NCBI GenBank assembly: GCA_024734495.1
Contig: JALMQS010000718.1
Coordinates: 159,925 to 223,924 of the forward strand
DNA length: 64,000 nt
Reading direction: 5' to 3'
DNA from: Forficula auricularia
Taxonomy: Eukaryota; Arthropoda; Insecta; Dermaptera; Forficulidae
Made by a program: the position numbers and the translations under genes. Numbering within the stretch: position 1 is the stretch's first letter; each line of letters opens with the position of its first letter. Shown here in pieces: positions 1 through 64,000 of the stretch. The notes below the pieces were generated by a model. It did no database searches, had not been told where the DNA came from, and worked only from the letters and a program-made list of their open reading frames with translations.

Positions 1-307
1 TTCATAAATAGTTTGATTTTATATAGTTTCATAAAATGAATAAATGATATTCATTACTCGCGAGTTATTTTCTAGTAAGGAATAGCCTCGTTGTTATAAT
101 GACTATCGTATGAACGAGCTTGTTGCTAATGGATAATCCATCCAAGGCAGCAAGTCATGATGCAATTTCTGCTAAACTACTCTTTTTAAAAGGCTAGAGA
201 TGCTGGCTTGTTTTTGTGAATTGCATAATTTTCTTTTAAAAACCGACAAACCTTAGTGAACCCAATTCTAGAGACGGAAAACAGACAGAAATCCTAACAT
301 TTTAAAT

Positions 308-755
308 ATAGTGACCTTCTCCGAGAAAAGGGACCTAGTGTGTGAAAATGAAGTTTTGAGAAAAACGCATTTAAAGTTTCATAACGCATTATCACTTTGA
401 ACACACCTTCAGTTGGGAGATGCGATTTGGTATGGTTAGTTATGATTGGGTGCCGACTTTGGTGACGTCATGCCTATGTGGTGACGTATTTTTTGTAAAA
501 ATAACTATAAGAAAGGAAAAGAATAAAGTGACGCTTCAGTCTTGTGCCAACTGTATAACGAGTGTTATCAATATCTCAAAAGTTGTTTCGCAATTCCCAA
601 GTTCGTTTTGTACGTTTTTATGGGGTAAATAAATTTTTATCAGAAATCTAACTCATTTCATCTTATTCTACACCCTTTTAGGTGCCAGAATCCACTCTTA
701 AGTCCAAACCCGTTTTTTGACACAATAGGTCACTTTTCTCGGAGAAGGTCACATA
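308..755. mobile_element. Foldback MITE with about 37-bp inverted ends
   Basis: The block starts with GTGACCTTCTCCGAGAAAAG (from about 310) and ends with the reverse complement (about 730-751). The arms match over roughly 37 bp and TATA flanks both sides. No transposase is visible inside, so this is a non-autonomous DNA transposon. The 70-codon ORF at 420-632 lies in its interior and is not supported as a gene. Confidence 0.55.
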
Positions 756-1185
756 TAGATTATATTTATTTATTTATTTTATTATTAGGATAGCTCTAAT
801 CGAAAGGTGTACCGAGCCTTGAAAACTTTTCATTTTTTCTCCAATTTTATTATTGTTAATTTGTTAAGAAAAAAGAAAATAATAACTCAAAGTTGTATGA
901 TGTGCACACGAGTTTATTTGTCACTTCTTTGGAGAGAAAGATAAAGAAAGGATTAATAAAAGGGTTGTATCTTGTCTAGGTTTTTGTACATATGTGTATG
1001 TGTGTGTGTGTTGTTGTTTTTGGTTGATCCCTCCAATAAAGGAATATGGCTTGTGTGAATTGCAGAGTCTTTATTTTTTTTTTTTTATTTTCATTCCCTC
1101 ATCTAATCCAGATTCCTCTAATCCCGCCCTCAACATCGACGGCGTCTTCAACGTCCACGGTCACTTTCTCTCTATCCCATTCTTT

Positions 1186-1186
<1 letters not shown>
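756..1186. other. AT-rich stretch, no gene seen
   Basis: It contains T-rich runs and a short TTTA repeat near 765-785. A pyrimidine-rich tract before 1111 looks like a splice acceptor, but the frame after it runs straight into the CA repeat, so no exon is called. Confidence 0.5.

Positions 1187-1228
<42 letters not shown>
1187..1228 (+). repeat. (CA)n microsatellite
   Basis: About 21 uninterrupted CA units. The overlapping ORFs that read as runs of TH or HT are products of this repeat. Confidence 0.97.
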
Positions 1229-1229
<1 letters not shown>

Positions 1230-1870
1230 CTACATGTATAAGAGAGAGTGTAGAGCATATAGTGAGCGAGTCGAGGAAGGGGTTAAAGAGCTTTTTCGCG
1301 TAGTTTTCAACCTCAAAAGTTAGTTTTAGACTTTAAGCTGTTTAACCCGTAAATGCTGTTGGTTTCGTCCTCCACTCTTCTCGGCTTCCTCTCTTTTCTC
1401 CATTTTCGTTTATCTAATTTTTCACCTTTTTTTTAACCCTCCTCGCATGCAAGATATCGTTAAAATCGCGCACCATTAAAGCATGAAAAGATTAATAAGA
1501 TTTTTAGAAAAAAAAAACTTTTAGAAAATATAATCATCTAGATCTAGATAATTAAAATTATAATATTCTTTACTCTATTTTAATTTTATTAGTATCTGAT
1601 GGACCAAGCGTTGCTTGGTAATTTTTTGCTTTAGTTAAAAGCGATATATTAAAACAATATTTATTTAAACCCTTTTAAACTCTGAAGGAGGAAGCATTCT
1701 TCGAATCGTCGAGTTTCTTAAAAGGATGAAAATCACGTTCTAATAAATTATTTTATTCAGAATTTGTGCTTTTCATTATTCTTGGGATGTCTTTGCTTCC
1801 ATTCCGGCACTAAGACTTCAATAGAAAATACCTCTAACTAATTAAATTTTCTTTTTTTTTTTTATTTATA

Positions 1871-2360
1871 AATTTTATTAAACCAATTATTTTACATTAA
1901 TTAATGTATACATTGTATTTAAGTTTCGATTCCGGAGATTGCTTCTCCACCATCGAGTGTCCTTATTCATCTTTAGTCCTTGTTTTTAATAAGAGGAAAA
2001 ATTTAGATAAAAAAACCTCTTTTCCGATAATTATTTCAATTCCATTATTCCCCAATCAAGTCGATTGGTTTCATTCCATCCCTCCTCCCCTTATCCCCAT
2101 CCAATCATCCATTCATATTAAATTTTCTTTTTATAAATTTTATTAAACCAATTATTTTACACTAATTAATGTATACATTGTATTTTAGTTTCGATTCCGG
2201 AGATTACTTCTCCACCATCGAGTGTCCTTATTCATCTTTAGTCCTTGTTTTTAATAAGAGGAAACATCTAATTAGATAAAAAAAACCTCTTTTCCGATAA
2301 TTATTTCAATTCCATTATTCCCCAATCAAGTCGATTGGTTTGCTCTCCTCCATCCTCCAA
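1871..2360 (+). repeat. Tandem dimer of a dispersed repeat of about 265 bp
   Basis: Two head-to-tail copies start near 1871 and 2136. Each runs from a segment with ATTAATTAATGTATACATTG through CCGGAGATTGCTTCTCC to AATCAAGTCGATTGGTTT. The same unit is present as an inverted dimer at 15340-15815. The unit contains a small hairpin (GGAGA...TCTCC) and no open frame. Its class is unknown. Confidence 0.85.
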
Positions 2361-2599
2361 TCATTAAATTTTCTAATTTTAATATATTTGTATAATAATA
2401 TTTATAATGAGGCTATTGATGGTTTTTGACATTGAAAAAATATTAATTAAAATAAGTAATGCAATTTTAAAAAGAATTTTATTTCAAATAATAAAAGTAA
2501 ATTGAAATAAAAAAATTAAATATAAATTTCATACTCCTGTGAATAATTACTTTAATTTAAAAAAACCTATTAAATTAAAGTTACCAGAGTGGAGAGGAG

Positions 2600-3090
2600 C
2601 CTTCAAGGATTTTCTTGTTACACCTTGGATGCAATTCTGAGGCGGGCTGTCAGACTGGTAGGAGATTAAACATTAACTGACTCCTAGCTTATCGTAGATC
2701 GGTCTCCGCCCTTTTCCTTTTTTTATAGATATTATCACAGCTTTTGGTTTCGACGAGATAAAATCAATAATCCCTCCAAAAGCTTCATTTGCGCAAAATA
2801 CACGATTTTCTAAGATTCAACACCCCTACGCGCTTAAATTGGATACAAACTGAACAAACGCATTTGCCAATTCGTTTGTCCCTATGAATTCTAAAGACTG
2901 GAATTCTCTTCCCCTGACCGTCTTCCCAGCAACATATAATCTTCAGTCTTTCAAGGTCCACATCCACAGATACCTTCGACTCCGACTTAATCCCTAAATC
3001 TCTTCTTATTTTCACGATAAAAAGGTCCATCGAGGACTACAGAGGTTGTACTTTTTTTATGCGACTTCTTCTTGTATCAATATCATTATA
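2600..3090 (+). pseudogene. LINE 3' end: reverse-transcriptase ORF C-terminus plus 3' UTR
   Basis: Frames in this stretch give, with breaks, RRAVRLVGD, LFYRYYHS and then DWNSLPLTVFPATYNLQSFK before a stop near 2998. This is the C-terminal signature of non-LTR retrotransposon ORF2 proteins of the Jockey/CR1 kind. The 3' UTR runs to about 3085 and ends at a GATATTG-like tail. At least three further copies of the same family lie at 24967-25236, 35860-36062 and 43000-43336, all on the minus strand. Frameshifts and stops show that it is dead and 5'-truncated. Family assignment within the LINEs is inferred from the WNSLP motif only. Confidence 0.8.
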
Positions 3091-5213
3091 TATAAAAAAT
3101 TTATTTATAAAATCCTGACAGAGGCTACTTAACAAATATTAACATTTGGTGAAAAGATTTAGTTTATCGAGACTAGATATAATAATAAGAAATCAATGAG
3201 GTTGTCGTCTTCTTGATTCAAATAAGCATATAATATATATAATGAATATATATTTTTTTGATGTTTACTTTAATACAATGATTTTCTTATATTTTTTAAA
3301 AATATTTTATCACATAAGGGTGAGGTATATTCGTAAAAACTAAGGAAAAACATCTATTTCTGCAAGATCATACATTAGATACTTTCCCACAATACCATTT
3401 GTATAGTAACAAGCAGCTTCTGTTAAATTATTATATTAGAGAGTGAATATGAAAATAATAGAATAATAGAAATCTATTTTACATTTTTCAAAAAAAAAGT
3501 GAAAATTATATTTTTGAACATTTCAATAAGAAAATTCTAGTATATAACATAACATATAAATAAATTCATTTTTATAGTGGAAATTTTTTTATATTTTTAT
3601 TTATTTTATCTTTTCTTCTTTTATTCTCCATTTTGAAAAGTGTTCTTTGAAATTTTCTTAAAAAAATCGTGTAACGAATATATTTTTTTATTCTTTGCCA
3701 ATCGAAGAAAAAGAGAAAGAATCGCGTGCATACATGCATGAAGATATGTGCCCCGAAAAATTCAAGTCAAACTCGCTCTCGTCCCTAACAAATAGAAGAA
3801 TAAAATTATGCAAATAGAAATTTATTTTCCTTTAAGAAAAGAACCCAAGTCCAGCTCAAATTCACTTTGGCTCTCTACTTCGTGTTAGACATACCATTAT
3901 ATATGTGCGGGGCAGGGTGGGGGGGAGGGGGCAAGAGAGGCAACTGCCTAGGCCCTAAGGGTGCTGGCTGGCCAAATAGAAAAAAAACGCACCCTTCATC
4001 TTGATTGGATTGAATTGATAGAAAAGACCAACCGAGTTTCTCCAGAGGAAACATCTTTCAGTTCATCTAAATAGATATACCTTCTACATATGCATTAGAT
4101 CAAGTTTTCACACTGTGTTGACACAGTGATCATGCCCATGAGAGTTTTAATGCTGAATTTTATAGAATTACTGAGAATTCTCGTCAAAGGTATTCAAAAG
4201 AAAATGTTTACCAAGACGAGAGAGATTTCTTTTCTATAGGAGAAATTAATATTTAGCATTAGAGTGAGTCTCGATGTTATTATCATTTTTCATGGTAAAA
4301 TTAAATACATATATATATATAGGAATGTCAGTGTTAACTTTAATATTACAACGCTCTTGTGTTTCCATACGTACTTTTCTAGCGAACTAAATTCTTTCGT
4401 CTATATATGTACATTTTGAAAGGAAAATATAACTTAATATCTACAAAAATTTTCTATCTATTATTTGAATAAGTATTTTATATAGATATAAAATATATGT
4501 AATTATAATCAATTATTTTGAAAAAAATATCTCTTTGCATACTTCGTCAACGGAGAAGATGTAATGATGGATCCCCTTTTAGAGAAATTTTTCCATTTAG
4601 ATAAGAACATAAAATTAAAATCGACAAAAATGATAATGTGATAATTTGAATTAGTATTTATATTTATTTGAAATATATAATATTGTTTAAAAAATATTTT
4701 GAGATATAGATTCAATCACATAGGAAAAAATCATGAGATTATCTTGTACTGATTCCGAGGTGCTATCGATGATATTACATTTCCGAGGGGGTTAATATAA
4801 CTCGTCCGACATTTAATAAAATCATGCATAGGGGCTCGGATTCAGTAATAAATAATCTCTTGATTTTTATTCTAATTAGTTTTTATATTAAGATTAAAAT
4901 TGCATTTATTCGTATACATTTTACAATGCTTGATTAGAAATAAGTAGTCAAAGCAATCTTATAAGATATCTTAAAAGAGAATTTATTTTAATGGGTGTAG
5001 GTATTTAGTTAGAGTTTATAATATAGGTAGGAATTACAATAGATTTAATTGTATATAGATAGGAGAGGTTCGAAAACAAGCTCACTCTTGTTCGTAAACA
5101 AGCTCAGACAGGTTTGCATGAATTGGAAGAAATCTTTAAATTCGATACTTCTAAGATTTTCCTTTTAACTATTAGGTGCTCGTACAATAACTAGTACCTA
5201 CTCTCTATTGCAG
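3091..5213. other. AT-rich intergenic DNA, no gene seen
   Basis: No convincing exon was found on either strand. A short G-rich tract at 3905-3990 containing CAACTGCCTAGGCCC looks like the edge of a DNA transposon. An octamer-like ATGCAAAT lies near 3807. The rest is AT-rich and featureless. Confidence 0.4.
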
Positions 5214-5363
5214 GGTCCAAAGTTCACTCCCCACCATGACCCCATTCTCCCTTGAGCCCATGCGACTTGAATTGTGAGCCCCGCCAAGCTAAAATCAACG
5301 CAGCAAGGATTCGCGCCGTTGAGAACTCTCCAGTGATTCTGCGCGCACCCACTCGTCTTCCAG
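5214..5363 (+). other. Candidate exon, possibly 5' untranslated
   Basis: The segment is bounded by a pyrimidine-rich acceptor ending TATTGCAG and a strong donor CAG|gtgaga, and it is much more GC-rich than its flanks. All three frames contain a stop over the full 150 nt. Frame 3 is open from 5240 to the donor and ends after one base of a codon. That phase matches the next candidate exon at 6869, giving ...RLP then AEHGTVGAE across the junction. A short reading frame starts at a Kozak-like CCACCATGA (5235). A 5' UTR exon of a large gene is the simplest reading. No family is recognised. Confidence 0.35.
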
Positions 5364-6428
5364 GTGAGATTTTTTTCATTATTTTTGAATTTTCTTTATT
5401 CTACCAATTCTTTATTATTTATATACGTATTTATATATCAGTTAAAAAATAAATTATATCAATATTAATATTTCGATTTTTACCTATTTCTTTTTCAAAT
5501 AAATAACTAGAATTAACATTTAATAATTCGTATTCTAAACCAGTCTTAACCTTTTTAGGTGCAACCCAAATTTGAGAAATATGTTCATGTCGCGATCCAA
5601 AACAAAGCCAAATTTTTTTCATAAGGCAAGGCTCTTTTTTAGATCATACTTAAAAAATTGTCTTCAATTTTACAATGATTAAATAAATTTTTAACTATTA
5701 AGATAAAACAAATCGTCGCCTTAGAGTGTAAACCTCCTAAATACATTTTTTATCATATATAACATATTAATACCGTTCGAAAGAAAAAGAAATGCACCAT
5801 CGTTCAAGTAAAACTGCTACTAAAAATTACGATCTTAAGTTGTATAAAAAATGTTTTTTTCCATAACACCAATATTAAATTTTGTTTGTTTTTTTCTCTG
5901 CCCTGTAAAATTTCCTTGTTGTGAATTAGCAGGTATACACTCTAAGCCGACGAAATGTACTTTTCGATCCAAGGAAAATAATAAAAAAAGTACCTTAATT
6001 TATTATTTTTCCTTTGAAAGAAGGAAAAAATATTTTTTAAGTTTTTTTTTTTAAATTTTTAAATAAGGAATAAATAACATGGTTTATGAGAGTTTGGAAA
6101 ATTTGTAACGATTTAAACGTTTTATTTCAATTTAGAAGGGTCCCTTTAATAAGAAAAAAAGGAAATGTGTAATGGTTAGCACTCTGGTAAAAATTAATAA
6201 AAGATATAGATATTTATACTATTTATTTATAAATAGATAAGAAAATTAAAAAAATATAATGGTCAATGACAAGAAAAAACTTGTCTGTAAAACAAAAGAA
6301 TTTATACAAAAATAAGAACTATGAAACACAGCAATAAGAGTAAGGTTCAATAGAATGCGTGTCCGATAAGAGAACATATGAGAGAGAAAATGCGTGAAGC
6401 CGGCTCTTCGAAGGTCTGCTAGCGAGTG

Positions 6429-6540
6429 CTAGTATCTTTTATCTATGGCGAGTGCCTCCTCGATCGCTGCCAAAACATATCGTGTCTGCGCAGCGGACAT
6501 CAGCAACGATTCCACCGAGCTTCGTGCGAGATGCCAACCT
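6429..6540 (-). other. Candidate terminal coding exon (minus strand), alternative plus-strand ORF
   Basis: On the minus strand an acceptor GTTTTCAG is followed by an open frame of 36 codons ending in TAG at 6431-6429. It includes SSVESLLMSAAQTRYVLAAI and reads like an amphipathic helix. On the plus strand the same DNA carries a 40-codon ORF from ATG 6445 to TAA 6567 (MASASSIAAKTYRV...), codon-aligned with the antisense frame. The segment is GC-balanced in an AT-rich setting, which suggests selection on at least one strand. No upstream exon was found for either reading, and no family is recognised. Confidence 0.33.
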
Positions 6541-6868
6541 CTGAAAACTAAATCTTCCCCGAAATAAAAAATAGAAAGAAATGGCAACTTGGTTGCCTAT
6601 TAAACAGGGGTAGCCGTTTATATCATTACAAATTATTTATGAATGCGGGGGGAAAGTTAATTTTAAAACTGAAGAGGGGTTAAATATAGAACCCGAAACA
6701 CGTACCTACCTAATGATAAAAATCATTTTTTTTTTTTTATTGAACAAAAACTTTTAGGTATTGTATTGATTGATTAAGAAATTAAGTAATTTTTAATTAA
6801 TAAATTATTTTAACTAATTTAATTTTTCAATAAGGTCTTATCGATTAATTTCCGTCTTTTTCTTTTAG

Positions 6869-6934
6869 CAGAACATGGGACTGTGGGAGCAGAGACAGCT
6901 CATCTCTTCAGGGGGTCCACGAGACCAAACTATG
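6869..6934 (+). other. Candidate internal exon with a NAGNAG acceptor
   Basis: A strong pyrimidine tract (TTTTTCTTTTAGCAG) precedes the segment and a donor ATG|gtaaga follows it. The tandem TAGCAG allows two acceptors three bases apart, giving a 66- or 63-nt exon. All three frames are open. In the frame that continues the 5214-5363 candidate the peptide is EHGTVGAETAHLFRGSTRPN. In phase 0 it is QNMGLWEQRQLISSGGPRDQ. The GC content contrasts sharply with the introns around it. The gene is unidentified. Confidence 0.42.
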
Positions 6935-7560
6935 GTAAGAAAACCTACTTAATGTCTATTTATTAATTTTTCTTATTCAAATTTATTATTGAATTGAAAG
7001 TACTAAGCTTTCGAATAACCAAAAAAGTAAACACATACTCCCTCATATTTGCTCGTTTCATATTAATTGAAACTGTAACGAGTTTTTCATATTCATGATT
7101 AATTCAGGTGATGTCTGGTGTAGTAAACTCACTTAATTTAGTGAACAGTAGTGTCTTTAGAAATACATTATCGCATTTTTGTTTCACATTATTATTTGAA
7201 CCAAGAATAGGATAGTTGAGGCTTTAACGAAAATTTATTGGCGCACCAATCAATCAGGTTTTGAAATAAATCAGATGTCTTATGTTGAAGTTTCGTGTTT
7301 ATTTTTTCAACTCATCATCAGGAGATAATTTTTTACTGGGCCAATTGTTAGTGTGGATCTGTTAATTTTTTTAAAATCATATAAAACGCTCGTTTGTTTC
7401 TAAGGTTAAGAATAAAAATAAACATAATATCTCAATTTTTCAAATGAAAGAGATTTTACTTAGGGAAAGTGGTGTAGGTTTTAGGTGAAACATGATATTA
7501 ATTAATAAAGTAAAGGGTGTGTAGTTTCACAGTGAATGAAATAAAACTCAAAGAGGTTTA

Positions 7561-7608
7561 TACAAACTCAATATATTTCGGATTATTAGTCCATCATCAG
7601 GAGTTTAC
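7561..7608 (-). ncRNA. Hammerhead-like ribozyme motif
   Basis: Read on the minus strand: AAACTC, CTGATGA, one T, GGA-loop-TCC, GAA, palindrome ATATAT, T, GAGTTT. Stem I (AAACTC/GAGTTT) and stem II (GGA/TCC) both pair. Confidence 0.55.
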
Positions 7609-7717
7609 AAGTTAAAACAGGTTTAGTGTAGTTTGTGTAGTTTAGTGTAGTTTTAGTGTAGTTTAGTGCAGTTTTGTGTAGTTTCACAGTGAATGAAATA
7701 AAACTCAAAGAGGTGTA

Positions 7718-7765
7718 TACAAACTCAATATATTTCGGATTATTAGTCCATCATCAGGAGTTTAC
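7718..7765 (-). ncRNA. Hammerhead-like ribozyme motif
   Basis: A second copy within the same foldback element, with a core and stems identical to the copy at 7561-7608. Confidence 0.55.
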
Positions 7766-7786
7766 AAGTTAAAACAGTTTTAACTT

Positions 7787-7834
7787 GTAAACTCCTGATG
7801 ATGGACTAAGAATCCGAAATATATTGAGTTTATA
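7787..7834 (+). ncRNA. Hammerhead-like ribozyme motif
   Basis: CTGATGA is at 7795-7801, stem II GGA 7803-7805 with TCC 7813-7815, GAA at 7816-7818 and the stem III palindrome ATATAT at 7819-7824. Stem I is AAACTC 7789-7794 paired with GAGTTT 7826-7831. The predicted scissile bond is after T7825. It faces the minus-strand copies across a short spacer. Confidence 0.57.
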
Positions 7835-8449
7835 TAAACCTCTTTGAGTTTTATTTCATTCACTGTGAAACTACACACCCTTTACTTTATTAATTAAATG
7901 AAAGAAAATTTCTTCAATTGGATGAGGGAGATGCGTTTATTCTTAAGGTATATACTATACATATTTGATAAGCGAGATACAGACTAACTGGGATTTTTAT
8001 AATTTTATAAACAATTAACAAATCCACACTAACAACTGACTTGGTAAAAAACTTATCTTCTGATGATTAGTTTAAAATATAAGCTTGAAATATCGACATA
8101 AGAAATATGATTTATTTCATCCCTGGCCTGCCTGCACCTATAGATCCTCCTTCATTCAGAATATATTTTGGGGGATTGAATTTTAATTAAAATTACAAGG
8201 AGATATAGTTTGTGTCGCGAAAACTTTCGTCACTTGATAAAAATTACCAAACCGTGATTGAAAGGCTTTGTATTTTTTTATTTTATTAATTTTTTTGATT
8301 GGCCAATTTCTGACTATATTGAAAATATTATATTATTTCTACATTTTTTAAAAGAAAGTTCTGAAGATATAAAACCAAAAATCTAATCAGTTTGTCGCTT
8401 TATAATAATATCTACAAAAGTTTTGGAATAAGCACATACTTTCTAGTTT

Positions 8450-8650
8450 GAAAGTTTATAATGGGAAATAAGGACAAGTTTTTTTTGTGTGATTTTTTTA
8501 TTTTTCAACCAACGTTTCGTCGACTTTGCCGACTTTTTCAGAGCTTCAAATAGCTACATCACACATTTGTCTGTACATTATTTTCTTTTATCTCCGTTAC
8601 TAATGAAGACCATCAGAAACTTAAAAATCAAAAAATTTGGCACATTTATA
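8450..8650 (-). repeat. Dispersed repeat with a damaged hammerhead-like motif
   Basis: This shares about 180 bp with 40725-40905, from AAGGACAAGTTTTTTTTG through the ribozyme-like core to CCATCAGAAACTT. A related form is at 58120-58330. The core (8506-8546, minus) reads CTGAAAA instead of CTGAAGA, so it has lost a key base, while stem II GTCG/CGAC and the ACGT stem III remain. Confidence 0.6.
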
Positions 8651-9029
8651 TAAATATTTTTTTCTTTTTACTAACAATTATATTAGATTAACAGTCTTAG
8701 AAATAATATAAATAGAATCAGAAAACACAGTTTTAAAAACAATAGAACTGAATCAGTTTCCTCATTAATCTTCAAATATAGAAATATCAAATTTAAATAA
8801 ATAAAAAAAGACAACAACAAAATTAAATAATATTCACTCTACATCCGTTTTTTCCAATCTTTTTTGTGCCATGTTCCACCTAAGCCTTTCTGTAATTCTC
8901 ATGTCCCGTATGTAACATATACACGATATTTCTTTATTTTATTAATGAATTATTATTTATATTAATATAATTACATAAAATATAAATAAATAACTGTACT
9001 AATTAAAATCCTCAAAATGTATTCTGAAT

Positions 9030-9240
9030 TTGAACTTTATTTGTGACGTTGGTGCGCCTGTATTTAGGCAACAATTTGCGCGCTAAAGAATGAAAGCTGC
9101 GTAAGAGCTAGGCGAGTCCAGTCGTTGGAATGCCCCAATGATACCTATTTGATTATTATTAATAAAAGAATAAACATATTAATATTTAAAATGACTTTGG
9201 ATAAAGTCTAGCTACGATCCGTTGCAGTTTATTTTTTCAA
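9030..9240 (-). repeat. Terminal segment of the 21.3-kb foldback family
   Basis: The stretch 9160-9234 matches the terminal arm at 21301-21375 in reverse complement, including the near-palindromic GCAACGGATCGT(T)GC end. The preceding 100 bases are GC-richer and unexplained. Confidence 0.5.
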
Positions 9241-9244
9241 TTCG

Positions 9245-9510
9245 GTATAAAATACTAATTTAAATAATTATATAATTTTTGTGTAAATGAGATTATAATT
9301 TCATGAAAATATCGAAAAATTTCTCATAAGTGAACCCTTTGTAACATTTACTCTCTTGACCAAAGTATATTTTTAAAGCCATTTTATTAATATTATATTT
9401 TTTCGAGTGTATATAAAATATTCATTTAAATTTTAGTATACTTTTTGAGGAAATGGAATTTCATTTTCCTATCAAAATCGAAAAATTTCTCATCCGACAT
9501 CACCCAATTG
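9245..9510 (+). repeat. Diverged tandem duplication of about 165 bp
   Basis: Two units share ATCGAAAAATTTCTCAT and the flanking TAAAATA...TTTAAAT context (near 9320 and 9480). The second unit happens to have splice-like borders, but the duplication argues against a gene. Confidence 0.5.
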
Positions 9511-10699
9511 AGGGTAAGTAAATTTGTTTTTTGTAGTAATAGTAAGCTAGGCACGTAACAAACGATTTATATACATCAAGCAAAGCAAATGCTCTTTAAA
9601 AATCATCAACTCTGCTATTCTCGGCAAACTAAATCTTTTCAATAACTCTGAGATGGTTTACAATTTACAAATTTTATCTCCGTTTTATTATATCTGCTAT
9701 CGTCGTTTTAAACTTAATATTTTTTATTATTAATGATTTTTGAAGATATTTTATTCGTGTGGTTTTCTTTATGTGAGAGTTTGTTAAAAAGTTTAAGTAA
9801 TAACAAGTCTGAGAATAGATTCAGATTTAGTTAGAGAAAAAGAATTCAGGATAAATGCAAAAAATCCTTCTTTCATGAGTCATCTGTCAAAAGAGATAAA
9901 ATTATTAATTTTTCTTGTCATTTGAAAATTCTTTATACTTTTGAAGGATTGAAGACAGAAAATTAATTCAAACAAGGTGGATATAAAATTTTAAATAATT
10001 ATTTTTCCCATTTTGAAGTTGACTTCCAATTAAAATATGGATCACGGTGACCATCCCTTTTTAATGGTTGGATTTCTTATTCAAATTGAAATCATTAAAA
10101 TTCTTCTAAGTTCTTTAACATTGTACTTATAAATGAGAGCCCAGGCGTATTTATTAACTCTCTTTAATTGCTATGTGACTTTCTAATTATAAGAATACAG
10201 ATTATTCAATTCTATAAAATCTGGTGCGATTAAGAAAGTATGTAGGAAGAATTAAAAGACATAGTTTTCACTTTTGTATTTTAGATTTTAATTAACGTGA
10301 CAAAATAATTAAGACGGTTTAACTTGTTTTTATCATTTCTTGTTTGGCTAATTTCAATGCACACTGAGAAAGGTAGCTGACGTTTCGATTTCTAATTCAC
10401 TCGATAATTTTAGTTCGGATTAAATCACTATACACTAACTGTGACCGCACCTCCAGGATTTTAACCCAACATTCCAATGCAGTGTTGACTGGGCAGATCT
10501 ACTATTTTCACATTAAAAAGTTTTTTCATTTATATGCTACATCGCCCTTTCTTTAATTTCGGTGTCTGGTTAAACAAGCCTTTTTAAAATTGAATCTTTT
10601 AATAAAAAAAGAAGATATTATTAGCTATCTAAGTTATTTATTTATACACTTGGTCAGAGAGCTAATTATAGGTAATATTTTCTTTATAAATTTTTACTT
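9511..10699. other. AT-rich DNA, no gene seen
   Basis: Only a partial copy (9570-9645) of the short dispersed repeat with CTCTGCTATTCTCGGCAAA is recognised. Nothing else can be supported. Confidence 0.4.
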
Positions 10700-10704
10700 T
10701 ACCA

Positions 10705-11400
10705 TACAGGGTATCGTCAAGTATTGTAATCGTGCATAAAAAAAGTGTTTTTTTCCTTCTTTTTTTCGAAATATCTCAAAAACGGCTGAAATTATTTTGA
10801 TTCAAAAAATGAGCGAAACCATGGCATTTTGCTCTACAAAAAAGCTCTAATAAGTGAACATCGAAACAATTGTATTTTTGAGATAATAATTATTTTGTCA
10901 AAATGTCTGTTAGTCTGTCTGGTTGTCCGTTAATCTGTGCATGACCAAATTTTTGAGGACGAGCTAGCTCAAAAACTAGTTTGAATATCAAAACCAAATT
11001 TCACACGTAGTTTTGGTCCATTGAGATTAAGAACTGAATAGATTTTGGTGTATATCGGCCCAAAATTAAGGGGATGGAGGAGGGGGGGGGGGTTTAAAAA
11101 TTAAACATCTAGGCCATTTGAGCAAACTCAACCAAATTTTGTATACATAATCAGTGGGACCCCAGAATTATAAAAATTCAAAAACTAACTCCCCTTCTTC
11201 TTCTTAGACTTCCATACCCGAAAGGGGTGTCGGCGCTTCTCCACATATACCTGTGCTGAGTGTGTTTAGTTGTTTTTACACAGATATACGGGACCTACTT
11301 TTTACCCCCCCCCCTACATGATTATAAATAATTTTAGGGGCCAGGTTGAATGGGAAAGTCAAGTGGATGGCCACATCAGAACCCGTCAGCTTATTTACTC
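10705..11400 (+). repeat. Dispersed repeat R with a short S module
   Basis: Text such as GTCAAGTATTGTAATCGTGC, CTCAAAAACGGCTGAAA and TTGGTGTATATCGGCCC recurs in reverse at 38035-38285 and, several times over, at 44040-45000. The segment at 11340-11400 holds AAGTCAAGTGGATGGCCAC, a core also near 24740, 37810, 42015, 44060 and 54690. There is no ORF. It is probably the untranslated end of a retroelement, but its class is unproven. Confidence 0.6.
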
Positions 11401-11689
11401 TTTGCCTAAGGAACAAGAGAGATTGAAAATAATTTAAAAATTAAAATAGAGAAACACGTTAAATTTTTTTAAATCTCGATACGCTCTCTGCAAATTAGGG
11501 TGATTTTACAATTTTTTCATCTAATGATTTGATCTAGGAAACTGAAACTTGATAGTAAAGTTCAACTTTTTAATTTAAGCATTTTTTGTTTCAGCTTGCG
11601 TACAAGTGTTTCTCCTGTAATTACTAAAATTTCTGCATTTTTCAACCGAATGTCATGACGGTAATGAGCCCAAAATCTAAGCAATTATT

Positions 11690-11945
11690 TTTTGTAAAGA
11701 GAAATAATTGAGATTATCATCTGCTTGAAACAAATAAACATATAAATATATATATATAATTTATATAAATATGTATATCTATATATAATTTATTTGTTAA
11801 AGACTATAGGACTTCTTAATTTATTTTCCTTTTAATTCCTAATTAATTTATATTTCATCATTTATTTGTTTCAAACAGAGGTCAGCCTCATTGATTTCCC
11901 TGTATGAATCAACAACTCTGGTACTCTCGGCAAAACAAATTTCTT
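11690..11945 (+). repeat. Dispersed repeat T
   Basis: The core TCATTGATTTCCCTGTATGA plus CAACTCTGGTACTCTCGGCA recurs near 9600, 17570, 27220, 33100, 38560, 47010, 49920, 50265, 50690 and 57430 in both orientations, often next to foldback elements. It is non-coding. Confidence 0.65.
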
Positions 11946-12114
11946 TAAATTAAATTATTTTTTTGGGAGAAAAAAACTTTATACCACCAGAAGGAGCTTT
12001 TTACGATACATCATCCTTCTTTGAATTCTCAAGGATATCAGGCTCCAGACACATTCAATCAATGAGACAAAAATGTATACCTGGAAATGATCTTACTCCA
12101 TGTATATTAGACTA

Positions 12115-12185
12115 GGTCTAGGGAGCTCGTGGGCCGCATCCGGCCCTCGGCGTCCTTACGTGCGGCCCGCGGTCATATATCACAT
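12115..12185. repeat. GC-rich hAT-type terminus
   Basis: A short GC-rich island reads GGGCCGCATCCGGCCC then GTGCGGCCCGCGG. This 'goes-with-CGGCCCGC' text is typical of hAT element ends, and the hAT relic at 40136 has a similar one. No partner end was found. Confidence 0.4.
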
Positions 12186-13340
12186 ACAAATTGTCTCTGT
12201 GTTTTTTTTTTAAATTGGGTATTTCAGAAATTTAAATTGCATTACATTAATTAAAAGAAATAGCGTTCCTTATAATTCTACAAAGAATATATCGGGTTAC
12301 ATCGTTAGGCGTTAAATATTAAAACCTTATATTTTTGAAAATCACTAAAATAAAAATAAATAAATAAATAAAATAATAACAATAATTTTGATAGTTGAAA
12401 GTATTATTAATTATGGTTATTACCATACAAATACCTACATTTTGTTGTTGGGTCATTCAATGCATGTTTTCTTTTTGTATTTGGTTGAAGTATTGATTTT
12501 TTCACATTTAGTGATTTAACACTTTCAGTGTACCTTTGCATTGGCTTACAATAAAAATCACTAAATACGAAATTCACTGTAAAGTCATACTTGGAAAAAA
12601 ATAATTAAAAAGATTAAAATTATTCTTATTTGGGTGCGGGCATTGGTAAGTTGTAGGTCGTCATTAAAGCCTGTGCAATTTAGGTTGGCCAGGCCTGAAT
12701 TAGAAAGCCAAGAGCCAAAAAACCATTCAAATTTTTTGAATGAATTCGATTCAGCTGCCCATCCATGCTTTTATTTTATTTTATTGAGTGTTTTCCTTAT
12801 AACTTATCAATATTTTTTTCTCAAGCAAAGTTGACTATTATAATTATATAGGATAGATTGCCACGACATGTAGAATTTCAATAATTATACACTCAATAAT
12901 AAGAAAGCTAATTCTTATTACCTTCCTCCATTTAGATATTCTGCTCGTGTTTTCGAAAGAGGTGTTGATGTTTAGCCCTTCCATTCAACCTTTAATATTT
13001 GTGTGCAAAACTTCACTTACTGTCTCCGTCTAAAAGTTCCTTTTATGAATGCTAAATATCAAACCAAGAATCATTTCCTTAAGATCACTTACATATTAGT
13101 ATTACTGGCACGTTTATTTTATTTTTTTACATATTTATTCAGGCTTGTTTTCTTCTTCGCTTTGGTCCAATTTACCACATCTCCTTTTCTAAAAGTTTCG
13201 GTCTTTTCTGTCTGAATACCTCCCATGATGTCCAATAATAGTTATTCACTGTATGTATTCAAAGAGAGATGGCTATCCTTTGAAGTGAATCCTTCTAAGT
13301 ATAACTTTCAATAGGTGGTGCCTGCAAACTATATATTTTA
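12186..13340. other. AT-rich DNA, no gene seen
   Basis: An (AAAT)n stretch lies at 12354-12380. The open frames at 12634 and 13003 are short, AT-rich and lack supporting signals. Confidence 0.4.
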
Positions 13341-13344
13341 TTAA

Positions 13345-13625
13345 ATTTTGAAAAACCATACAATTTTTCTTCAAGAAAATTTGAAATAATTCAGAGTGTT
13401 TAATAGTAGTTTTGCTCAAGCTACATCTTATTTGCGTAAACCAAGTTCGCACACACAAAACGTAGCGTATGAACATCAAAAACCATGGAAAACATATAAT
13501 TTTTCTTCAAGGAAGTTTGTAATAATTCAGAGTGTATAATTTTGGTTTTGTACATGCTACATCTTATTTGCTCAAACCAAGTTTTCACAGACAAAACGTA
13601 ACGTATGGACAGCAAATACCATGGT
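13345..13625 (+). repeat. Tandem dimer, period about 138 bp
   Basis: Two units each contain ATAATTTTTCTTCAAG, AATAATTCAGAGTGT and GCTACATCTTATTTG followed by ACAAAACGTA. No function is apparent. Confidence 0.8.
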
Positions 13626-14089
13626 CTTTTTATTCCATCTTGCATGTGAGTTCATGTTTGCGCCAAAGAACGTTAAATGATGAAGGCCCTTTAAATAAAG
13701 TGGTTGTTAGATAGTAACGTGAGCACATTGCAGAACTTTGGTTTGTTCTTTGATTGGTTATGTTTACATTTTTTTATTTTACAGTACTATACCATAGGGT
13801 AATTCTTTTCAGCACTATCTCCGTAAAAATGTAAACTTGATGTCTTATAAATACCGTAATTTTAATATTAATTTTTGATTTAACAAATATTTGTATTAAT
13901 TATCTTTCATGCAATTGTATTTTCTTCTTTTTTAAATAAATGTTGGACATTTTCTAGTTTTCACTGAAAAATCAAAGCTACAAAAATTAATATTTATATT
14001 TAAATACTTCTAAATAAACTTGTGACCATCTGTGGTTCTCTATGCAACTTGCAACATGTTTTACTTAAAATGCCCCTCCACAACAATTT

Positions 14090-14800
14090 TTCAAATGCAG
14101 ACATTTTTCTGTGATTTCAATTTTTAAACGATCCAATAATGATGAATAATATGCGCCAGTTGTGGTTTTACCTTTTTCAAGATAGTCGATGAATATTATT
14201 CCACGCGTATCCTAAAATACGGAGGCCATAACCTTTCCGGTTTATTTTTGAGTTTTTGTACGCTTCGGAGCACTTTCAACCGGAGAAACCCATTGTTTTG
14301 ACTCTGCTGTGTAGAAATGGATCCATGTTTCATCCACGGTTATGAATCGGCGCAAAAACTCCTTTGAATTTCGCATAAACATTGCCAAATTCTGCTGGGA
14401 GTCCTAACACGAATTCGTTTTTGCTCCACTGTGAGCATACGCGGCACCCATCGCGCGCAGAGCTTTTTCATACCCAAAATATCATGTATGATATTGAACA
14501 CACTGCCATAGGACATCTTTGTGGTATCAGCTAGCTCCCTCAATTTCACTTTGGGGTCGTTCAACATAATATCATGGATTTTTTGGGCGTTTTCTGGTGC
14601 CAGACCTCTTTTGGGCGTCCAGATCTTTCACCATCACTTGTGCTTGTTCGGCCGCAACGAAAGTCAGAAAACTACTTTTGAATCATCTTCATCGACGGTG
14701 CAGAGTCCGGATAATACTTATCTAGCTTGGCTTTTTTATTGCGTAAATATTAGTGTTTAATCAGATCACGAAACTCAAGATTTTTCATTTTTAAAAAAAC
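14090..14800 (-). pseudogene. Mariner-family transposase relic
   Basis: On the minus strand, broken frames give VKLRELADTTKMSYGSVFNI (helix-turn-helix region), MKKLCARWVPRMLTVEQK, then ITVDETWIHFYT and GKVMASVF with IIFIDYLEKGKTT. The first catalytic aspartate of the mariner D,D34D triad lies in VDETWIH. The element stops near PHLKNCCGG, so the part carrying the second and third aspartates is missing. Several frameshifts and stops lie between these blocks, so it cannot make a working enzyme. Family membership is clear from the WVPR...LT and VDETWIH motifs. Subfamily is not resolved. Confidence 0.9.
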
Positions 14801-15339
14801 ACGGAGGTTGGTTTCTTCTCACTGCTGTAACTTGTAAATGCGAAAACATGAATGGTTGAAATTTTGACAGACGTCTAATGAAGAATTAAGTTAGTTATGA
14901 ATGGTTCACATTGGTGCATACTAGCCCCATTTCATAGGATTATTCCAGAGTTTTTGATCTGCCTAGTAAATTATTTTTAATGATATATTAATGACACTTC
15001 ACTTACACACAAAAAACTATCCAATGCTCAAACGTATGGTGCAACAACTATTGTTTTCATACCTATACGCGTACTTACCGGCAAAGACTCGTTCTATTTA
15101 AAATAAAAATGTTAACGATTGATAGAAAACATTTTGAGTAATGGAGAAAATTTATTGTTGTTAATTTATTGTATAAAAATGTAAATTTATAACTGGGATA
15201 ACTCCCGTATATCGAATAAAATAAAATAAAAATTATCCGATGGAAGAAAAAGAAATTTCAAATCAAACATATTTCTCGCTTAACATTAATAATGAAAATT
15301 ATCTTTTATATTTCACTTTAATTTAATTGTCTGGACGAA

Positions 15340-15815
15340 TGGAGAGATGGAGACGAAATGAATGAGAGATAACCAATCGACTTGATTGGGGAATAATGGA
15401 ATTGAAATAATTATCGGAAAAGAGGTTTTTTTATCTAATTAGATTTTTCCTCTTATTAAAAACAAGGACTAAAGATAAATAAGGACACTCGATGGTGGAG
15501 AAGCAATCTCCGGAATCGAAGCTAAAATACAAGGTATACATTAATTAATGTAAAATAATTGGTTTAATAAATTAAATTGTCTGGGATAGGATTGGAGGAT
15601 TGGGAAACCAATCGACTTGATTGGAAAATAATGGAATTGAAATAATTATCGGAAAAGAGGTTTTTTATCTAATTAGATTTTTCCTCTTATTAAAAACAAG
15701 GACTAAAAGATGATGAAGGACACTCGATGGTGGAGAAGCAATCTCCGGAATCGAAGCAAAAAAAACACAATGTATACATTAATTAATGTAAAATAATTGG
15801 CTTAAATTGTCTAAA
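15340..15815 (-). repeat. Inverted dimer of the 1.9-kb repeat
   Basis: Two head-to-tail units, each running from AACCAATCGACTTGATTGG to AATGTAAAATAATTGG, are the reverse complement of the dimer at 1871-2360. Both sites are dimers, so the dimer itself is probably the mobile form. Confidence 0.85.
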
Positions 15816-15856
15816 TAAAAATCTTCATCATGGTTGTTAATTTATTTTATTTTGAT

Positions 15857-15899
15857 CATGAAACGTTTCGGCTTCAATTTGACGCCATCTTCAGTCTGC
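15857..15899 (-). ncRNA. Hammerhead-like ribozyme motif
   Basis: Minus strand: CTGAAGA, one T, GGC-loop-GCC, GAA, ACGT, T. Stem I is only two base pairs (GA/TC) before mismatches, so this copy is weaker than others. Confidence 0.45.
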
Positions 15900-16329
15900 A
15901 ATTACATTCAACATTACCTTACATTAAATTTGATAATTTATATCTTATAATTCAGAAACATTATAAATATCATGACATGATGTTGAAGATTTTTTATTTT
16001 TGAAAAATAACCATCATTCTCAAAGGATTCCATCTTCCACCGGATTCATCAAGCCTCGTTCCTGATCTTATAAAATAATATACGAATCATTAAGTACTGT
16101 CCTAAATAAAATGTCTGAATTTTGAATCGTTTCGTATAAATGTCATGATTCATATTTTTCAAGAAATCTCTCTTTTAAAATAACAAAAAAGATAAAATTA
16201 TAGGTATATTAATGAATATAATAGTAGTCAAGTGATTGTTTATTGTAACTATAACAGAGAATATTATAATAATAACTATAAGAGTAATGTATTTTAGTTA
16301 TTTTGTTTCTTAATTATCTGAAAGGGATA

Positions 16330-16760
16330 AAAAAGGCGCATCCCTTAGTAGATGGAACATTTAAATGCTAAGGAATCTCGTTCCTTCCTCCCTTATACAA
16401 GGGCAACCCGCAACATATAAGACGTGCTTTACATTCCAAATTATTGGCTAAGCCGTCCTAGTTAACTGTTTCGCTACAAATACCCGGTTTTAGAACCTTC
16501 CTCCACCTCAACTACTCTTAAGTATATATATAGGATGGGTAACCCAGTTGCACACGAACACGCCAAGTAGGATTACCCGGGAGAGGTTGGGAGGATACAA
16601 GTGCCTCTTAAGATTGGCCGGCATCAGCCCAAGCCAAGATTTAGGCTAACGGCTGCGACCACCACCTAATGATTCCCCCAAATGCCGACATATCATTCCC
16701 TCCCCTCGAAGAAACAACGAGCTTAATTAGCATTCCAATCTACATGGAAAAATCCAGGAG
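16330..16760. other. GC-balanced non-coding block, probable transposon piece
   Basis: Base composition shifts to near 48% GC with text such as GGCCGGCATCAGCCCAAGCC and GATGGGTAACCCAGTTGC. No frame stays open and no splice pair was found. It could be an LTR or the 5' end of a retroelement. This is not resolved. Confidence 0.3.
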
Positions 16761-17586
16761 AACATTTAGAGAAGGAAACAACTCAAGGTGGATACCTTTA
16801 ACATATAATAATGTAATTTTAGAAATGGTAAATTATAATTAATTAAAAATGATAGTAAATCAAATGATGAACTAAAGTAGACCACAATTAAAATTTGTTT
16901 TTTATTCAAGCAAAAAAATCGATAGCTCTCTGCTTGGTGGAGAGTAGTCATGAACGCTAACGGTAATCACAAGTCAAAAATTTGTGGAAATGGAGTTGTG
17001 TATCCATCTCTATATCTATTATGACCGTAATTCACACACAGCCTAGCCCACATGATCACTACTATCGTTTTAGAGAGATTCAGCAAAGAAACAAAGATCT
17101 TCAAGGCCATCGAAGCAGGAAAGTCAGTCTCACAATGGAACAACGACACTGATACGAGCTTCCATTAAAAATTTCTTTGGTGAAAAGTATTTCAGTATTC
17201 GCCCTTGCAGAAGAAGAATCTTATTCTGGTTGAGATTTTAAGAGCATGTTTCATTACTATTATATTTAATCCAGTCCTCGTCAGTGCAGCTGAGTATGCT
17301 GATATTTCTAAATAAAATTTTGATCAACCTTAGTTCTATAAGAAATTTGAAAAAGAATCGTATCTTCATATGACAATATGTTTTGGTTAAAATGACCTCA
17401 ACAAAAATTTCTCAAAGTTTTTTTTAGACTCGTTTTGAATCACCCAGGATTTAAAAGATTATATTATATATCCTATCAACAGATTTTAAAGATCTAATTG
17501 TTAGAAAAACAAATTGTTGTGTACCTAGTGCGGGTCTAAAGGAAAAAAAATTAAATTGAAAGTTTTTGCCGAGAGTAGTAGAATTT

Positions 17587-17850
17587 TTATATATTGAAGG
17601 AGACAATAAAAGAGTGTGTCTTCTGCTGGAATTATAAATTTTATTTATTTATAACGAGACTATAGTTTCGAGGGCTATGCCCTCTTCATCAGTCTATTAC
17701 AATGTATTCACATTCATAAATTAATTCCTGTGAATACATTGTAATAGACTAATGAAGAGGGCAAAGCCCTCGAAACTATAGTCTCGTTATAAATAAATAA
17801 AATGTATAATTTCAGCAGATGACACACTCTTTTATTGTCTCCTTCAAGGA
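17587..17850. mobile_element. Foldback element of about 250 bp with two hammerhead-like motifs
   Basis: The ends TTGAAGGAGACAATAAAAGA and its complement close a nearly perfect inverted repeat. The inner arms hold GAGACTATAGTTTCGAGGGC. Related copies lie at 49688-49900 and 57460-57672. The minus-strand core (17655-17696) is CTGATGA, A, GAGGGC/GCCCTC, GAA, palindrome ACTATAGT, C. The plus-strand core (17744-17786) has CTAATGA and is probably inactive. Confidence 0.8.
17655..17696 (-). ncRNA. Hammerhead-like ribozyme motif
   Basis: The six-pair stem II GAGGGC/GCCCTC abuts GAA. Stem III is an 8-nt palindrome ACTATAGT and stem I is short (GA/TC). Confidence 0.48.
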
Positions 17851-17986
17851 AAAAATATTTCTTTGCATCTATTTGCGAATATGAAAAATGCAAGTAGGTA
17901 TTAATTCAAAATTGTATTAGTATCATAATAATTTATGTTTTATTTGAAAGATATTAATTTGCCGATGGTAATAGATTCAAATTTAC

Positions 17987-18254
17987 TAGAAAATCATAAG
18001 ATGGTGTCATCTATTAAATCCGATGGAATGGAATATTTTTAATTATATGTCAGAGGGGTTGTTTTTCTTGTTTTTTTTACGCGTTTACATATGTCAGAGA
18101 GGTTCCTATCCCGCAGGTGAGCCAGATGGCCCGGATTGCTGTTACTGGCACTCGGGTTCGATTCCCGAGGGGTGAAAAACAACCCCTCTGACATATAATT
18201 AAAAATATTCCATTCCATCGGACTTAATAGATGACACCATCTTATGATTTTCTA
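17987..18254. mobile_element. Foldback element with a tRNA-like sequence in its loop
   Basis: Arms of about 78 bp (17987-18065 and 18175-18254) are almost perfect inverted repeats containing CATCTATTAAATCCGATGGA. Between them, 18096-18175 resembles a tRNA-derived SINE head with a perfect B box GGTTCGATTCC at 18155-18165 and a weak A-box region near TGAGCCAGATGG. A diverged piece of the same unit is near 27835-27880. Confidence 0.7.
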
Positions 18255-18504
18255 TGTTTTATTTGTTATAGGACCATGATATTTGATTACTAGCAAAGTC
18301 CATGACATATTCTACTTATCAATGGCCAGCGGATATTTTTTTCTTCGTTTTTTGTAAACTATTTTTTTCAAATTATAGTTTTTCAATTTTTAAAATTTGA
18401 ATTAGTAAAATTTGGATCTCTGTTCCAAAATGTTTCTGTGAAAATTGATTATTTTCTTGCATTTTACGATACTCTATATTAATTATTTTTTTACTCAATT
18501 ATGT

Positions 18505-18595
18505 AGGAGAGATTTCAGCGAGTCGGGCTTGTACCCGAGGTAGTTTGATTAGAAGACATGTACGTTATCCACTCGACCAACCTAACCTTCGATTT
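18505..18595 (-). repeat. tRNA-derived SINE head
   Basis: On the minus strand an A box TGGTCGAGTGG and a B-box-like GGTACAAGCC sit at tRNA spacing. The cloverleaf is imperfect and there is no clear 3' end, so a SINE remnant is more likely than a working tRNA gene. Confidence 0.5.
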
Positions 18596-18599
18596 TTTT

Positions 18600-20400
18600 C
18601 TTTATTTTGCATGTCAAAAATAAGAAATTAAATTGAAGAAGTTTACAAATTAAATTCCTTCCAAATGTCTATTTCTTTCGATTTATTAGTTTAAATTTGC
18701 TAAATCTTCATATATATTTTTTTTCTATTCTTTTTGTCCTTAGGTGATGTTGGTTTGATAATTAACCAACAAGTCGTATTGTTAATGGTCTTGTTGTCTC
18801 GAAAGTGAAAATACATTACAAAAGATGCAAATGGGATGAGAGGGAGGTTGGGCGTGTGCAAAGTTCCGTTCAGTTTGAAAGTAAAATTTTATTCAACCAA
18901 GTGATGGATGGAGAGATAGAAGGAGAGAGGGAGATAGACATCCACGAGAAAGAAGACCAAGAACAGAGTGAGTGGGTTAGAGTGTATTTGTTCAAGTCTT
19001 TTGTTTATTATCTGTAAGATAAGAGAATCTCTCTCGCTCTCTGTCTTGTTATGTATTAAATTCCAAAGGATAGATTGTAACTTAATATAAATATAAAGGT
19101 AGGAATGAGGGCGGATGAGTGTAAGGGAGGAAGAAAAATGAATGAATACCTTCACAAAATCAAATTACAATCTGACGTCGAAAAGATAACCCAATCTTAA
19201 AGTATCTACCTATATATACTTAGCTACATCTTAAATTAAATAAATACATTTTAGTACATCATTCCTTTGGTATCTAGTTTTTTAATTTTTAAAAGTCCTC
19301 TTATTTATCTTGAAAGTATTTTGAGTGCAAATTTATTTATTCATCAGTTATCGTCCGTATAATTACTTCTTTGGCCCTAGTGCTGCTACCTATTGATAAA
19401 ATATCGTACTATTCTTCTTCTTTTTGTTTTCCAAATTTAGCAATTGCAAGAATTGAGATAGTGGTTTTCGTAGAACATTTTTAAAGAAACTTACTTGAAA
19501 TTCAATTCTAATTAATATTTTACGATCGTTTTTAAAATAGAAGCTATTAATCAAACGGTAGTAATAATAATATATACTAAGGAACAGGGGCGGCTTTAGA
19601 AATTTAATTTTCGGTAAGCACCATTACGCTTATATATTTTTAGTGTTATAAATGACTGTAGCCAGCGTGGGGGGGGCTAGAGTATTTTAACCCCCCCCGA
19701 AATATTGAGGTAAAAATCCGAGTATGATACTAACCAACTCCCCCGAATTTGTTTTCTGGCTTCGGCCTTGATTTTATATGTTATATATGTTTAGTTGTTA
19801 TATAGTACCGGAGTCCTTACAACATAAAAGATGTAGAGACTACATATTTTTAAAATTGGTAAAAAAAGAAAAACACCAGCATTCCATACGAAAAAGCTAA
19901 TCAAAAATATCATTGCTTGAAATATCAAACTAAGTTTAATATATTTTTATCTTTTTACTTATTTTCATTTTCTTTTTTTCTTATTACTATTATAATTAAA
20001 TTAATTTATTAATATTTTTTACCAAAATTTATGTGAAGACAAATGTCTACTCTTCCTACCCGCTAAAGCCGTCACTACCAAGGATATTGAGTTATGGTAA
20101 ATGAATTAAAAATATCGATTTTCATGAATTTTTAATTTAAACTTATGATTTTCTTATTGAAATTTGGGTAGTAAGATTGAAATAAGATTCATCTTTTCAG
20201 TCGGACATTTCTGTTAACAAAAATAATAATAAAAATAATGAAAATTTTAGCTAATTTTATCATTTTCAAATAAGTGATCTAACCGGAAATAATTATTTAG
20301 AATAGCACTTCCCAAATTATGGGTCGCGACCAAAATTTTTAAGAGAATATAATTAATAAGATTGGAGTAATTTTTGGAGAGGGACTGATAAGTGAATTAA
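18600..20400. other. AT-rich DNA with transposon edges, no gene seen
   Basis: CAGGGGCGGCTTTAGAAAT near 19587 and a G/C homopolymer pair near 19670-19700 resemble DNA-transposon ends. The purine-rich block 18840-19000 carries overlapping ORFs on both strands with no splice or family support. Confidence 0.35.
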
Positions 20401-20461
20401 GTGGATATTGATGAGGGAGTCCAAAAAAGAAGAAGATAATTTACACTATCTTTTTATTCAT

Positions 20462-20505
20462 AAAACCGACGTTTCGGAGGCTATTCCCTCCTTCTTCAGG
20501 GTTTT
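20462..20505 (-). ncRNA. Hammerhead-like ribozyme motif, best stem I
   Basis: Minus strand: AAAACC, CTGAAGA, A, GGAGG-loop-CCTCC, GAA, ACGT, C, GGTTTT. Stem I has six perfect pairs and stem II five. The predicted cut lies between C (complement of 20468) and G (complement of 20467). Confidence 0.6.
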
Positions 20506-20591
20506 GAAAAGTCAGTGAAGGAAATCCAATGCGGCATTTCCCTCTGTCTCCTCTTTCAGTGGCAGTATCAATAATATCTTGTATTTTATTC

Positions 20592-21112
20592 TCAGAATGT
20601 AGAATTATCGTTTTTTGTCTTGATATACAATTTTTCAATATTAGTCACCCAAGAGAGCGCAACATAAACGAGTTCCTGATGTGCTTTACTATACTCATAT
20701 ACTATTTCGTCAAAAGTTCCACCTTGCGACTTATGTATAGTTAGAGCAAGAGCTGAAGTTAATGGAAAATGTTTGCGTTTGGTTATACATTTTCTATCCG
20801 ATGTTAATGAAATATTTGCTGTTCGTAATTCAATGGGAACAACGAGATTGTAGACTCTATTTTGCACTGCTAGAGTGGCTGCTTTTAGCCTTTTTTTCTA
20901 CCCACTTTATCTGAACCACAAAATACCAGCCAAACTCTAATCAATGTGTTACTTTCATCAAATTCTAGATGTATCAATTTCCCAACAGCACCATTGCATA
21001 AACCATCAGTAACGTCGTTGCTGGTTGTAATAACATAATGCTTTCCAACAACAAAAGTAATGTGATAAGGCAGTCCTCCAGTGTCAATAACAGATTTTTT
21101 AGAGAGGAACAT
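20592..21112 (-). pseudogene. Pif1/Helitron-type helicase C-terminal relic
   Basis: Two minus-strand frames (21112-20885, then 20867-20592) are separated by a frameshift. The first has GKHYVITTSNDVTDGLCNGA. The second has FPLTSALALTIHKSQGGTFD and YVALSWVTNIEKLYI. IHKSQG and YVALSR-type motifs are late helicase motifs of the Pif1 family, which in animal repeats usually mark Helitrons. In the last motif the arginine is replaced by tryptophan (VALSW), and the N-terminal helicase and Rep parts are absent. The relic is inactive. A hammerhead-like motif lies 90 bp downstream and a GC-rich island starts within its 5' edge. Confidence 0.85.
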
Positions 21113-21290
21113 CTCCCCGCCCGAGCCGCCTCTCGGCCAAGAGACGGACGGTTCCGCTGGCTTTCGGCTGGCTGCTTGGAGGGGATTCTGGGCTGTGCCG
21201 GTCGGAGTGGGGGGTGTTAGGTTTATTTTCGTTACGGAATTTCTTGATTCGGTCGCCGCGCTGAAAGCCCGCGATAAAAGCTATGCAATA
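21110..21290. other. GC-rich island with abrupt borders
   Basis: About 180 bases are near 60% GC (for example CCCGAGCCGCCTCTCGGCC), wedged between the helicase relic and the terminal arm of a foldback element. Both strands carry short ORFs that overlap the borders, so none is taken as a gene. A captured host fragment or a separate repeat is possible. Confidence 0.5.
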
Positions 21291-21300
21291 GCTTAAAAAA

Positions 21301-22141
21301 ATAAACTGCAACGGATCGTTGCTAAACTTTATCCAAATTCATTTGAAATATTAATATGTTTGTTCCTTTATTATTAATCAGATATCACTTGCAATTTGTA
21401 GTTCATATTGACATTAATTCAAAAATAATTCTCATTTAATAGTCGAGGAATAACCATTCTACATTGGATTTTTGACATTTCGGTTATTATTGTAACCATT
21501 GCTGAAGACATAGAGGAATCGACTTAAAATCAAAAATAGCCATCGATTCTCATCTAATACTTGAGGAATAACAATTCTACATTAGGTTTTTGACGTTTCG
21601 ATTATTATTGGTAACCATTGCTGAGGACATGAAGGAATCGACTTAAAATCAAAAATAACGATCGATTCTTATCTAATACTAGAGGAATAACCTTATTGCA
21701 TTCCATTAATAGTCAAAACATCAAAAATGGAATGCAATAAGGTTATACCTCTAGTATTAGATAAGAATTGATCGTTATTTTTGATTTTAAGTCGATTCCT
21801 CCATGTCTTCAGCAATGGTTACCAATAATAATCGAAGGGTCAAAAATCTAAGGTAGAATTATTATTCCTCGAGTATTAGATGAGAATCAATCGCTATTTT
21901 TGATTTTAAGTCGATTCCTCCATGTCTTAAGCAATGATTACCAATAATAACCGAAATGTCAAAAATCCAATGTAGAATTGTTATTCCTCGACTGTTAAAT
22001 GAGAATCGATCATTATTTTTGAATTTAAGTCAACATGAACTGCAAATTGCAAGTGATATCTGATTTATATAAAGTAATAAACATATTAATATTTCAAATG
22101 AATTTGGATAAAGTTTAGCAACGATCCGTTGCAGTTTATTT
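21301..22141. mobile_element. Large palindromic foldback element (about 840 bp)
   Basis: The two halves are reverse complements. Each arm starts with the near-palindrome GCAACGGATCGTTGC, then TTATTAATCAGATATCACTT, then about 2.5 tandem units of roughly 118 bp containing GAGGAATAACCATTCTACA and a TTCGGTTATTATTGTAACC hairpin. The centre is at about 21715. A further copy (22690-23480) has one intact arm and a rearranged other arm. No ORF is present. Confidence 0.8.
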
Positions 22142-22164
22142 TGGTTTAAAATCGATTTCTCTGT

Positions 22165-22688
22165 CTTCAGCAAAGGTAACGGATAAGAAAACAAGCGCAG
22201 TTGCTATGGTTACTCATAAAAATTCCTCCCAAATTTTTAGCATTTCACAGAGAGAAGCCTATCCATTCTTACTTAAGCAAGGCTAAATGATTATATATTA
22301 AAACTTTCAAATGAATAAATTTTAAAGAATTTAAAAAATTAAAAAAAGTACCATCTTACTCTAGAGTAAAGTACTTTAAAATATAATTTTACTGAAAACT
22401 TTATTTAACCTTTTTTGTGGTCCCCAAGGTACTTAATTAGGATATTAAATTTCATCAAAATTGGTTAAGTCATTTTTAAGATATTTAGAAAAAACTAAAA
22501 AAGTACTGAAATAAAGTACTAATGTTTGTGGGCCGATATGTACCAAAAACTAATCAGCGCTTTATTTTGTTAAACTAATGGTACGTTTTCAATTTCATTT
22601 CAATCGGTGCAACGGTGTGGAAAAAATCGTGGGCCAAAAAAGCGATAACAGATATCCATACATCCATACATCCATACATCCATCCGCA
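22165..22688 (+). repeat. Long direct repeat, copy 1
   Basis: More than 500 bp shared with 23510-24003 at high identity, from GGATAAGAAAACAA to the tail CATACATCCATCCGCACGCA. Copy 1 carries extra CATA/CATC units. It is non-coding. Confidence 0.8.
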
Positions 22689-22689
22689 C

Positions 22690-23480
22690 GCACTAAATGA
22701 AATAAATTGCAACGGATCGTTGCTAAACTTTATCCAAATTCATTTGAAATATTAATATATTTGTTCCTTTATTATTAATCAGATATCACTTGCAATTTGT
22801 AGTTCATATTGACATTAATTCAAAAATAATTCTCATTTAATAGTTGAGGAATAACCATTCTACATTGGATTTTTGACATTTCGGTTATTATTGTAACCAT
22901 TGCTGAAGACATGGAGGAATCGACTTAAAATACGATCGATTCTCATCTAATACTAGAGGAATAACCTTATTGCATTCCATTTTTGATGTTTTGACTATTA
23001 ATGGCAACCTCTACTGAAAACGTGGAAGAATAGACTTAAAATCAAAAAGACTAAATTCTTTTATGGCAAACAACTCAAGCTTGAGCTGTTTACAAAAAAA
23101 GATTTTAGTCTTTTTGATTTTAAGTCTATTCTTCCACGTTTTCAGTAAAGGTTGCCATTAATAGTCAAAACATCAAAAATGGAATGCAATAAGGTTATTC
23201 CTCTAGTATTAGATAAGAATCGATCGTTATTTTTTATTTTAAATCGATTCCTCCATGTCTTCAGCAATGGTTACCAATAAAAACCGAAACGTCAAAAACC
23301 CAATATAGAATGGTTATTCCTCAAGTACTAGATGAGAATCAATCGCTATTTTTGGTTTAAAGTCGATACCTCTATGTCTTCAGCAATGGATACCAATGAA
23401 AACCGAAACGTCAAAAATCCAATATAGAATGGTTATTCCTCAAGTATTTGATGAGAATCAATCGCTATTTTTGGTTTAAA
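22690..23480. mobile_element. Second foldback element of the 21.3-kb family, nested
   Basis: The left arm matches 21301 onward. The interior has an extra inverted repeat around 23060-23100 (CTCAAGCTTGAG at the centre). The right arm ends in the tandem unit without the terminal 100 bp. It sits between the two long direct repeats. Confidence 0.7.
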
Positions 23481-23509
23481 GTCGATTCCTCTATGTCTTC
23501 TTCAAAGGT

Positions 23510-24003
23510 AAGGGATAAGAAAACAACGCAGTTGCTATGGTTACTTATAAAATTTCCTCCCAAATTTTTAGCATTTCACAGAGAGAAGCCTATCCATTCT
23601 TATTTAAGCAAGGCTAAATGAGCTATATTAAATGGTTCAAATGAATAAATTTTAAAGAATTTAAAAAATTAAAAAGTACTCTCTTACTCTAGAGTAAAGT
23701 ACTTTAAAATATAATTTTACTAAAAACTTTATTTATCCTTTTTTGTGGTCCCCAAGGTACTTAATTAAGATATTAAATTTCATCAAAATTGGTTAAGTCA
23801 TTTTCAAGATATTTAGAAAAAACTAAAAAAGTACTGAAATAAAGTACTAATGTTTGTGGGTCGATATGTACCAAAAACTAATCAGCGCTTCATTTTGTTA
23901 AAAGAATGCTAGGTTTTCAATTTCATTTCAATAGGTGCAACGGTGTGGAAAAAATCGTGGGCCAAAAAAACGATAACATACATCCATCCGCACGCACTAA
24001 ATG
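23510..24003 (+). repeat. Long direct repeat, copy 2
   Basis: This matches 22165-22688. The tail is shorter in CATC units. Confidence 0.8.
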
Positions 24004-24326
24004 AAAAAATGGCACTTTTTGGCCTCTCGATGAGACCCCATGTAATTTTTGGCAAAACCGTCACGTGCTAAAATTCAACCTAATTGAATACTACAATTTG
24101 TGACTTTAATTGAGTCCATGGGTTCCGTAGTCTTTACCTGAGGACCCTTTGAAGCCACGCTTGCCCCGAGAGCGATTACAATACTTTACCCATGCTTTGC
24201 ATTGGATAAAGTAAAAATTGAATCGAAATGTTTATCAGAAAATTCCCTTAATTATTGAAATTCAATAAATTGATAAAAAGCTGGCTGGTTTCTTTCCTTC
24301 ATTCAAAGCTCAATTTATTCTAGCAG

Positions 24327-24366
24327 GCTGAGGGAAAAGAGCTTCTTGCCAGACAGCCATCCAAAG
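24327..24366 (+). other. Candidate 40-nt microexon
   Basis: A long pyrimidine-rich tract (TTTCTTTCCTTCATTC) is followed by TAGCAG, a 40-nt segment of 50% GC and a donor CCAAAG|gtaaga. Two frames are open: AEGKELLARQPSK and LREKSFLPDSHPK. The tandem acceptor resembles the one at 6867. The flanks are AT-rich and non-coding. The host gene is unknown. It could belong to a large transcription unit spanning the window. Confidence 0.42.
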
Positions 24367-24966
24367 GTAAGACAAACGTCAAATGGGCACTTTCTAGTTT
24401 CCTAAAATATACTTTTTCTTGTCCTAACTAGTTATTTAATTAATTGATTAACATACATATTATAATTAACATTATACTATATAGGGTGGTCAAAAATTCA
24501 TTCACTAAAAAATAAATGAATATACAGGGTGGTCTAATCTTCATTTACTATAAATATATTATTATACATACCGGTCCAAAGTTTTATTTACTAGAAAAAT
24601 ATAACTATGAAAATATGATTAGACATATATTATAAATGCTATACATATAGAACAGTTTTTCTATAATCGATTAAAATGTCACACACAGCATCATATAGTC
24701 AAACGGTGAAATTTCAAAGGCATAAAAGAGGGCACAGATGTATGGTAAAGCTATGTGGATGGCCAAATCAGCTTATTTGAAAAAGAAAATTCAATAAATT
24801 ATACTATTTAAATTATTTTACAATCGATATGGATAAACTATAATTTAGTATTTATAAATATACCTATATTTTAATGATCTTGTTTATTTTAAGGCCGATT
24901 AGAATTTGATCTTGATAAAGATTTTTTTAACTGAGAGCTTTTATCTCGTCGTTCGGGGGTTTTTTT

Positions 24967-25236
24967 TTATAATGATATTGATACAAGAAGAAGTTGCACC
25001 AAAAAGGTACAGCCTCTGTAGTTCGTGGTGGACCCTTGCATCGTGAAAATAAGAAGAGATTTAGGAATTTGGTCGTAGTCGAAGGTATCTGTGTAGATGC
25101 GGGTCTTGGAAGACTGAAGGTTATATGTTGCTGAGAAGTCTGTAAGGAGAAGAAAGTTCCAGTCTCTAGAAGTCATGGGGGCAAACAATAATACAATTGG
25201 CTTACGAATAGAAATGAACCGAAAAATGATTATCAA
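24967..25236 (-). pseudogene. LINE 3' end (minus)
   Basis: PMTSRDWNFLLLTDFSATYN followed by LQSSKTRIYTDTF is the ORF2 C-terminus of the same LINE as at 2600. The 3' UTR contains a degraded ACCAAAAAGGTAC hairpin and ends near 24970 at a T-rich run. Confidence 0.8.
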
Positions 25237-25423
25237 ATCTTCTAGAGAAACAAGATAATATTATTTATAAAAAAATGACATATTATCAAATAACTAGAAA
25301 AAATAATAAAGAAATGATTCACAGAAATATTTGATCCACTTACTGAAACATGCTTGGTGGGAGTTTTTTCGGAGATCTCGTTAATATTCATAATTCAAGA
25401 ATCCAAATTAGTGTTAACAACGA

Positions 25424-25785
25424 ATGACCGCCTCCGTGGTGTAATTGTCAGAGTAACTGACTGGCAACCCGGAGGTCTCGGGTTCGATTCCGGCTATACC
25501 CAGACATTTTTTCTGTAAGTATAGGTTCTGGTAATAAAAATTAAGTGGGAGATAAATTTAACCGAATTTATCGCGCGGAGAATTTACCACTGCTCGAAGC
25601 CCTTAAAACCTTAGTAAATTGGATATTGAATTGTATCTAAGTTTCTGAGATTGGCTCGTGATCCCGGCTTCTTTTCCTTCTGCTCTGTTCTTTTCACGAT
25701 GGAGGGGCCAGCCCATACAGGCCTTTAGGGGATCCACCTTTTGGTGTATCTCCTTCTCACATCAATATCATTAAAAAAAAATTTG
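25424..25785 (+). mobile_element. tRNA-derived SINE with a LINE-like tail
   Basis: The head has an A box TGGTGTAATTG (25437-25447) and a B box GGTTCGATTCC (25481-25491), the internal RNA polymerase III promoter of tRNA genes. The tRNA-like part ends near 25503 and is followed by a body of unrelated sequence. The last 75 bases before the A-run match the 3' UTR of the LINE relics at 42935 and 35860 (GATGGAGGGGCCA..., CTTTTTGGTGT-like, CTCCTTCTC). The SINE therefore probably borrows the reverse transcriptase of that LINE. Confidence 0.82.
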
Positions 25786-25789
25786 ATAC

Positions 25790-26795
25790 TTTGAAAGCAT
25801 CCGAACTCATGTGTTTTGGGAATTAAGCATGAAAAGTGGTTAGTTTTTGGATGAATTTCTGTTTATGCAGGCGAGGGGAACCACTGTTTCAAGCTCGAAA
25901 GCCCCATTAGCATGTTCTGTACAATACATTCAAATCTTCTGATATTTAACCAGATTTCTGATCTTCAATTGAAGGAATCAGATGAAATGTGTCCTAAGCT
26001 TTTATGCCGGGTATGAATGAATATAGAATGTGTAAATTTTCTAATGACAAATGGATATCTTGAAAATGAGCTTGAGCATTTATAGTAGGTATTATATAAA
26101 CAATTTTCATTATTTTAAAGCTTCTATATCTCTCTATATTTTCATGATTTGACGAATTTCGACTGTAAACACTTTCAATTAGAAAGCTGAATCTAGCTAT
26201 ATCTAATTCAAACTGATAATTTATTTAATTCATAAAAATACCCAGATTAATTAGATAATTCTAATATAAATCAATTGTTTTTTTCATTAGACTTCTGTTA
26301 AAGGAGCTATTTCGCTTTTTTTGACAGTAATTTAATTATGATCGAATTATATAAATATTACACATTTTTTATTAATTAATTTTTTTTGGCATCGGTCTTA
26401 GTCATACAGTCAATTTAGCCAGTAAGTATGTAGTATGATAATTTTATCATGTGATATTCATAGTGTTAGTGAAGGAGCCAGTCAATTTTTATTATGCCAA
26501 AAGCGACCCTCAAACTAGGGCCTCCTGCAAATGATTTACATAAAATAACAGAAAATTTTGAAATTTGAGTTAATCTGCTTCGAATTAATTTTAATTAGAA
26601 CCATATTTTAGATATTTAAATTAATTTTTCGGGACCTACCGAAAGATCATAGGCAACCAACTAAAAGAGAAGTTTAAATCTCTGTTAACAAAATCTCTAT
26701 GTCTAAATTATTTTTTCTTAAAGATAAATTAATTAGGTTGGCCTCTGCTTGATGTAAAAAACATATAGGTACATATATATATATTTCGAATACAA
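25790..26795. other. AT-rich DNA, no gene seen
   Basis: No exon signature, repeat match or RNA gene could be supported here. Confidence 0.4.
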
Positions 26796-26799
26796 ATCT

Positions 26800-27118
26800 G
26801 TAAAGAAATAATTTATTTGTTAGAGACTATAGTTTCAAAGTTTTGACTTTCATCATCAATCTTTTAATTAGAAATATTTTATTTGTTATTTCCCATGGGT
26901 TCAATTACAGAACCTAATATAGATAAATTCGTATTGTTGTTATAGCAAGCAAGCCACATAACAAAGGTTTTTTAGCAACAAAATGAATTTATCTATATCC
27001 AAACGGATAATTGAACCCATGAGAAATAACAGATAAAATATTTATAATCAAATGATTGATTATGAAGATAAAACCTTCAAAACTCTAGTCTCTAACAGAT
27101 AAATTATAATATGCTTAT
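26800..27118. mobile_element. Foldback element related to the 17.6-kb family
   Basis: Inverted arms contain TTAGAGACTATAGTTTC and its near-complement, TGGGTTCAATTA/TAATTGAACCCA and ATAGATAAATTC/GAATTTATCTAT. A related element is at 32260-32480. The embedded cores (TTGATGA, stem GAAAG/CTTT, GAAAC, TATAGTC) have lost the first C of CTGATGA. Confidence 0.65.
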
Positions 27119-27124
27119 TTATAT

Positions 27125-27258
27125 TCGTTATATATATGGTAGGTATACCAATATATATATATATATATATGTGTGTGTTTGTATCCATCCAGCAGGGGGA
27201 CAACCTCAATAATTTCTCTTTACGAATCAACAACTCTGCTACACTCAACAAAACAATT
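27125..27258 (+). repeat. Dispersed repeat T with a TA microsatellite
   Basis: An (AT)n run at 27151-27169 is followed by the T core ending in CAACTCTGCTACACTCAAC. Confidence 0.6.
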
Positions 27259-27432
27259 TTTTTTCAATTAAATTTCTTTTGTGTGATCAAAAAGTAAATA
27301 TTTAGGTATAAATAAAGACCTATAAACTGAAAATTATCTATTTTTAAGAAAATATTTAAAAAAGATTAATTTCACAATAAAGTATATTTTTAACTATTTC
27401 CAATCCAGGTATAAATATATATTTTTTAAAAC

Positions 27433-27440
27433 TATAAAAG
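27433..27440 (+). promoter_or_regulatory. Putative TATA box of the five-exon gene
   Basis: TATAAAAG lies 82 bp upstream of the start codon. Initiator-like TCATTT and TCATTC follow at 27457 and 27469. The spacing fits a short 5' UTR. Confidence 0.5.
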
Positions 27441-27514
27441 GATTAGAAATGATTCTTCATTTGTAGTTTCATTCCAATTGTAGTTGATTGCAATTTAAAA
27501 TAAAAAATAAAAAA

Positions 27515-30500
27515 ATGAACAAATGGTTACGATTATTTGTTTTGGTGTTATCCACTTATATATTGGGCGAGACATTTATCGATATGAATCATCAATTGGA
27601 GGTGAATTTAATTTAATCTTTGTTCGAGCCAATATTAATGCAATTTTGTATTTTTTTTTCAGGAAATTACGAAAAAAGCACACAAACATATTGAACACGA
27701 GGTAAGTAACAATGACATTATACAATCGATTTAATATAAAAGACAAATGCCGATAGTAGTAAAGATTCTATAAAAAAATCAAGAGAGCTGGTCAGGTCAA
27801 GTGTCTATATTGTATTTTTGACTTTATCGAGTTTAATTCCAGAAGGGTGAAACAACTCTTCTGACATAATAAAAATTACCTATAACACCTAGGATTTAGT
27901 GTTTGAACACCTTTCTTGACTTCCTATAAAAATGAATTTAATTTTTAGGAATAATTATTATAAGACACTCTATCTCATTTTCTTTTATATTATTAATTTT
28001 CATAAAATTAATAAATAATGAAAATATTATCATTTCTTTATATATATGATATATACCTATATATTTTTTTTATTATAGAAAATCAAAGAATATATGAGAT
28101 ATGAAAAGGACAAAATGATAACCCATTATATTGAATGGCTTCTAGAAAATGGAGTAAGTATATTTTAATTATTTGATAATTTTACTGCTTTAAGTCCCCG
28201 TGAAATTACATTGAATTACCAACTCTTGGTAATATTAAAATTAAATCAATTTAAAACTGGTAGCTACTGTTTAAAAAGTAAAACAAACTACAATGTCTGT
28301 CTGTCTCTCTGTCCACATTGTAGCGCATGTGTAAAGTAGAATTTGGCTTAATTTTTTAAATTTATATAGCTTCGAAATGGCTGTGGGAGAGAGGCCCACA
28401 ATGGTTATTTTTAGGCGATTTTTATGCCAATTCAATTTCAATCAAGTACTTAAATTGGAATTTTGAAAAAATTCCTAGAATTAATTAATTCTCTCCTTAT
28501 GAGAAACAATTAAGATATGCCGGTCTATCAATGAGCTGAAATATTGAAATCTCGGAGCCATTCAGCTAATTATATATACCGTATATATATGTATATAATA
28601 TATATATACAGTAAAAAACCGAAGAACGGGTTCTTACTAGTTAAACCCGTTTCACTGAATATCTTTGTGGCAACTAGAGTTTACTGATGTTGGTTGAGTT
28701 TGGTTCAAAAGTCCTGAAACTTCATTTTTGACCTTCCGCCTCATTTAGGAAATTTTTAAACGAAAATGTGAAAAATTACATCCTCTACAACTTTGCTTCT
28801 AAATTTTGAAATTTTCGTTTAAAAATTTTTGAAAATAAACACCCAAAATGAGGGGAAGATCAAAAATAAAGATTCTAGACTTTTGAACCAAACTCAACCA
28901 GCATCAGTAAATTCTAGTTGCCATGAAGGTATTCAGTGAAACGCGTTTTAACTAGTAAGAACCCCTTTTACTAAAAACGGGTTTTTACTGCAACATATAT
29001 ATATCAACTCCAGAAAGCAATCTTACTGTAGTTTATCTTTAACAATGGAACTTTACAGTGGAGTCAAAAAAAGATTTATAGGGAAAGAAAGTTGTAACTG
29101 TTTTGTACTAGTCAAACACAGGCGTGGTATGAATGTGATTAAAAAAATATTTGTATGAATTTTGACCTAGGTATCTATTTAATTCTGAAAAGTAGCGGAT
29201 TTTGATCTTTTTACAACATTTAGTGGAAAATTTTTTTAAAATTTTGAATGTCTTGTTTAAATAAAAATTCATTGTATAGGAGAACAACCACTCTAAGCAG
29301 TTTTTCTTGATTCTTATGATATTCTTATTTTTTGAGATACAGCAATATTGCAATTTAGCGATGTTATAATTGTATACAAGACCCTTGTCGACCCCAGTCT
29401 TTATTTATAATTTGACTACTCGGACTTATATTTGTTCCAAATTATGGTTTGCAAAGATCTGAAATTGAGCTTAGCTATATATAAATGTTATTGAAATTCA
29501 AAATTACTGTAGCTAGATTTAATTATAAAAAAAATAATTTTGTTTTATTGATAAATATACTCATGATATTTTATTATTATTATCCTTAATATCTTATCGA
29601 TCTGTGACAACTGTTTTGACTGCATTTAATTCTAGATACACAGATATGTTCATCTCCATGGGTTCTAGATACATGAACAAACATCCTGCCACCCTCTTTT
29701 CTGAATCTTTAGTCGTTCAAAGGTGCAGAGATAGCTTCGCCTATACCAGGGGTTGGGGTTCGTTTTTAGCTATTACCCCAAAAAATATTACGATAAAATG
29801 AATATAGGTTAGGGTGCTCCTTATTTTGGATATTTACGAATATTTACGCGGACAGGGGCTCATATGGTTCTAAATAAATTTAAAAAATATACCCCAAGTT
29901 TTAAGTCTCTATCTCAATTTTAACCTAGTACCACAGAGCGATTAAGTTTCCCATCCAAATAACATGGGGCTTTTGGCATTGAACGATCAATTTTTCATTC
30001 CGGCCAAAGTAATAGTTCAAAAAATTTGAAACTCTGTAGACTTTATCCTTATAATAGTAGCCATCCTTCAGAATTTTTACAGACTTTTAGCTATTACAAT
30101 TTTGGAGTTACATCTAGATAGAATACTGCTATATCTTAGTATTAGTAAGTTATAGACTCCAAAATTATTATAGCTAAAAAATCTGTAAAAATTCTGAAGG
30201 ATAGCTACTATTATAAGGATAAAGTCTACAGAGTTTCAAATTTTTAGACTATTACTTTGGCCGGAATAAAAATTGATCGTTCAATGCCAAAAACCCCATG
30301 TTATTTAGACGGGAAACTTAATCGCTGTATAGTACAAGGTTAAAATTGAGATAGAGACTTGTAACTTAGGAATATCTTTTTTTATTTATTTAGAACCATA
30401 TAGAGTCCTCGTCCACGTAAATATTCGAAAATATCCAAAATAAGGAGCACTCTTAATATAGGTATTAAAAAATCTACATTAAATAAAAACATGTCGATAA

Positions 30501-33500
30501 TAAACAAAATTAATAAATTAGTCATTATAAAATAAAATAATTTCATTGAAATTTTTTCTCCCTTAAGGTTTGAGAGAAATTGTATTTTTCCATTATTAAA
30601 AAATAATATCCCACCCAAAAAATTCTTAATAAAAACAGGCCAAGTTCGAAAAACTAGTGAAATCTTCTGTGCAGCCAAGTTAAATTTGCCAAGAATAATT
30701 AAGTCGAGACAATAGTACTTTCAACGCATTCTTTCTATTTTAAATCACGACTTAGATTTATGGATTCTATATTTTTAATTTAAATGGTCTTCCTGAAACT
30801 TGACTGTAACACATTATCCCATTAGGGTAAATTAATTAAATTCGAGACTAGTCAAGTTTCAGGAAAATAATAAGTTAGCTTCTTTTTTTTTGGAAGGGAT
30901 AGTAATTTACCCTACAATCTTCACTCTTTCATGTATAGTTTAAATTTAAAATGAAAAATAAACATCTGAAATAATCAAATAAAAATAATATATATATTTT
31001 TTTAATAATTATAATAAGGAACAAAATAAAACTGCCAATGAGCCGGAGCCAACAGTTGATCCTGATGAATTTATTGATGATTTAGTCGAGGAATATTGTT
31101 ATGGAGAAGAATGCAATGTACTAATCAAAGATTATTGTAAACAAGGAAATTGTCAACTAGTAAGTATCTACAAGATTATTTTCTTTTTGGGAATATTACG
31201 ACTAAATTGGTCAATATTATAAATCATATGCGCCAATTAAGGCTATCTAATCTTGTAATCTTATATAATTTTTCTTTTAAACAATCTTTGAATTAAACAT
31301 AACAAGTATAATGTAGATAGAATATTAAATATAAATATATATATATATGTGTGTATAATGTAGGTATATGTTTATTTGCATCAAGCAGAGAAAAAACCTC
31401 ATTGATTTATCTTCTTTGCTTTTTTTAACTATTTTATTTATTTCTCATTATAATTCAATTAAGAACATTAGAAAACTTAAATATAAATTTAAAAAAATTA
31501 AATTTAATATACAATTTAAATTTATACTTAAATGATTCCCCCTTGTTTGTATGTGTGTGCGCCTTAGAAATTTCACTTACTTACTTCAATTATAAATAAT
31601 CATTATAATGGCAACCAACTTGCTATTATTGGAAATAAGAAAGTGATAGCTCTTAAATAGTTTGACAAAAAATTAATACAGTCGACTCTAGAAAATTCTA
31701 ATTTTTCGAAAATTCGAATTCTTCAACTGTTAACTTCGGTAAATCGAAAAAATGTTGTGTCTTTTGATACGCTCGATAACTCGAAATCCTTTTCGTAACA
31801 AGAGGGGAGAAAACGTTCTATAATTTGAACTAGGCCTTCCCCTCTTTATAATTCGAATTTTTCCTAGCAAAATTCCTAGGAAGCAACGCCAAACCACATC
31901 GAAACAAAAAACTATTCTTAATTTTTATAATTAGGTATGTTATTATATATTGATCCTGAGTGGGAGGATCGTAGGTCTATAAGGGGAGTTGTGGAGGCCC
32001 TTAAAAAAATTAAAAAAAAACAAATGTTAATTCATATTTATGTAATATTTTGTGGTTTTCATTATTTTTACTTTTTTACTTGATGTTATATATAAAATTT
32101 ATATAAGCTCATACATATTTTCAAAACATTTACCAAGAGCTGTTGGTAAAAGTGTAAGAAAATAGAGATTGACTTACTTAAATGCTTCTTAAGAACTATT
32201 AAATTTTTTTAAACAAAAATATAATAATTTTTAAAAAGTAAATTCCTTTTAGAAAAGAAAATCGTTTTGTTGTTATATCAAGCTAGCAACATAACATACG
32301 AATCGTTTCGTTGCTATGTGGCTAGCTTGCTATAACAAAACAAAACGAATTTATCTATATCCAATCGAGAAATTGAACTTTTGTGAATTAACAGATAAAA
32401 TATTTTTAATTAAAAGACTAATGATGAAGGTCAAACATTTGAAACTATAGTCTGTAAGAAATCAATTATAAATATACATATTTATATTCGTTATATATAC
32501 CTATGTATATACTTTTTACTTAGAGAAAGTGGTGTAGGTTTTAGGTGAAACATGATATTAATTAATAAAGTAAAGGGTGTGTAGTTTCACAGTGAATGAA
32601 ATAAAACTCAAAGAGGTTTATACAATCTCAATATATTTCCGATTATTAGTCCATTATCAGGAGTTTACAGGTTAAAATTAATAATATCTGAACGTTCGAT
32701 CACAATTTTTAACATCTAAATCATACGTACCAATATAACAAAATATAACATTCAAATCATACATTCCAATATAACACAAGAAAAACATCAACTAATTTAA
32801 ATTTTATTTATTGTTAAATGTTGATGTTTTTCTTGTGTTATATTGGAATGTATGATTTGAATGTTATATTTTGTTATATTGGTTCGTATGATTTAGATGT
32901 TAAAAATTATGATCGAACGTTCAAATATTATTAATTTTAACCTGTAAACTCCTGATGATGGACTAATAATCCGAAATATATTGAGTTTGTATAAACCTCT
33001 TTGAGTTTTAATTCATTCACTGTGAAACTACACACCCTTTACTTTATTAATTATGTATATACATATTTTCATCAAGCAGAGAACATCATTATTGATTTCC
33101 CTTTATGAATCAACAAATGTGCTTACTCTCGGCAAAAAAATATTTTCAATTATAAAGCTAACCTTGATTTGAACAAAATAAATTTATATTTTACTGTCTC
33201 TTTAGTTTTCAAATGATTGATGAGATTTTTATGACTTTTTTAACAAGAACTATCAATAAGACACATATTGATATTTTTTTTAATTGAATTTTGCTATTCA
33301 TAATTAAATCAAAATGAACATTTTTTTCAGAAACAAAATATACTACTAAATAAAACCATTGAAATGATGAAACCACAAGATGTTGTAACAATACGGCTAG
33401 CAAAACAATCTCAAGAAATATACGATATGCTATGGCATTTCAGTGTATCAACCTTAATTTTAGGATTAGTTAGCATAATTCTTGTTAAAGTGATCATCAT

Positions 33501-33510
33501 TGGCTTCTAA
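27515..33510 (+). CDS. Five-exon gene for a small secreted or membrane-anchored protein, family unknown
   Basis: Exons are 27515-27601, 27663-27701, 28079-28153, 31019-31159 and 33331-33510. Introns are 61, 377, 2865 and 2171 bp, all GT-AG and phase 0 (GAG|gtgaat, GAG|gtaagt, GGA|gtaagt, CTA|gtaagt; acceptors include TTTTTTTTTCAG and TTTTTTTCAG). The 173-residue product starts MNKWLRLFVLVLSTYILG, a signal peptide with likely cleavage near residue 18. Residues 30-67 are basic and helical (EITKKAHKHIEHE, KIKEYMRYEKDK). Residues 75-98 are acidic. Two YC-x4-C modules follow, with cysteines at 94/99 and 107/112. Sequons NKT occur at 70 and 121. A hydrophobic segment fills residues 151-173 to the stop, with one lysine (167) inside it. 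The start is the first in-frame ATG after the TATA box. I recognise no homologue. A lineage-specific membrane or secreted protein is the inference. The weakest junction is the exon 4 acceptor (ATAATAAG). Confidence 0.8.
28610..28992. mobile_element. Foldback MITE in intron 3
   Basis: Terminal repeats CAGTAAAAAACC and GGTTTTTACTG close arms of about 170 bp that share TTGGTTGAGTTTGGTTC and its complement. It is non-coding. Confidence 0.75.
29809..30454. mobile_element. hAT-type foldback MITE (646 bp) with 8-bp target duplication
   Basis: Long inverted arms with GTGCTCCTTATTTTGG ends span the element. AATATAGG flanks both sides exactly (29801-29808 and 30455-30462), an 8-bp duplication as hAT insertions make. 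A half copy of the same family is at 46255-46662. It lies in intron 3 of the main gene. Confidence 0.82.
30793..30866. repeat. Small hairpin repeat in intron 3
   Basis: CCTGAAACTTGACTGT and its near-complement AGTCAAGTTTCAGG face each other about 45 bp apart. Confidence 0.45.
31675..31875. mobile_element. Possible pogo/Tigger-type MITE relic
   Basis: ACAGTCGACTCTAGAAAATTC resembles the CAGT(C/A)GACTCTCG-type terminal repeat of pogo-like elements, followed by several AATTCGAA-like hairpins. The other end is degraded. It lies in intron 4. Confidence 0.35.
32260..32480. mobile_element. Foldback element, copy of the 26.8-kb family
   Basis: The central inverted repeat is AACAAAACGA...TCGTTTTGTT-like with GCTAGC motifs. 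The right part repeats GAAACTATAGTCTGTAAG. Only the right ribozyme-like half remains and its core is broken. Confidence 0.6.
32513..33053. mobile_element. Foldback element with two hammerhead-like motifs, in intron 4
   Basis: The same terminal arms and left flank as 7448-7894, but with a different central inverted repeat (32690-32940 around AAATTTTATTTATTGTTAAA). The minus-strand core 32621-32668 is mutated (CTGATAA). The plus-strand core 32944-32991 is intact. Confidence 0.78.
32944..32991 (+). ncRNA. Hammerhead-like ribozyme motif
   Basis: AAACTC, CTGATGA, T, GGA-loop-TCC, GAA, ATATAT, T, GAGTTT, all intact. It is transcribed in the sense of the main gene and lies inside its last intron. 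Confidence 0.57.
33058..33150 (+). repeat. Dispersed repeat T in intron 4
   Basis: TTGATTTCCCTTTATGAATC followed by TACTCTCGGCAAAA, directly abutting the foldback element. Confidence 0.6.
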
Positions 33511-33570
33511 CAATTAACATATAAATTGTTAATAACTATTTTAGAAAATATCAATTTTTTGTAAAATTAA

Positions 33571-33576
33571 AATAAA
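33571..33576 (+). terminator. Polyadenylation signal of the five-exon gene
   Basis: AATAAA lies 60 bp after the stop codon, with T-rich DNA downstream. Confidence 0.6.
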
Positions 33577-33599
33577 TGTTAAATATATCTGATTTTAAA

Positions 33600-34075
33600 A
33601 CAAAAATTGAATTTTTTTATTTATATATATATTTGGATGTGAGTGCACCTCAGGACTTTTACGTTCTCCATCAAATTATAAACAATTATTTCAATTTAAT
33701 TTAAAACTTCATCTTTCCTGCAAGACATTTCAAAACAAATCTCGTATACAACATGACAAGTATATTTATGGATAAGAAAACATAAAATTTGATTAAATAA
33801 TTCTAGGGAAGGTACTAGATACCCATATTCTCAACTATCGTGTAATTTAGAAATTGATATGTGATTTTATTTTTGAACCATTGATTTTTTGGGTTTTCAC
33901 ATTGATCACATTGTCAACAGTCTTTGAATTTGAAAATCTTAATAAGTTCAAAGTCGATTAATAGAGTTCCCCCAGCACTGGATAACGAATCCAGAATAAC
34001 TAGCTATCGAAATGTCGCTTCGTGCATCTTTATTTCATTAAAAATGAGCTCTCTAGATGGTTTTAGTCATAACTT
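33600..34075. other. AT-rich DNA after the main gene, nothing recognised
   Basis: No exon, repeat core or RNA feature could be supported. Confidence 0.4.
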
Positions 34076-34081
34076 CTTTTT

Positions 34082-34800
34082 TTAACCGACTTCAAAAAAG
34101 AAGCAGGTTCTCTATTCGACTGATTTTTTTTTTTTTTTTTTTTTTGTGCCTATGTTACCTCATATCTCAGCCAATTGTGAACCGATTTTGAAAGTTTTTT
34201 TTGCATTGGGTCCAGTCTACCTTCCGATTGGTTCCATTTTTTTTTCATATGTATTAAATCTTTATTGTTAGGTTTGTTCAGGCCTAACTTCTTTGTTTAT
34301 GAACCGATTTCGATGATTTTTTTTTTATTGGAAAATTGGTATCTTAAGGATGGTGCCATATTAATTTGTTCAAGTTCTGATGATATGATCACTATTAATA
34401 ACATCACTAAAAAGAGAAAAATAAAAATAATTTTTAACAAAAAAATAAAAACCGACTTCAAAAATTAAATGCAACAAATAAAATACACTAAAAGGTATAA
34501 AATAATTATTATCTTATTTAGTTACAACTAAACGACGAAATATTAACATGAAATTACTTTTTGATGTCGGTACCAAACAAACTATACCTATAAGCGAGCA
34601 TACCCTCCAAAGGTACTAAGTAAGATCGGTCGAGTGCAATTCATAAAATGTATATGTTTGGCACCGACTTCAAAAAGTAATTTCATGTTAATATTTCGTC
34701 GTTTAGTTGTAACTAAATAAGATAATAATTATTTTATACCTTTTACTGTATTTCATTTGTTGCATTTAATTTTTTGAAGTCGGTTTTATTTTTTTCTTAA
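34082..34800 (+). repeat. AACCGACTTC repeat, copy 1
   Basis: It starts AACCGACTTCAAAAAAGAAG followed by a long T run. It contains GAACCGATTTTGAAAG and a nested inverted repeat whose arms share AAATGCAACAAATAAAATAC. The reverse-complement copy is 38575-39312. This sequence type is widespread in insect genomes. Confidence 0.8.
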
Positions 34801-34958
34801 AAATTATTTTTTGATAATTATCTTTCTTACCTTAAATTGAATGCTTTATTTTTTGTTCAAGTATTGGACAGAAATCGATTTCTTCTTTTCACACAGTTTT
34901 TGATGCAGTTTACAGTTTTTAATCAAGGTTTAGTTATAATGTTATAAAGGCCTCGAGA

Positions 34959-35147
34959 ATGGAGAAGTTGCAGGCTCTGGAAACCGGAAGAAAGATGGAA
35001 GTAACAACTCAAGGCGGTCCGATCTGTCCTATTTGCTTCGCGTTTCGGTTTCAGGATGCAGATTCGCCCTTTCTCAAACCAAATCTCGAAATAGACTTTA
35101 GTAAAATCCAGAGATTATCTTCTACTACATCTAAGCGTTATGGATAA
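34959..35147 (+). other. Single-exon ORF of 62 codons, doubtful gene
   Basis: An ATG in good context (GAGAATGG) opens a frame with balanced codon use, including GGPICPICFAFRFQDADSPF, and closes at TAA. GC content is well above its flanks. No domain, promoter or splice partner is seen. It could be a fragment of a repeat. Confidence 0.22.
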
Positions 35148-35859
35148 ATTTGATCATTTGTCAGATGGGTTGTATCCATCCTCGCGACAAATGAACCCGA
35201 ATGCCGATTTGAAACACTAAACAATATGTATTTAAACTATATAGTATGATTATATGTTTAATTATGTGTTTACTAGAGGGATTTTTTGTGCATATACTCA
35301 GATGGATCCACTTCCCCAGATATTCATTGGCCCGAATTGCTTATTTTGGCTCTCGTTTTCAATTTCCCACTGGGTGACTATAATAATTCTGTCATTTAAT
35401 AAAAATTATTGTAATATTTAAATAAAATTTGCTTTAAAAGATCAGATTTAGCAGCCTACAATGTCTCATGATTTCATTAATAATTTTAACTTTGCTATTG
35501 AACAATCGGCAAATTGAACTTTTATAAGCTAATACCGATAGAATGGCGGCAAGTTTAATTCGCCTGAAGATAGGTCGTAGAATATATCGACAGTAGTAGA
35601 AGTGTTGTAGAAGGCGACTAAAAGAGGTTGGATTTGAAGCTAACAACTCCACTCTGTAAAAAAACTTGCCAGAAGCAACACATCACCTCGAAACCGCATA
35701 GATAGTCCTCACGCAAGGCTAACTATGATTATACCCCACTTGCCTAATATTTATATGAAAATAGAATTTCATTGGTTTAATATTAGTTATTTAGTACCTG
35801 GAAGACCGATTTTCTCTCGGTAATTTGTTTATTTGTTATTTATTTATTTTTAAAGAAAT

Positions 35860-36062
35860 TGATGTGAGAAGGAGTTACACCAAAAAGGTGCGTCCCCTAA
35901 AGACCTGGGTTGGCCCCTCCATTGTAAAAAGACGAAGAAGAGGGGATTTAATGGGCTGGGTAGAGGTCTAGGTTATCTGTGGATGCGGGTCTTAAACAGC
36001 TGAAGGTTATAAGTCGCGGAGAAGACGGTGGCTGGAACGAGTTCCAGTATCTGGGTCATATT
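35860..36062 (-). pseudogene. LINE 3' end (minus)
   Basis: With one frameshift the minus strand reads WNSFQPP, then FSATYNLQLFKTRIHR and a stop. The 3' UTR has the GCACCTTTTTGGTGTAACTC hairpin and ends CTTCTCACATCAAT, the same as the SINE tail. Confidence 0.78.
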
Positions 36063-36559
36063 TAATCAACCACTTGTTTTATCTTAATTCAACCACATAA
36101 TTCCTTTATTTTCAACTATCTATTATCAACTAGTTTAATTAAAAAAACAATTTAAATATTTTTTTTCAGTCGATTCTTCCATTGGCTACCAATAATAATC
36201 GAAGGTCAAAAATGCAATTTAGCTTGGTTACTCTTCAAGTATTAGATGAGAATAGATGGTTATTCTTGATTTTAAGACGATTCCTCCATGTCTTCCTGGT
36301 CCTTCTGGTTACCATTAATAATCGAAAGGTTAAAAATAAATGCGTGTCTTAAGTGGCCTAACTATTAAAAATAAAAAACTATATTAAAACACTTTTCAAA
36401 TAGTCCCAGTACCCAAAACTGGAAAATTGTCATTACGCCCCCCAAAGCTAAAGAAAAAATAATTTTCTACCTTTGGATGGCGTTTGAATATAAATCATTA
36501 TAAATTTCAGGTGAATATTCTTGAAGAAAGTGTATATTCAAATAATAATAATATTGAGT

Positions 36560-37010
36560 AAAAAGCCAGGTGGGGAAGATCTCGTTGGCGGTGAGGACAC
36601 AAAAAGAGAAATGAAATTGACACTTGATTCAAAAGAGTTGGATTTGAATGGCGAGGCGGTTGGGCTGCGGCTGTTCGAATGGCAATCCGCCCACCGGAAG
36701 TGCGCCTGCTCCCATCCGTGTGACATCGTCTTGTTTAATTGGCACCTGGGCTCTCGCAAGCTCCTTTTGTGTCATCCCCTAAGTCCGCCCTGCGCCACCC
36801 AAAAAAGGGCGAAAAAAGCCACAAACACTTCTAATAAATGTCACGAGGACGAATAACTGTTCGTAGAACAAATGAACGGATAATGAAAGGCTTTTTCCTC
36901 CGACGGAGATTATAATTAGAAAAGGTGTAGATAAAAGAGTGAGGTGGGGTGGAGAGGTCTGGGGGTGCAAGCACAATCAGTTGTCCCCGTCACCCTTTTT
37001 CATTCCTGTG
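36560..37010. promoter_or_regulatory. GC-rich island, possible regulatory element
   Basis: About 450 bp near 48% GC amid AT-rich DNA, with AATTA-type sites and an E-box-like CAGGTG on the minus strand near 36745. A 111-codon frame crosses it, but its start lies in AT-rich DNA and its peptide is low in typical domain features. A conserved non-coding element is the favoured reading; comparative data are needed. Confidence 0.3.
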
Positions 37011-37089
37011 TAATTATTTAAGGGATCTTTTAATTAATGAATTTAGAATAAATATTCTCTCATTCCTTCTAATTTCGAATTAATTTTAA

Positions 37090-37203
37090 AATATTCTGGA
37101 TGGAGAGGCAATCGCAAAACCAGAATTCGCTTCTAGAGAAGAACAAATCGAACGTTCAACAAATAATATTATAAAGATCGTTGAACAAAGAAACATTTCT
37201 AAA
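37090..37203 (+). other. Candidate coding exon
   Basis: After an in-frame TAA at 37087 the frame stays open to a perfect donor AAA|gtaagt at 37204. It reads ...KPEFASREEQIERSTNNIIK and onward, a charged helical peptide. The other two frames close. The acceptor is not certain; AAAACCAG at 37113 is the best. It pairs in phase 0 with the candidate exon at 37595. Confidence 0.38.
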
Positions 37204-37594
37204 GTAAGTTATATTATAGAGTATAACCTATCCTTTAATAAAAAGAAAGTCGATTGTTTTGTAATCTTTGATTTCTTTTGAGATATAATATTAATCGAAA
37301 ACTTTATTAAAAGAAATTCATTTTAATTAAACTTGAATACAATAAAAAAGTATATTTCTATTCTGTTTGCTTTTACTAAACGTCTCTCTGAACTGTTCGA
37401 TTCACTTATATTTTTATTTTTATTTTTGGTTATTCATGTTTAGAAATGTAAAACTAGAAGAAAAATTATTTTCAAAGCATGATTTTTTGCTGACTATAAA
37501 TTTAATTCTGGTGCCAAAATATGTATAATCACAAAAGAAAGAATAGATTTTGGATTTCTGAACTTTAAAAATAAATGTAATTTTTATTTTTCAG

Positions 37595-37660
37595 AGGATG
37601 AGGAACAAAATAAGTGTTTGTTTACGACTTATCAATTGCAACGTTTCGCCACTTTTTTAA
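37595..37660 (+). other. Candidate terminal exon
   Basis: A strong acceptor (TTTTTATTTTTCAG) is followed by RMRNKISVCLRLINCNVSPL and a stop in phase 0, matching the phase of 37090-37203 across a 391-bp intron. A second frame is also open and runs on into LINE-derived sequence, which weakens the case. Confidence 0.33.
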
Positions 37661-37810
37661 AAATAGATTTCACGGATCAACCTGGATCCGAAGGTACCTG
37701 TGAATCCGGGTTTTGACTGAGGATTATAATGTCTCAGGAAAGACAAATTCGTGAAGGGAGTTCTAGTCTCTAGAAATCATAGAGATTAACGATTTGACTA
37801 ATGCAACAAT
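37661..37810 (-). pseudogene. Degraded LINE 3' end
   Basis: Shares TAATGTCTC, GTTCTAGTCTCTAGAAATCA and the GAAGGTACCTGTGAATCCGG region with the LINE relics at 43000-43260 and 24967-25236. No frame survives. Confidence 0.6.
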
Positions 37811-38034
37811 TAAATAAATTCTGATGTCGCCATCCACTTGACTTTATCATACGCTTTGCTCCCTCTCTTATATTTAATATTTAATTTATTTTTAAATTGA
37901 AAGGTTTTTATCGTCACATAGGTACTATTAAAAAGAGAATAATTTTATTTAATTATTATTATTTATTTTATTAATTCACTAACATTAATACTTAATATAA
38001 TTATTTATAATCATGTAGGGGGGTTAGCTTTTGC

Positions 38035-38290
38035 ATTTTTAAATTACTGTCGGCCCACTGATTATGTTTACAAAATTTGGTTGAGTTTGGTACAAGGGCC
38101 TAGATTTTCATTTTTTCCATTATGTTCACTTATTAAGGCTTTTTTGTAGACCGAAATGCCCTGGATTCGCCCAATTTTTTTAATCAAAATACTTTAAGCC
38201 GTTTTTGAGATATTTCTAAAAAAAGAAGCAAAAAAACTACTTTTTTCATGCACGACTACAATACTTGACCATACCTCAAAAATATTACGT
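38035..38290 (-). repeat. Dispersed repeat R, reverse copy
   Basis: The reverse complement of the 10.7-kb repeat, with TTGGTTGAGTTTGGTACAAG and AATACTTGACCATACC. Confidence 0.7.
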
Positions 38291-38574
38291 TCTAGATGCA
38301 ATATAATTAAATGTAATTAATTTTAATACTTTTTTGACCTCGTTCCATGGATCTGTCTATGAATTTCCAATTTATGGTATTTTAAGAAATATTTGGTTAT
38401 TTCACTTTTTAGTTTTAATGAGAAAATTCTAAAAAACTCCTTAATAATTTTTTAAAACAATATAAAATTAAAAATATTAAAGAAAACAATTAATAAATAC
38501 ATATAATATATTATATCCGTTTATAAATAGGTATATGCTTATATGCGTCAAGCAGAGAACAACCTCAGTGATTT

Positions 38575-39312
38575 CTCCTGAAGTAACTAGTTTTCTAAAA
38601 ATTTTAAGAAAAAATAAAACCTACTTCAAAAAAATTAAATGCAACAAATAAAATACACTAAAAGGTATAAAATAATTATTATCTTATTTAGTTACAACTA
38701 AACGACGAAATATTAACATGAAATTACTTTTTGAAGTCGGTGCCAAACAAACTATACCTATAAGCGAGCGTAACCACCAAATGTACTAAGTAAGATCCGT
38801 CGAGTGCGATTCATAAAAGGTATATGTTTGATACCGACTTAAAAAAGTAATTTCATGTTAATATTTCGTCGTTTAGTTGGTAACTAAATAAGATAATAAT
38901 GATTTTATACCTTTTAGTGTATTTTATTTGTTGCATTTAATTTTTTTGAAGTCGGTTTTATTTTTTCTTAAAAATTTTTATTTTTCTCTTTTTTAGTGAT
39001 GTTATTAATAGTGATCCTATCAACAGAACTTGACCAAATTAATAGTGCACCATCCCTAAGATACCCCCTTTCCAATAAAAAAAGAATCATCGAAATCGGT
39101 TCATAAACAAAGAAGTTAGTCCTGAACAAACAAACCTAAAAAGGTCTAATACCTATGAAAAAAATGGGACCAATCGGAAGGTAGACTGGACTGGAAAAAA
39201 TTTCAAAATCGGTCCACAATTGGCGGAGATATGAGGTAACATAGGCACAAAAAAAAAAAAAAAAAAAAAATTCAGTCGAATAGAGAACCTCCTCCTTTTT
39301 TTGAAGTCGGTT
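38575..39312 (-). repeat. AACCGACTTC repeat, inverted copy 2
   Basis: The reverse complement of 34082-34800 over roughly 700 bp, including the A-run and the internal inverted repeat. Confidence 0.82.
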
Positions 39313-39589
39313 AAAAAGTGAATGAACTGCCCAGCCCTGGTTCGATGAACTACCTTAGCTGACTTCTTCCTCTTTTGTATAACGTAATAGCTAATTTTCA
39401 TCTAATACGAAATTTAACTATTTTATTATCATAATAAATATTGATCATTTAATTTGAAAAATATTCATAAATTTCTATTGCAAAATGCCATTGCCTAAAT
39501 ATAATTTATCTGGCTCGTATTTTCAATTCTAAACTTTCTTTATAACGAAAAGGGTGAAGGTGTTTTTTTTTTTTAATCTGAAGTAGATA

Positions 39590-39900
39590 ATCCATTTGTG
39601 CGGGTGAATAGAATGGACGTGGACGCTCTCTTTCTGCTTATCTCGCCGAGTGTGGAGGTACATTAGAGTTAGAGTCCCTCCTCAACACCAACGTAACGTA
39701 ACGTCTTATGGGAGTGATAATTTACAATGAAAGGCCATTCTACCCCCTGGATGGTGTCTGTCTGTCCGATCCACCCCGTTTTAATTATCTATGTCGTCGT
39801 CGACATCGTAGTCATCAGAGCTGCAGTCCAAAGGGTCGCCTTGTCCATTTACTTGTTGCTCGTAGTATTTTCTCTTTATTTCCGGGCTAAGCTATAAACA
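39590..39900. promoter_or_regulatory. GC-rich island, possible regulatory element
   Basis: Near 48% GC with clustered motifs (CGTCGTCGACATCG, GTTTTAATTATC, AACGTAACGTAACG). The 60-codon frame at 39708 has no splice or domain support. It is flanked by AT-rich DNA without repeat matches. Confidence 0.28.
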
Positions 39901-40204
39901 TAAAAATCAAAGCAGAAAAATACATCTCCCTCAGGGAGAGGGTGATTTTTTTTTAGTTTATTCTTAATATTATGAAACATTGACTAATTTTTATTTATAG
40001 CCATAACAGAAATATCTCAATGGCGAAAATATAATGTTCTGATTCTGATCAATATTTGGTGTTAAAGGAAATGCGCAGGTGAATTAAAAGAAAATAGAAA
40101 TTAGGAGTAGTTTAATTGAAATCAAAATCTTGTTTAAGGGTCGGCAAACTACGGCCCGCGAGGTAATATTATTTTTTACATGAAAATATTAAAAATAAAT
40201 TAAA

Positions 40205-40407
40205 GTACGTACTATAACGCATTGGCCGATAGATATTCGAGTTGCGGAGTGATTGATTTGCAAAATGATGATTTGCTAAAAACGATGTTGAAAGAACTGG
40301 ATCTAAGTAAGCTCTATATATATCTTTCGGAAGATAAATACGGTCAATTAAAATCCTATGCACGAGAATTTATTTATATCTGTATTTGGGACTACATACC
40401 AATGTAA
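40205..40407 (+). pseudogene. hAT-derived transposase C-terminal fragment (GTF2IRD2/ZMYM-like)
   Basis: ALADRYSSCGVIDLQNDDLL, then LKELDLSKLYIYL and EDKYGQLKSYAREF match the pattern 'xIDLQxDxxLK...FYxxL...KYxxLxSxA' that precedes the C-terminal dimerisation region in hAT transposases of the GTF2I-repeat/ZMYM class. The frame then drifts into unrelated residues, so the conserved end is lost. Confidence 0.68.
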
Positions 40408-40757
40408 AAGTACTTTTTCGAAAACAAAGTACCTATGTAAAATCGCAATTCATATAATTATTAATATTAAAAGATAACGATTTGCAGACAACTTTTAATG
40501 ATAGAAAGTAGTGAAACTTTGAACTCCAGTATGATGAAATATTACCCCAGAAAAAAATTACATTCATCGCAATAGTACAAATTTTAACCCAGGGGTGCCC
40601 ATATTTCGTCACCCCTAGCTTCATGACTCATCCCCATTTTCATTAAAAGTACCTCCCCTTATAGATTATATTTTATTATTATTATCATTTTCGTTCATAA
40701 TCTGTATTAATTCGAAGGTGGGAATGGGAATTAAGGACAAGTTTTTTTTTATTTTCC

Positions 40758-40796
40758 AACCAACATTTCGTCGACTTTGCCGACTTCTTCAGGGTT
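40758..40796 (-). ncRNA. Hammerhead-like ribozyme motif
   Basis: Minus strand: AACC, CTGAAGA, A, GTCG-loop-CGAC, GAA, ATGT, T, GGTT. Stem I pairs as AACC/GGTT where the 58.2-kb copies have AGCC/GGCT, a compensated change. Stem III has drifted from ACGT to ATGT. Confidence 0.52.
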
Positions 40797-42929
40797 TCAA
40801 ATAGTTACATCACACATTCGTCTAAAATAGATTATTTTTCTTTAACTCCGTTATCAACGAAAAACCATCAGAAACTTGAAAAATTCGGCACATTCAAATT
40901 TTATTTACTTCCAAAGAATTAGAAGAGTTTTTTATTACCTTTAGTTGAAGTTATTAACTTTTTATTAACGTTTTTATTTTAATTAATTTAATTAATTTTC
41001 ATCCCACCCTCCAGAAATTTCAATAACGCACTACCCCTTCCCCACCCCCTGTGGGCACACCCGTTGAACCTGTCTATAATACCTTTATTTAAAATGGAAA
41101 TATTTTCTTTTTCTAAGTGTCAGCAAAATGTATATTATGTAGAAATATCACTTCCTGATAAAAAATTTTGATCCTTTTTTTGCACTAAAAGTAGAATTAC
41201 CTACTCATGTAAAATTCTTCGAGTTTGCTACTTGGCCCGCCGAGCTTAAAATTTTTACGATTTGGCCCTTTAGAAACAAAGTTTCCAGACCCCTGGTATT
41301 GATTATGGCTTATTGAAAATGGTAACAAATAGAATAAAAAGCTAGTACCTACATAAATCTTGTCTTGTATAAAAATTACTTAAAGTAAAATTTCTTTCTT
41401 TATACTTATTCTATAAATACAAAGCAGGTGGTTAAATATTTATCTATCTATAAATATCGAACAGTTATGGCATACGAATTTCAAGCTTTTTAGACCCACT
41501 CTCTCATTCTGTCACATTTTAATTGATCCCCTGTATTATGACATCACACTATCACTTTTATACCCTATAATTTAATAATTGTACAAATCTAAGTGTTTTT
41601 GCTAAAAATTGCTTGCTTACAATTTTTTTGTCTAGATTTATTTTACCAACTATTCAGGTTGGAATAATAATAACCTGAAATCTAAAAAACATATTTAAAA
41701 AAAAATTTTAATTTGACTTTTATGACATGACAAATTTTTAAGATCCTCGGGCCTCCCTGTCACAAATCTGAGATGCCCCTACCCCCTTACTATGGGACGT
41801 AATTTATAGATGGTCTCTTAAGATAAATTTATGTCTTCTAAATTTAATTAATATTAATCTATTTATACAGGGTGGGGCATAAAGATCTCCCACATTTTGA
41901 AGAGGCATAAAAAATGAAAAAAAAAACTAGAAAAAACTGAAAATATTTTTAAAAAGAACATAAAATAAAATAATTATTTTTAAATGTGTTTTAAACATTA
42001 TATCAGACAAAAATAAGCTGATGTGGACATCCACATAACTTTACAATACACCTGCCCCCTCGCTAATATTTAACATTTAATGAATAATTTATAATAATTT
42101 ACGAAAGAACCCTCTCATCCCTCTGAATTTCGGACTGATTAGCAATTTATCATATCTTCTTATAAAGGAGAATATCAGCTATATGGAGTAAATATCAGCT
42201 TTCTTAAATTTTTTTAGAAATTTTATTATTTGAAATTATTAGTATGGTAAAGTAATATATTATATCGAGATAATGCTCGCATTTCAACTACCATTAGAAA
42301 CAGTGTTTTCACATTTTATAGATACATACTTACTTTAAATAAGAAATTTCCTTTGTTATATTCCTTAGTCTTTTCTTTTCCTCTTGTATTCTTTGACTCC
42401 AATTAATACTTGGTAAAGGAAAATTGAAATAACTATAGTTAGAATTTCCACTATCTTTAGCTGATATTTCCTCATTTTGTAAAGAAGAAATAACTTTTGT
42501 ATTTTTCATCTTTTTACAAAAATTATAATTTAAGAAAATCTCTCTTAAATAAAAAAATATTGCATTATAATATATTAAATAAAACCTTTTACTAGGTTAG
42601 AGTGTAAAAAAATCAATTCTGTGACGTCCTCACTAAATTAGGGACCGAAACGTTGACAAAGTATTAAATTATATTATCCTAATTAAAATTGTGTACCTAT
42701 TCATTAGTTTAAATTAATGACTGAGACTTGGTGATAAATGTTACTAAGACGAGAAACCGAAATATTAACAAATCATGACATTGAATTAAGTTATAATATG
42801 TTAAATAAAACGTTTTAATTCATTAACACGTAAGAGTATAAAAATATATTCTGTGACCTATTGAAGAAGGTTAGTCTAGCAGGAACCCAAACGATAAAAA
42901 AGAAAGACAATAGATCAATTTAATTTGTT

Positions 42930-43336
42930 TTATGATAATGATGAGAGAAGGAGTTACACCAAAAAGGTGCAACTCCTAAAGGCCTGGGTTGGCCCCTCCA
43001 TCGTGAAAATAAGAAGAAAGAATTTTATGGGTTGGGCTGGGGTCGAAGGTGTCTGTGGATACGGGTCTTAAATATCTGAAGGTTATAAGTCGCGGGAAAG
43101 ATGGTGGCAGGGAGCGAGTTCCAGTCTCTGGAGGTCATAGGGATAAAAGAGTTGGCGAAAGCGCTTGTTCGATTTTTATTCAATATGACAGCGAAGGGGT
43201 GCTGAGCGTTAGAAAACCGCGTGTTTCTCGTAAAGAGGGCATTAGGGGAGATAATTGATTTCAGCTCGACTGAACAGACACCCCCCACCCATTTTGGGTC
43301 GTTAGTTTTTTCATTTTTAGTCTTCTGGGGTCCCAC
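42930..43336 (-). pseudogene. LINE 3' end, longest copy (minus)
   Basis: The minus frame carries FTRNTRFSNAQHPFAVI, then RTSAFANSFIPMTSRDWNSL, PATIFPATYNLQIFKTRIHR and a stop near 43025, the ORF2 C-terminus of a Jockey/CR1-like LINE. The 3' UTR follows to 42935 with the paired TTGCACC/GGTGTAA hairpin. This copy has the least damaged frame. The 5' border at about 43265 is R-repeat sequence (TTTTGGGTCGTTAG). Confidence 0.85.
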
Positions 43337-43490
43337 TGATTATGTATACAAAATTTGATTGGGTTTGGTACAAGTGCTATTAAGTAAAGTAATCAGTGAT
43401 AAGCAAAAATAGTATGACGTACTATTCTAAGTCGATTAAGATTATCTCGGAAGATAAGCTATGAATAGCTTGAACTAATTGCTCTCGAGA

Positions 43491-43499
43491 GGTATATAA
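43491..43499 (+). promoter_or_regulatory. Possible TATA box
   Basis: TATATAAGG in a purine-rich, GC-balanced stretch, about 210 bp before the candidate exon at 43703. It is unproven. Confidence 0.25.
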
Positions 43500-43702
43500 G
43501 GAGAAGAGAGATAGGGAGAGTAGAAATGAGTAAATCATGGGGGCTAGATAGGGACAGTGGGTGTGTAGGAGGTGAGATAGTGAAAATAATATAAGGGGGA
43601 GAGAGATGGTGATAGGTACAGTGTGTGTCAGACAGTGGCGGATGAAACATCGACTGGGAATATTGCAATATGGCTAGATAAACATGTACATACCTACTTC
43701 AG

Positions 43703-43855
43703 GGGCTGGCGTCCCTGCACACGTGAGCTCATGATTCTTTTATCAAAAGAATCAGGTCCTATCCCTAATCCCAACCAACTTCAATCCGAGTTTTCACAAA
43801 TCCTTATTCCTTCGAAATGTTTCGCGAGTATATTTTCACTTGTGCACCAGTGTAT
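43703..43855 (+). other. Candidate internal exon, 153 nt, phase 2-2
   Basis: Acceptor ACCTACTTCAG and donor TGTAT|gtaagt frame a segment with one open frame: GWRPCTRELMILLSKESGPI through IPSKCFASIFSLVHQC. Four cysteines are present and GC is about 47%. The other two frames close quickly. A second donor (GAAAAG|gtaaga) lies at 43922 but is out of the open frame. It lies within the 41.87-45.26 kb inverted-repeat block, so it may belong to an element rather than the host. No family is recognised. Confidence 0.38.
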
Positions 43856-44039
43856 GTAAGTGTGATCCGTTCCTGTGGGGCCAGAGTATTCCAGGTCCAT
43901 ACACGAGACTTTGGCTGAAAAGGTAAGATATCTTTATAATATTCTATTCTTATAATATAATATTATTATAATATAATATTCTAATCTTATAATATAAGTT
44001 AGAAATACTCTAAATTTTTCAAGTACTTTTTTCGATTTT

Positions 44040-45140
44040 TTCCAAAAATAAACTGACACGTTCTGATATGGCCATCCACTTGACTTTACCATACACCCTG
44101 GTCCCTATCTTATATTTAATATTTAATAAAATTATTTATAATGTTTGGTACAAGGGTCTAGTTTTTTAATTTTTTGACCCCCCACCCATTTTGGGTCGTT
44201 AGTTTTTTCATTTTTAGTTTTCTGGGGTCCCACTGATTATGTATACAAAATTTGGTTGGGTTTGGTACAAGTGCCTAGATTTTCATTTTCTGACTATACA
44301 CCCCCCCTCACCACCATTTTGGGCGGTTAGTTTTTGCATTTTTAGACTTCTGGGGGTCCACTGATTATGTATACAAATAGTCGAGTTTGCTCAAATGGCC
44401 TAGATTTTTAATTTTTAACCCCCCCTCCCACCCCGCTTAATTTTGGGTCTATATGCACCAAAATCTAATCAGCTCTTAATCTCAATGCACCAAAACTACG
44501 TGTGAAATTTGGTTTTGATATTCAGCTAGCTCGTCAACAAAAATTTGGTAACGCACAGACTAACACCCTAACAGACCTTTTGATAAAACAGTTATTATCT
44601 CAAAAATATAACTTTTTCGATATTTACTTATTAAGGTTTTTTGTAGACCGACATGTCATGGTTTCGTCCAATTTTTTAATCAAAATAGTTTCAGTCATTT
44701 TTTAGATATTTCGAAAAAAAAGATGCAAAAAAAACCCCACTTTTTTCATGCATGATTACAATACTTGACCATACCCTATATGGTAAAGTAAAAAAGATGG
44801 GGGTGGGGTCAAAAAATAAAAATTCTAGTCCTTTAGACCAAACTCAACCAAAGTTTGTATAGATATTCTGTGGGTCCCCAGAAATGCAAAAACTAACCAC
44901 CCAAAATTCGGGGGAGAGTCAAAAATGAAAATTCTAGCCCTTTCGACCAAACTACGTACACAACATTTGGTTGAGTTTGGTCGAAAGGGCTAGAATTTTC
45001 ATTTTTCCCCTCCCCCTTTTTTGTGTGATTAGTTTTTAAATTTCTTTCCTTCTGGGGGTCCACAGAATATGTATACATTTGGTTGGGTTTGGTCGAAAGG
45101 GATAGAATTTTCATTTTTGACTCCCCCCACTTTTTTTGTC
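44040..45140 (-). repeat. Cluster of R-repeat units
   Basis: Repeated units of about 120-200 bp share TTTTGGGTGGTTAG-type text, TTCTGGGGGTCCACTGATTA and TTGGTTGAGTTTGGT, with C-rich runs between them. The units at 44800-44960 are in the opposite orientation. All ORFs here are products of the repeat. Confidence 0.75.
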
Positions 45141-45609
45141 TGATATAATGTTTAAAACACATTAAAAAAAAAATTATTTTATGTACTTTTCAAAAATATA
45201 TTCAGTTTTCATTTTTTATACCTCTTCAAAATGTGGGAGATCTTAATGCCCCATCCTCTATTTTATAAAATACTTTAATTTAATAAATGCTCTAATTTTA
45301 ATAAAATCCTGACATGGCAACAACTTCTGTTGAACAGATTCCTAAATCTATCTGATACCTATATAATAGAAATATAAGTGTGAAACTAGTTACAAAATTT
45401 ATATTTATTTCGTTAAAAATATTTAGTCTATTTTACGTTCAATCTCATTTAAATAAACTTTCCAGTTTATTTGAAACAATGTTGTTAACACGGGTAACTT
45501 TAATTTAACAATTTTTCTATCTATATCTCTATCATCTATCTATTGTCATCACTTTCCAGCCCTTTATACAAAATAAGGGCCAAACTAAATTCAATGGTAG
45601 GATAATCTA

Positions 45610-45860
45610 ATTAGTATGTAACTATATATTTCCATGTCAGAAAAGGGCATAGAAATCGCCGAAACGGGTGATAAAGGGCCCTTTTAAAATGAGCAGCAAG
45701 TTTTGACATGACACAACGATCGTCGTCATCTTCGATGGTCCAATAAACGAGCAGCAATTGTCCCGAAGGTGGCAACGACACCCCGTGTTGCATTGTACTT
45801 CAAGTCAAGTCCTTGTGATTGTCTGTCTGCCCTTAATTAGCATCCTCGCTCAGAATTTAG
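45610..45860. promoter_or_regulatory. GC-balanced island, possible regulatory element
   Basis: Contains CGATCGTCGTCATC, AATAAACGAGCAGCAATTG and CCTTAATTAGCATCC. There is no open frame with splice support and no repeat partner in the window. Confidence 0.28.
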
Positions 45861-46254
45861 ATATCCAATTGAAACTGTTTTAAAGCCCTTCAACTTGATA
45901 CAATCCAATGAATAAATGGAAGTACCTATATATATGTAGAGTAGAATATACCCTTAAATATTATTATTAATATTATTGATAATAATGAATACAAATAGTT
46001 AAATTTTATGTGAACGTTATAGACATGCATTAATTTCTAAAGGGCTACAATAACTAGAATTATTAAAAAGGGAAAGTAACTTTAAATAAATTGTGAAAAA
46101 TAAAATAAAATAAGGTAATTTAAAACTTAATAAAAAAATAAAATTAATCAAAAATCAAAGTCTACAAAAAATACTTTAATATTAGACTTTGAGAAAAAAA
46201 ATTGTTTAATAAGTTTTTTTATTTTAATAGTTCTTTACAAATATTGTTATGTAT

Positions 46255-46662
46255 CAAAACTAGGTGATTTAGCATATACCTAAGTTTAAGACTCCCAAAT
46301 TATAATAGCAAAAAATCTGTAAAAATTCTGAAAGATAGTTAGTATTATGAGGATAAATTAAACAGAGTTTCAGTTTTTTTGAACCATTACTTTGGTGGGA
46401 ATAAAAAAATTGATCGTTCAATGCCAAAAACCTTATGTTATTTAAATGAGAAACTTGAATTGCTGTTCGGTAAAGATTAAAATAGAGAGAGAGAGAGAGA
46501 GACTTAAAACTTGGGGAATATTTTTACTTTTACATTTATATTCTATAGAATTTAGTAATGTGAAGTATTGCGATGCCTTGTCTGTTTTTTTATTCTTTTC
46601 GAACCATATGAGTCTCTGGGAGCATAAAAATTCGAAAATACCCAAAATAAGGGCCATCCTAA
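46255..46662. mobile_element. Half copy of the 29.8-kb hAT-type MITE
   Basis: Matches the right half of 29809-30454 (AATCTGTAAAAATTCTGAA, GATCGTTCAATGCCAAAAAC) with an inserted (GA)n at 46482-46502 and about 60 bp of extra sequence. Confidence 0.75.
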
Positions 46663-46944
46663 TATTTATATTAGAAGTATTTTAATTTTGTTGAGACGGA
46701 CTGGTAGAATTTCAATGGAAAATTGTTAGAAGGCAGCCCAAGGATTATGAAAAAATAAAATTTTGAATAAAATAAATATGGTATATTAGAAAGTCATTTT
46801 AGAAGAAGTGAAGATCTTCCGAAACGTCTGTTTTTAAGTGGATAAAAATGACTTTCCATTAAAGTTATTTTATTCGGAATTTAATTTTTTCATTAACATT
46901 GGGCTGCCTTACATCAATTCTCCATACATAATTTATATTTGGTA

Positions 46945-47045
46945 TTTATATATGCATATGGCTTATTTGCATCAAGCAGAGAAGAGAACCTCATTGATTT
47001 CTCTTTATGAATAAACAACTCTGCTACTCTCGGCAAACAAAATCT
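46945..47045 (+). repeat. Dispersed repeat T
   Basis: TTGCATCAAGCAGAGAAGAG, TTGATTTCTCTTTATGA and CTGCTACTCTCGGCAAA. Confidence 0.7.
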
Positions 47046-47308
47046 TTTCAAAGAAAACTATTTGGTTTTTTAGTGATTTAATTTCCTTAGAATACTGAAA
47101 ATTTTAAGAAACATCTTATGTATTTAATAAAACAGAAGATTATTATTTTTTGATTATCCCAAATAATATAGGCTTGAAGAAATAAATAAATAATTGTAAA
47201 GTTAAGGACAAATAATAAAAAAGGGCGCTTTTATAAGCATAGATAACGCCTGACCACAGCAACCTGTGCCAACTTGCATTGAAACATGTTAGTACTTGTA
47301 TACTAAGG

Positions 47309-47447
47309 TCGGTCGTCCACTGAAAGCGACAACGCGCTACGACAATGAGCCAATACTCTATTTACTAAATACTACTACTACTCTACTCCATTTGTTAATT
47401 GTCATGCTTCATCTCCGTAGCGCGTAGTCGCTTGCAGTGGACGATTG
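47309..47447. mobile_element. Short foldback MITE
   Basis: CGTCCACTGAAAGCGAC and CGCGCTACG face their complements (CGTAGCGCGTAGTCGCTTGC) across a CTA-rich centre. Confidence 0.65.
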
Positions 47448-47459
47448 GAGTAAGGCGCC

Positions 47460-49370
47460 GCTTTTATCATAATTGCCTACTGATTATTGAAAAAAAAATT
47501 AAAATTATAGCGTACATTAGCTTGAACACCGAATCTTATAAAAGTATTTACTTTTTTCTATATTTATTTACTTAAGGTAGTTGTTTCGCGACAATATTAG
47601 CAAAAAGTTAATGTTAGAGTATATAGAACAGTCAATAAGGATTCATAATTCATAAGTCCAAAACTTTTTGCTGTTTATGTACCGATTCTAACTAATCCCG
47701 TGCTCGTTTGTCAAATCTGGAAACATTGTCCGAGCCTGAATATTTTTTATCATAGAAATGACAGATAAAATACATTATAAATGTCGATTTATCAAACAAA
47801 AAGTTCTTAATAAACGATTAAAAGCTGTCCCGACAATGGCTGAAGCGAAAAAACGATAAAAACATACTAAAGTTAACCCACTTTTTAGGTTAAATAAATG
47901 CTTTGTTGCCAGCTTCTTTGTAGTGTAAATTTTTCTTCATACAATTCATTTCATTATTTATTCATTATTATCTCAGAAACTGTGTTGTAACTATGAATCA
48001 AAATTGTCTTAAAATATGTGGTTATTTTTTAATGTTGGTTTAGTTTTTTATAAAAATGGTAAGACGAGTTTCTTATTTATAATTAAAAATGTATGTAAAC
48101 TTTCCGAAATGCCGTATAGTGCAATGTATAAGGGTCTGAAAAACTCTAATTTTGGAATTTAATATCTCTGGAACTATATTGTTCATAAATTTCGTTTTGT
48201 CAGCAATCGATGCAGAAGTATTTAAATAATAATCTGTATAAATTTCAAAAAAAATCCTAAGAAAACCCATATGGTGAAACAACTACCTTAAGGCAACGTA
48301 TCCACACAACGTGACCCATTTTTTACCCCTCGGTGACCGCTCGTAGTGCCGTAGTTTTCACGTAGTAATTCATAAATATGGTTTTAAATTATTTTTTGCA
48401 AACTGAAAGTTAAAAAAATTAATTTGGCTCATATTTGTCTTTATTAATACGGCGCTTGCCGCACGAGTAATTTGAATATAGTACCTCGAAAAAGCGTGAG
48501 ATTTCCCTAGAGGATATTGACTACGTGACGAAGACCTAAGACCCCCCCCCTGAACGTATCCCATAATTTAGGTACGTTCCCTAACACCATATTTTTTTAT
48601 TTTATTTTTTTAGATAAAAATGAATTGAAGATTCATATTATTGACAGATATAGATATCAAATAGTTCTCAGCCATGCACGCAATCAACGATTAACTTTAG
48701 AGTCAATATAGGGAATATTTGAACTAAAGAAATTAATTTTTCTAAATGTTCAGGATTTATAAGGCGAAAAAATACTTTGAGCATTTATTTAAATGAAAAT
48801 ATACAAATACTTTTACCTACACTATTTTTAAACAGGAAAGAAAATGGGTTAGTTTAACCTGAGATGGATAAAACGGCCACGTAATTAAGTAATATCTGAT
48901 GAAACAATTGAAATTTTTGTGTGAGATTATATTTATTTCAATTTTCAAGAAAAATTACGCATTTTTTTTTATTTATTAAAAAAAAAATATCTACAGGAAA
49001 TTGCCATTTAAATAGAACTCCGCAAATTGCAAGAAAAAAGCACATAATTGAATTCTAATTAAATAAGAAATGATTTTTTTTTATTCCTGTCTTATAATCA
49101 TTTTTTCTTAAAGTCTTTTTTCCCTTCATGCCTCATTGTTTTAATAATTTTCATTTCCTCAATTTCCCATGTATAATATCTATATATACATGATGAAGAA
49201 AGTTTCTAATATATAACATAATAATAAATGTTAAATCAAATTTTTTCGATACAAGAAGCCGTTCAATCGAGAGAGATGAGAATAATGGTTAAAAAAAAGG
49301 GTGGAGGTGTTACTACAGGGATGAAAGGGATGTTTAAAAAAATAATAAGTGAGCAAGAGAAAGGGGTGAA
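47460..49370. other. No gene seen; one possible transposon block
   Basis: The segment 48290-48570 is GC-richer with GCAACGTATCCACAC and a C9 run and may be a DNA-transposon piece. The rest is AT-rich and unexplained. Confidence 0.35.
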
Positions 49371-49374
49371 AAAG

Positions 49375-49398
49375 AGAGAGAGAGAGAGAGAGAGAGAA
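49375..49398 (+). repeat. (GA)n microsatellite
   Basis: About 12 GA units. The ORF through it reads as RERERE and is not a gene. Confidence 0.9.
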
Positions 49399-49687
49399 AG
49401 TAAGAACAAAGTGATATTGAGAAAGCTATTAATTCATTCATTAGAAGTGGGCGAGGTCGTGAGGGCAAAGGCACCCACCCTGAGTGATACGCGCAGGGGG
49501 GAGTAGGAACTACACCGCCGATTTCATTAACTTTTTTTTAATTAGCACTCACATTATATCTTATATAACAGTATAAAACCCTCAAAAAAAAGATTTGATT
49601 TTAATTTTGATTTAATTTAAGGTGCCATCTTTCATCTATATATTAGCAAGTAGATACAGACAGATGGATAGTATCGAAAATACAAGT

Positions 49688-49900
49688 TGAAGGAGACCAT
49701 AAAAGAGTGTGTCTTCTGCTGGAATGATAAATTAACCTAGCCACATGAAAGATTTTAACCTTTCATTCATAAATTAATTCCTATGAATCCATTTTAATAG
49801 ACTGATGAAGAGGTCAAAGCCCTCGAAACTATAGTCTCGTTTTAAATAAATAAAATTTATAATTCCAACAGAAGACACTCTTTATTGTCTCCTTCAATAT
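49688..49900. mobile_element. Foldback element, copy of the 17.6-kb family
   Basis: The ends TTGAAGGAGACCATAAAAGA and ATTGTCTCCTTCAA match the 17.6-kb element. The left inner arm is deleted, leaving one motif. Confidence 0.78.
49796..49838 (+). ncRNA. Hammerhead-like ribozyme motif
   Basis: CTGATGA at 49802-49808, stem GAGG 49810-49813 with CCTC 49821-49824, GAA 49825-49827, palindrome ACTATAGT 49828-49835. Stem I is short. Confidence 0.45.
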
Positions 49901-50289
49901 ATAAAAATTCTGCTACTCTCGGCAAAAAACTTTCAATTTAATGAAAATACAAGTATTTAAAATATCTATTTTTGATACCCTTTGTACTTTGGACCGAAAA
50001 TACTCATTTACAATGTAATTTGTATTTTGAATCTAAATACCTACATGTTTTCTGGTATTTTGTATGTTGAAAATATTCAAATTAGATTTTATTTTTATAT
50101 TTAGTGATTAGATCAAGAAGTTACTTGCAGTGTCGGCAAAATTGATAGGCCGATTTAAATTATATACAATTTTAATTTTTTCATGATTAAGACAATTGTT
50201 TAAAGAAATTGATTGACAATTGTTTAAAGAAATTGAAAAGTTTTTATTTTGCCGAGAGTAACAGAGTTGTTGATTCATAAAGAGAAACA

Positions 50290-50720
50290 AAGAGGTTTAT
50301 TTATTTATTTATTCATAATTTTACAATTTAACTTTACACTATGCTCTGAGGCAGTTTGCCTCATATGAGCAGTAAAAAAGAATAATTAACATAAAACAAA
50401 GAGGAGAAAAATAAAAACAAGTGTGTGCGAAAAAGAAAGCTACAGCGAAAGGAAGGTGAGAGAGCCAGCAGGGGGCAAAAGATACACCATAAAAGAGAGA
50501 CGCCAAAAAAGAGACGCTCACTCCCGAAACCTGCCCCCACGAATACATGCCAAGAGACCACGATTGAATATAAGTGATAATGAAGATGAACGGGTGAATG
50601 AAGGTAATGAATTCCACAGTCGGGCAGCAGTGACAGTGAATATGTGAATATATATGTGTGTGTTTATTTGCATCAATGAGAAGACAACCTCTTTGTTTCT
50701 CTTTATGAACTGTATAAAGC
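50290..50720 (-). pseudogene. Second LINE family, 3' end with a TTTA-repeat tail
   Basis: Minus strand: FTVTAARLWNSLPSFTRSSS precedes a 3' UTR that ends in (ATAA)n (50297-50322 on the plus strand reads TTTA repeats). The LWNSLP motif is typical of LINE ORF2 ends. The repeat tail suggests a CR1/L2/RTE-like mode of priming. Antisense ORFs over this block are shadows. Confidence 0.72.
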
Positions 50721-50989
50721 GCTGATTCATATAGTTTCGACTGAATAAAAAACCCATCTTCATGTATACATTGAAAAAAACATTGCTTTATTAGACATAA
50801 AAATCTTATAATTATCAGATATATTTGTTATTACAATTTTTATGTTGGTGTTTGCTAAACGTTTGTGAGCATGAGCAATCCTTCTAATCGAAAATCATCA
50901 TTTCTAGTTTAATTTCTATTTTGAATCAAAATACATGGTTTCAAGTATTTTGTATTTTGAAAATATTCAAAATATATTTTATTTTTATG

Positions 50990-51192
50990 TTACACACACT
51001 GAGACATGGGGGACTGCTTAGGGATATCTTGGAGGGGGAAAGAAAAGGGGAAGGGGAAGGCCCAGATTAGAATATTTCAACCAAATAATTGGGGATATGG
51101 GATTCGAGACATTTAGAGAGGTCAAACAGCTGGCGGTGGACAGAGTCGAGTGGAGACGTGTGGTTGCATCAAACCAGTCTTAGGATTGTATA
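50990..51192 (+). pseudogene. Third LINE fragment, ORF2 C-terminus
   Basis: GKKRGRGRPRLEYFNQIIGD then TFREVKQLAVDRVEWRRVVA and a stop. The basic GK.RGRPR stretch followed by a 'LAxDRxxWR' end is a common LINE ORF2 C-terminus. The start is frameshifted and the rest is missing. Confidence 0.72.
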
Positions 51193-51549
51193 CTCAATGA
51201 TAATGATGATGTTACTGTTTGCTATGCGTTCTTATTCTCCGCCTCGAACAATCCTTCTAGTGACTCCGCTTGCTCTGGCTTTCGACCCAAAATGCCTCGG
51301 GCTCACCTCGGTAAAGCCATATATTATACAATAAAACTAAGCCACTAGTAAATTATCTTTGAAGGCACAATTTAAAAGATAAATAGTATTAATAATTCTT
51401 AAACATCAAAAACTAAAATTGAAGATTTTCAAAGTGAAATTTATCAGAACAAAAAATAGTTTTATTTTTCATTTGGGTGAGAATTAAATGATTGTCATTC
51501 AAAGAATTAGAATAATAGCAATGAGCTTCTGTAGTTCTGTTTGTTTCAG

Positions 51550-51630
51550 CACCGGCCTTTTAGGAGTATAGTTGCAGCCAAGATAGGGACGACTATTAGA
51601 AAGTCGGCAAGCCTATACCTACATGTATAA
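51550..51630 (+). other. Candidate terminal exon
   Basis: An acceptor TTCTGTTTGTTTCAG is followed by HRPFRSIVAAKIGTTIRKSA and, shortly after, a stop. It is GC-balanced, with no upstream partner found. Weak. Confidence 0.22.
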
Positions 51631-51634
51631 CTTT

Positions 51635-54380
51635 TTAACTTCTAATTCACCATTCAATTGTTTTCCGCCATTATTATATCATTACATATTATGTTATCTT
51701 TGCCAATCAAACAATGGGGGATCCTGCAAATCAGTTAGAAGCCAGACAGGCAAAATTCGCCATTTTAGATGAAAATATTTTAATGTTTTGAAAGAAATTT
51801 CAAACAAGTTGTGAACTTTGTAAATCAGGATTCGATTCGTTCATTGCCAGGGAGAGTAATCCATTGTATGCCGCAACAAACTAAAAAAAATTATCATATA
51901 TAAACTTCAGAAGAAACTGAATCAACTTACTCCTTCCCGCCCATACATTTCTCTTTCTTCTATAAAATAATTTTTTTCCCAGTTTAATTTTCTCCTCTCC
52001 CTCTTTTTTAAAGGTAAAAATTACTTCCACCTAAGTTCAAACAATAAATATTTTTCTATTTTCTATTTAACTAATCAATCCAATTAATAGTATTAAAAAA
52101 ATCTATTGAACTGTGGCAAAAATTTTGGGACTCCTCTTCAGAATCGAGAGGTTTCTATTTACACTCTGTTATGCTCAGAATTAGATGTTAATCGTGGTTT
52201 CATGACAGTCGGTTATATAGAAGGGTAATAGTCCTATAATAGTCCTAATTGTACGGTTGAGAAAGGGTCACGCGGCCGCCCCCAGAAAACTTGTTTCAAT
52301 TTCATTTAAGAGACACTCCTTTTTGTGTCTGTGATGGCATCCAAATGGGTGATGTCAATCACATTTTTCTGGGGTGCTCAAAAAATTTTGGAGCCATTGA
52401 CTTATTTTATAAAAGATCTTCTTAAATATACCATTCCCTACGAGATACAAGAGGCTCTAATCTAAGTCTTCTTCTTCCCCCTTTTCCCATCTTGCTCTTT
52501 ACCAGTAATGGTTATGGTTACCCAGGGACAGTTCTGTATTTCAGCAGTCTGTCCCCGAAATTTTACGGTACGTACAAATTTTCTGTATTCATTTTTTTAG
52601 TCCTGTATTTCCTTATTATTTTTTTTTTTACTGTTATTTAAACATTTTATTAGTTTGCAAAATTGCAAGAGTCAAAAATATACTAATAGAATAATAATAT
52701 ATAATAATAGAAATAGAAGAAAAATAGGGTAAGACAAATGATCAAATAAAAATTTATTTGATAATCATTAAAACACAAACAAATTAAAATTTAGAATTTA
52801 AATATGAAAAAAAATGTCTCTAGTCTAGACAAACGACAAAGATACAATTATAATTAAAATAACAAAACATAATAGTAGAAATAAATGTTTACTTATTGAT
52901 ATTTAATAAAATATGTAAGTTTCAAGTTTTTTAGTTTTGATTTTGTTACGTCATGAAGACTTTATTTTTGTTTCTTGTTCTTTTCGCTTTAAGCAATTCT
53001 TTTTGTTCAATTGTTTTTTTTCACCGTTTCAATAAATAATTTATGAAATAATCCAACAAAAGAGTTTTGCTATTTTTGCTGTTTATGTGGATGTTATAAT
53101 TCCCACTTTTCTCCCCAATTTTGCTCCCAAAAATATGGTCACCGTAGTCATAGCTTGCTCATGATAAAAAATTTTTCTTGAATTATTATTGAATTAAACA
53201 AAACCCCCAAAAGTATCTGGAATTCTAAAAACGATGCGGAATTTCCATAGCTATTCAATTACACACCCATGCATATCTGCTAGAATAATATTATTATTTT
53301 CCGATCTTAACAAAAAGATGAGAAAGTTTGGTAGAGAATGGAATTTTCAAATTTCTCCTTGTGTTGGATTTCTCTTAAACAAAAAAGATAATGCGGTTGA
53401 GAGAAAATCTAATTATCTTCTTACTATCAACATTCTTGGAAGTAAACCACATTTTAATTTACCACTCTATTATTAATTTTATTAAATTAATAAATATTCA
53501 AAAGGCAATTGAATCGTAATTTAGAGATTGTTATTAACTATAAGTTATCAGTCTAAACACATTCAAAACTCTACTACTAATGATAGTAATGAAAGAATCT
53601 CTTGTACTCTAGAAATAAAATAATAGAGCCTTAATAATACTTATGAGCTGACTCGTTGGGTCTCGAGGAGAGATGCAGAAAGCAAACTCTTTTATCTGTA
53701 AGAATTGTGAATAAGTGTATAAGTTAGATTTAGTAATTTTTCAAAGTTAAACTTCTTCATAAAATCAAGATTTTAAATAGAAAATTCGTTTTATGCATTC
53801 CCAGTTAATCCTATGAGTTAGGCAAGATCCTTGCACTATAAGCAACAACTCAGCTTAGTTAATCAATTTTGTTCGAAATTCGACTTAAAAACTTTTTTAC
53901 AATTCCTACAGATATACAAGTCATTTAGAAACTAACTATATATTTATTGATAGTTTTTAAGGAACATAGTTTGAGTTCGTGGTGTTACATTAATTAAGAA
54001 TAGTTGAATTAAATATATGCAAGGGGTATTTGTGAACCACTCCTTGCATGTATTCAATCCATCTATTATTAAATATTTATTCGTTTTCGATTGGCTTCTT
54101 ATATTAGTTCACAAAGGAGTACTCGTAAATCGCATATATTAACAAAATGAGTCTTTAGAAGAGCATTAATTATTTAATTTAAATAATATCATTGCAAGTT
54201 TGATACTTAAGTAGTTGAATTGTTTAATAATTCAAAAGTTGAAATCACCTAGATTGGATATTTATAGTAAGATAATCTCACCAGAATGCTCAAAAACATC
54301 ATTGTAGTAACTTAACTATTCGCAAAAACGAAAAATTACCTAAATTTAGAAAAAATCACTAGAAAATATCTTCTAATTCT
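51635..54380. other. AT-rich DNA, no gene supported
   Basis: A GC-rich patch at 52260-52300 (CACGCGGCCGCCCCCAG) may be a transposon end. An 80-codon AT-rich ORF at 53234 lacks any support. Confidence 0.35.
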
Positions 54381-54399
54381 TTATTCGAACTATTATGAA

Positions 54400-54500
54400 T
54401 GTTTTGGGGTTCCGTAGAAAGCTAGAACGTAACCCTATAGTGACGCTACAATGTCTGTCTTGTTTGCCTGTCCGTTTGCATAAGCATTCAAGCTTGTAAA
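54400..54500 (+). repeat. Repeat with GGTTCCGTAGA / GTCTGTCTTG text
   Basis: This text is of a kind seen widely as a dispersed repeat in insects. An S core follows near 54690. Confidence 0.4.
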
Positions 54501-54771
54501 CTAAAGAAATGGCAAACCTGAAATTTACAAGTATAGTGACCTAAAAGGGATGCCCAAAAATAATTTAAAATGTTAATATTTTCAAACAAAATCATTTGAA
54601 AGATCTTTACCCTAGAAGAGTCCCATATTTAAAAAGAGGTTCTTTCGTAAATGGTTATAAATTATTTTATTAAATAGGGGGCAGGTATATGATAGAGTTA
54701 TGAGGATGGCCACATTAGTGTATTTTAAAACATTTTCGCATCCACCAGAGGTCTCCTAGGTACCACTTAAG

Positions 54772-55199
54772 TACAGTGACTCTATAGGGACAGTGGAGAC
54801 ACGTAGGGTCATCCGCCATTTTTAGTCTTATTTTATTTTGAAGAATATTCGGAAATTTAAGATAATATTATTATTATTACCTTTTATTTTTAATTAAATA
54901 GTTTTTAATATATTTCAGATATTATTATTAAGCACATAATATCCATTGGCTTTCAATTTTAATTCAATGATAACTATTTCTTTATAAATTTTGCAATACA
55001 CCTACTCTTCGTGAATCTGAGAAGACTGGCTAAATGCGCATTAGTTCCCGATGCCAAGGGGTAGAAAAAAATTAATATGTGTAAAGAATGTGTTTAAATA
55101 TTAATTTTCTTAAATTTCCTCATATTGTTCAATTTAAAATAAGACTACAAATGGCGGATGACCCTACGTGTCGCCACTGTCCCCATAGAGTCACTGTAC
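54772..55199. mobile_element. Tc1/mariner-type MITE with TA target site
   Basis: Terminal repeats of about 70 bp start CAGTGACTCTATAGGGACAG and are preceded and followed by TA. The inner part is non-coding. TA duplication places it with Tc1/mariner-like elements. Confidence 0.78.
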
Positions 55200-55204
55200 A
55201 CTAT

Positions 55205-56615
55205 AGTACTAGTATAGTAGTAGGCATACTACACGTTGAGAACCACTACCGAATGATAACATGATATTTTATTTGGGCCTGGCTATTAAAAAGAGTATCT
55301 TTAATAAAAAAAATACCTAACTTCTAAAAGAAAACATTTTTGCTGATTTATTTTGCCATCTCTCAGTGATAATGTTTATCTTTACAATTCATTTATCATT
55401 CAATTAATGTTCTTCCATTCTTAATTGGCATCCCTCCTCTTCTCCACCACTACCCCTCGCCTTCTTCAATTCTTCTGGTTACTTTGGGCTTTTTTTAACT
55501 CTCCATTTCACGAATGACTGGATATACGACTTATTCTTTTTTTCTCCTTACCCCATCGCATTCAAAGATGGCGTCAATCAACCGGAATTGTTTTCACACG
55601 AGAGAAGAAAAAACTTGAGAAAAACGAGAGAGTGAAGGGGTTTGGGTTTGGTTGCTGGTGGTTTGGTAATTTCCATTCTATGCTCGTGGTCTTTTTTTTA
55701 TTTTCTTCCTTTGGGTTTGTTTTTTAATTCGAGAAACAGAAAAAAAGAGAGAGAGAGAAGGAAAGCTTTTTTTAGTGGGGGTGGCTAATATTGGAAATAC
55801 AAACCTAAAAGATACAGAAAGGGAATATTCCAATTGAGTTTTGAAGGAATATCATTAACGTTTTTTCGCTTATTTTTTTTTTTCAATCTCCAACTTTTAG
55901 AACAAGTGGAATAGATAGGTGAAGAGTGGGGGAAGAGGGGCAAGACAGAGAAAAAGCAGCACTGAAAGCACCGGTAGAATATTCCGCCGGTGTTTTTGGC
56001 AGGTCCGGTAAACAAGTACATGGATATAATATGATTAGATGTTAAACTTTACTTCGAATTTTATTATTCAAAGTCGGTTCGGTTGTGTTGAATAGACAGC
56101 CAGTATCAGAATGAAGGGGGGGGGGGTTCAACTAAGATAAATTTCGAAAATGGATAGACTATTTATTTTCTAATTAGCATGTCAAAATAGAAATGGGATT
56201 TATCAACGAGTTATTAAATTAAATAATAATAACCCTAACCAGGAATTATTATAGTCTGTTGAGATTAATATCTGAATTTCCGAAACCTGCCCCAGAAAAT
56301 TTTTTCAGGGTTATAAAAAAATTGTTTTTCCTAGTTCGTATAATTCAAATTAATAATGAACGAATGGCATTTCAGTTATTAGTTATGGCTAAATAATATT
56401 TGACTTCTGATTTTTTTAATAAATTAGTTATTAGTGCATCCATCTTTTTCAAGCTCTCACCATTCGAGAGAACATCTCGGGCTCACCTCTCGTTCCCTAA
56501 CGATGTTACCGACCTTATCATATGCGTCAGCATAATCTCTCTCTCGTACTAAGGCCTCGATAATCGTATTGTTTCTTTCCATTGTTGTTATTTCTTATTA
56601 TTTCTTATATTATTT
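55205..56615. other. No gene seen
   Basis: A pyrimidine-rich block at 55420-55560 and the short frame at 55568 (CAAAGATGGCG context) lack splice or domain support. A G9 run lies near 56118. Confidence 0.35.
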
Positions 56616-56621
56616 GTATTG

Positions 56622-56812
56622 GGGCCGGGCGGGCTAGGGGTTAGAATGTCAGCTTGCTAACAAAGTGGACCTGGGTTCGAATCCGACTCGAGGCGTCCGG
56701 GTAATACCTGACCCGGGGGGGGGGGGTGGTAGAGACAAAATTAAATTAAATAATTTGTATTGTAATTGGCTTATGGCTAGAAAGGCCGAAAAGCAAAAAA
56801 AAAATATTTGTA
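56622..56812 (+). mobile_element. tRNA-derived SINE
   Basis: The head GGGCTAGGGGTTAGAA is followed by a perfect B box GGTTCGAATCC (56674-56684), a G-run, a short body and an A-rich tail. The cloverleaf is poor, so it is not a working tRNA. Confidence 0.72.
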
Positions 56813-57054
56813 TTATATATTTACTCCAAACCAACGTTAAATAAACGTGTTATATATATAATTTTATTAGCTTCATTCATTCTCCGGCGTTTTCCATAAA
56901 TTTCACATTCTTTAGGGTTGTCTTCAGTCCGGCCCTGAAGAATAGATGGCAACAATGGCTCTCCCCATCAAGCCCTTTGTGTTCGCCCGAAAATTTTGAA
57001 AAATCTGACTTACGATGTTTTGCAAGAAAGAGGGATATATATTTTTTGTGATAT

Positions 57055-57245
57055 GTCAATGTTAAAGCTTGTTTATTAAAAGATATGATTAAGGTAAAAA
57101 CAACTAGATTGCACATTATTAATGATAAAATATTTTGTTGTTATAATAAACTAGTCCCTCAACATAATTATTATAAAGGTCAAACCTTCAAAACTATATA
57201 GTTGCTATCAAATAAATTATAGATATTTATATTCGTTTTAATTAC
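57055..57245. repeat. Degraded copy of the 26.8-kb foldback family
   Basis: Retains AAGGTCAAACCTTCAAAACT and TCAAATAAATTATAGATATT-like text. The partner arm is lost. Confidence 0.45.
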
Positions 57246-57419
57246 GGTGACAATATTTTTTGGGGGAAATAAAGGACATATCGAAGAAAATAAAAAAAAT
57301 ACCTTATAAAATTCATAAGTTTATAACATTTATTACGAAAATAGTAGCGTTTAAATTTTAAACGTTCTTAATTATTACACATACACACACATTGTAAAAA
57401 TTTAAATAAATTAAATTGA

Positions 57420-57672
57420 AAGTTTTTTGCCGAGAGTAGCAGAATTTTTATATATTGAAGAAGACAATAAAAAAGTGTGTCTTCTGCTGGAATTATAAAT
57501 TTTATTTATTTATAACGAGACTATAGTTTCGAGGGCTTTGCCCTCTTCATCACTCTATTACAATGGATTCACAGGAATTAACTTATGAAAGGCCTCGAAA
57601 CTATAGTCTCGTTATAAATAAATAAAATTTATAATTCCAGCAGAAGGCACACTCTTTTATTGTCTCCTTCAA
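57420..57672. mobile_element. Foldback element, third copy of the 17.6-kb family
   Basis: Both ends and GAGACTATAGTTTCGAGGGC are present. The minus-strand core (57517-57558) reads GTGATGA and the plus-strand half is deleted before GAAACTATAGTCTCG. A T repeat abuts the left end, as it does at 17565 and at 49905. Confidence 0.78.
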
Positions 57673-57786
57673 TTTAAATAACATTAATTTTGATACTTTG
57701 CAATTTTTCAATATGTGGGCAGGACAATTAACGCCCATCAATTTACTTGATTGTTTCATTTGAAATAAAACATTCTTTCCTTTTCT

Positions 57787-58032
57787 CTAGGAAACATCAA
57801 AATTGCTGTTGCTATTGTCAGCAGACAAAGCGAGAAATTTATTAGTAATTTCAAATTTTGACAGTAATTCCTTGATGAAATTTGCTAATATATCTGAAGT
57901 TTTTCCAGAAAGATTATTTATATTCAAAACTTTTACTCTGACACCGCTATTGGGTAAAAAATATTTGACCAAAATAGTGCACAATTTGGTATTACTATGA
58001 TTAGAACAATTCGAATAAATAGTTATATGCAT
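57787..58032 (-). pseudogene. hAT-derived transposase fragment (DUF4371/ZMYM-like)
   Basis: The minus frame reads NHSNTKLCTILVKYFLPNSG, then NLSGKTSDILANFIKELLSK and KFLALSADNSNSNF. The order 'N-x-K-x-x-x-x-L-V-x-Y-F' and 'ADNTNTNF' is the catalytic-core region of hAT transposases of the DUF4371/ZMYM6-like class, including one conserved acidic residue in SADN. It stops right after NSNFDVS. The N-terminal zinc finger and C-terminal dimerisation part are absent. Confidence 0.75.
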
Positions 58033-58119
58033 CGACTTTACAAAATAAAGGACAAAACGCCTATTTTAGAAAATAAATAAATTATTATTATCATTTCCGT
58101 CTATAATTTGTATTAATTT

Positions 58120-58330
58120 GAAAGCTTATATTAGGAAAATAAGGACACGTTTTATGTGTGACTTTTTATATTTATCAGCCAACGTTTCGTCGATTTTTTC
58201 TTCAGGGCTTCATAGTCACGTCGCACATATTTGAAGCCCTGACTGAAGAAGTCGGTAAAGTCGACGAAACGTTGGCTGATCAATAAAAAAGTCACACATA
58301 AAAACTTGTCCTTATTTTCCTATTATAAAC
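58120..58330. mobile_element. Foldback element with two hammerhead-like motifs head to head
   Basis: Inverted arms run from AGGAAAATAAGGACA to its complement. The minus core (58177-58209) has lost one side of stem II. The plus core (58235-58277) has CTGAAGA preceded by a duplicated CTGA, stem II GTCG/CGAC, ACGT and GGCT. Confidence 0.72.
58235..58277 (+). ncRNA. Hammerhead-like ribozyme motif with a 4-base insertion
   Basis: CTGAAGA 58243-58249, A, GTCG 58251-58254, CGAC 58262-58265, GAA 58266-58268, ACGT 58269-58272, T, GGCT 58274-58277. AGCC at 58235-58238 could form stem I, but a CTGA duplication separates it from the core. Confidence 0.4.
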
Positions 58331-58579
58331 TTTCAAATTAAAATATATAAAATTAGAGGACAGAGCAGTGAAATAAAGGACTGTCCTCTTAAATAAAGAA
58401 CGTAGGGACACCGTAGCTATAATATATATATTATGCTTATTATTATTAGCTTCAGCAGAGGACAACCTTATTGATTTCTTTTTGATGAATAAAAATCTTA
58501 TTTGAGAAATATTTGAACCTGTAATCGGAGGAAATATTGAATCTCCAACCCCTGTTTGTCCAAGCCTCTTTCGCTTACT

Positions 58580-59150
58580 CACTCAATTTCTCTTTCCTTT
58601 CTCAGGACAATAAAATTCCTTATCGCTTGCTAGAATCTTCCTGACTGCCCCGATTCATTAAAATATCAAATAATTTCTTTTTTCCCTCGTCTGTCTTTCC
58701 TCACGAGGTTCGTGCTTGGACTTGAATGTTTTTCTTTTTACTTCTTCGGCTCTCTGTAATTAGTTTATTCGGCCCTAAACAAACAGCCCAGACAGCCGGG
58801 ACCTTTTGACTCCGTTTAAAAAGCAGTTTTCTTGAGATGGGGGCGGAAGCGGGGGCGGTTAAATCTAAGGTAATATCAACTATAACCGCCCCCGTTCTCT
58901 CTCACTCTCAATCCGTCGTGTGCTAATTACTAAATCACGAGGGCAGCCCCTCAGAAACTTTGTCCAAAAAGGGTTTGAGAGGTGGGGGCTGAAGCGGAAG
59001 AAGAAGACGAAGGGTTTTCTTGAGGCCCGCATTACGCGGTCATTCATTAAAAGTTTAAAGCGCGCCACCCTCTCGCCATATCAGCCCTTATTTTAGTACA
59101 CGCCTACTGCTTGTCTATCCTCTCAAATTACGGGCTATAAGGGTCCTGTC
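58580..59150. promoter_or_regulatory. GC-rich island, possible enhancer
   Basis: The largest GC-balanced non-repeat block of the window. It has GGGGGCGG/CCGCCCCC pairs (58840-58890), homeodomain-type TAATTAG and TAATTAC sites, and CCATATCAGCCC. An acceptor-like TTTCCTTTCTCAG at 58594-58606 is followed by only 12 open codons. The antisense 62-codon frame is unsupported. Confidence 0.33.
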
Positions 59151-59658
59151 TTCGATTCAAAGCGACTTATTTAAAGAAAAATAACGCCAATTTTATGTTT
59201 CATTTTAAAGACAAAGAATAAATACCCGACAGCCAAGTAAGCAATCATCTCAAAAGCTAAGAAACATATCGTTTGATTAGTTCTTGGTTTGGCGAATAGC
59301 AAAGATTTCCTCTTTCAAACTTTTTGCCCGGGGACCCTTTTATAGTTTTAAAAAATTTGATTACATTATTAATAAAAACTAACAGTCCTAGATTTATAAT
59401 TATAATTATTTATTGATCACAAATAAATAATTCAATAAACTACAAAGTTTCAATCGGCTTATTCTACAATAATAATAATCATTTTAATAGCGGCCCAGGG
59501 CTTATTAGCCCCATTAGCCCTCTTCGAATTTTACAATCATGTTTTTATTTTTTTTGTTTTTTACATACTGGTATTATACATTACAGCAAATGACAATTCT
59601 TATATTTTTACAACAAAGTAGAAATAAAAATATCCTTCCCAGATATGAGCACATACAA

Positions 59659-60718
59659 TCTATATAATAAAAATGAATTTCTGTTTCTTCGTAAGCGCAG
59701 ATCTCTCAAATGCCTGGACCGATTTGGCTATTTTTTTCTTTAAATGTTCGTAATAGTCCGATTCAGGTTAATACGTAAAAAATTGGAAATGTTCAGGAAA
59801 AAGTAAAAGAAATTCAGGTTAGCCATCATAGCTTGCCAAACAATAAAAGAACTAAACTAGCAAAAAAAAAACAAGTGTTGGTTGCCCTGTTTGTATTTTG
59901 AGTGTCATTCATTCTCAATAGTTCTAACCACATTATCATTGAAGAAGAATTTAATACTGCAACATAGATTTAAAAAAACTATCTATTTTTTTAATGTACA
60001 TTTAAAACCAAAAATTAAAAAAAAATCGTCATGATAACTAAATTTTTGAAAAAGTTTGGTTATTTAAAAAAAGCTATTAGAAACTACTACTAGGGTAGAA
60101 AAAAAAATAAAAAAGTTTCAGCCAAGCTTTTGATTATATATATAGATTAAAAATATTTAATTTAAAATAAAATATGTAATTAAAAAATCTTTTTTCTTAA
60201 AAATACCGTTGGAATCTCACTTCATCTTTTTTCTATTGTATTTAAGACCCTCAGCCATTTCAAAAGAACTAAGCCTTTTGGCTTTTGTATTCGAGCTCAT
60301 TCATTCATTTCAATATTATTTATTTCGAAGTTAATTATTGGAATTATACTAACTAAACTAACTGAAAGGAATTAATTAGCTTTTGGAATTTCTTTAAAAA
60401 TATATTTTAAAGATTAAAACCAAAATTCAATTAGCCCGTAGAATTCTTTAAAGAAAACAAAATCATTTGAAAACCCATTGTTATATTGTTTTGAAATCTA
60501 GGAAATTTCAGCCTATTGAAATTATTAAAAACCTATTTTGAGACTAATTAAACCTAAATTTTCTATAATCTAATAATAAACTTTAAAAGTTTACAATAAA
60601 ACAGCCACGTGGGGGTCCTGGGGGCGAAGCCCCCTGTCTCGGTAAAATAATTTTCATGACCTCTTGGAATTTATTATTCACTAGCTTCAAGGCCCGCCAA
60701 AGGCGGGCCTTTTGCTAG
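59659..60718 (+). mobile_element. Non-autonomous Helitron (about 1.06 kb)
   Basis: The 5' end TCTATATAATAAAAATGAAT has the TC start and AT-rich motif of many insect Helitrons. The 3' end has the hairpin GGCCCGCC-AAA-GGCGGGCC (60691-60709) followed by CTAG (60715-60718), the CTRR terminus. There is no Rep or helicase ORF inside. It would depend on an autonomous copy, for which the relic at 20.6 kb is a damaged candidate type. The host A before TC fits A/T insertion. The base after CTAG is A rather than T. Confidence 0.6.
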
Positions 60719-60796
60719 ACAGGGGGCTTTGGCGGGCCTTGAAGCTAGTGAATAATAAATTCCAAGAGGTCATGAAAATTATTTTACCGAGTCAGG
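60633..60796. repeat. 70-bp perfect inverted repeat at the Helitron 3' end
   Basis: The arms 60633-60702 and 60727-60796 are reverse complements with a 24-bp loop that holds the CTAG end. The duplication suggests two 3' ends joined tail to tail. Confidence 0.78.
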
Positions 60797-60899
60797 TACT
60801 GAGAGAAAAGCAATTAGTTTCTAGTTTATTTTTGAATACTGCCTGTATTTCTTATATGTACTGGTTCAGGGATCTAGCACTTTTAATAGAATAAGAACG

Positions 60900-62015
60900 T
60901 TCGAATTTTTATTTTATGAAATTATATTTTAAAGTATCATCCCTAAGCAATAATTAAATCTTTTTGACCATTGTTAAACAAATTGAAAAAAATATCGATG
61001 AATTTATTAAATACGGTATTATTTGTCAAATTATATAATATAATAATATATTATTTTCAGGAACAGTGAATTTTATTAAAAGCTATTGATAGAAGATATA
61101 GTTTCTCTAATTTGTCTGTGATTTATTGTTTTAATTAATGACAGAGAGAACTTTGGACTTGTTTACTTGTAAAGACCCGCCGACCATAACGAAGAAAGTT
61201 TACTCCTTAGAAAATATACAAGTATATAGGAGAATTGTTTGGTCTTTTGATTATGTCAGAGAAAGGACACAATATTAACAATTAAGTTAATATTAAAATT
61301 ATTATATAATTAGATTGAATGATCTATTTATACAGGGAAATTTAAAATATATCAAAAAAATAGTTTATAGTTTAGGTATATATTTAATTATTTTGCATTT
61401 ATATAGATATACATCAGTGGCGGTTGGTGACTTTTCAACCAGGGGATGCTGTCCAAAAAAGTGACTCATTTTTTTGAAATTTTATTTTAATCTTCGCTTT
61501 TTTTTTAAATTTCATTGAATACTGCATCATTTTCGTTATTTTTCAAATTTAACATTAGATTTTTTAAATATATATTTTGGGAACTTAGTCCCAAACGGAT
61601 ACTGCTTTGTGTGAGTGAAGATAGGAGTCAGAAATTCTATCTTGTGACTTCCCTCCATAGTCCCTGAGATAGAAATCGACCATCTTGCACAATGAATGAG
61701 CCTGTCCTATAAGAAAATCTTAAATTTCTCCTAATTCTATTGTTATAAGCAAGCTATGACTTGTCTATAGAACTCTTGGTTATTTACGATCTTATATATT
61801 GAGAGCTCTTTGAAATGGATTAGTCTAAAGATTCTCAAATCATCTTTATTTATTCCTTTTTTGTATTATTACTATTTTAATAGTTCCTGAACGAGAACAA
61901 TTTTTATTCGACTAAAACAGATCTGAACTTGTCTTTGACATGTTTGAATTGAAAGATACAGCAGGCAGGGTTTTCAAACCTTATATCCGCACCTTTTTCG
62001 AAAAACTCATCAACT
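60900..62015. other. AT-rich DNA, no gene seen
   Basis: CAGTGGCGGTTGGTGACTTT near 61414 is a probable DNA-transposon end without a partner. Confidence 0.35.
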
Positions 62016-62019
62016 CTTA

Positions 62020-62063
62020 GGAACTGATGATGGCATTATTTAATTAAAGCCGAAACGTTTTCC
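62020..62063 (+). ncRNA. Hammerhead-like ribozyme motif
   Basis: GGAA 62020-62023, CTGATGA 62024-62030, T, GGC 62032-62034, GCC 62049-62051, GAA 62052-62054, ACGT 62055-62058, T62059, TTCC 62060-62063. Stem I (GGAA/TTCC) differs completely from the other copies yet pairs. The predicted cut is after T62059. Confidence 0.57.
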
Positions 62064-62739
62064 ATAATTGGGAGTTTTTATTCAGCAGAGGCTACCCATT
62101 GGCTGAATCCCTCTCCATTACTTAATTATATACATATACAGGCATCAAAATTGTATCAAAAAAAAAATCATTCATTTTAATTGCCTCTTAAAACTATGCA
62201 ACAATTTTATTTTATCTCGAGACCCAATAAGTATTCTTTTCAAAATAAAAAAGTTTTTTATAGAAATATTTGAAATAACGGATAATAATTTGAAAATTTA
62301 AACATCCCCTTGAAATTATGAAGTTGGCCTTGTAATATTTATGAAAATACTCTAAATGTTTAAAATTTTAGGGATGGGACGCATCCATAGCATCCATGGA
62401 CCGAAAGCCCCCGATATAGGTACACATATGTACCTAGGTATATGCAAAATTACACCAACGACCATAGAAATTGTATAATCAAACGAAATTCTTTTAAATT
62501 AATATTATTTGTAATTGTAAATAATTTAAATATATTTCAATTAAATCCATGTAAATTATACAATGAGAGAGGGAGAGAAATTTCTCCTATAACCATATAA
62601 GGTTTGTACATTGAAAAAAAATAAATACTAGAATCCATTAGAAAATTCATAACGTGAATAGTGTAGCAGAGTTTAATTTTATAAGAAAAATCAATGAAAT
62701 TATCTCTGCTTATAGATAATTTTTCTTACATATCACTAG

Positions 62740-62831
62740 AGGTGGCTGTATTCACTCACCACGCGAATCGGACCCAAGTGCCAAACAACTACCCTAGGCG
62801 ATCTTTGAAAGCAAAACCAACCTACTATATG
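62740..62831 (+). other. Candidate coding exon
   Basis: Acceptor ACATATCACTAG and donor ATATG|gtatgt. One frame is open throughout: VAVFTHHANRTQVPNNYPRR then SLKAKPTYYM, with an NRT sequon. The other frames stop. It is followed after a 70-bp intron by an exon with a matching phase. No family is recognised. Confidence 0.38.
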
Positions 62832-62901
62832 GTATGTAAAACAATATTAAATGTAATTCAAAGATATTAACAATTTATTTTAAAATTTTTGTATGTTTCA
62901 G

Positions 62902-63009
62902 ATTTTGAAAGTTTTCAATACAACCCTTCTGTTGAGAAAAATATATAATATCTCTTTTATGAGTCTATTTTTGTGCATGAAAAATTGGCTAACAAATTAC
63001 AAGTTTTAA
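62902..63009 (+). other. Candidate terminal coding exon
   Basis: Acceptor TTTTTGTATGTTTCAG, phase 0, reading ILKVFNTTLLLRKIYNISFM then SLFLCMKNWLTNYKF and TAA. The intron before it (62832-62901) has the size and signals of a normal insect intron. The peptide is hydrophobic and AT-biased, so chance remains possible. Confidence 0.36.
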
Positions 63010-63039
63010 TGGAAATTTTTATTCCCTGATTATAATACT

Positions 63040-63080
63040 TACCAGCTGCGAAGCCCACCTTCGGCGGGCATCTTCCTGTC
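63040..63080 (+). repeat. GC-rich hairpin, possible Helitron 3' hairpin
   Basis: GCCCACC-TTCG-GCGGGC, similar to the hairpin at 60691. No CTRR terminus or 5' end was found nearby. Confidence 0.35.
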
Positions 63081-63084
63081 CAAA

Positions 63085-63885
63085 AACTTCTTGATATATT
63101 GACCCTGAACATTCGTGGGTTTTAAAATAAAAATTTTAATAAATTTGAAATAAACTATTTGTGGGTTTTAAATGAGTGGCTCGCGACGGACAGCATAAGC
63201 GCTTTATAATAGAAGATATTTAATTCCCACTTGATGAATTTTTGGAAGTAAATACTTTTCATTTTATAATTAAGCGATTGAATATTTCCTAAAAATGAAT
63301 GATTAATCCACGTAGAAATTCAAAGCGATAATACTATAAAGAAGCAATTATAAAACAAATTTAATTTCCTCGATGGATTCTTGTATTTGTGATGATCATA
63401 AATAAGGGTTGTTGGCCGAATTTGATTAAGACAAGAGACGAATTACAGCCCAGCTTCCAACTTGTTAGTGTAAACAAGCCATGAAATATAGGAGGCGAAA
63501 AACTAACATGATCACGACCCCCCCCCCCCCGCAAAGGGTAGGAGCTCGTCCCCCATTGTCAATATTTGTCACAAGTCAATGACAATCACAAACAGAAAAG
63601 TTAAGCCGGGAAATAAATTTTTCGGAAATATATAAATTTATATCCATTATTGGGAGAGAGTTAATTAGAAGAAATAATAAATAACAAATGGAAAAGGCAC
63701 GAACAAGGGAGGCTTTCGGCAATCTTCCAATATACGATCGACTGCAATTCAATTTCATTCTCTGAAAACTAATTGAAACATGTAAAGTAAGATTTTAATT
63801 AATAATAGCAATCATTTGCGAATATTATGTCTTAATGAAAAATAGAATCCTAATAAAATTAATTTATTGGAAAGTTACTTTCATC
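63085..63885. other. No gene seen
   Basis: AT-rich, with a C12 run near 63520 and an unsupported antisense ORF at 63576-63758. Confidence 0.35.
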
Positions 63886-63892
63886 CTCTTAA

Positions 63893-63934
63893 AAACTGAC
63901 TTTTCGGAGGATCTTCCCTCCTTCTTCAGAGTTT
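63893..63934 (-). ncRNA. Hammerhead-like ribozyme motif
   Basis: Minus strand: AAACT, CTGAAGA (the shared T/C overlaps), A, GGAGG-loop-CCTCC, GAA, AAGT, C, AGTTT. Stem I has five pairs, differing from the 20462 copy while stem II is the same. Confidence 0.52.
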
Positions 63935-64000
63935 ACAAATTAATAACAAACCGGGGTTGGCCATCATTCATTTCATTCATAATCATACATATATACACCC

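Follow-up and report, generated by a model that had tools for sequence, protein, structure and literature searches.

Hammerhead-type motifs in the Forficula auricularia genome and their probable origin in Penelope-like elements

The motif repeated through the 64,000-nucleotide stretch of Forficula auricularia DNA analysed here (the window) is, judged from its sequence, a self-cleaving RNA motif of the hammerhead type, in a known, pared-down form. The sites are very probably minimal type I hammerheads of endonuclease-bearing Penelope-like elements (PLEs), and the window would then hold non-coding PLE remains, namely 3' ends and short head-to-head inserts with target-site repeats. The predicted kind, PLE hammerheads lacking helix III, is already known; what is remarkable here is the copy number, together with an insertion in the core.

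Occurrence of the motif in the window

The sites carry the catalytic core of hammerheads, CUGANGA ... GAAA. The window contains 24 occurrences of the pattern CTGANGA...GAAA, where 5.0 (sd 2.3) would be expected, and none of 100 shuffles reached 24. A strict descriptor (the core, stem II of at least 3 bp, stem I of at least 4 bp, H17 not G, and a palindromic stem III with first letter A and last letter T) matched seven window sites in four families (20499-, 7600-, 7757-, 7795+, 32952+, 40792-, 62024+). Only 2 of 300 dinucleotide shuffles held a match, one each, and 179 permuted cores with the same stems gave no sites. On a looser score, 12 window rows reached at least 30, against 0.19 per shuffle; since the best of 100 shuffles scored 35.5 and only nine rows reached 36, the three lowest rows are individually within chance. 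The row at 17689 is another frame of site 17692. Rfam hammerhead families had no match in the window even at E<=10, so the motif lies outside these curated models, which miss the variant of this window altogether.

Enrichment, the strict descriptor and the permuted cores thus place the recurrent hammerhead-like motif, first proposed in a sequence-only reading of this DNA, beyond chance. That reading counted about sixteen sites; by merging two site lists, decayed copies included, and judging by eye and family likeness, we accepted 21, several of them decayed, in about eight families. These sites and their carriers are as follows.

7561..7609, minus strand: F1 hammerhead, first direct copy, strict descriptor (AAACTC/GAGTTT, CTGATGA + T, GGA/TCC, stem III ATATAT, H17 T)
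7718..7766, minus strand: F1 hammerhead, second direct copy, 157 bp away, strict descriptor
7786..7834, plus strand: F1 hammerhead, inverted arm, head-to-head with 7757, strict descriptor
7498..7897, unstranded: F1 carrier, a 157-bp direct tandem and then an inverted copy
32943..32991, plus strand: F1 hammerhead, second locus, strict descriptor
32559..33053, unstranded: F1 foldback carrier, 234-nt arms with 27 nt between
7280..7327, minus strand: F8 hammerhead-like remnant, one outer arm of the F1 foldback, assigned by eye
8052..8100, plus strand: F8 hammerhead-like remnant, opposite outer arm, assigned by eye
20462..20505, minus strand: F2 hammerhead (AAAACC/GGTTTT, CTGAAGA + A, GGAGG/CCTCC, GAAA, stem III ACGT)
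63893..63934, minus strand: F3 hammerhead (AAACT/AGTTT, CTGAAGA + A, GGAGG/CCTCC, H17 C)
8507..8545, minus strand: F4 hammerhead, decayed core CTGAAAA, looser score
40758..40796, minus strand: F4 hammerhead (AACC/GGTT, CTGAAGA + A, GTCG/CGAC, stem III ATGT, H17 T)
58177..58209, minus strand: F4 hammerhead, stem II lost, mate of 58243 (core position 58205)
58235..58277, plus strand: F4 hammerhead, CTGA duplicated between stem I AGCC and the core (58243)
58113..58341, unstranded: F4 foldback carrier
62020..62063, plus strand: F5 hammerhead (GGAA/TTCC, CTGATGA + T, GGC/GCC, stem III ACGT, H17 T)
15860..15896, minus strand: F6 hammerhead (GA/TC only, CTGAAGA + T, GGC/GCC, stem III ACGT, H17 T)
17656..17694, minus strand: F7 hammerhead (GA/TC, CTGATGA + A, GAGGGC/GCCCTC, stem III ACTATAGT, H17 C)
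17747..17785, plus strand: F7 hammerhead, other arm, core CTAATGA
49800..49838, plus strand: F7 hammerhead
57517..57555, minus strand: F7 hammerhead, core GTGATGA
26822..26862, minus strand: F7b hammerhead, core TTGATGA, 76-79% to PLE loci L039, L047 and L048
32416..32454, plus strand: F7c hammerhead, core CTAATGA

The F2 site had the top looser score; its single-strand fold forms stems I and II with stem III open, and cleavage is predicted after the C at 20468. The second F1 locus has a decayed minus-strand mate at 32660. The stem pairs named in the sequence-only reading are present, with corrections: site 58243 has no contiguous stem I pair, the supposed stem III of F3 (63929), AAGT, is no palindrome, the F7 sites 17692, 49802 and 57553 have only two contiguous stem I pairs, and in good window sites CTGANGA and stem II are separated by one extra base.

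An extra core base and a loopless stem III

In a rule-based set, 60 of the 62 rows and 17 of the 19 clusters have the extra base, on which the earlier reading was silent, so that, as a rule, stem II does not directly follow A9. Across the 1.06-Gb genome, the pattern CTGANGA-W-GG..CC-GAAA, with an extra A or U, had 63,004 matches, compared with 8 for the reversed pattern; 574 matches had no extra base and 198 had C. The hammerhead of the CChMVd viroid reportedly also has an extra base between A9 and G10.1, a finding attributed to De la Pena & Flores in 2001, and A or U is said to be tolerated or even faster there, C and G being harmful. What is a viroid exception there is the rule in this genome.

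Stem III, likewise left without interpretation, is mostly a palindrome without a loop. Of the 62 rows, 54 have a palindrome after GAA, as do 14 of the 19 clusters, versus 261 of the 1,250 GAAA in the window. Helix III with A15.1-U16.1 occurs only as this loopless palindrome, and a 4-nt palindrome cannot form within one copy. PLE hammerheads are described as usually lacking helix III (PMC6155905, PMC7761336). The minimal type I hammerheads of PLEs (Cervera & de la Pena 2014, as summarized in PMC7761336) are alike in their core, missing helix III, pseudo-LTR place and tandem arrangement; they differ in the number of copies within one genome.

Covariation of stem I

Stem I covaries between families, modestly. 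The rule-based set comprised 62 rows in 19 clusters, of which 14 have a palindromic stem III setting the register; the five without a palindrome were left out of the count. At depth 2, 21 of 28 cells pair in the 14 families (shuffled mean 11.8; reached by 4 of 10,000 shuffles), and at depth 4, 32 of 56 (mean 21.4; 40 of 10,000). With the shortest palindrome setting the register, the counts were 8/14 for the first pair (3,492 of 10,000 shuffles), 18/28 at depth 2 (267) and 30/56 at depth 4 (116). The covariation claimed in the sequence-only reading therefore stands, but it is weaker in the rule-based set than in a hand-picked set like that reader's examples. Only two contiguous pairs are found in the F6, F7, L018 and L048 types, and none at L013 and L015-1358. 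The predicted fold of the F7 site favours an alternative pairing, AGACT/AGTCT.

These results bear on the reading that the motif persists for its DNA sequence or as an RNA hairpin bound by protein, recognized by a PLE protein or endonuclease, and has lost its ribozyme role. Stem I is weak in the intact autonomous family and covaries only modestly in the rule-based set, and the anole PLE hammerhead is described as not needed for insertion in vitro, with no reads at the cut site (PMC11167929). However, the letters common to the sites are those of the hammerhead catalytic core; these letters served as the search pattern, but permuting them abolished all sites, and stem I covaries where it is longer. 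H17 not G, a requirement of the descriptors, carries no independent weight. We consider this reading rather unlikely.

Association with Penelope-like elements of the same genome

Among the 20 best-scoring GIY-YIG loci of the 1.06-Gb genome, 15 had a same-sense motif 306-758 nt 3' of the domain and none had an antisense motif in that place. No motif lies near the domain at 5 of the 20 loci or near either PLE coding stretch of L026. Two GIY-YIG loci, L034 and L035, are apparent copies of each other. Locus L048 holds a tandem PLE whose motifs, spaced 2,909 nt, enclose an 858-aa frame containing RVT_1 and GIY-YIG. Each repeat has a motif, placed in the pseudo-LTR (pLTR) after one ORF ends and before the next begins, and the tail of the window insertions is present where the next frame starts. 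The motif thus lies in the pLTR in the same sense as the RT + GIY-YIG ORF, as in PLE hammerheads, and together with the 15 same-sense loci this bears out the earlier hint at Penelope-like retroelements. Poseidon of Anolis carolinensis (PAc) is described as alike in its RT + GIY-YIG ORF, its hammerhead stems I and II and a tail between two RT start sites; its ORF starts at stem II, whereas the L048 frame begins 138 nt after the motif start (PMC11167929).

Sequence similarity links F7 and F5 with PLE copies in this genome, and F2 less strongly. The best matches of window F7 were 92-95% to L041 and L043. The F7 motif of L043 is the one 306 nt 3' of its GIY-YIG domain; the F7 stretch of L041 is located 3' of a different motif belonging to that PLE itself, and may therefore be a separate insertion. 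F5 matched L014 (46-2, minus strand) at 98% over 45 nt, in the same sense as the PLE coding there and 474 nt 3' of it, and F2 matched L010 (7156-7206), 3' of PLE coding, at 86% over 51 nt, mostly motif. For the F1, F3, F4 and F6 motif regions, comparison with 24 loci gave no PLE partner; F1 shares with the GIY-YIG locus L029, which has no motif, only an outer stretch outside the motif (97-98% over 65-85 nt). The clearest window carriers are thus very probably PLE remains, short inverted leftovers included, and the description of the carriers as many unrelated repeats fails for F7 and F5 and, less firmly, for F2.

Head-to-head insertions

F7 is a short head-to-head insertion with target-site repeats, and we infer the same for F1 and F4. 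The F7 insertions of the window and the PLE tail are listed below.

17551..17847, minus strand: F7 insertion w17, 297 bp, head-to-head, one-sided tail, flanking repeat TTTTTTCC(TT), best matches 92% to L041 and L043
49687..49941, plus strand: F7 insertion w49, 255 bp, flanking repeat GAAAATACAAG(T)
57411..57672, minus strand: F7 insertion w57, 262 bp, flanking repeat TTATTTAAA(TT)
11900..11962, plus strand: PLE tail CTCTCGGCAAA, also present in the tandem PLE L048, where its ORF frame begins

The same eleven tail letters occur at 33126+, 47027+, 49916+, 57436-, 50258- and 17575-. Four of the five aligned F7 copies have both ends, with 10-12-nt repeats at both and the tail at one only, combining a one-end tail, a short target-site duplication (TSD) and head-to-head pLTRs as in Penelope-like insertions; the fifth, in L018, has neither tail nor second arm. 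PLEs are described as having inverted pLTRs, a tail of 31 bp on one side and TSDs of 8-10 bp, with the pLTRs head-to-head in the Adineta vaga Penelope families, by comparison with which the F7 inserts are tiny (252-297 bp); the word hammerhead is absent from the text of that source (PMC3846280). Foldbacks, named earlier as the main carriers, do exist, but their head-to-head pLTRs fit this described insertion anatomy.

Long inverted arms and short spacers would also suit DNA transposons of the foldback or MITE-like type in which a palindrome resembling a hammerhead is present by chance. However, the F7 ends are asymmetric, with a tail on one side that matches PLE, the flanking repeats are unequal in length, and the inner junctions differ by eye among the four both-ended copies. 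Pairs of the GGACTAATAATCC type also vary in spacing within one family (45, 52, 67 and 95 nt). Judged on F7, this reading is disfavoured, and we regard it as very improbable.

Among the first 100 genome matches listed, 16 of 18 close motif pairs were divergent and one was tandem; the window and 48 loci together showed no such one-sidedness, with three divergent, two tandem and one convergent pair, one double-counted site having been dropped. The single tandem pair among the 18 (2 of 6 in the window and loci) speaks against metazoan non-LTR retrozymes, short tandem hammerhead repeats that are propagated as small RNA circles and mobilised in trans. The carriers here are likewise small and non-coding, each unit of the 157-bp direct repeat of F1 holds one motif, and PLEs have been proposed as retrozyme helpers (PMC7761336). 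But the hammerheads described for retrozymes are canonical type I ones in tandem repeats, with RNA circles shown (PMC7229834); in the window the core has an extra base, helix III is missing, F1 alone is a two-copy direct tandem, and the F7 carriers are head-to-head inserts with PLE tails. A retrozyme origin therefore seems improbable.

Proposed origin and significance

If the sites derive from PLEs, the PLE RNA would carry one motif per unit, in tandem, each unit giving the core, stem II and half of the palindromic stem III. The cleavage site would be completed by two units, or by one unit and a PLE protein, with the cut after H17. Foldbacks would arise at insertion, with cDNA starting on both cut target strands; two nearby RNA start positions would leave a long end with the tail and a short end without it, and the two cDNAs would be joined at their 5' ends. 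A purified PLE enzyme is described as cutting and extending both strands, with two start sites bounding the tail (PMC11167929). The core and stems would be maintained in source elements, and activity has probably been lost from most genomic copies, especially the foldbacks. Foldback transcripts are predicted to fold into one long hairpin with the motif buried, so RNA cleavage in these copies is doubtful.

More tentatively, PLEs here may have made the one-base-inserted, helix-III-less hammerhead their standard and carried it to roughly 10^5 sites, a large share being head-to-head double-cDNA inserts produced anew with every integration, a possibility to which we give somewhat less than even weight; its activity would then probably be kept by PLE protein or two-unit pairing. 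The genome would in that case be a record of very many both-strand priming events and a natural library of covariation for a hammerhead that is dimeric or assisted by protein. The role of the hammerhead in PLEs was called a mystery in a 2020 review (PMC7761336). With 63,004 strict matches, apparently intact autonomous PLEs, varied stem I strength and many head-to-head pairs, one genome would allow dimeric cleavage to be tested against cleavage with protein help, and the making of inverted insertions by PLEs to be studied. L048, the intact autonomous family, itself has only two contiguous stem I pairs.

Recurrence of the hammerhead-like motif

The core CTGANGA...GAAA was found 24 times in the 64-kb window, against 5.0 expected. 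Once pairing was required, seven sites in four families passed the descriptor, compared with two matches in total in 300 dinucleotide shuffles and none in 179 core-letter permutations. The recurrent hammerhead-like motif proposed in the sequence-only reading is therefore real. A score scan of the window gave 12 rows of at least 30 (0.19 per shuffle) and nine of at least 36, the top score of 100 shuffles being 35.5. In 19 spaced 10-kb stretches of the same genome (L009-L027; a non-random sampling at fixed positions on every 42nd contig, 19 of 20 existing), 11 rows reached 30; five shuffled sets yielded 0, 1, 1, 0, and 1 such rows. Genome-wide figures are all numbers of pattern matches, each set against a control in which the pattern is reversed; by this measure the open pattern matched 274,145 times (control 36,282). 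An Rfam scan of the window at E ≤ 10 returned 22 matches. Most were hairpins hit by miRNA-precursor models, and no hammerhead was among them. We accepted 21 window sites, counting whole and decayed members together.

Accepted motif sites in the window, by family (position and strand)
F1: 7600−, 7757−, 7795+, 32660−, 32952+
F2: 20499−
F3: 63929−
F4: 8541−, 40792−, 58205−, 58243+
F5: 62024+
F6: 15894−
F7, with F7b and F7c: 17692−, 17752+, 49802+, 57553−, 26859−, 32421+
F8: 7321−, 8060+

An extra core base and a palindromic stem III

The motif runs in the order stem I 5' strand, CUGANGA, one extra base, stem II, GAA, a palindrome (A...U), H17 (the base before the expected cut), and stem I 3' strand. 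When the descriptor placed stem II immediately behind A9, no match was found, which is how the extra base was noticed. The 62 rows compared, which include doubled sites (L001/L002 and L003/L004 overlap; L034/L035 resemble each other) and a single family many times over, were reduced to 19 sequence clusters at 0.75 similarity, each represented by its first member. Exactly one extra base was present in 60 of the 62 rows (A or T in 57) and in 17 of the 19 clusters (A or T in 15). Genome-wide, motifs with a GG..CC stem II and an extra A/T numbered 63,004 (control 8), compared with 198 with an extra C (control 2) and 574 without an extra base (control 8). Among the first 100 places listed without the extra base, many resembled one-base variants of the main families by eye. 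The largest canonically spaced family noticed there, with 11 of the 100 places, was the small family CTGAAGAGGGTTGCCACGAACCCGAAA, in which stem II directly follows A9 (e.g., C25:490521 and C25:491044); a few others also appear canonical.

The stem III palindromes vary (ACGT, ATGT, ATAT, ATATAT, ATATATAT, ATATATATAT, ACTATAGT). A palindrome was present in 54/62 rows and 14/19 clusters, compared with 261 of 1,250 GAAA occurrences when the same rule was applied to the window. A loopless stem III of 4 nt is impossible within one copy and can form between two; in the predicted fold of a single F2 strand, stems I and II were formed and the stem III letters were unpaired.

Penelope-like elements as probable carriers

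GIY-YIG frames are abundant in the 1.06-Gb genome (845 contigs), with 3,423 first-look candidates, at least 150 over the cut-off, and several open frames of 858-864 aa. Among the best 20 GIY-YIG loci, a same-sense motif lay 306-758 nt 3' of the domain in 15 and an antisense motif at that place in none. Two of the 20 had an antisense motif ~1,050 nt away on the other side of the domain, as inverted pseudo-LTRs (pLTRs) would. In the tandem Penelope-like element (PLE) L048, two motifs 2,909 nt apart enclose an 858-aa frame with RVT_1 (E 1.6e-16) and GIY-YIG (E 8e-6) domains. Relatives of its protein include sequences from Parnassius, Diabrotica, Bemisia, Folsomia, Xenopus, and Schistosoma; among 7,994 candidates scored, the best match, to an unnamed protein, was at 58%, and among named proteins Parnassius mnemosyne (39%) led, followed by Diabrotica and Bemisia. 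In the region where its following frame begins, L048 reads CTCTGCTACTCTCGGCAAAACAAAAACTTTTCAATTAA; the window has seven occurrences of CTCTCGGCAAA in similar surroundings. L048 is one full unit of a tandem PLE array, with three endonuclease frames ~2,909 bp apart at C563:410889-416831.

PLE coding was found in three of the 19 spaced stretches. L010 has two coding stretches, each followed by a motif, and L014 has one, with a motif at the stretch edge; at both coding stretches of L026 the motif was absent. Two GIY-YIG loci on contigs C21 and C723 (L034, L035) have identical scores and motif positions and are either recently copied or duplicated in the assembly; the scores of L032 and L033, both on C60, are also similar.

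The window families were compared with these loci. The best matches of F7 were to L041 and L043 (92-95% over ~180-220 nt), and all matches shown were at 88-95%. Since the motif 306 nt 3' of the L043 domain is itself of F7 type, L043 is the clear PLE partner of F7. In L041, the F7 stretch is found 3' of a different motif, the one belonging to that PLE itself. At 474 nt 3' of the PLE coding stretch in L014, a same-sense site matched F5 at 98% over 45 nt, and the downstream part of F5 matched the other side of that coding stretch at 83%. F2 matched L010 714 nt 3' of PLE coding, at 86% over 51 nt that are mostly motif. F3, F4, and F6 had no match among the loci compared. F1 and the GIY-YIG locus L029 have only outer stretches in common; at L029:2421-2511 the F1 outer stretch is present at 97-98% identity and the motif is absent.

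Covariation of stem I

The sequence-only reading had also claimed that both stems covary. A first count used 18 hand-picked representatives, some mutually related, with the palindrome length giving more stem I pairs chosen and 58205 (given its mate's stem II) standing in for 58243; the sites left out included L001 1317, L014 1644, L014 4993, L010 1822, L018 8646, window 6669, and F8. In this set 33/36 cells paired at the two core-adjacent pairs (shuffled mean 17.0) and 56/72 at four pairs (29.6), with 0 of 20,000 shuffles as high in either case. With one representative per distinct stem I triplet (n = 11), the counts were 19/22 and 33/44 cells, as high in 1 and 0 of 20,000 shuffles.

The rule-based recount is the more trustworthy estimate. 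Here the palindrome alone sets the register, and the five of 19 clusters without one were excluded. With the longest palindrome, 21/28 cells paired at depth 2 (shuffled mean 11.8; 4/10,000 as high) and 32/56 at depth 4 (21.4; 40/10,000). With the shortest, the counts were 18/28 (12.2; 267/10,000) and 30/56 (21.1; 116/10,000), and the first pair alone was at chance level (8/14; 3,492/10,000). Sites taken without selection thus do show covariation of stem I, though to a modest degree, and this part of the claim stands; the stem II count is circular, because stem II had served to select the sites. The signal stems from families such as F1, F2, F4, and F5. Just two contiguous stem I pairs occur in F6, F7, the L018 type, and the autonomous L048 type, and none in L013, L015-1358, and 58243. 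In a MAFFT alignment the core and GAAA were in register and the stem I 3' strands were not, because stem III varies in length.

The weaker recount lends some weight to the alternative that the motif is kept as DNA or as a protein-binding RNA hairpin and is no longer a ribozyme, which we consider unlikely. It also slightly lowers our trust in the reading of the window motifs as PLE hammerheads, which nevertheless very probably holds.

Foldback insertions

Five F7 copies were aligned, of which four (three in the window and one in L024) have both ends and measure 252-297 bp. Their flanks share stretches of 10, 12, 11, and 12 nt, and stretches as long or longer occurred in 1, 0, 9, and 1 of 500 shuffles. 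Each of the four carries the tail (a one-sided PLE end sequence) at a single end, and their inner junctions differ by eye; the fifth copy (L018) has neither tail nor second arm. A DNA-transposon foldback was rejected as the origin of F7, since its ends are asymmetric and its junctions differ. In PMC3846280, PLEs are described with pLTRs set head-to-head, one of which bears a 31-bp tail, and with 8-10-bp target-site duplications; self-priming on an antisense template is the origin preferred there. Frangieh et al. (PMC11167929) report cutting and extension of both target strands by a PLE enzyme, with the tail located between the enzyme's two start sites. We infer that each foldback arm may be a separate cDNA, one primed from each target strand, and that the two were linked through their 5' ends.

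Among the first 100 A/T-extra-base places listed, 18 neighbouring pairs lay within 450 nt (16 divergent, one tandem, one convergent), and GGACTAATAATCC-type pairs had spacings of 45, 52, 67, and 95. Close pairs in the window and 48 loci were less one-sided (three divergent, two tandem, one convergent, with one double-counted site dropped). Outside the three F7 insertions, PLE tails at 11924+, 33126+, 47027+, and 50258− are probably the 3' ends of other PLE copies.

Possible function and abundance

A tandem PLE transcript carries one motif per unit, so that two motifs could pair via their palindromes. Reviews describe PLE hammerheads as usually without helix III and possibly cleaving as dimers, and call their role unknown (PMC6155905, PMC7761336). 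The anole PLE hammerhead is reported to cut only with protein added and to be dispensable for insertion in vitro (PMC11167929). Given these accounts, the source elements would most likely cleave as dimers or with the assistance of protein. Foldback transcripts are predicted to form hairpins of −123 to −210 kcal/mol, and we think that the foldback copies may be mostly inactive.

This kind of hammerhead is already known. A 2017 paper reportedly found ~150,000 such variants across all genomes searched; if so, the F. auricularia genome alone reaches that range. In a literature search of titles and abstracts, we recognised no report of such numbers in one animal genome.

Other elements in the window

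The minus strand of 20592-21280 matched the Pfam families UvrD_C_2 (E 3e-5) and Herpes_Helicase (E 5e-5), neither of which reached the cut-off, and we read it as the remains of a Helitron-type helicase; it ends ~90 bp before the F2 hammerhead. At 21428-22031 and 23111-23500, a 119-bp tandem repeat is arranged in large inverted arms, followed after 1.3 kb by another set, and its units contain a weak, candidate hammerhead-like stretch. A short frame at 14340-14627 (minus), whose only Pfam match was HTH_24 (E 0.06), looks to us like the start of a mariner/Tc1 transposase. At 24478-24568 lies a tandem pair beginning TATACAGGGTGGTCAAAAATTCA, a motif known from insect transposon ends.
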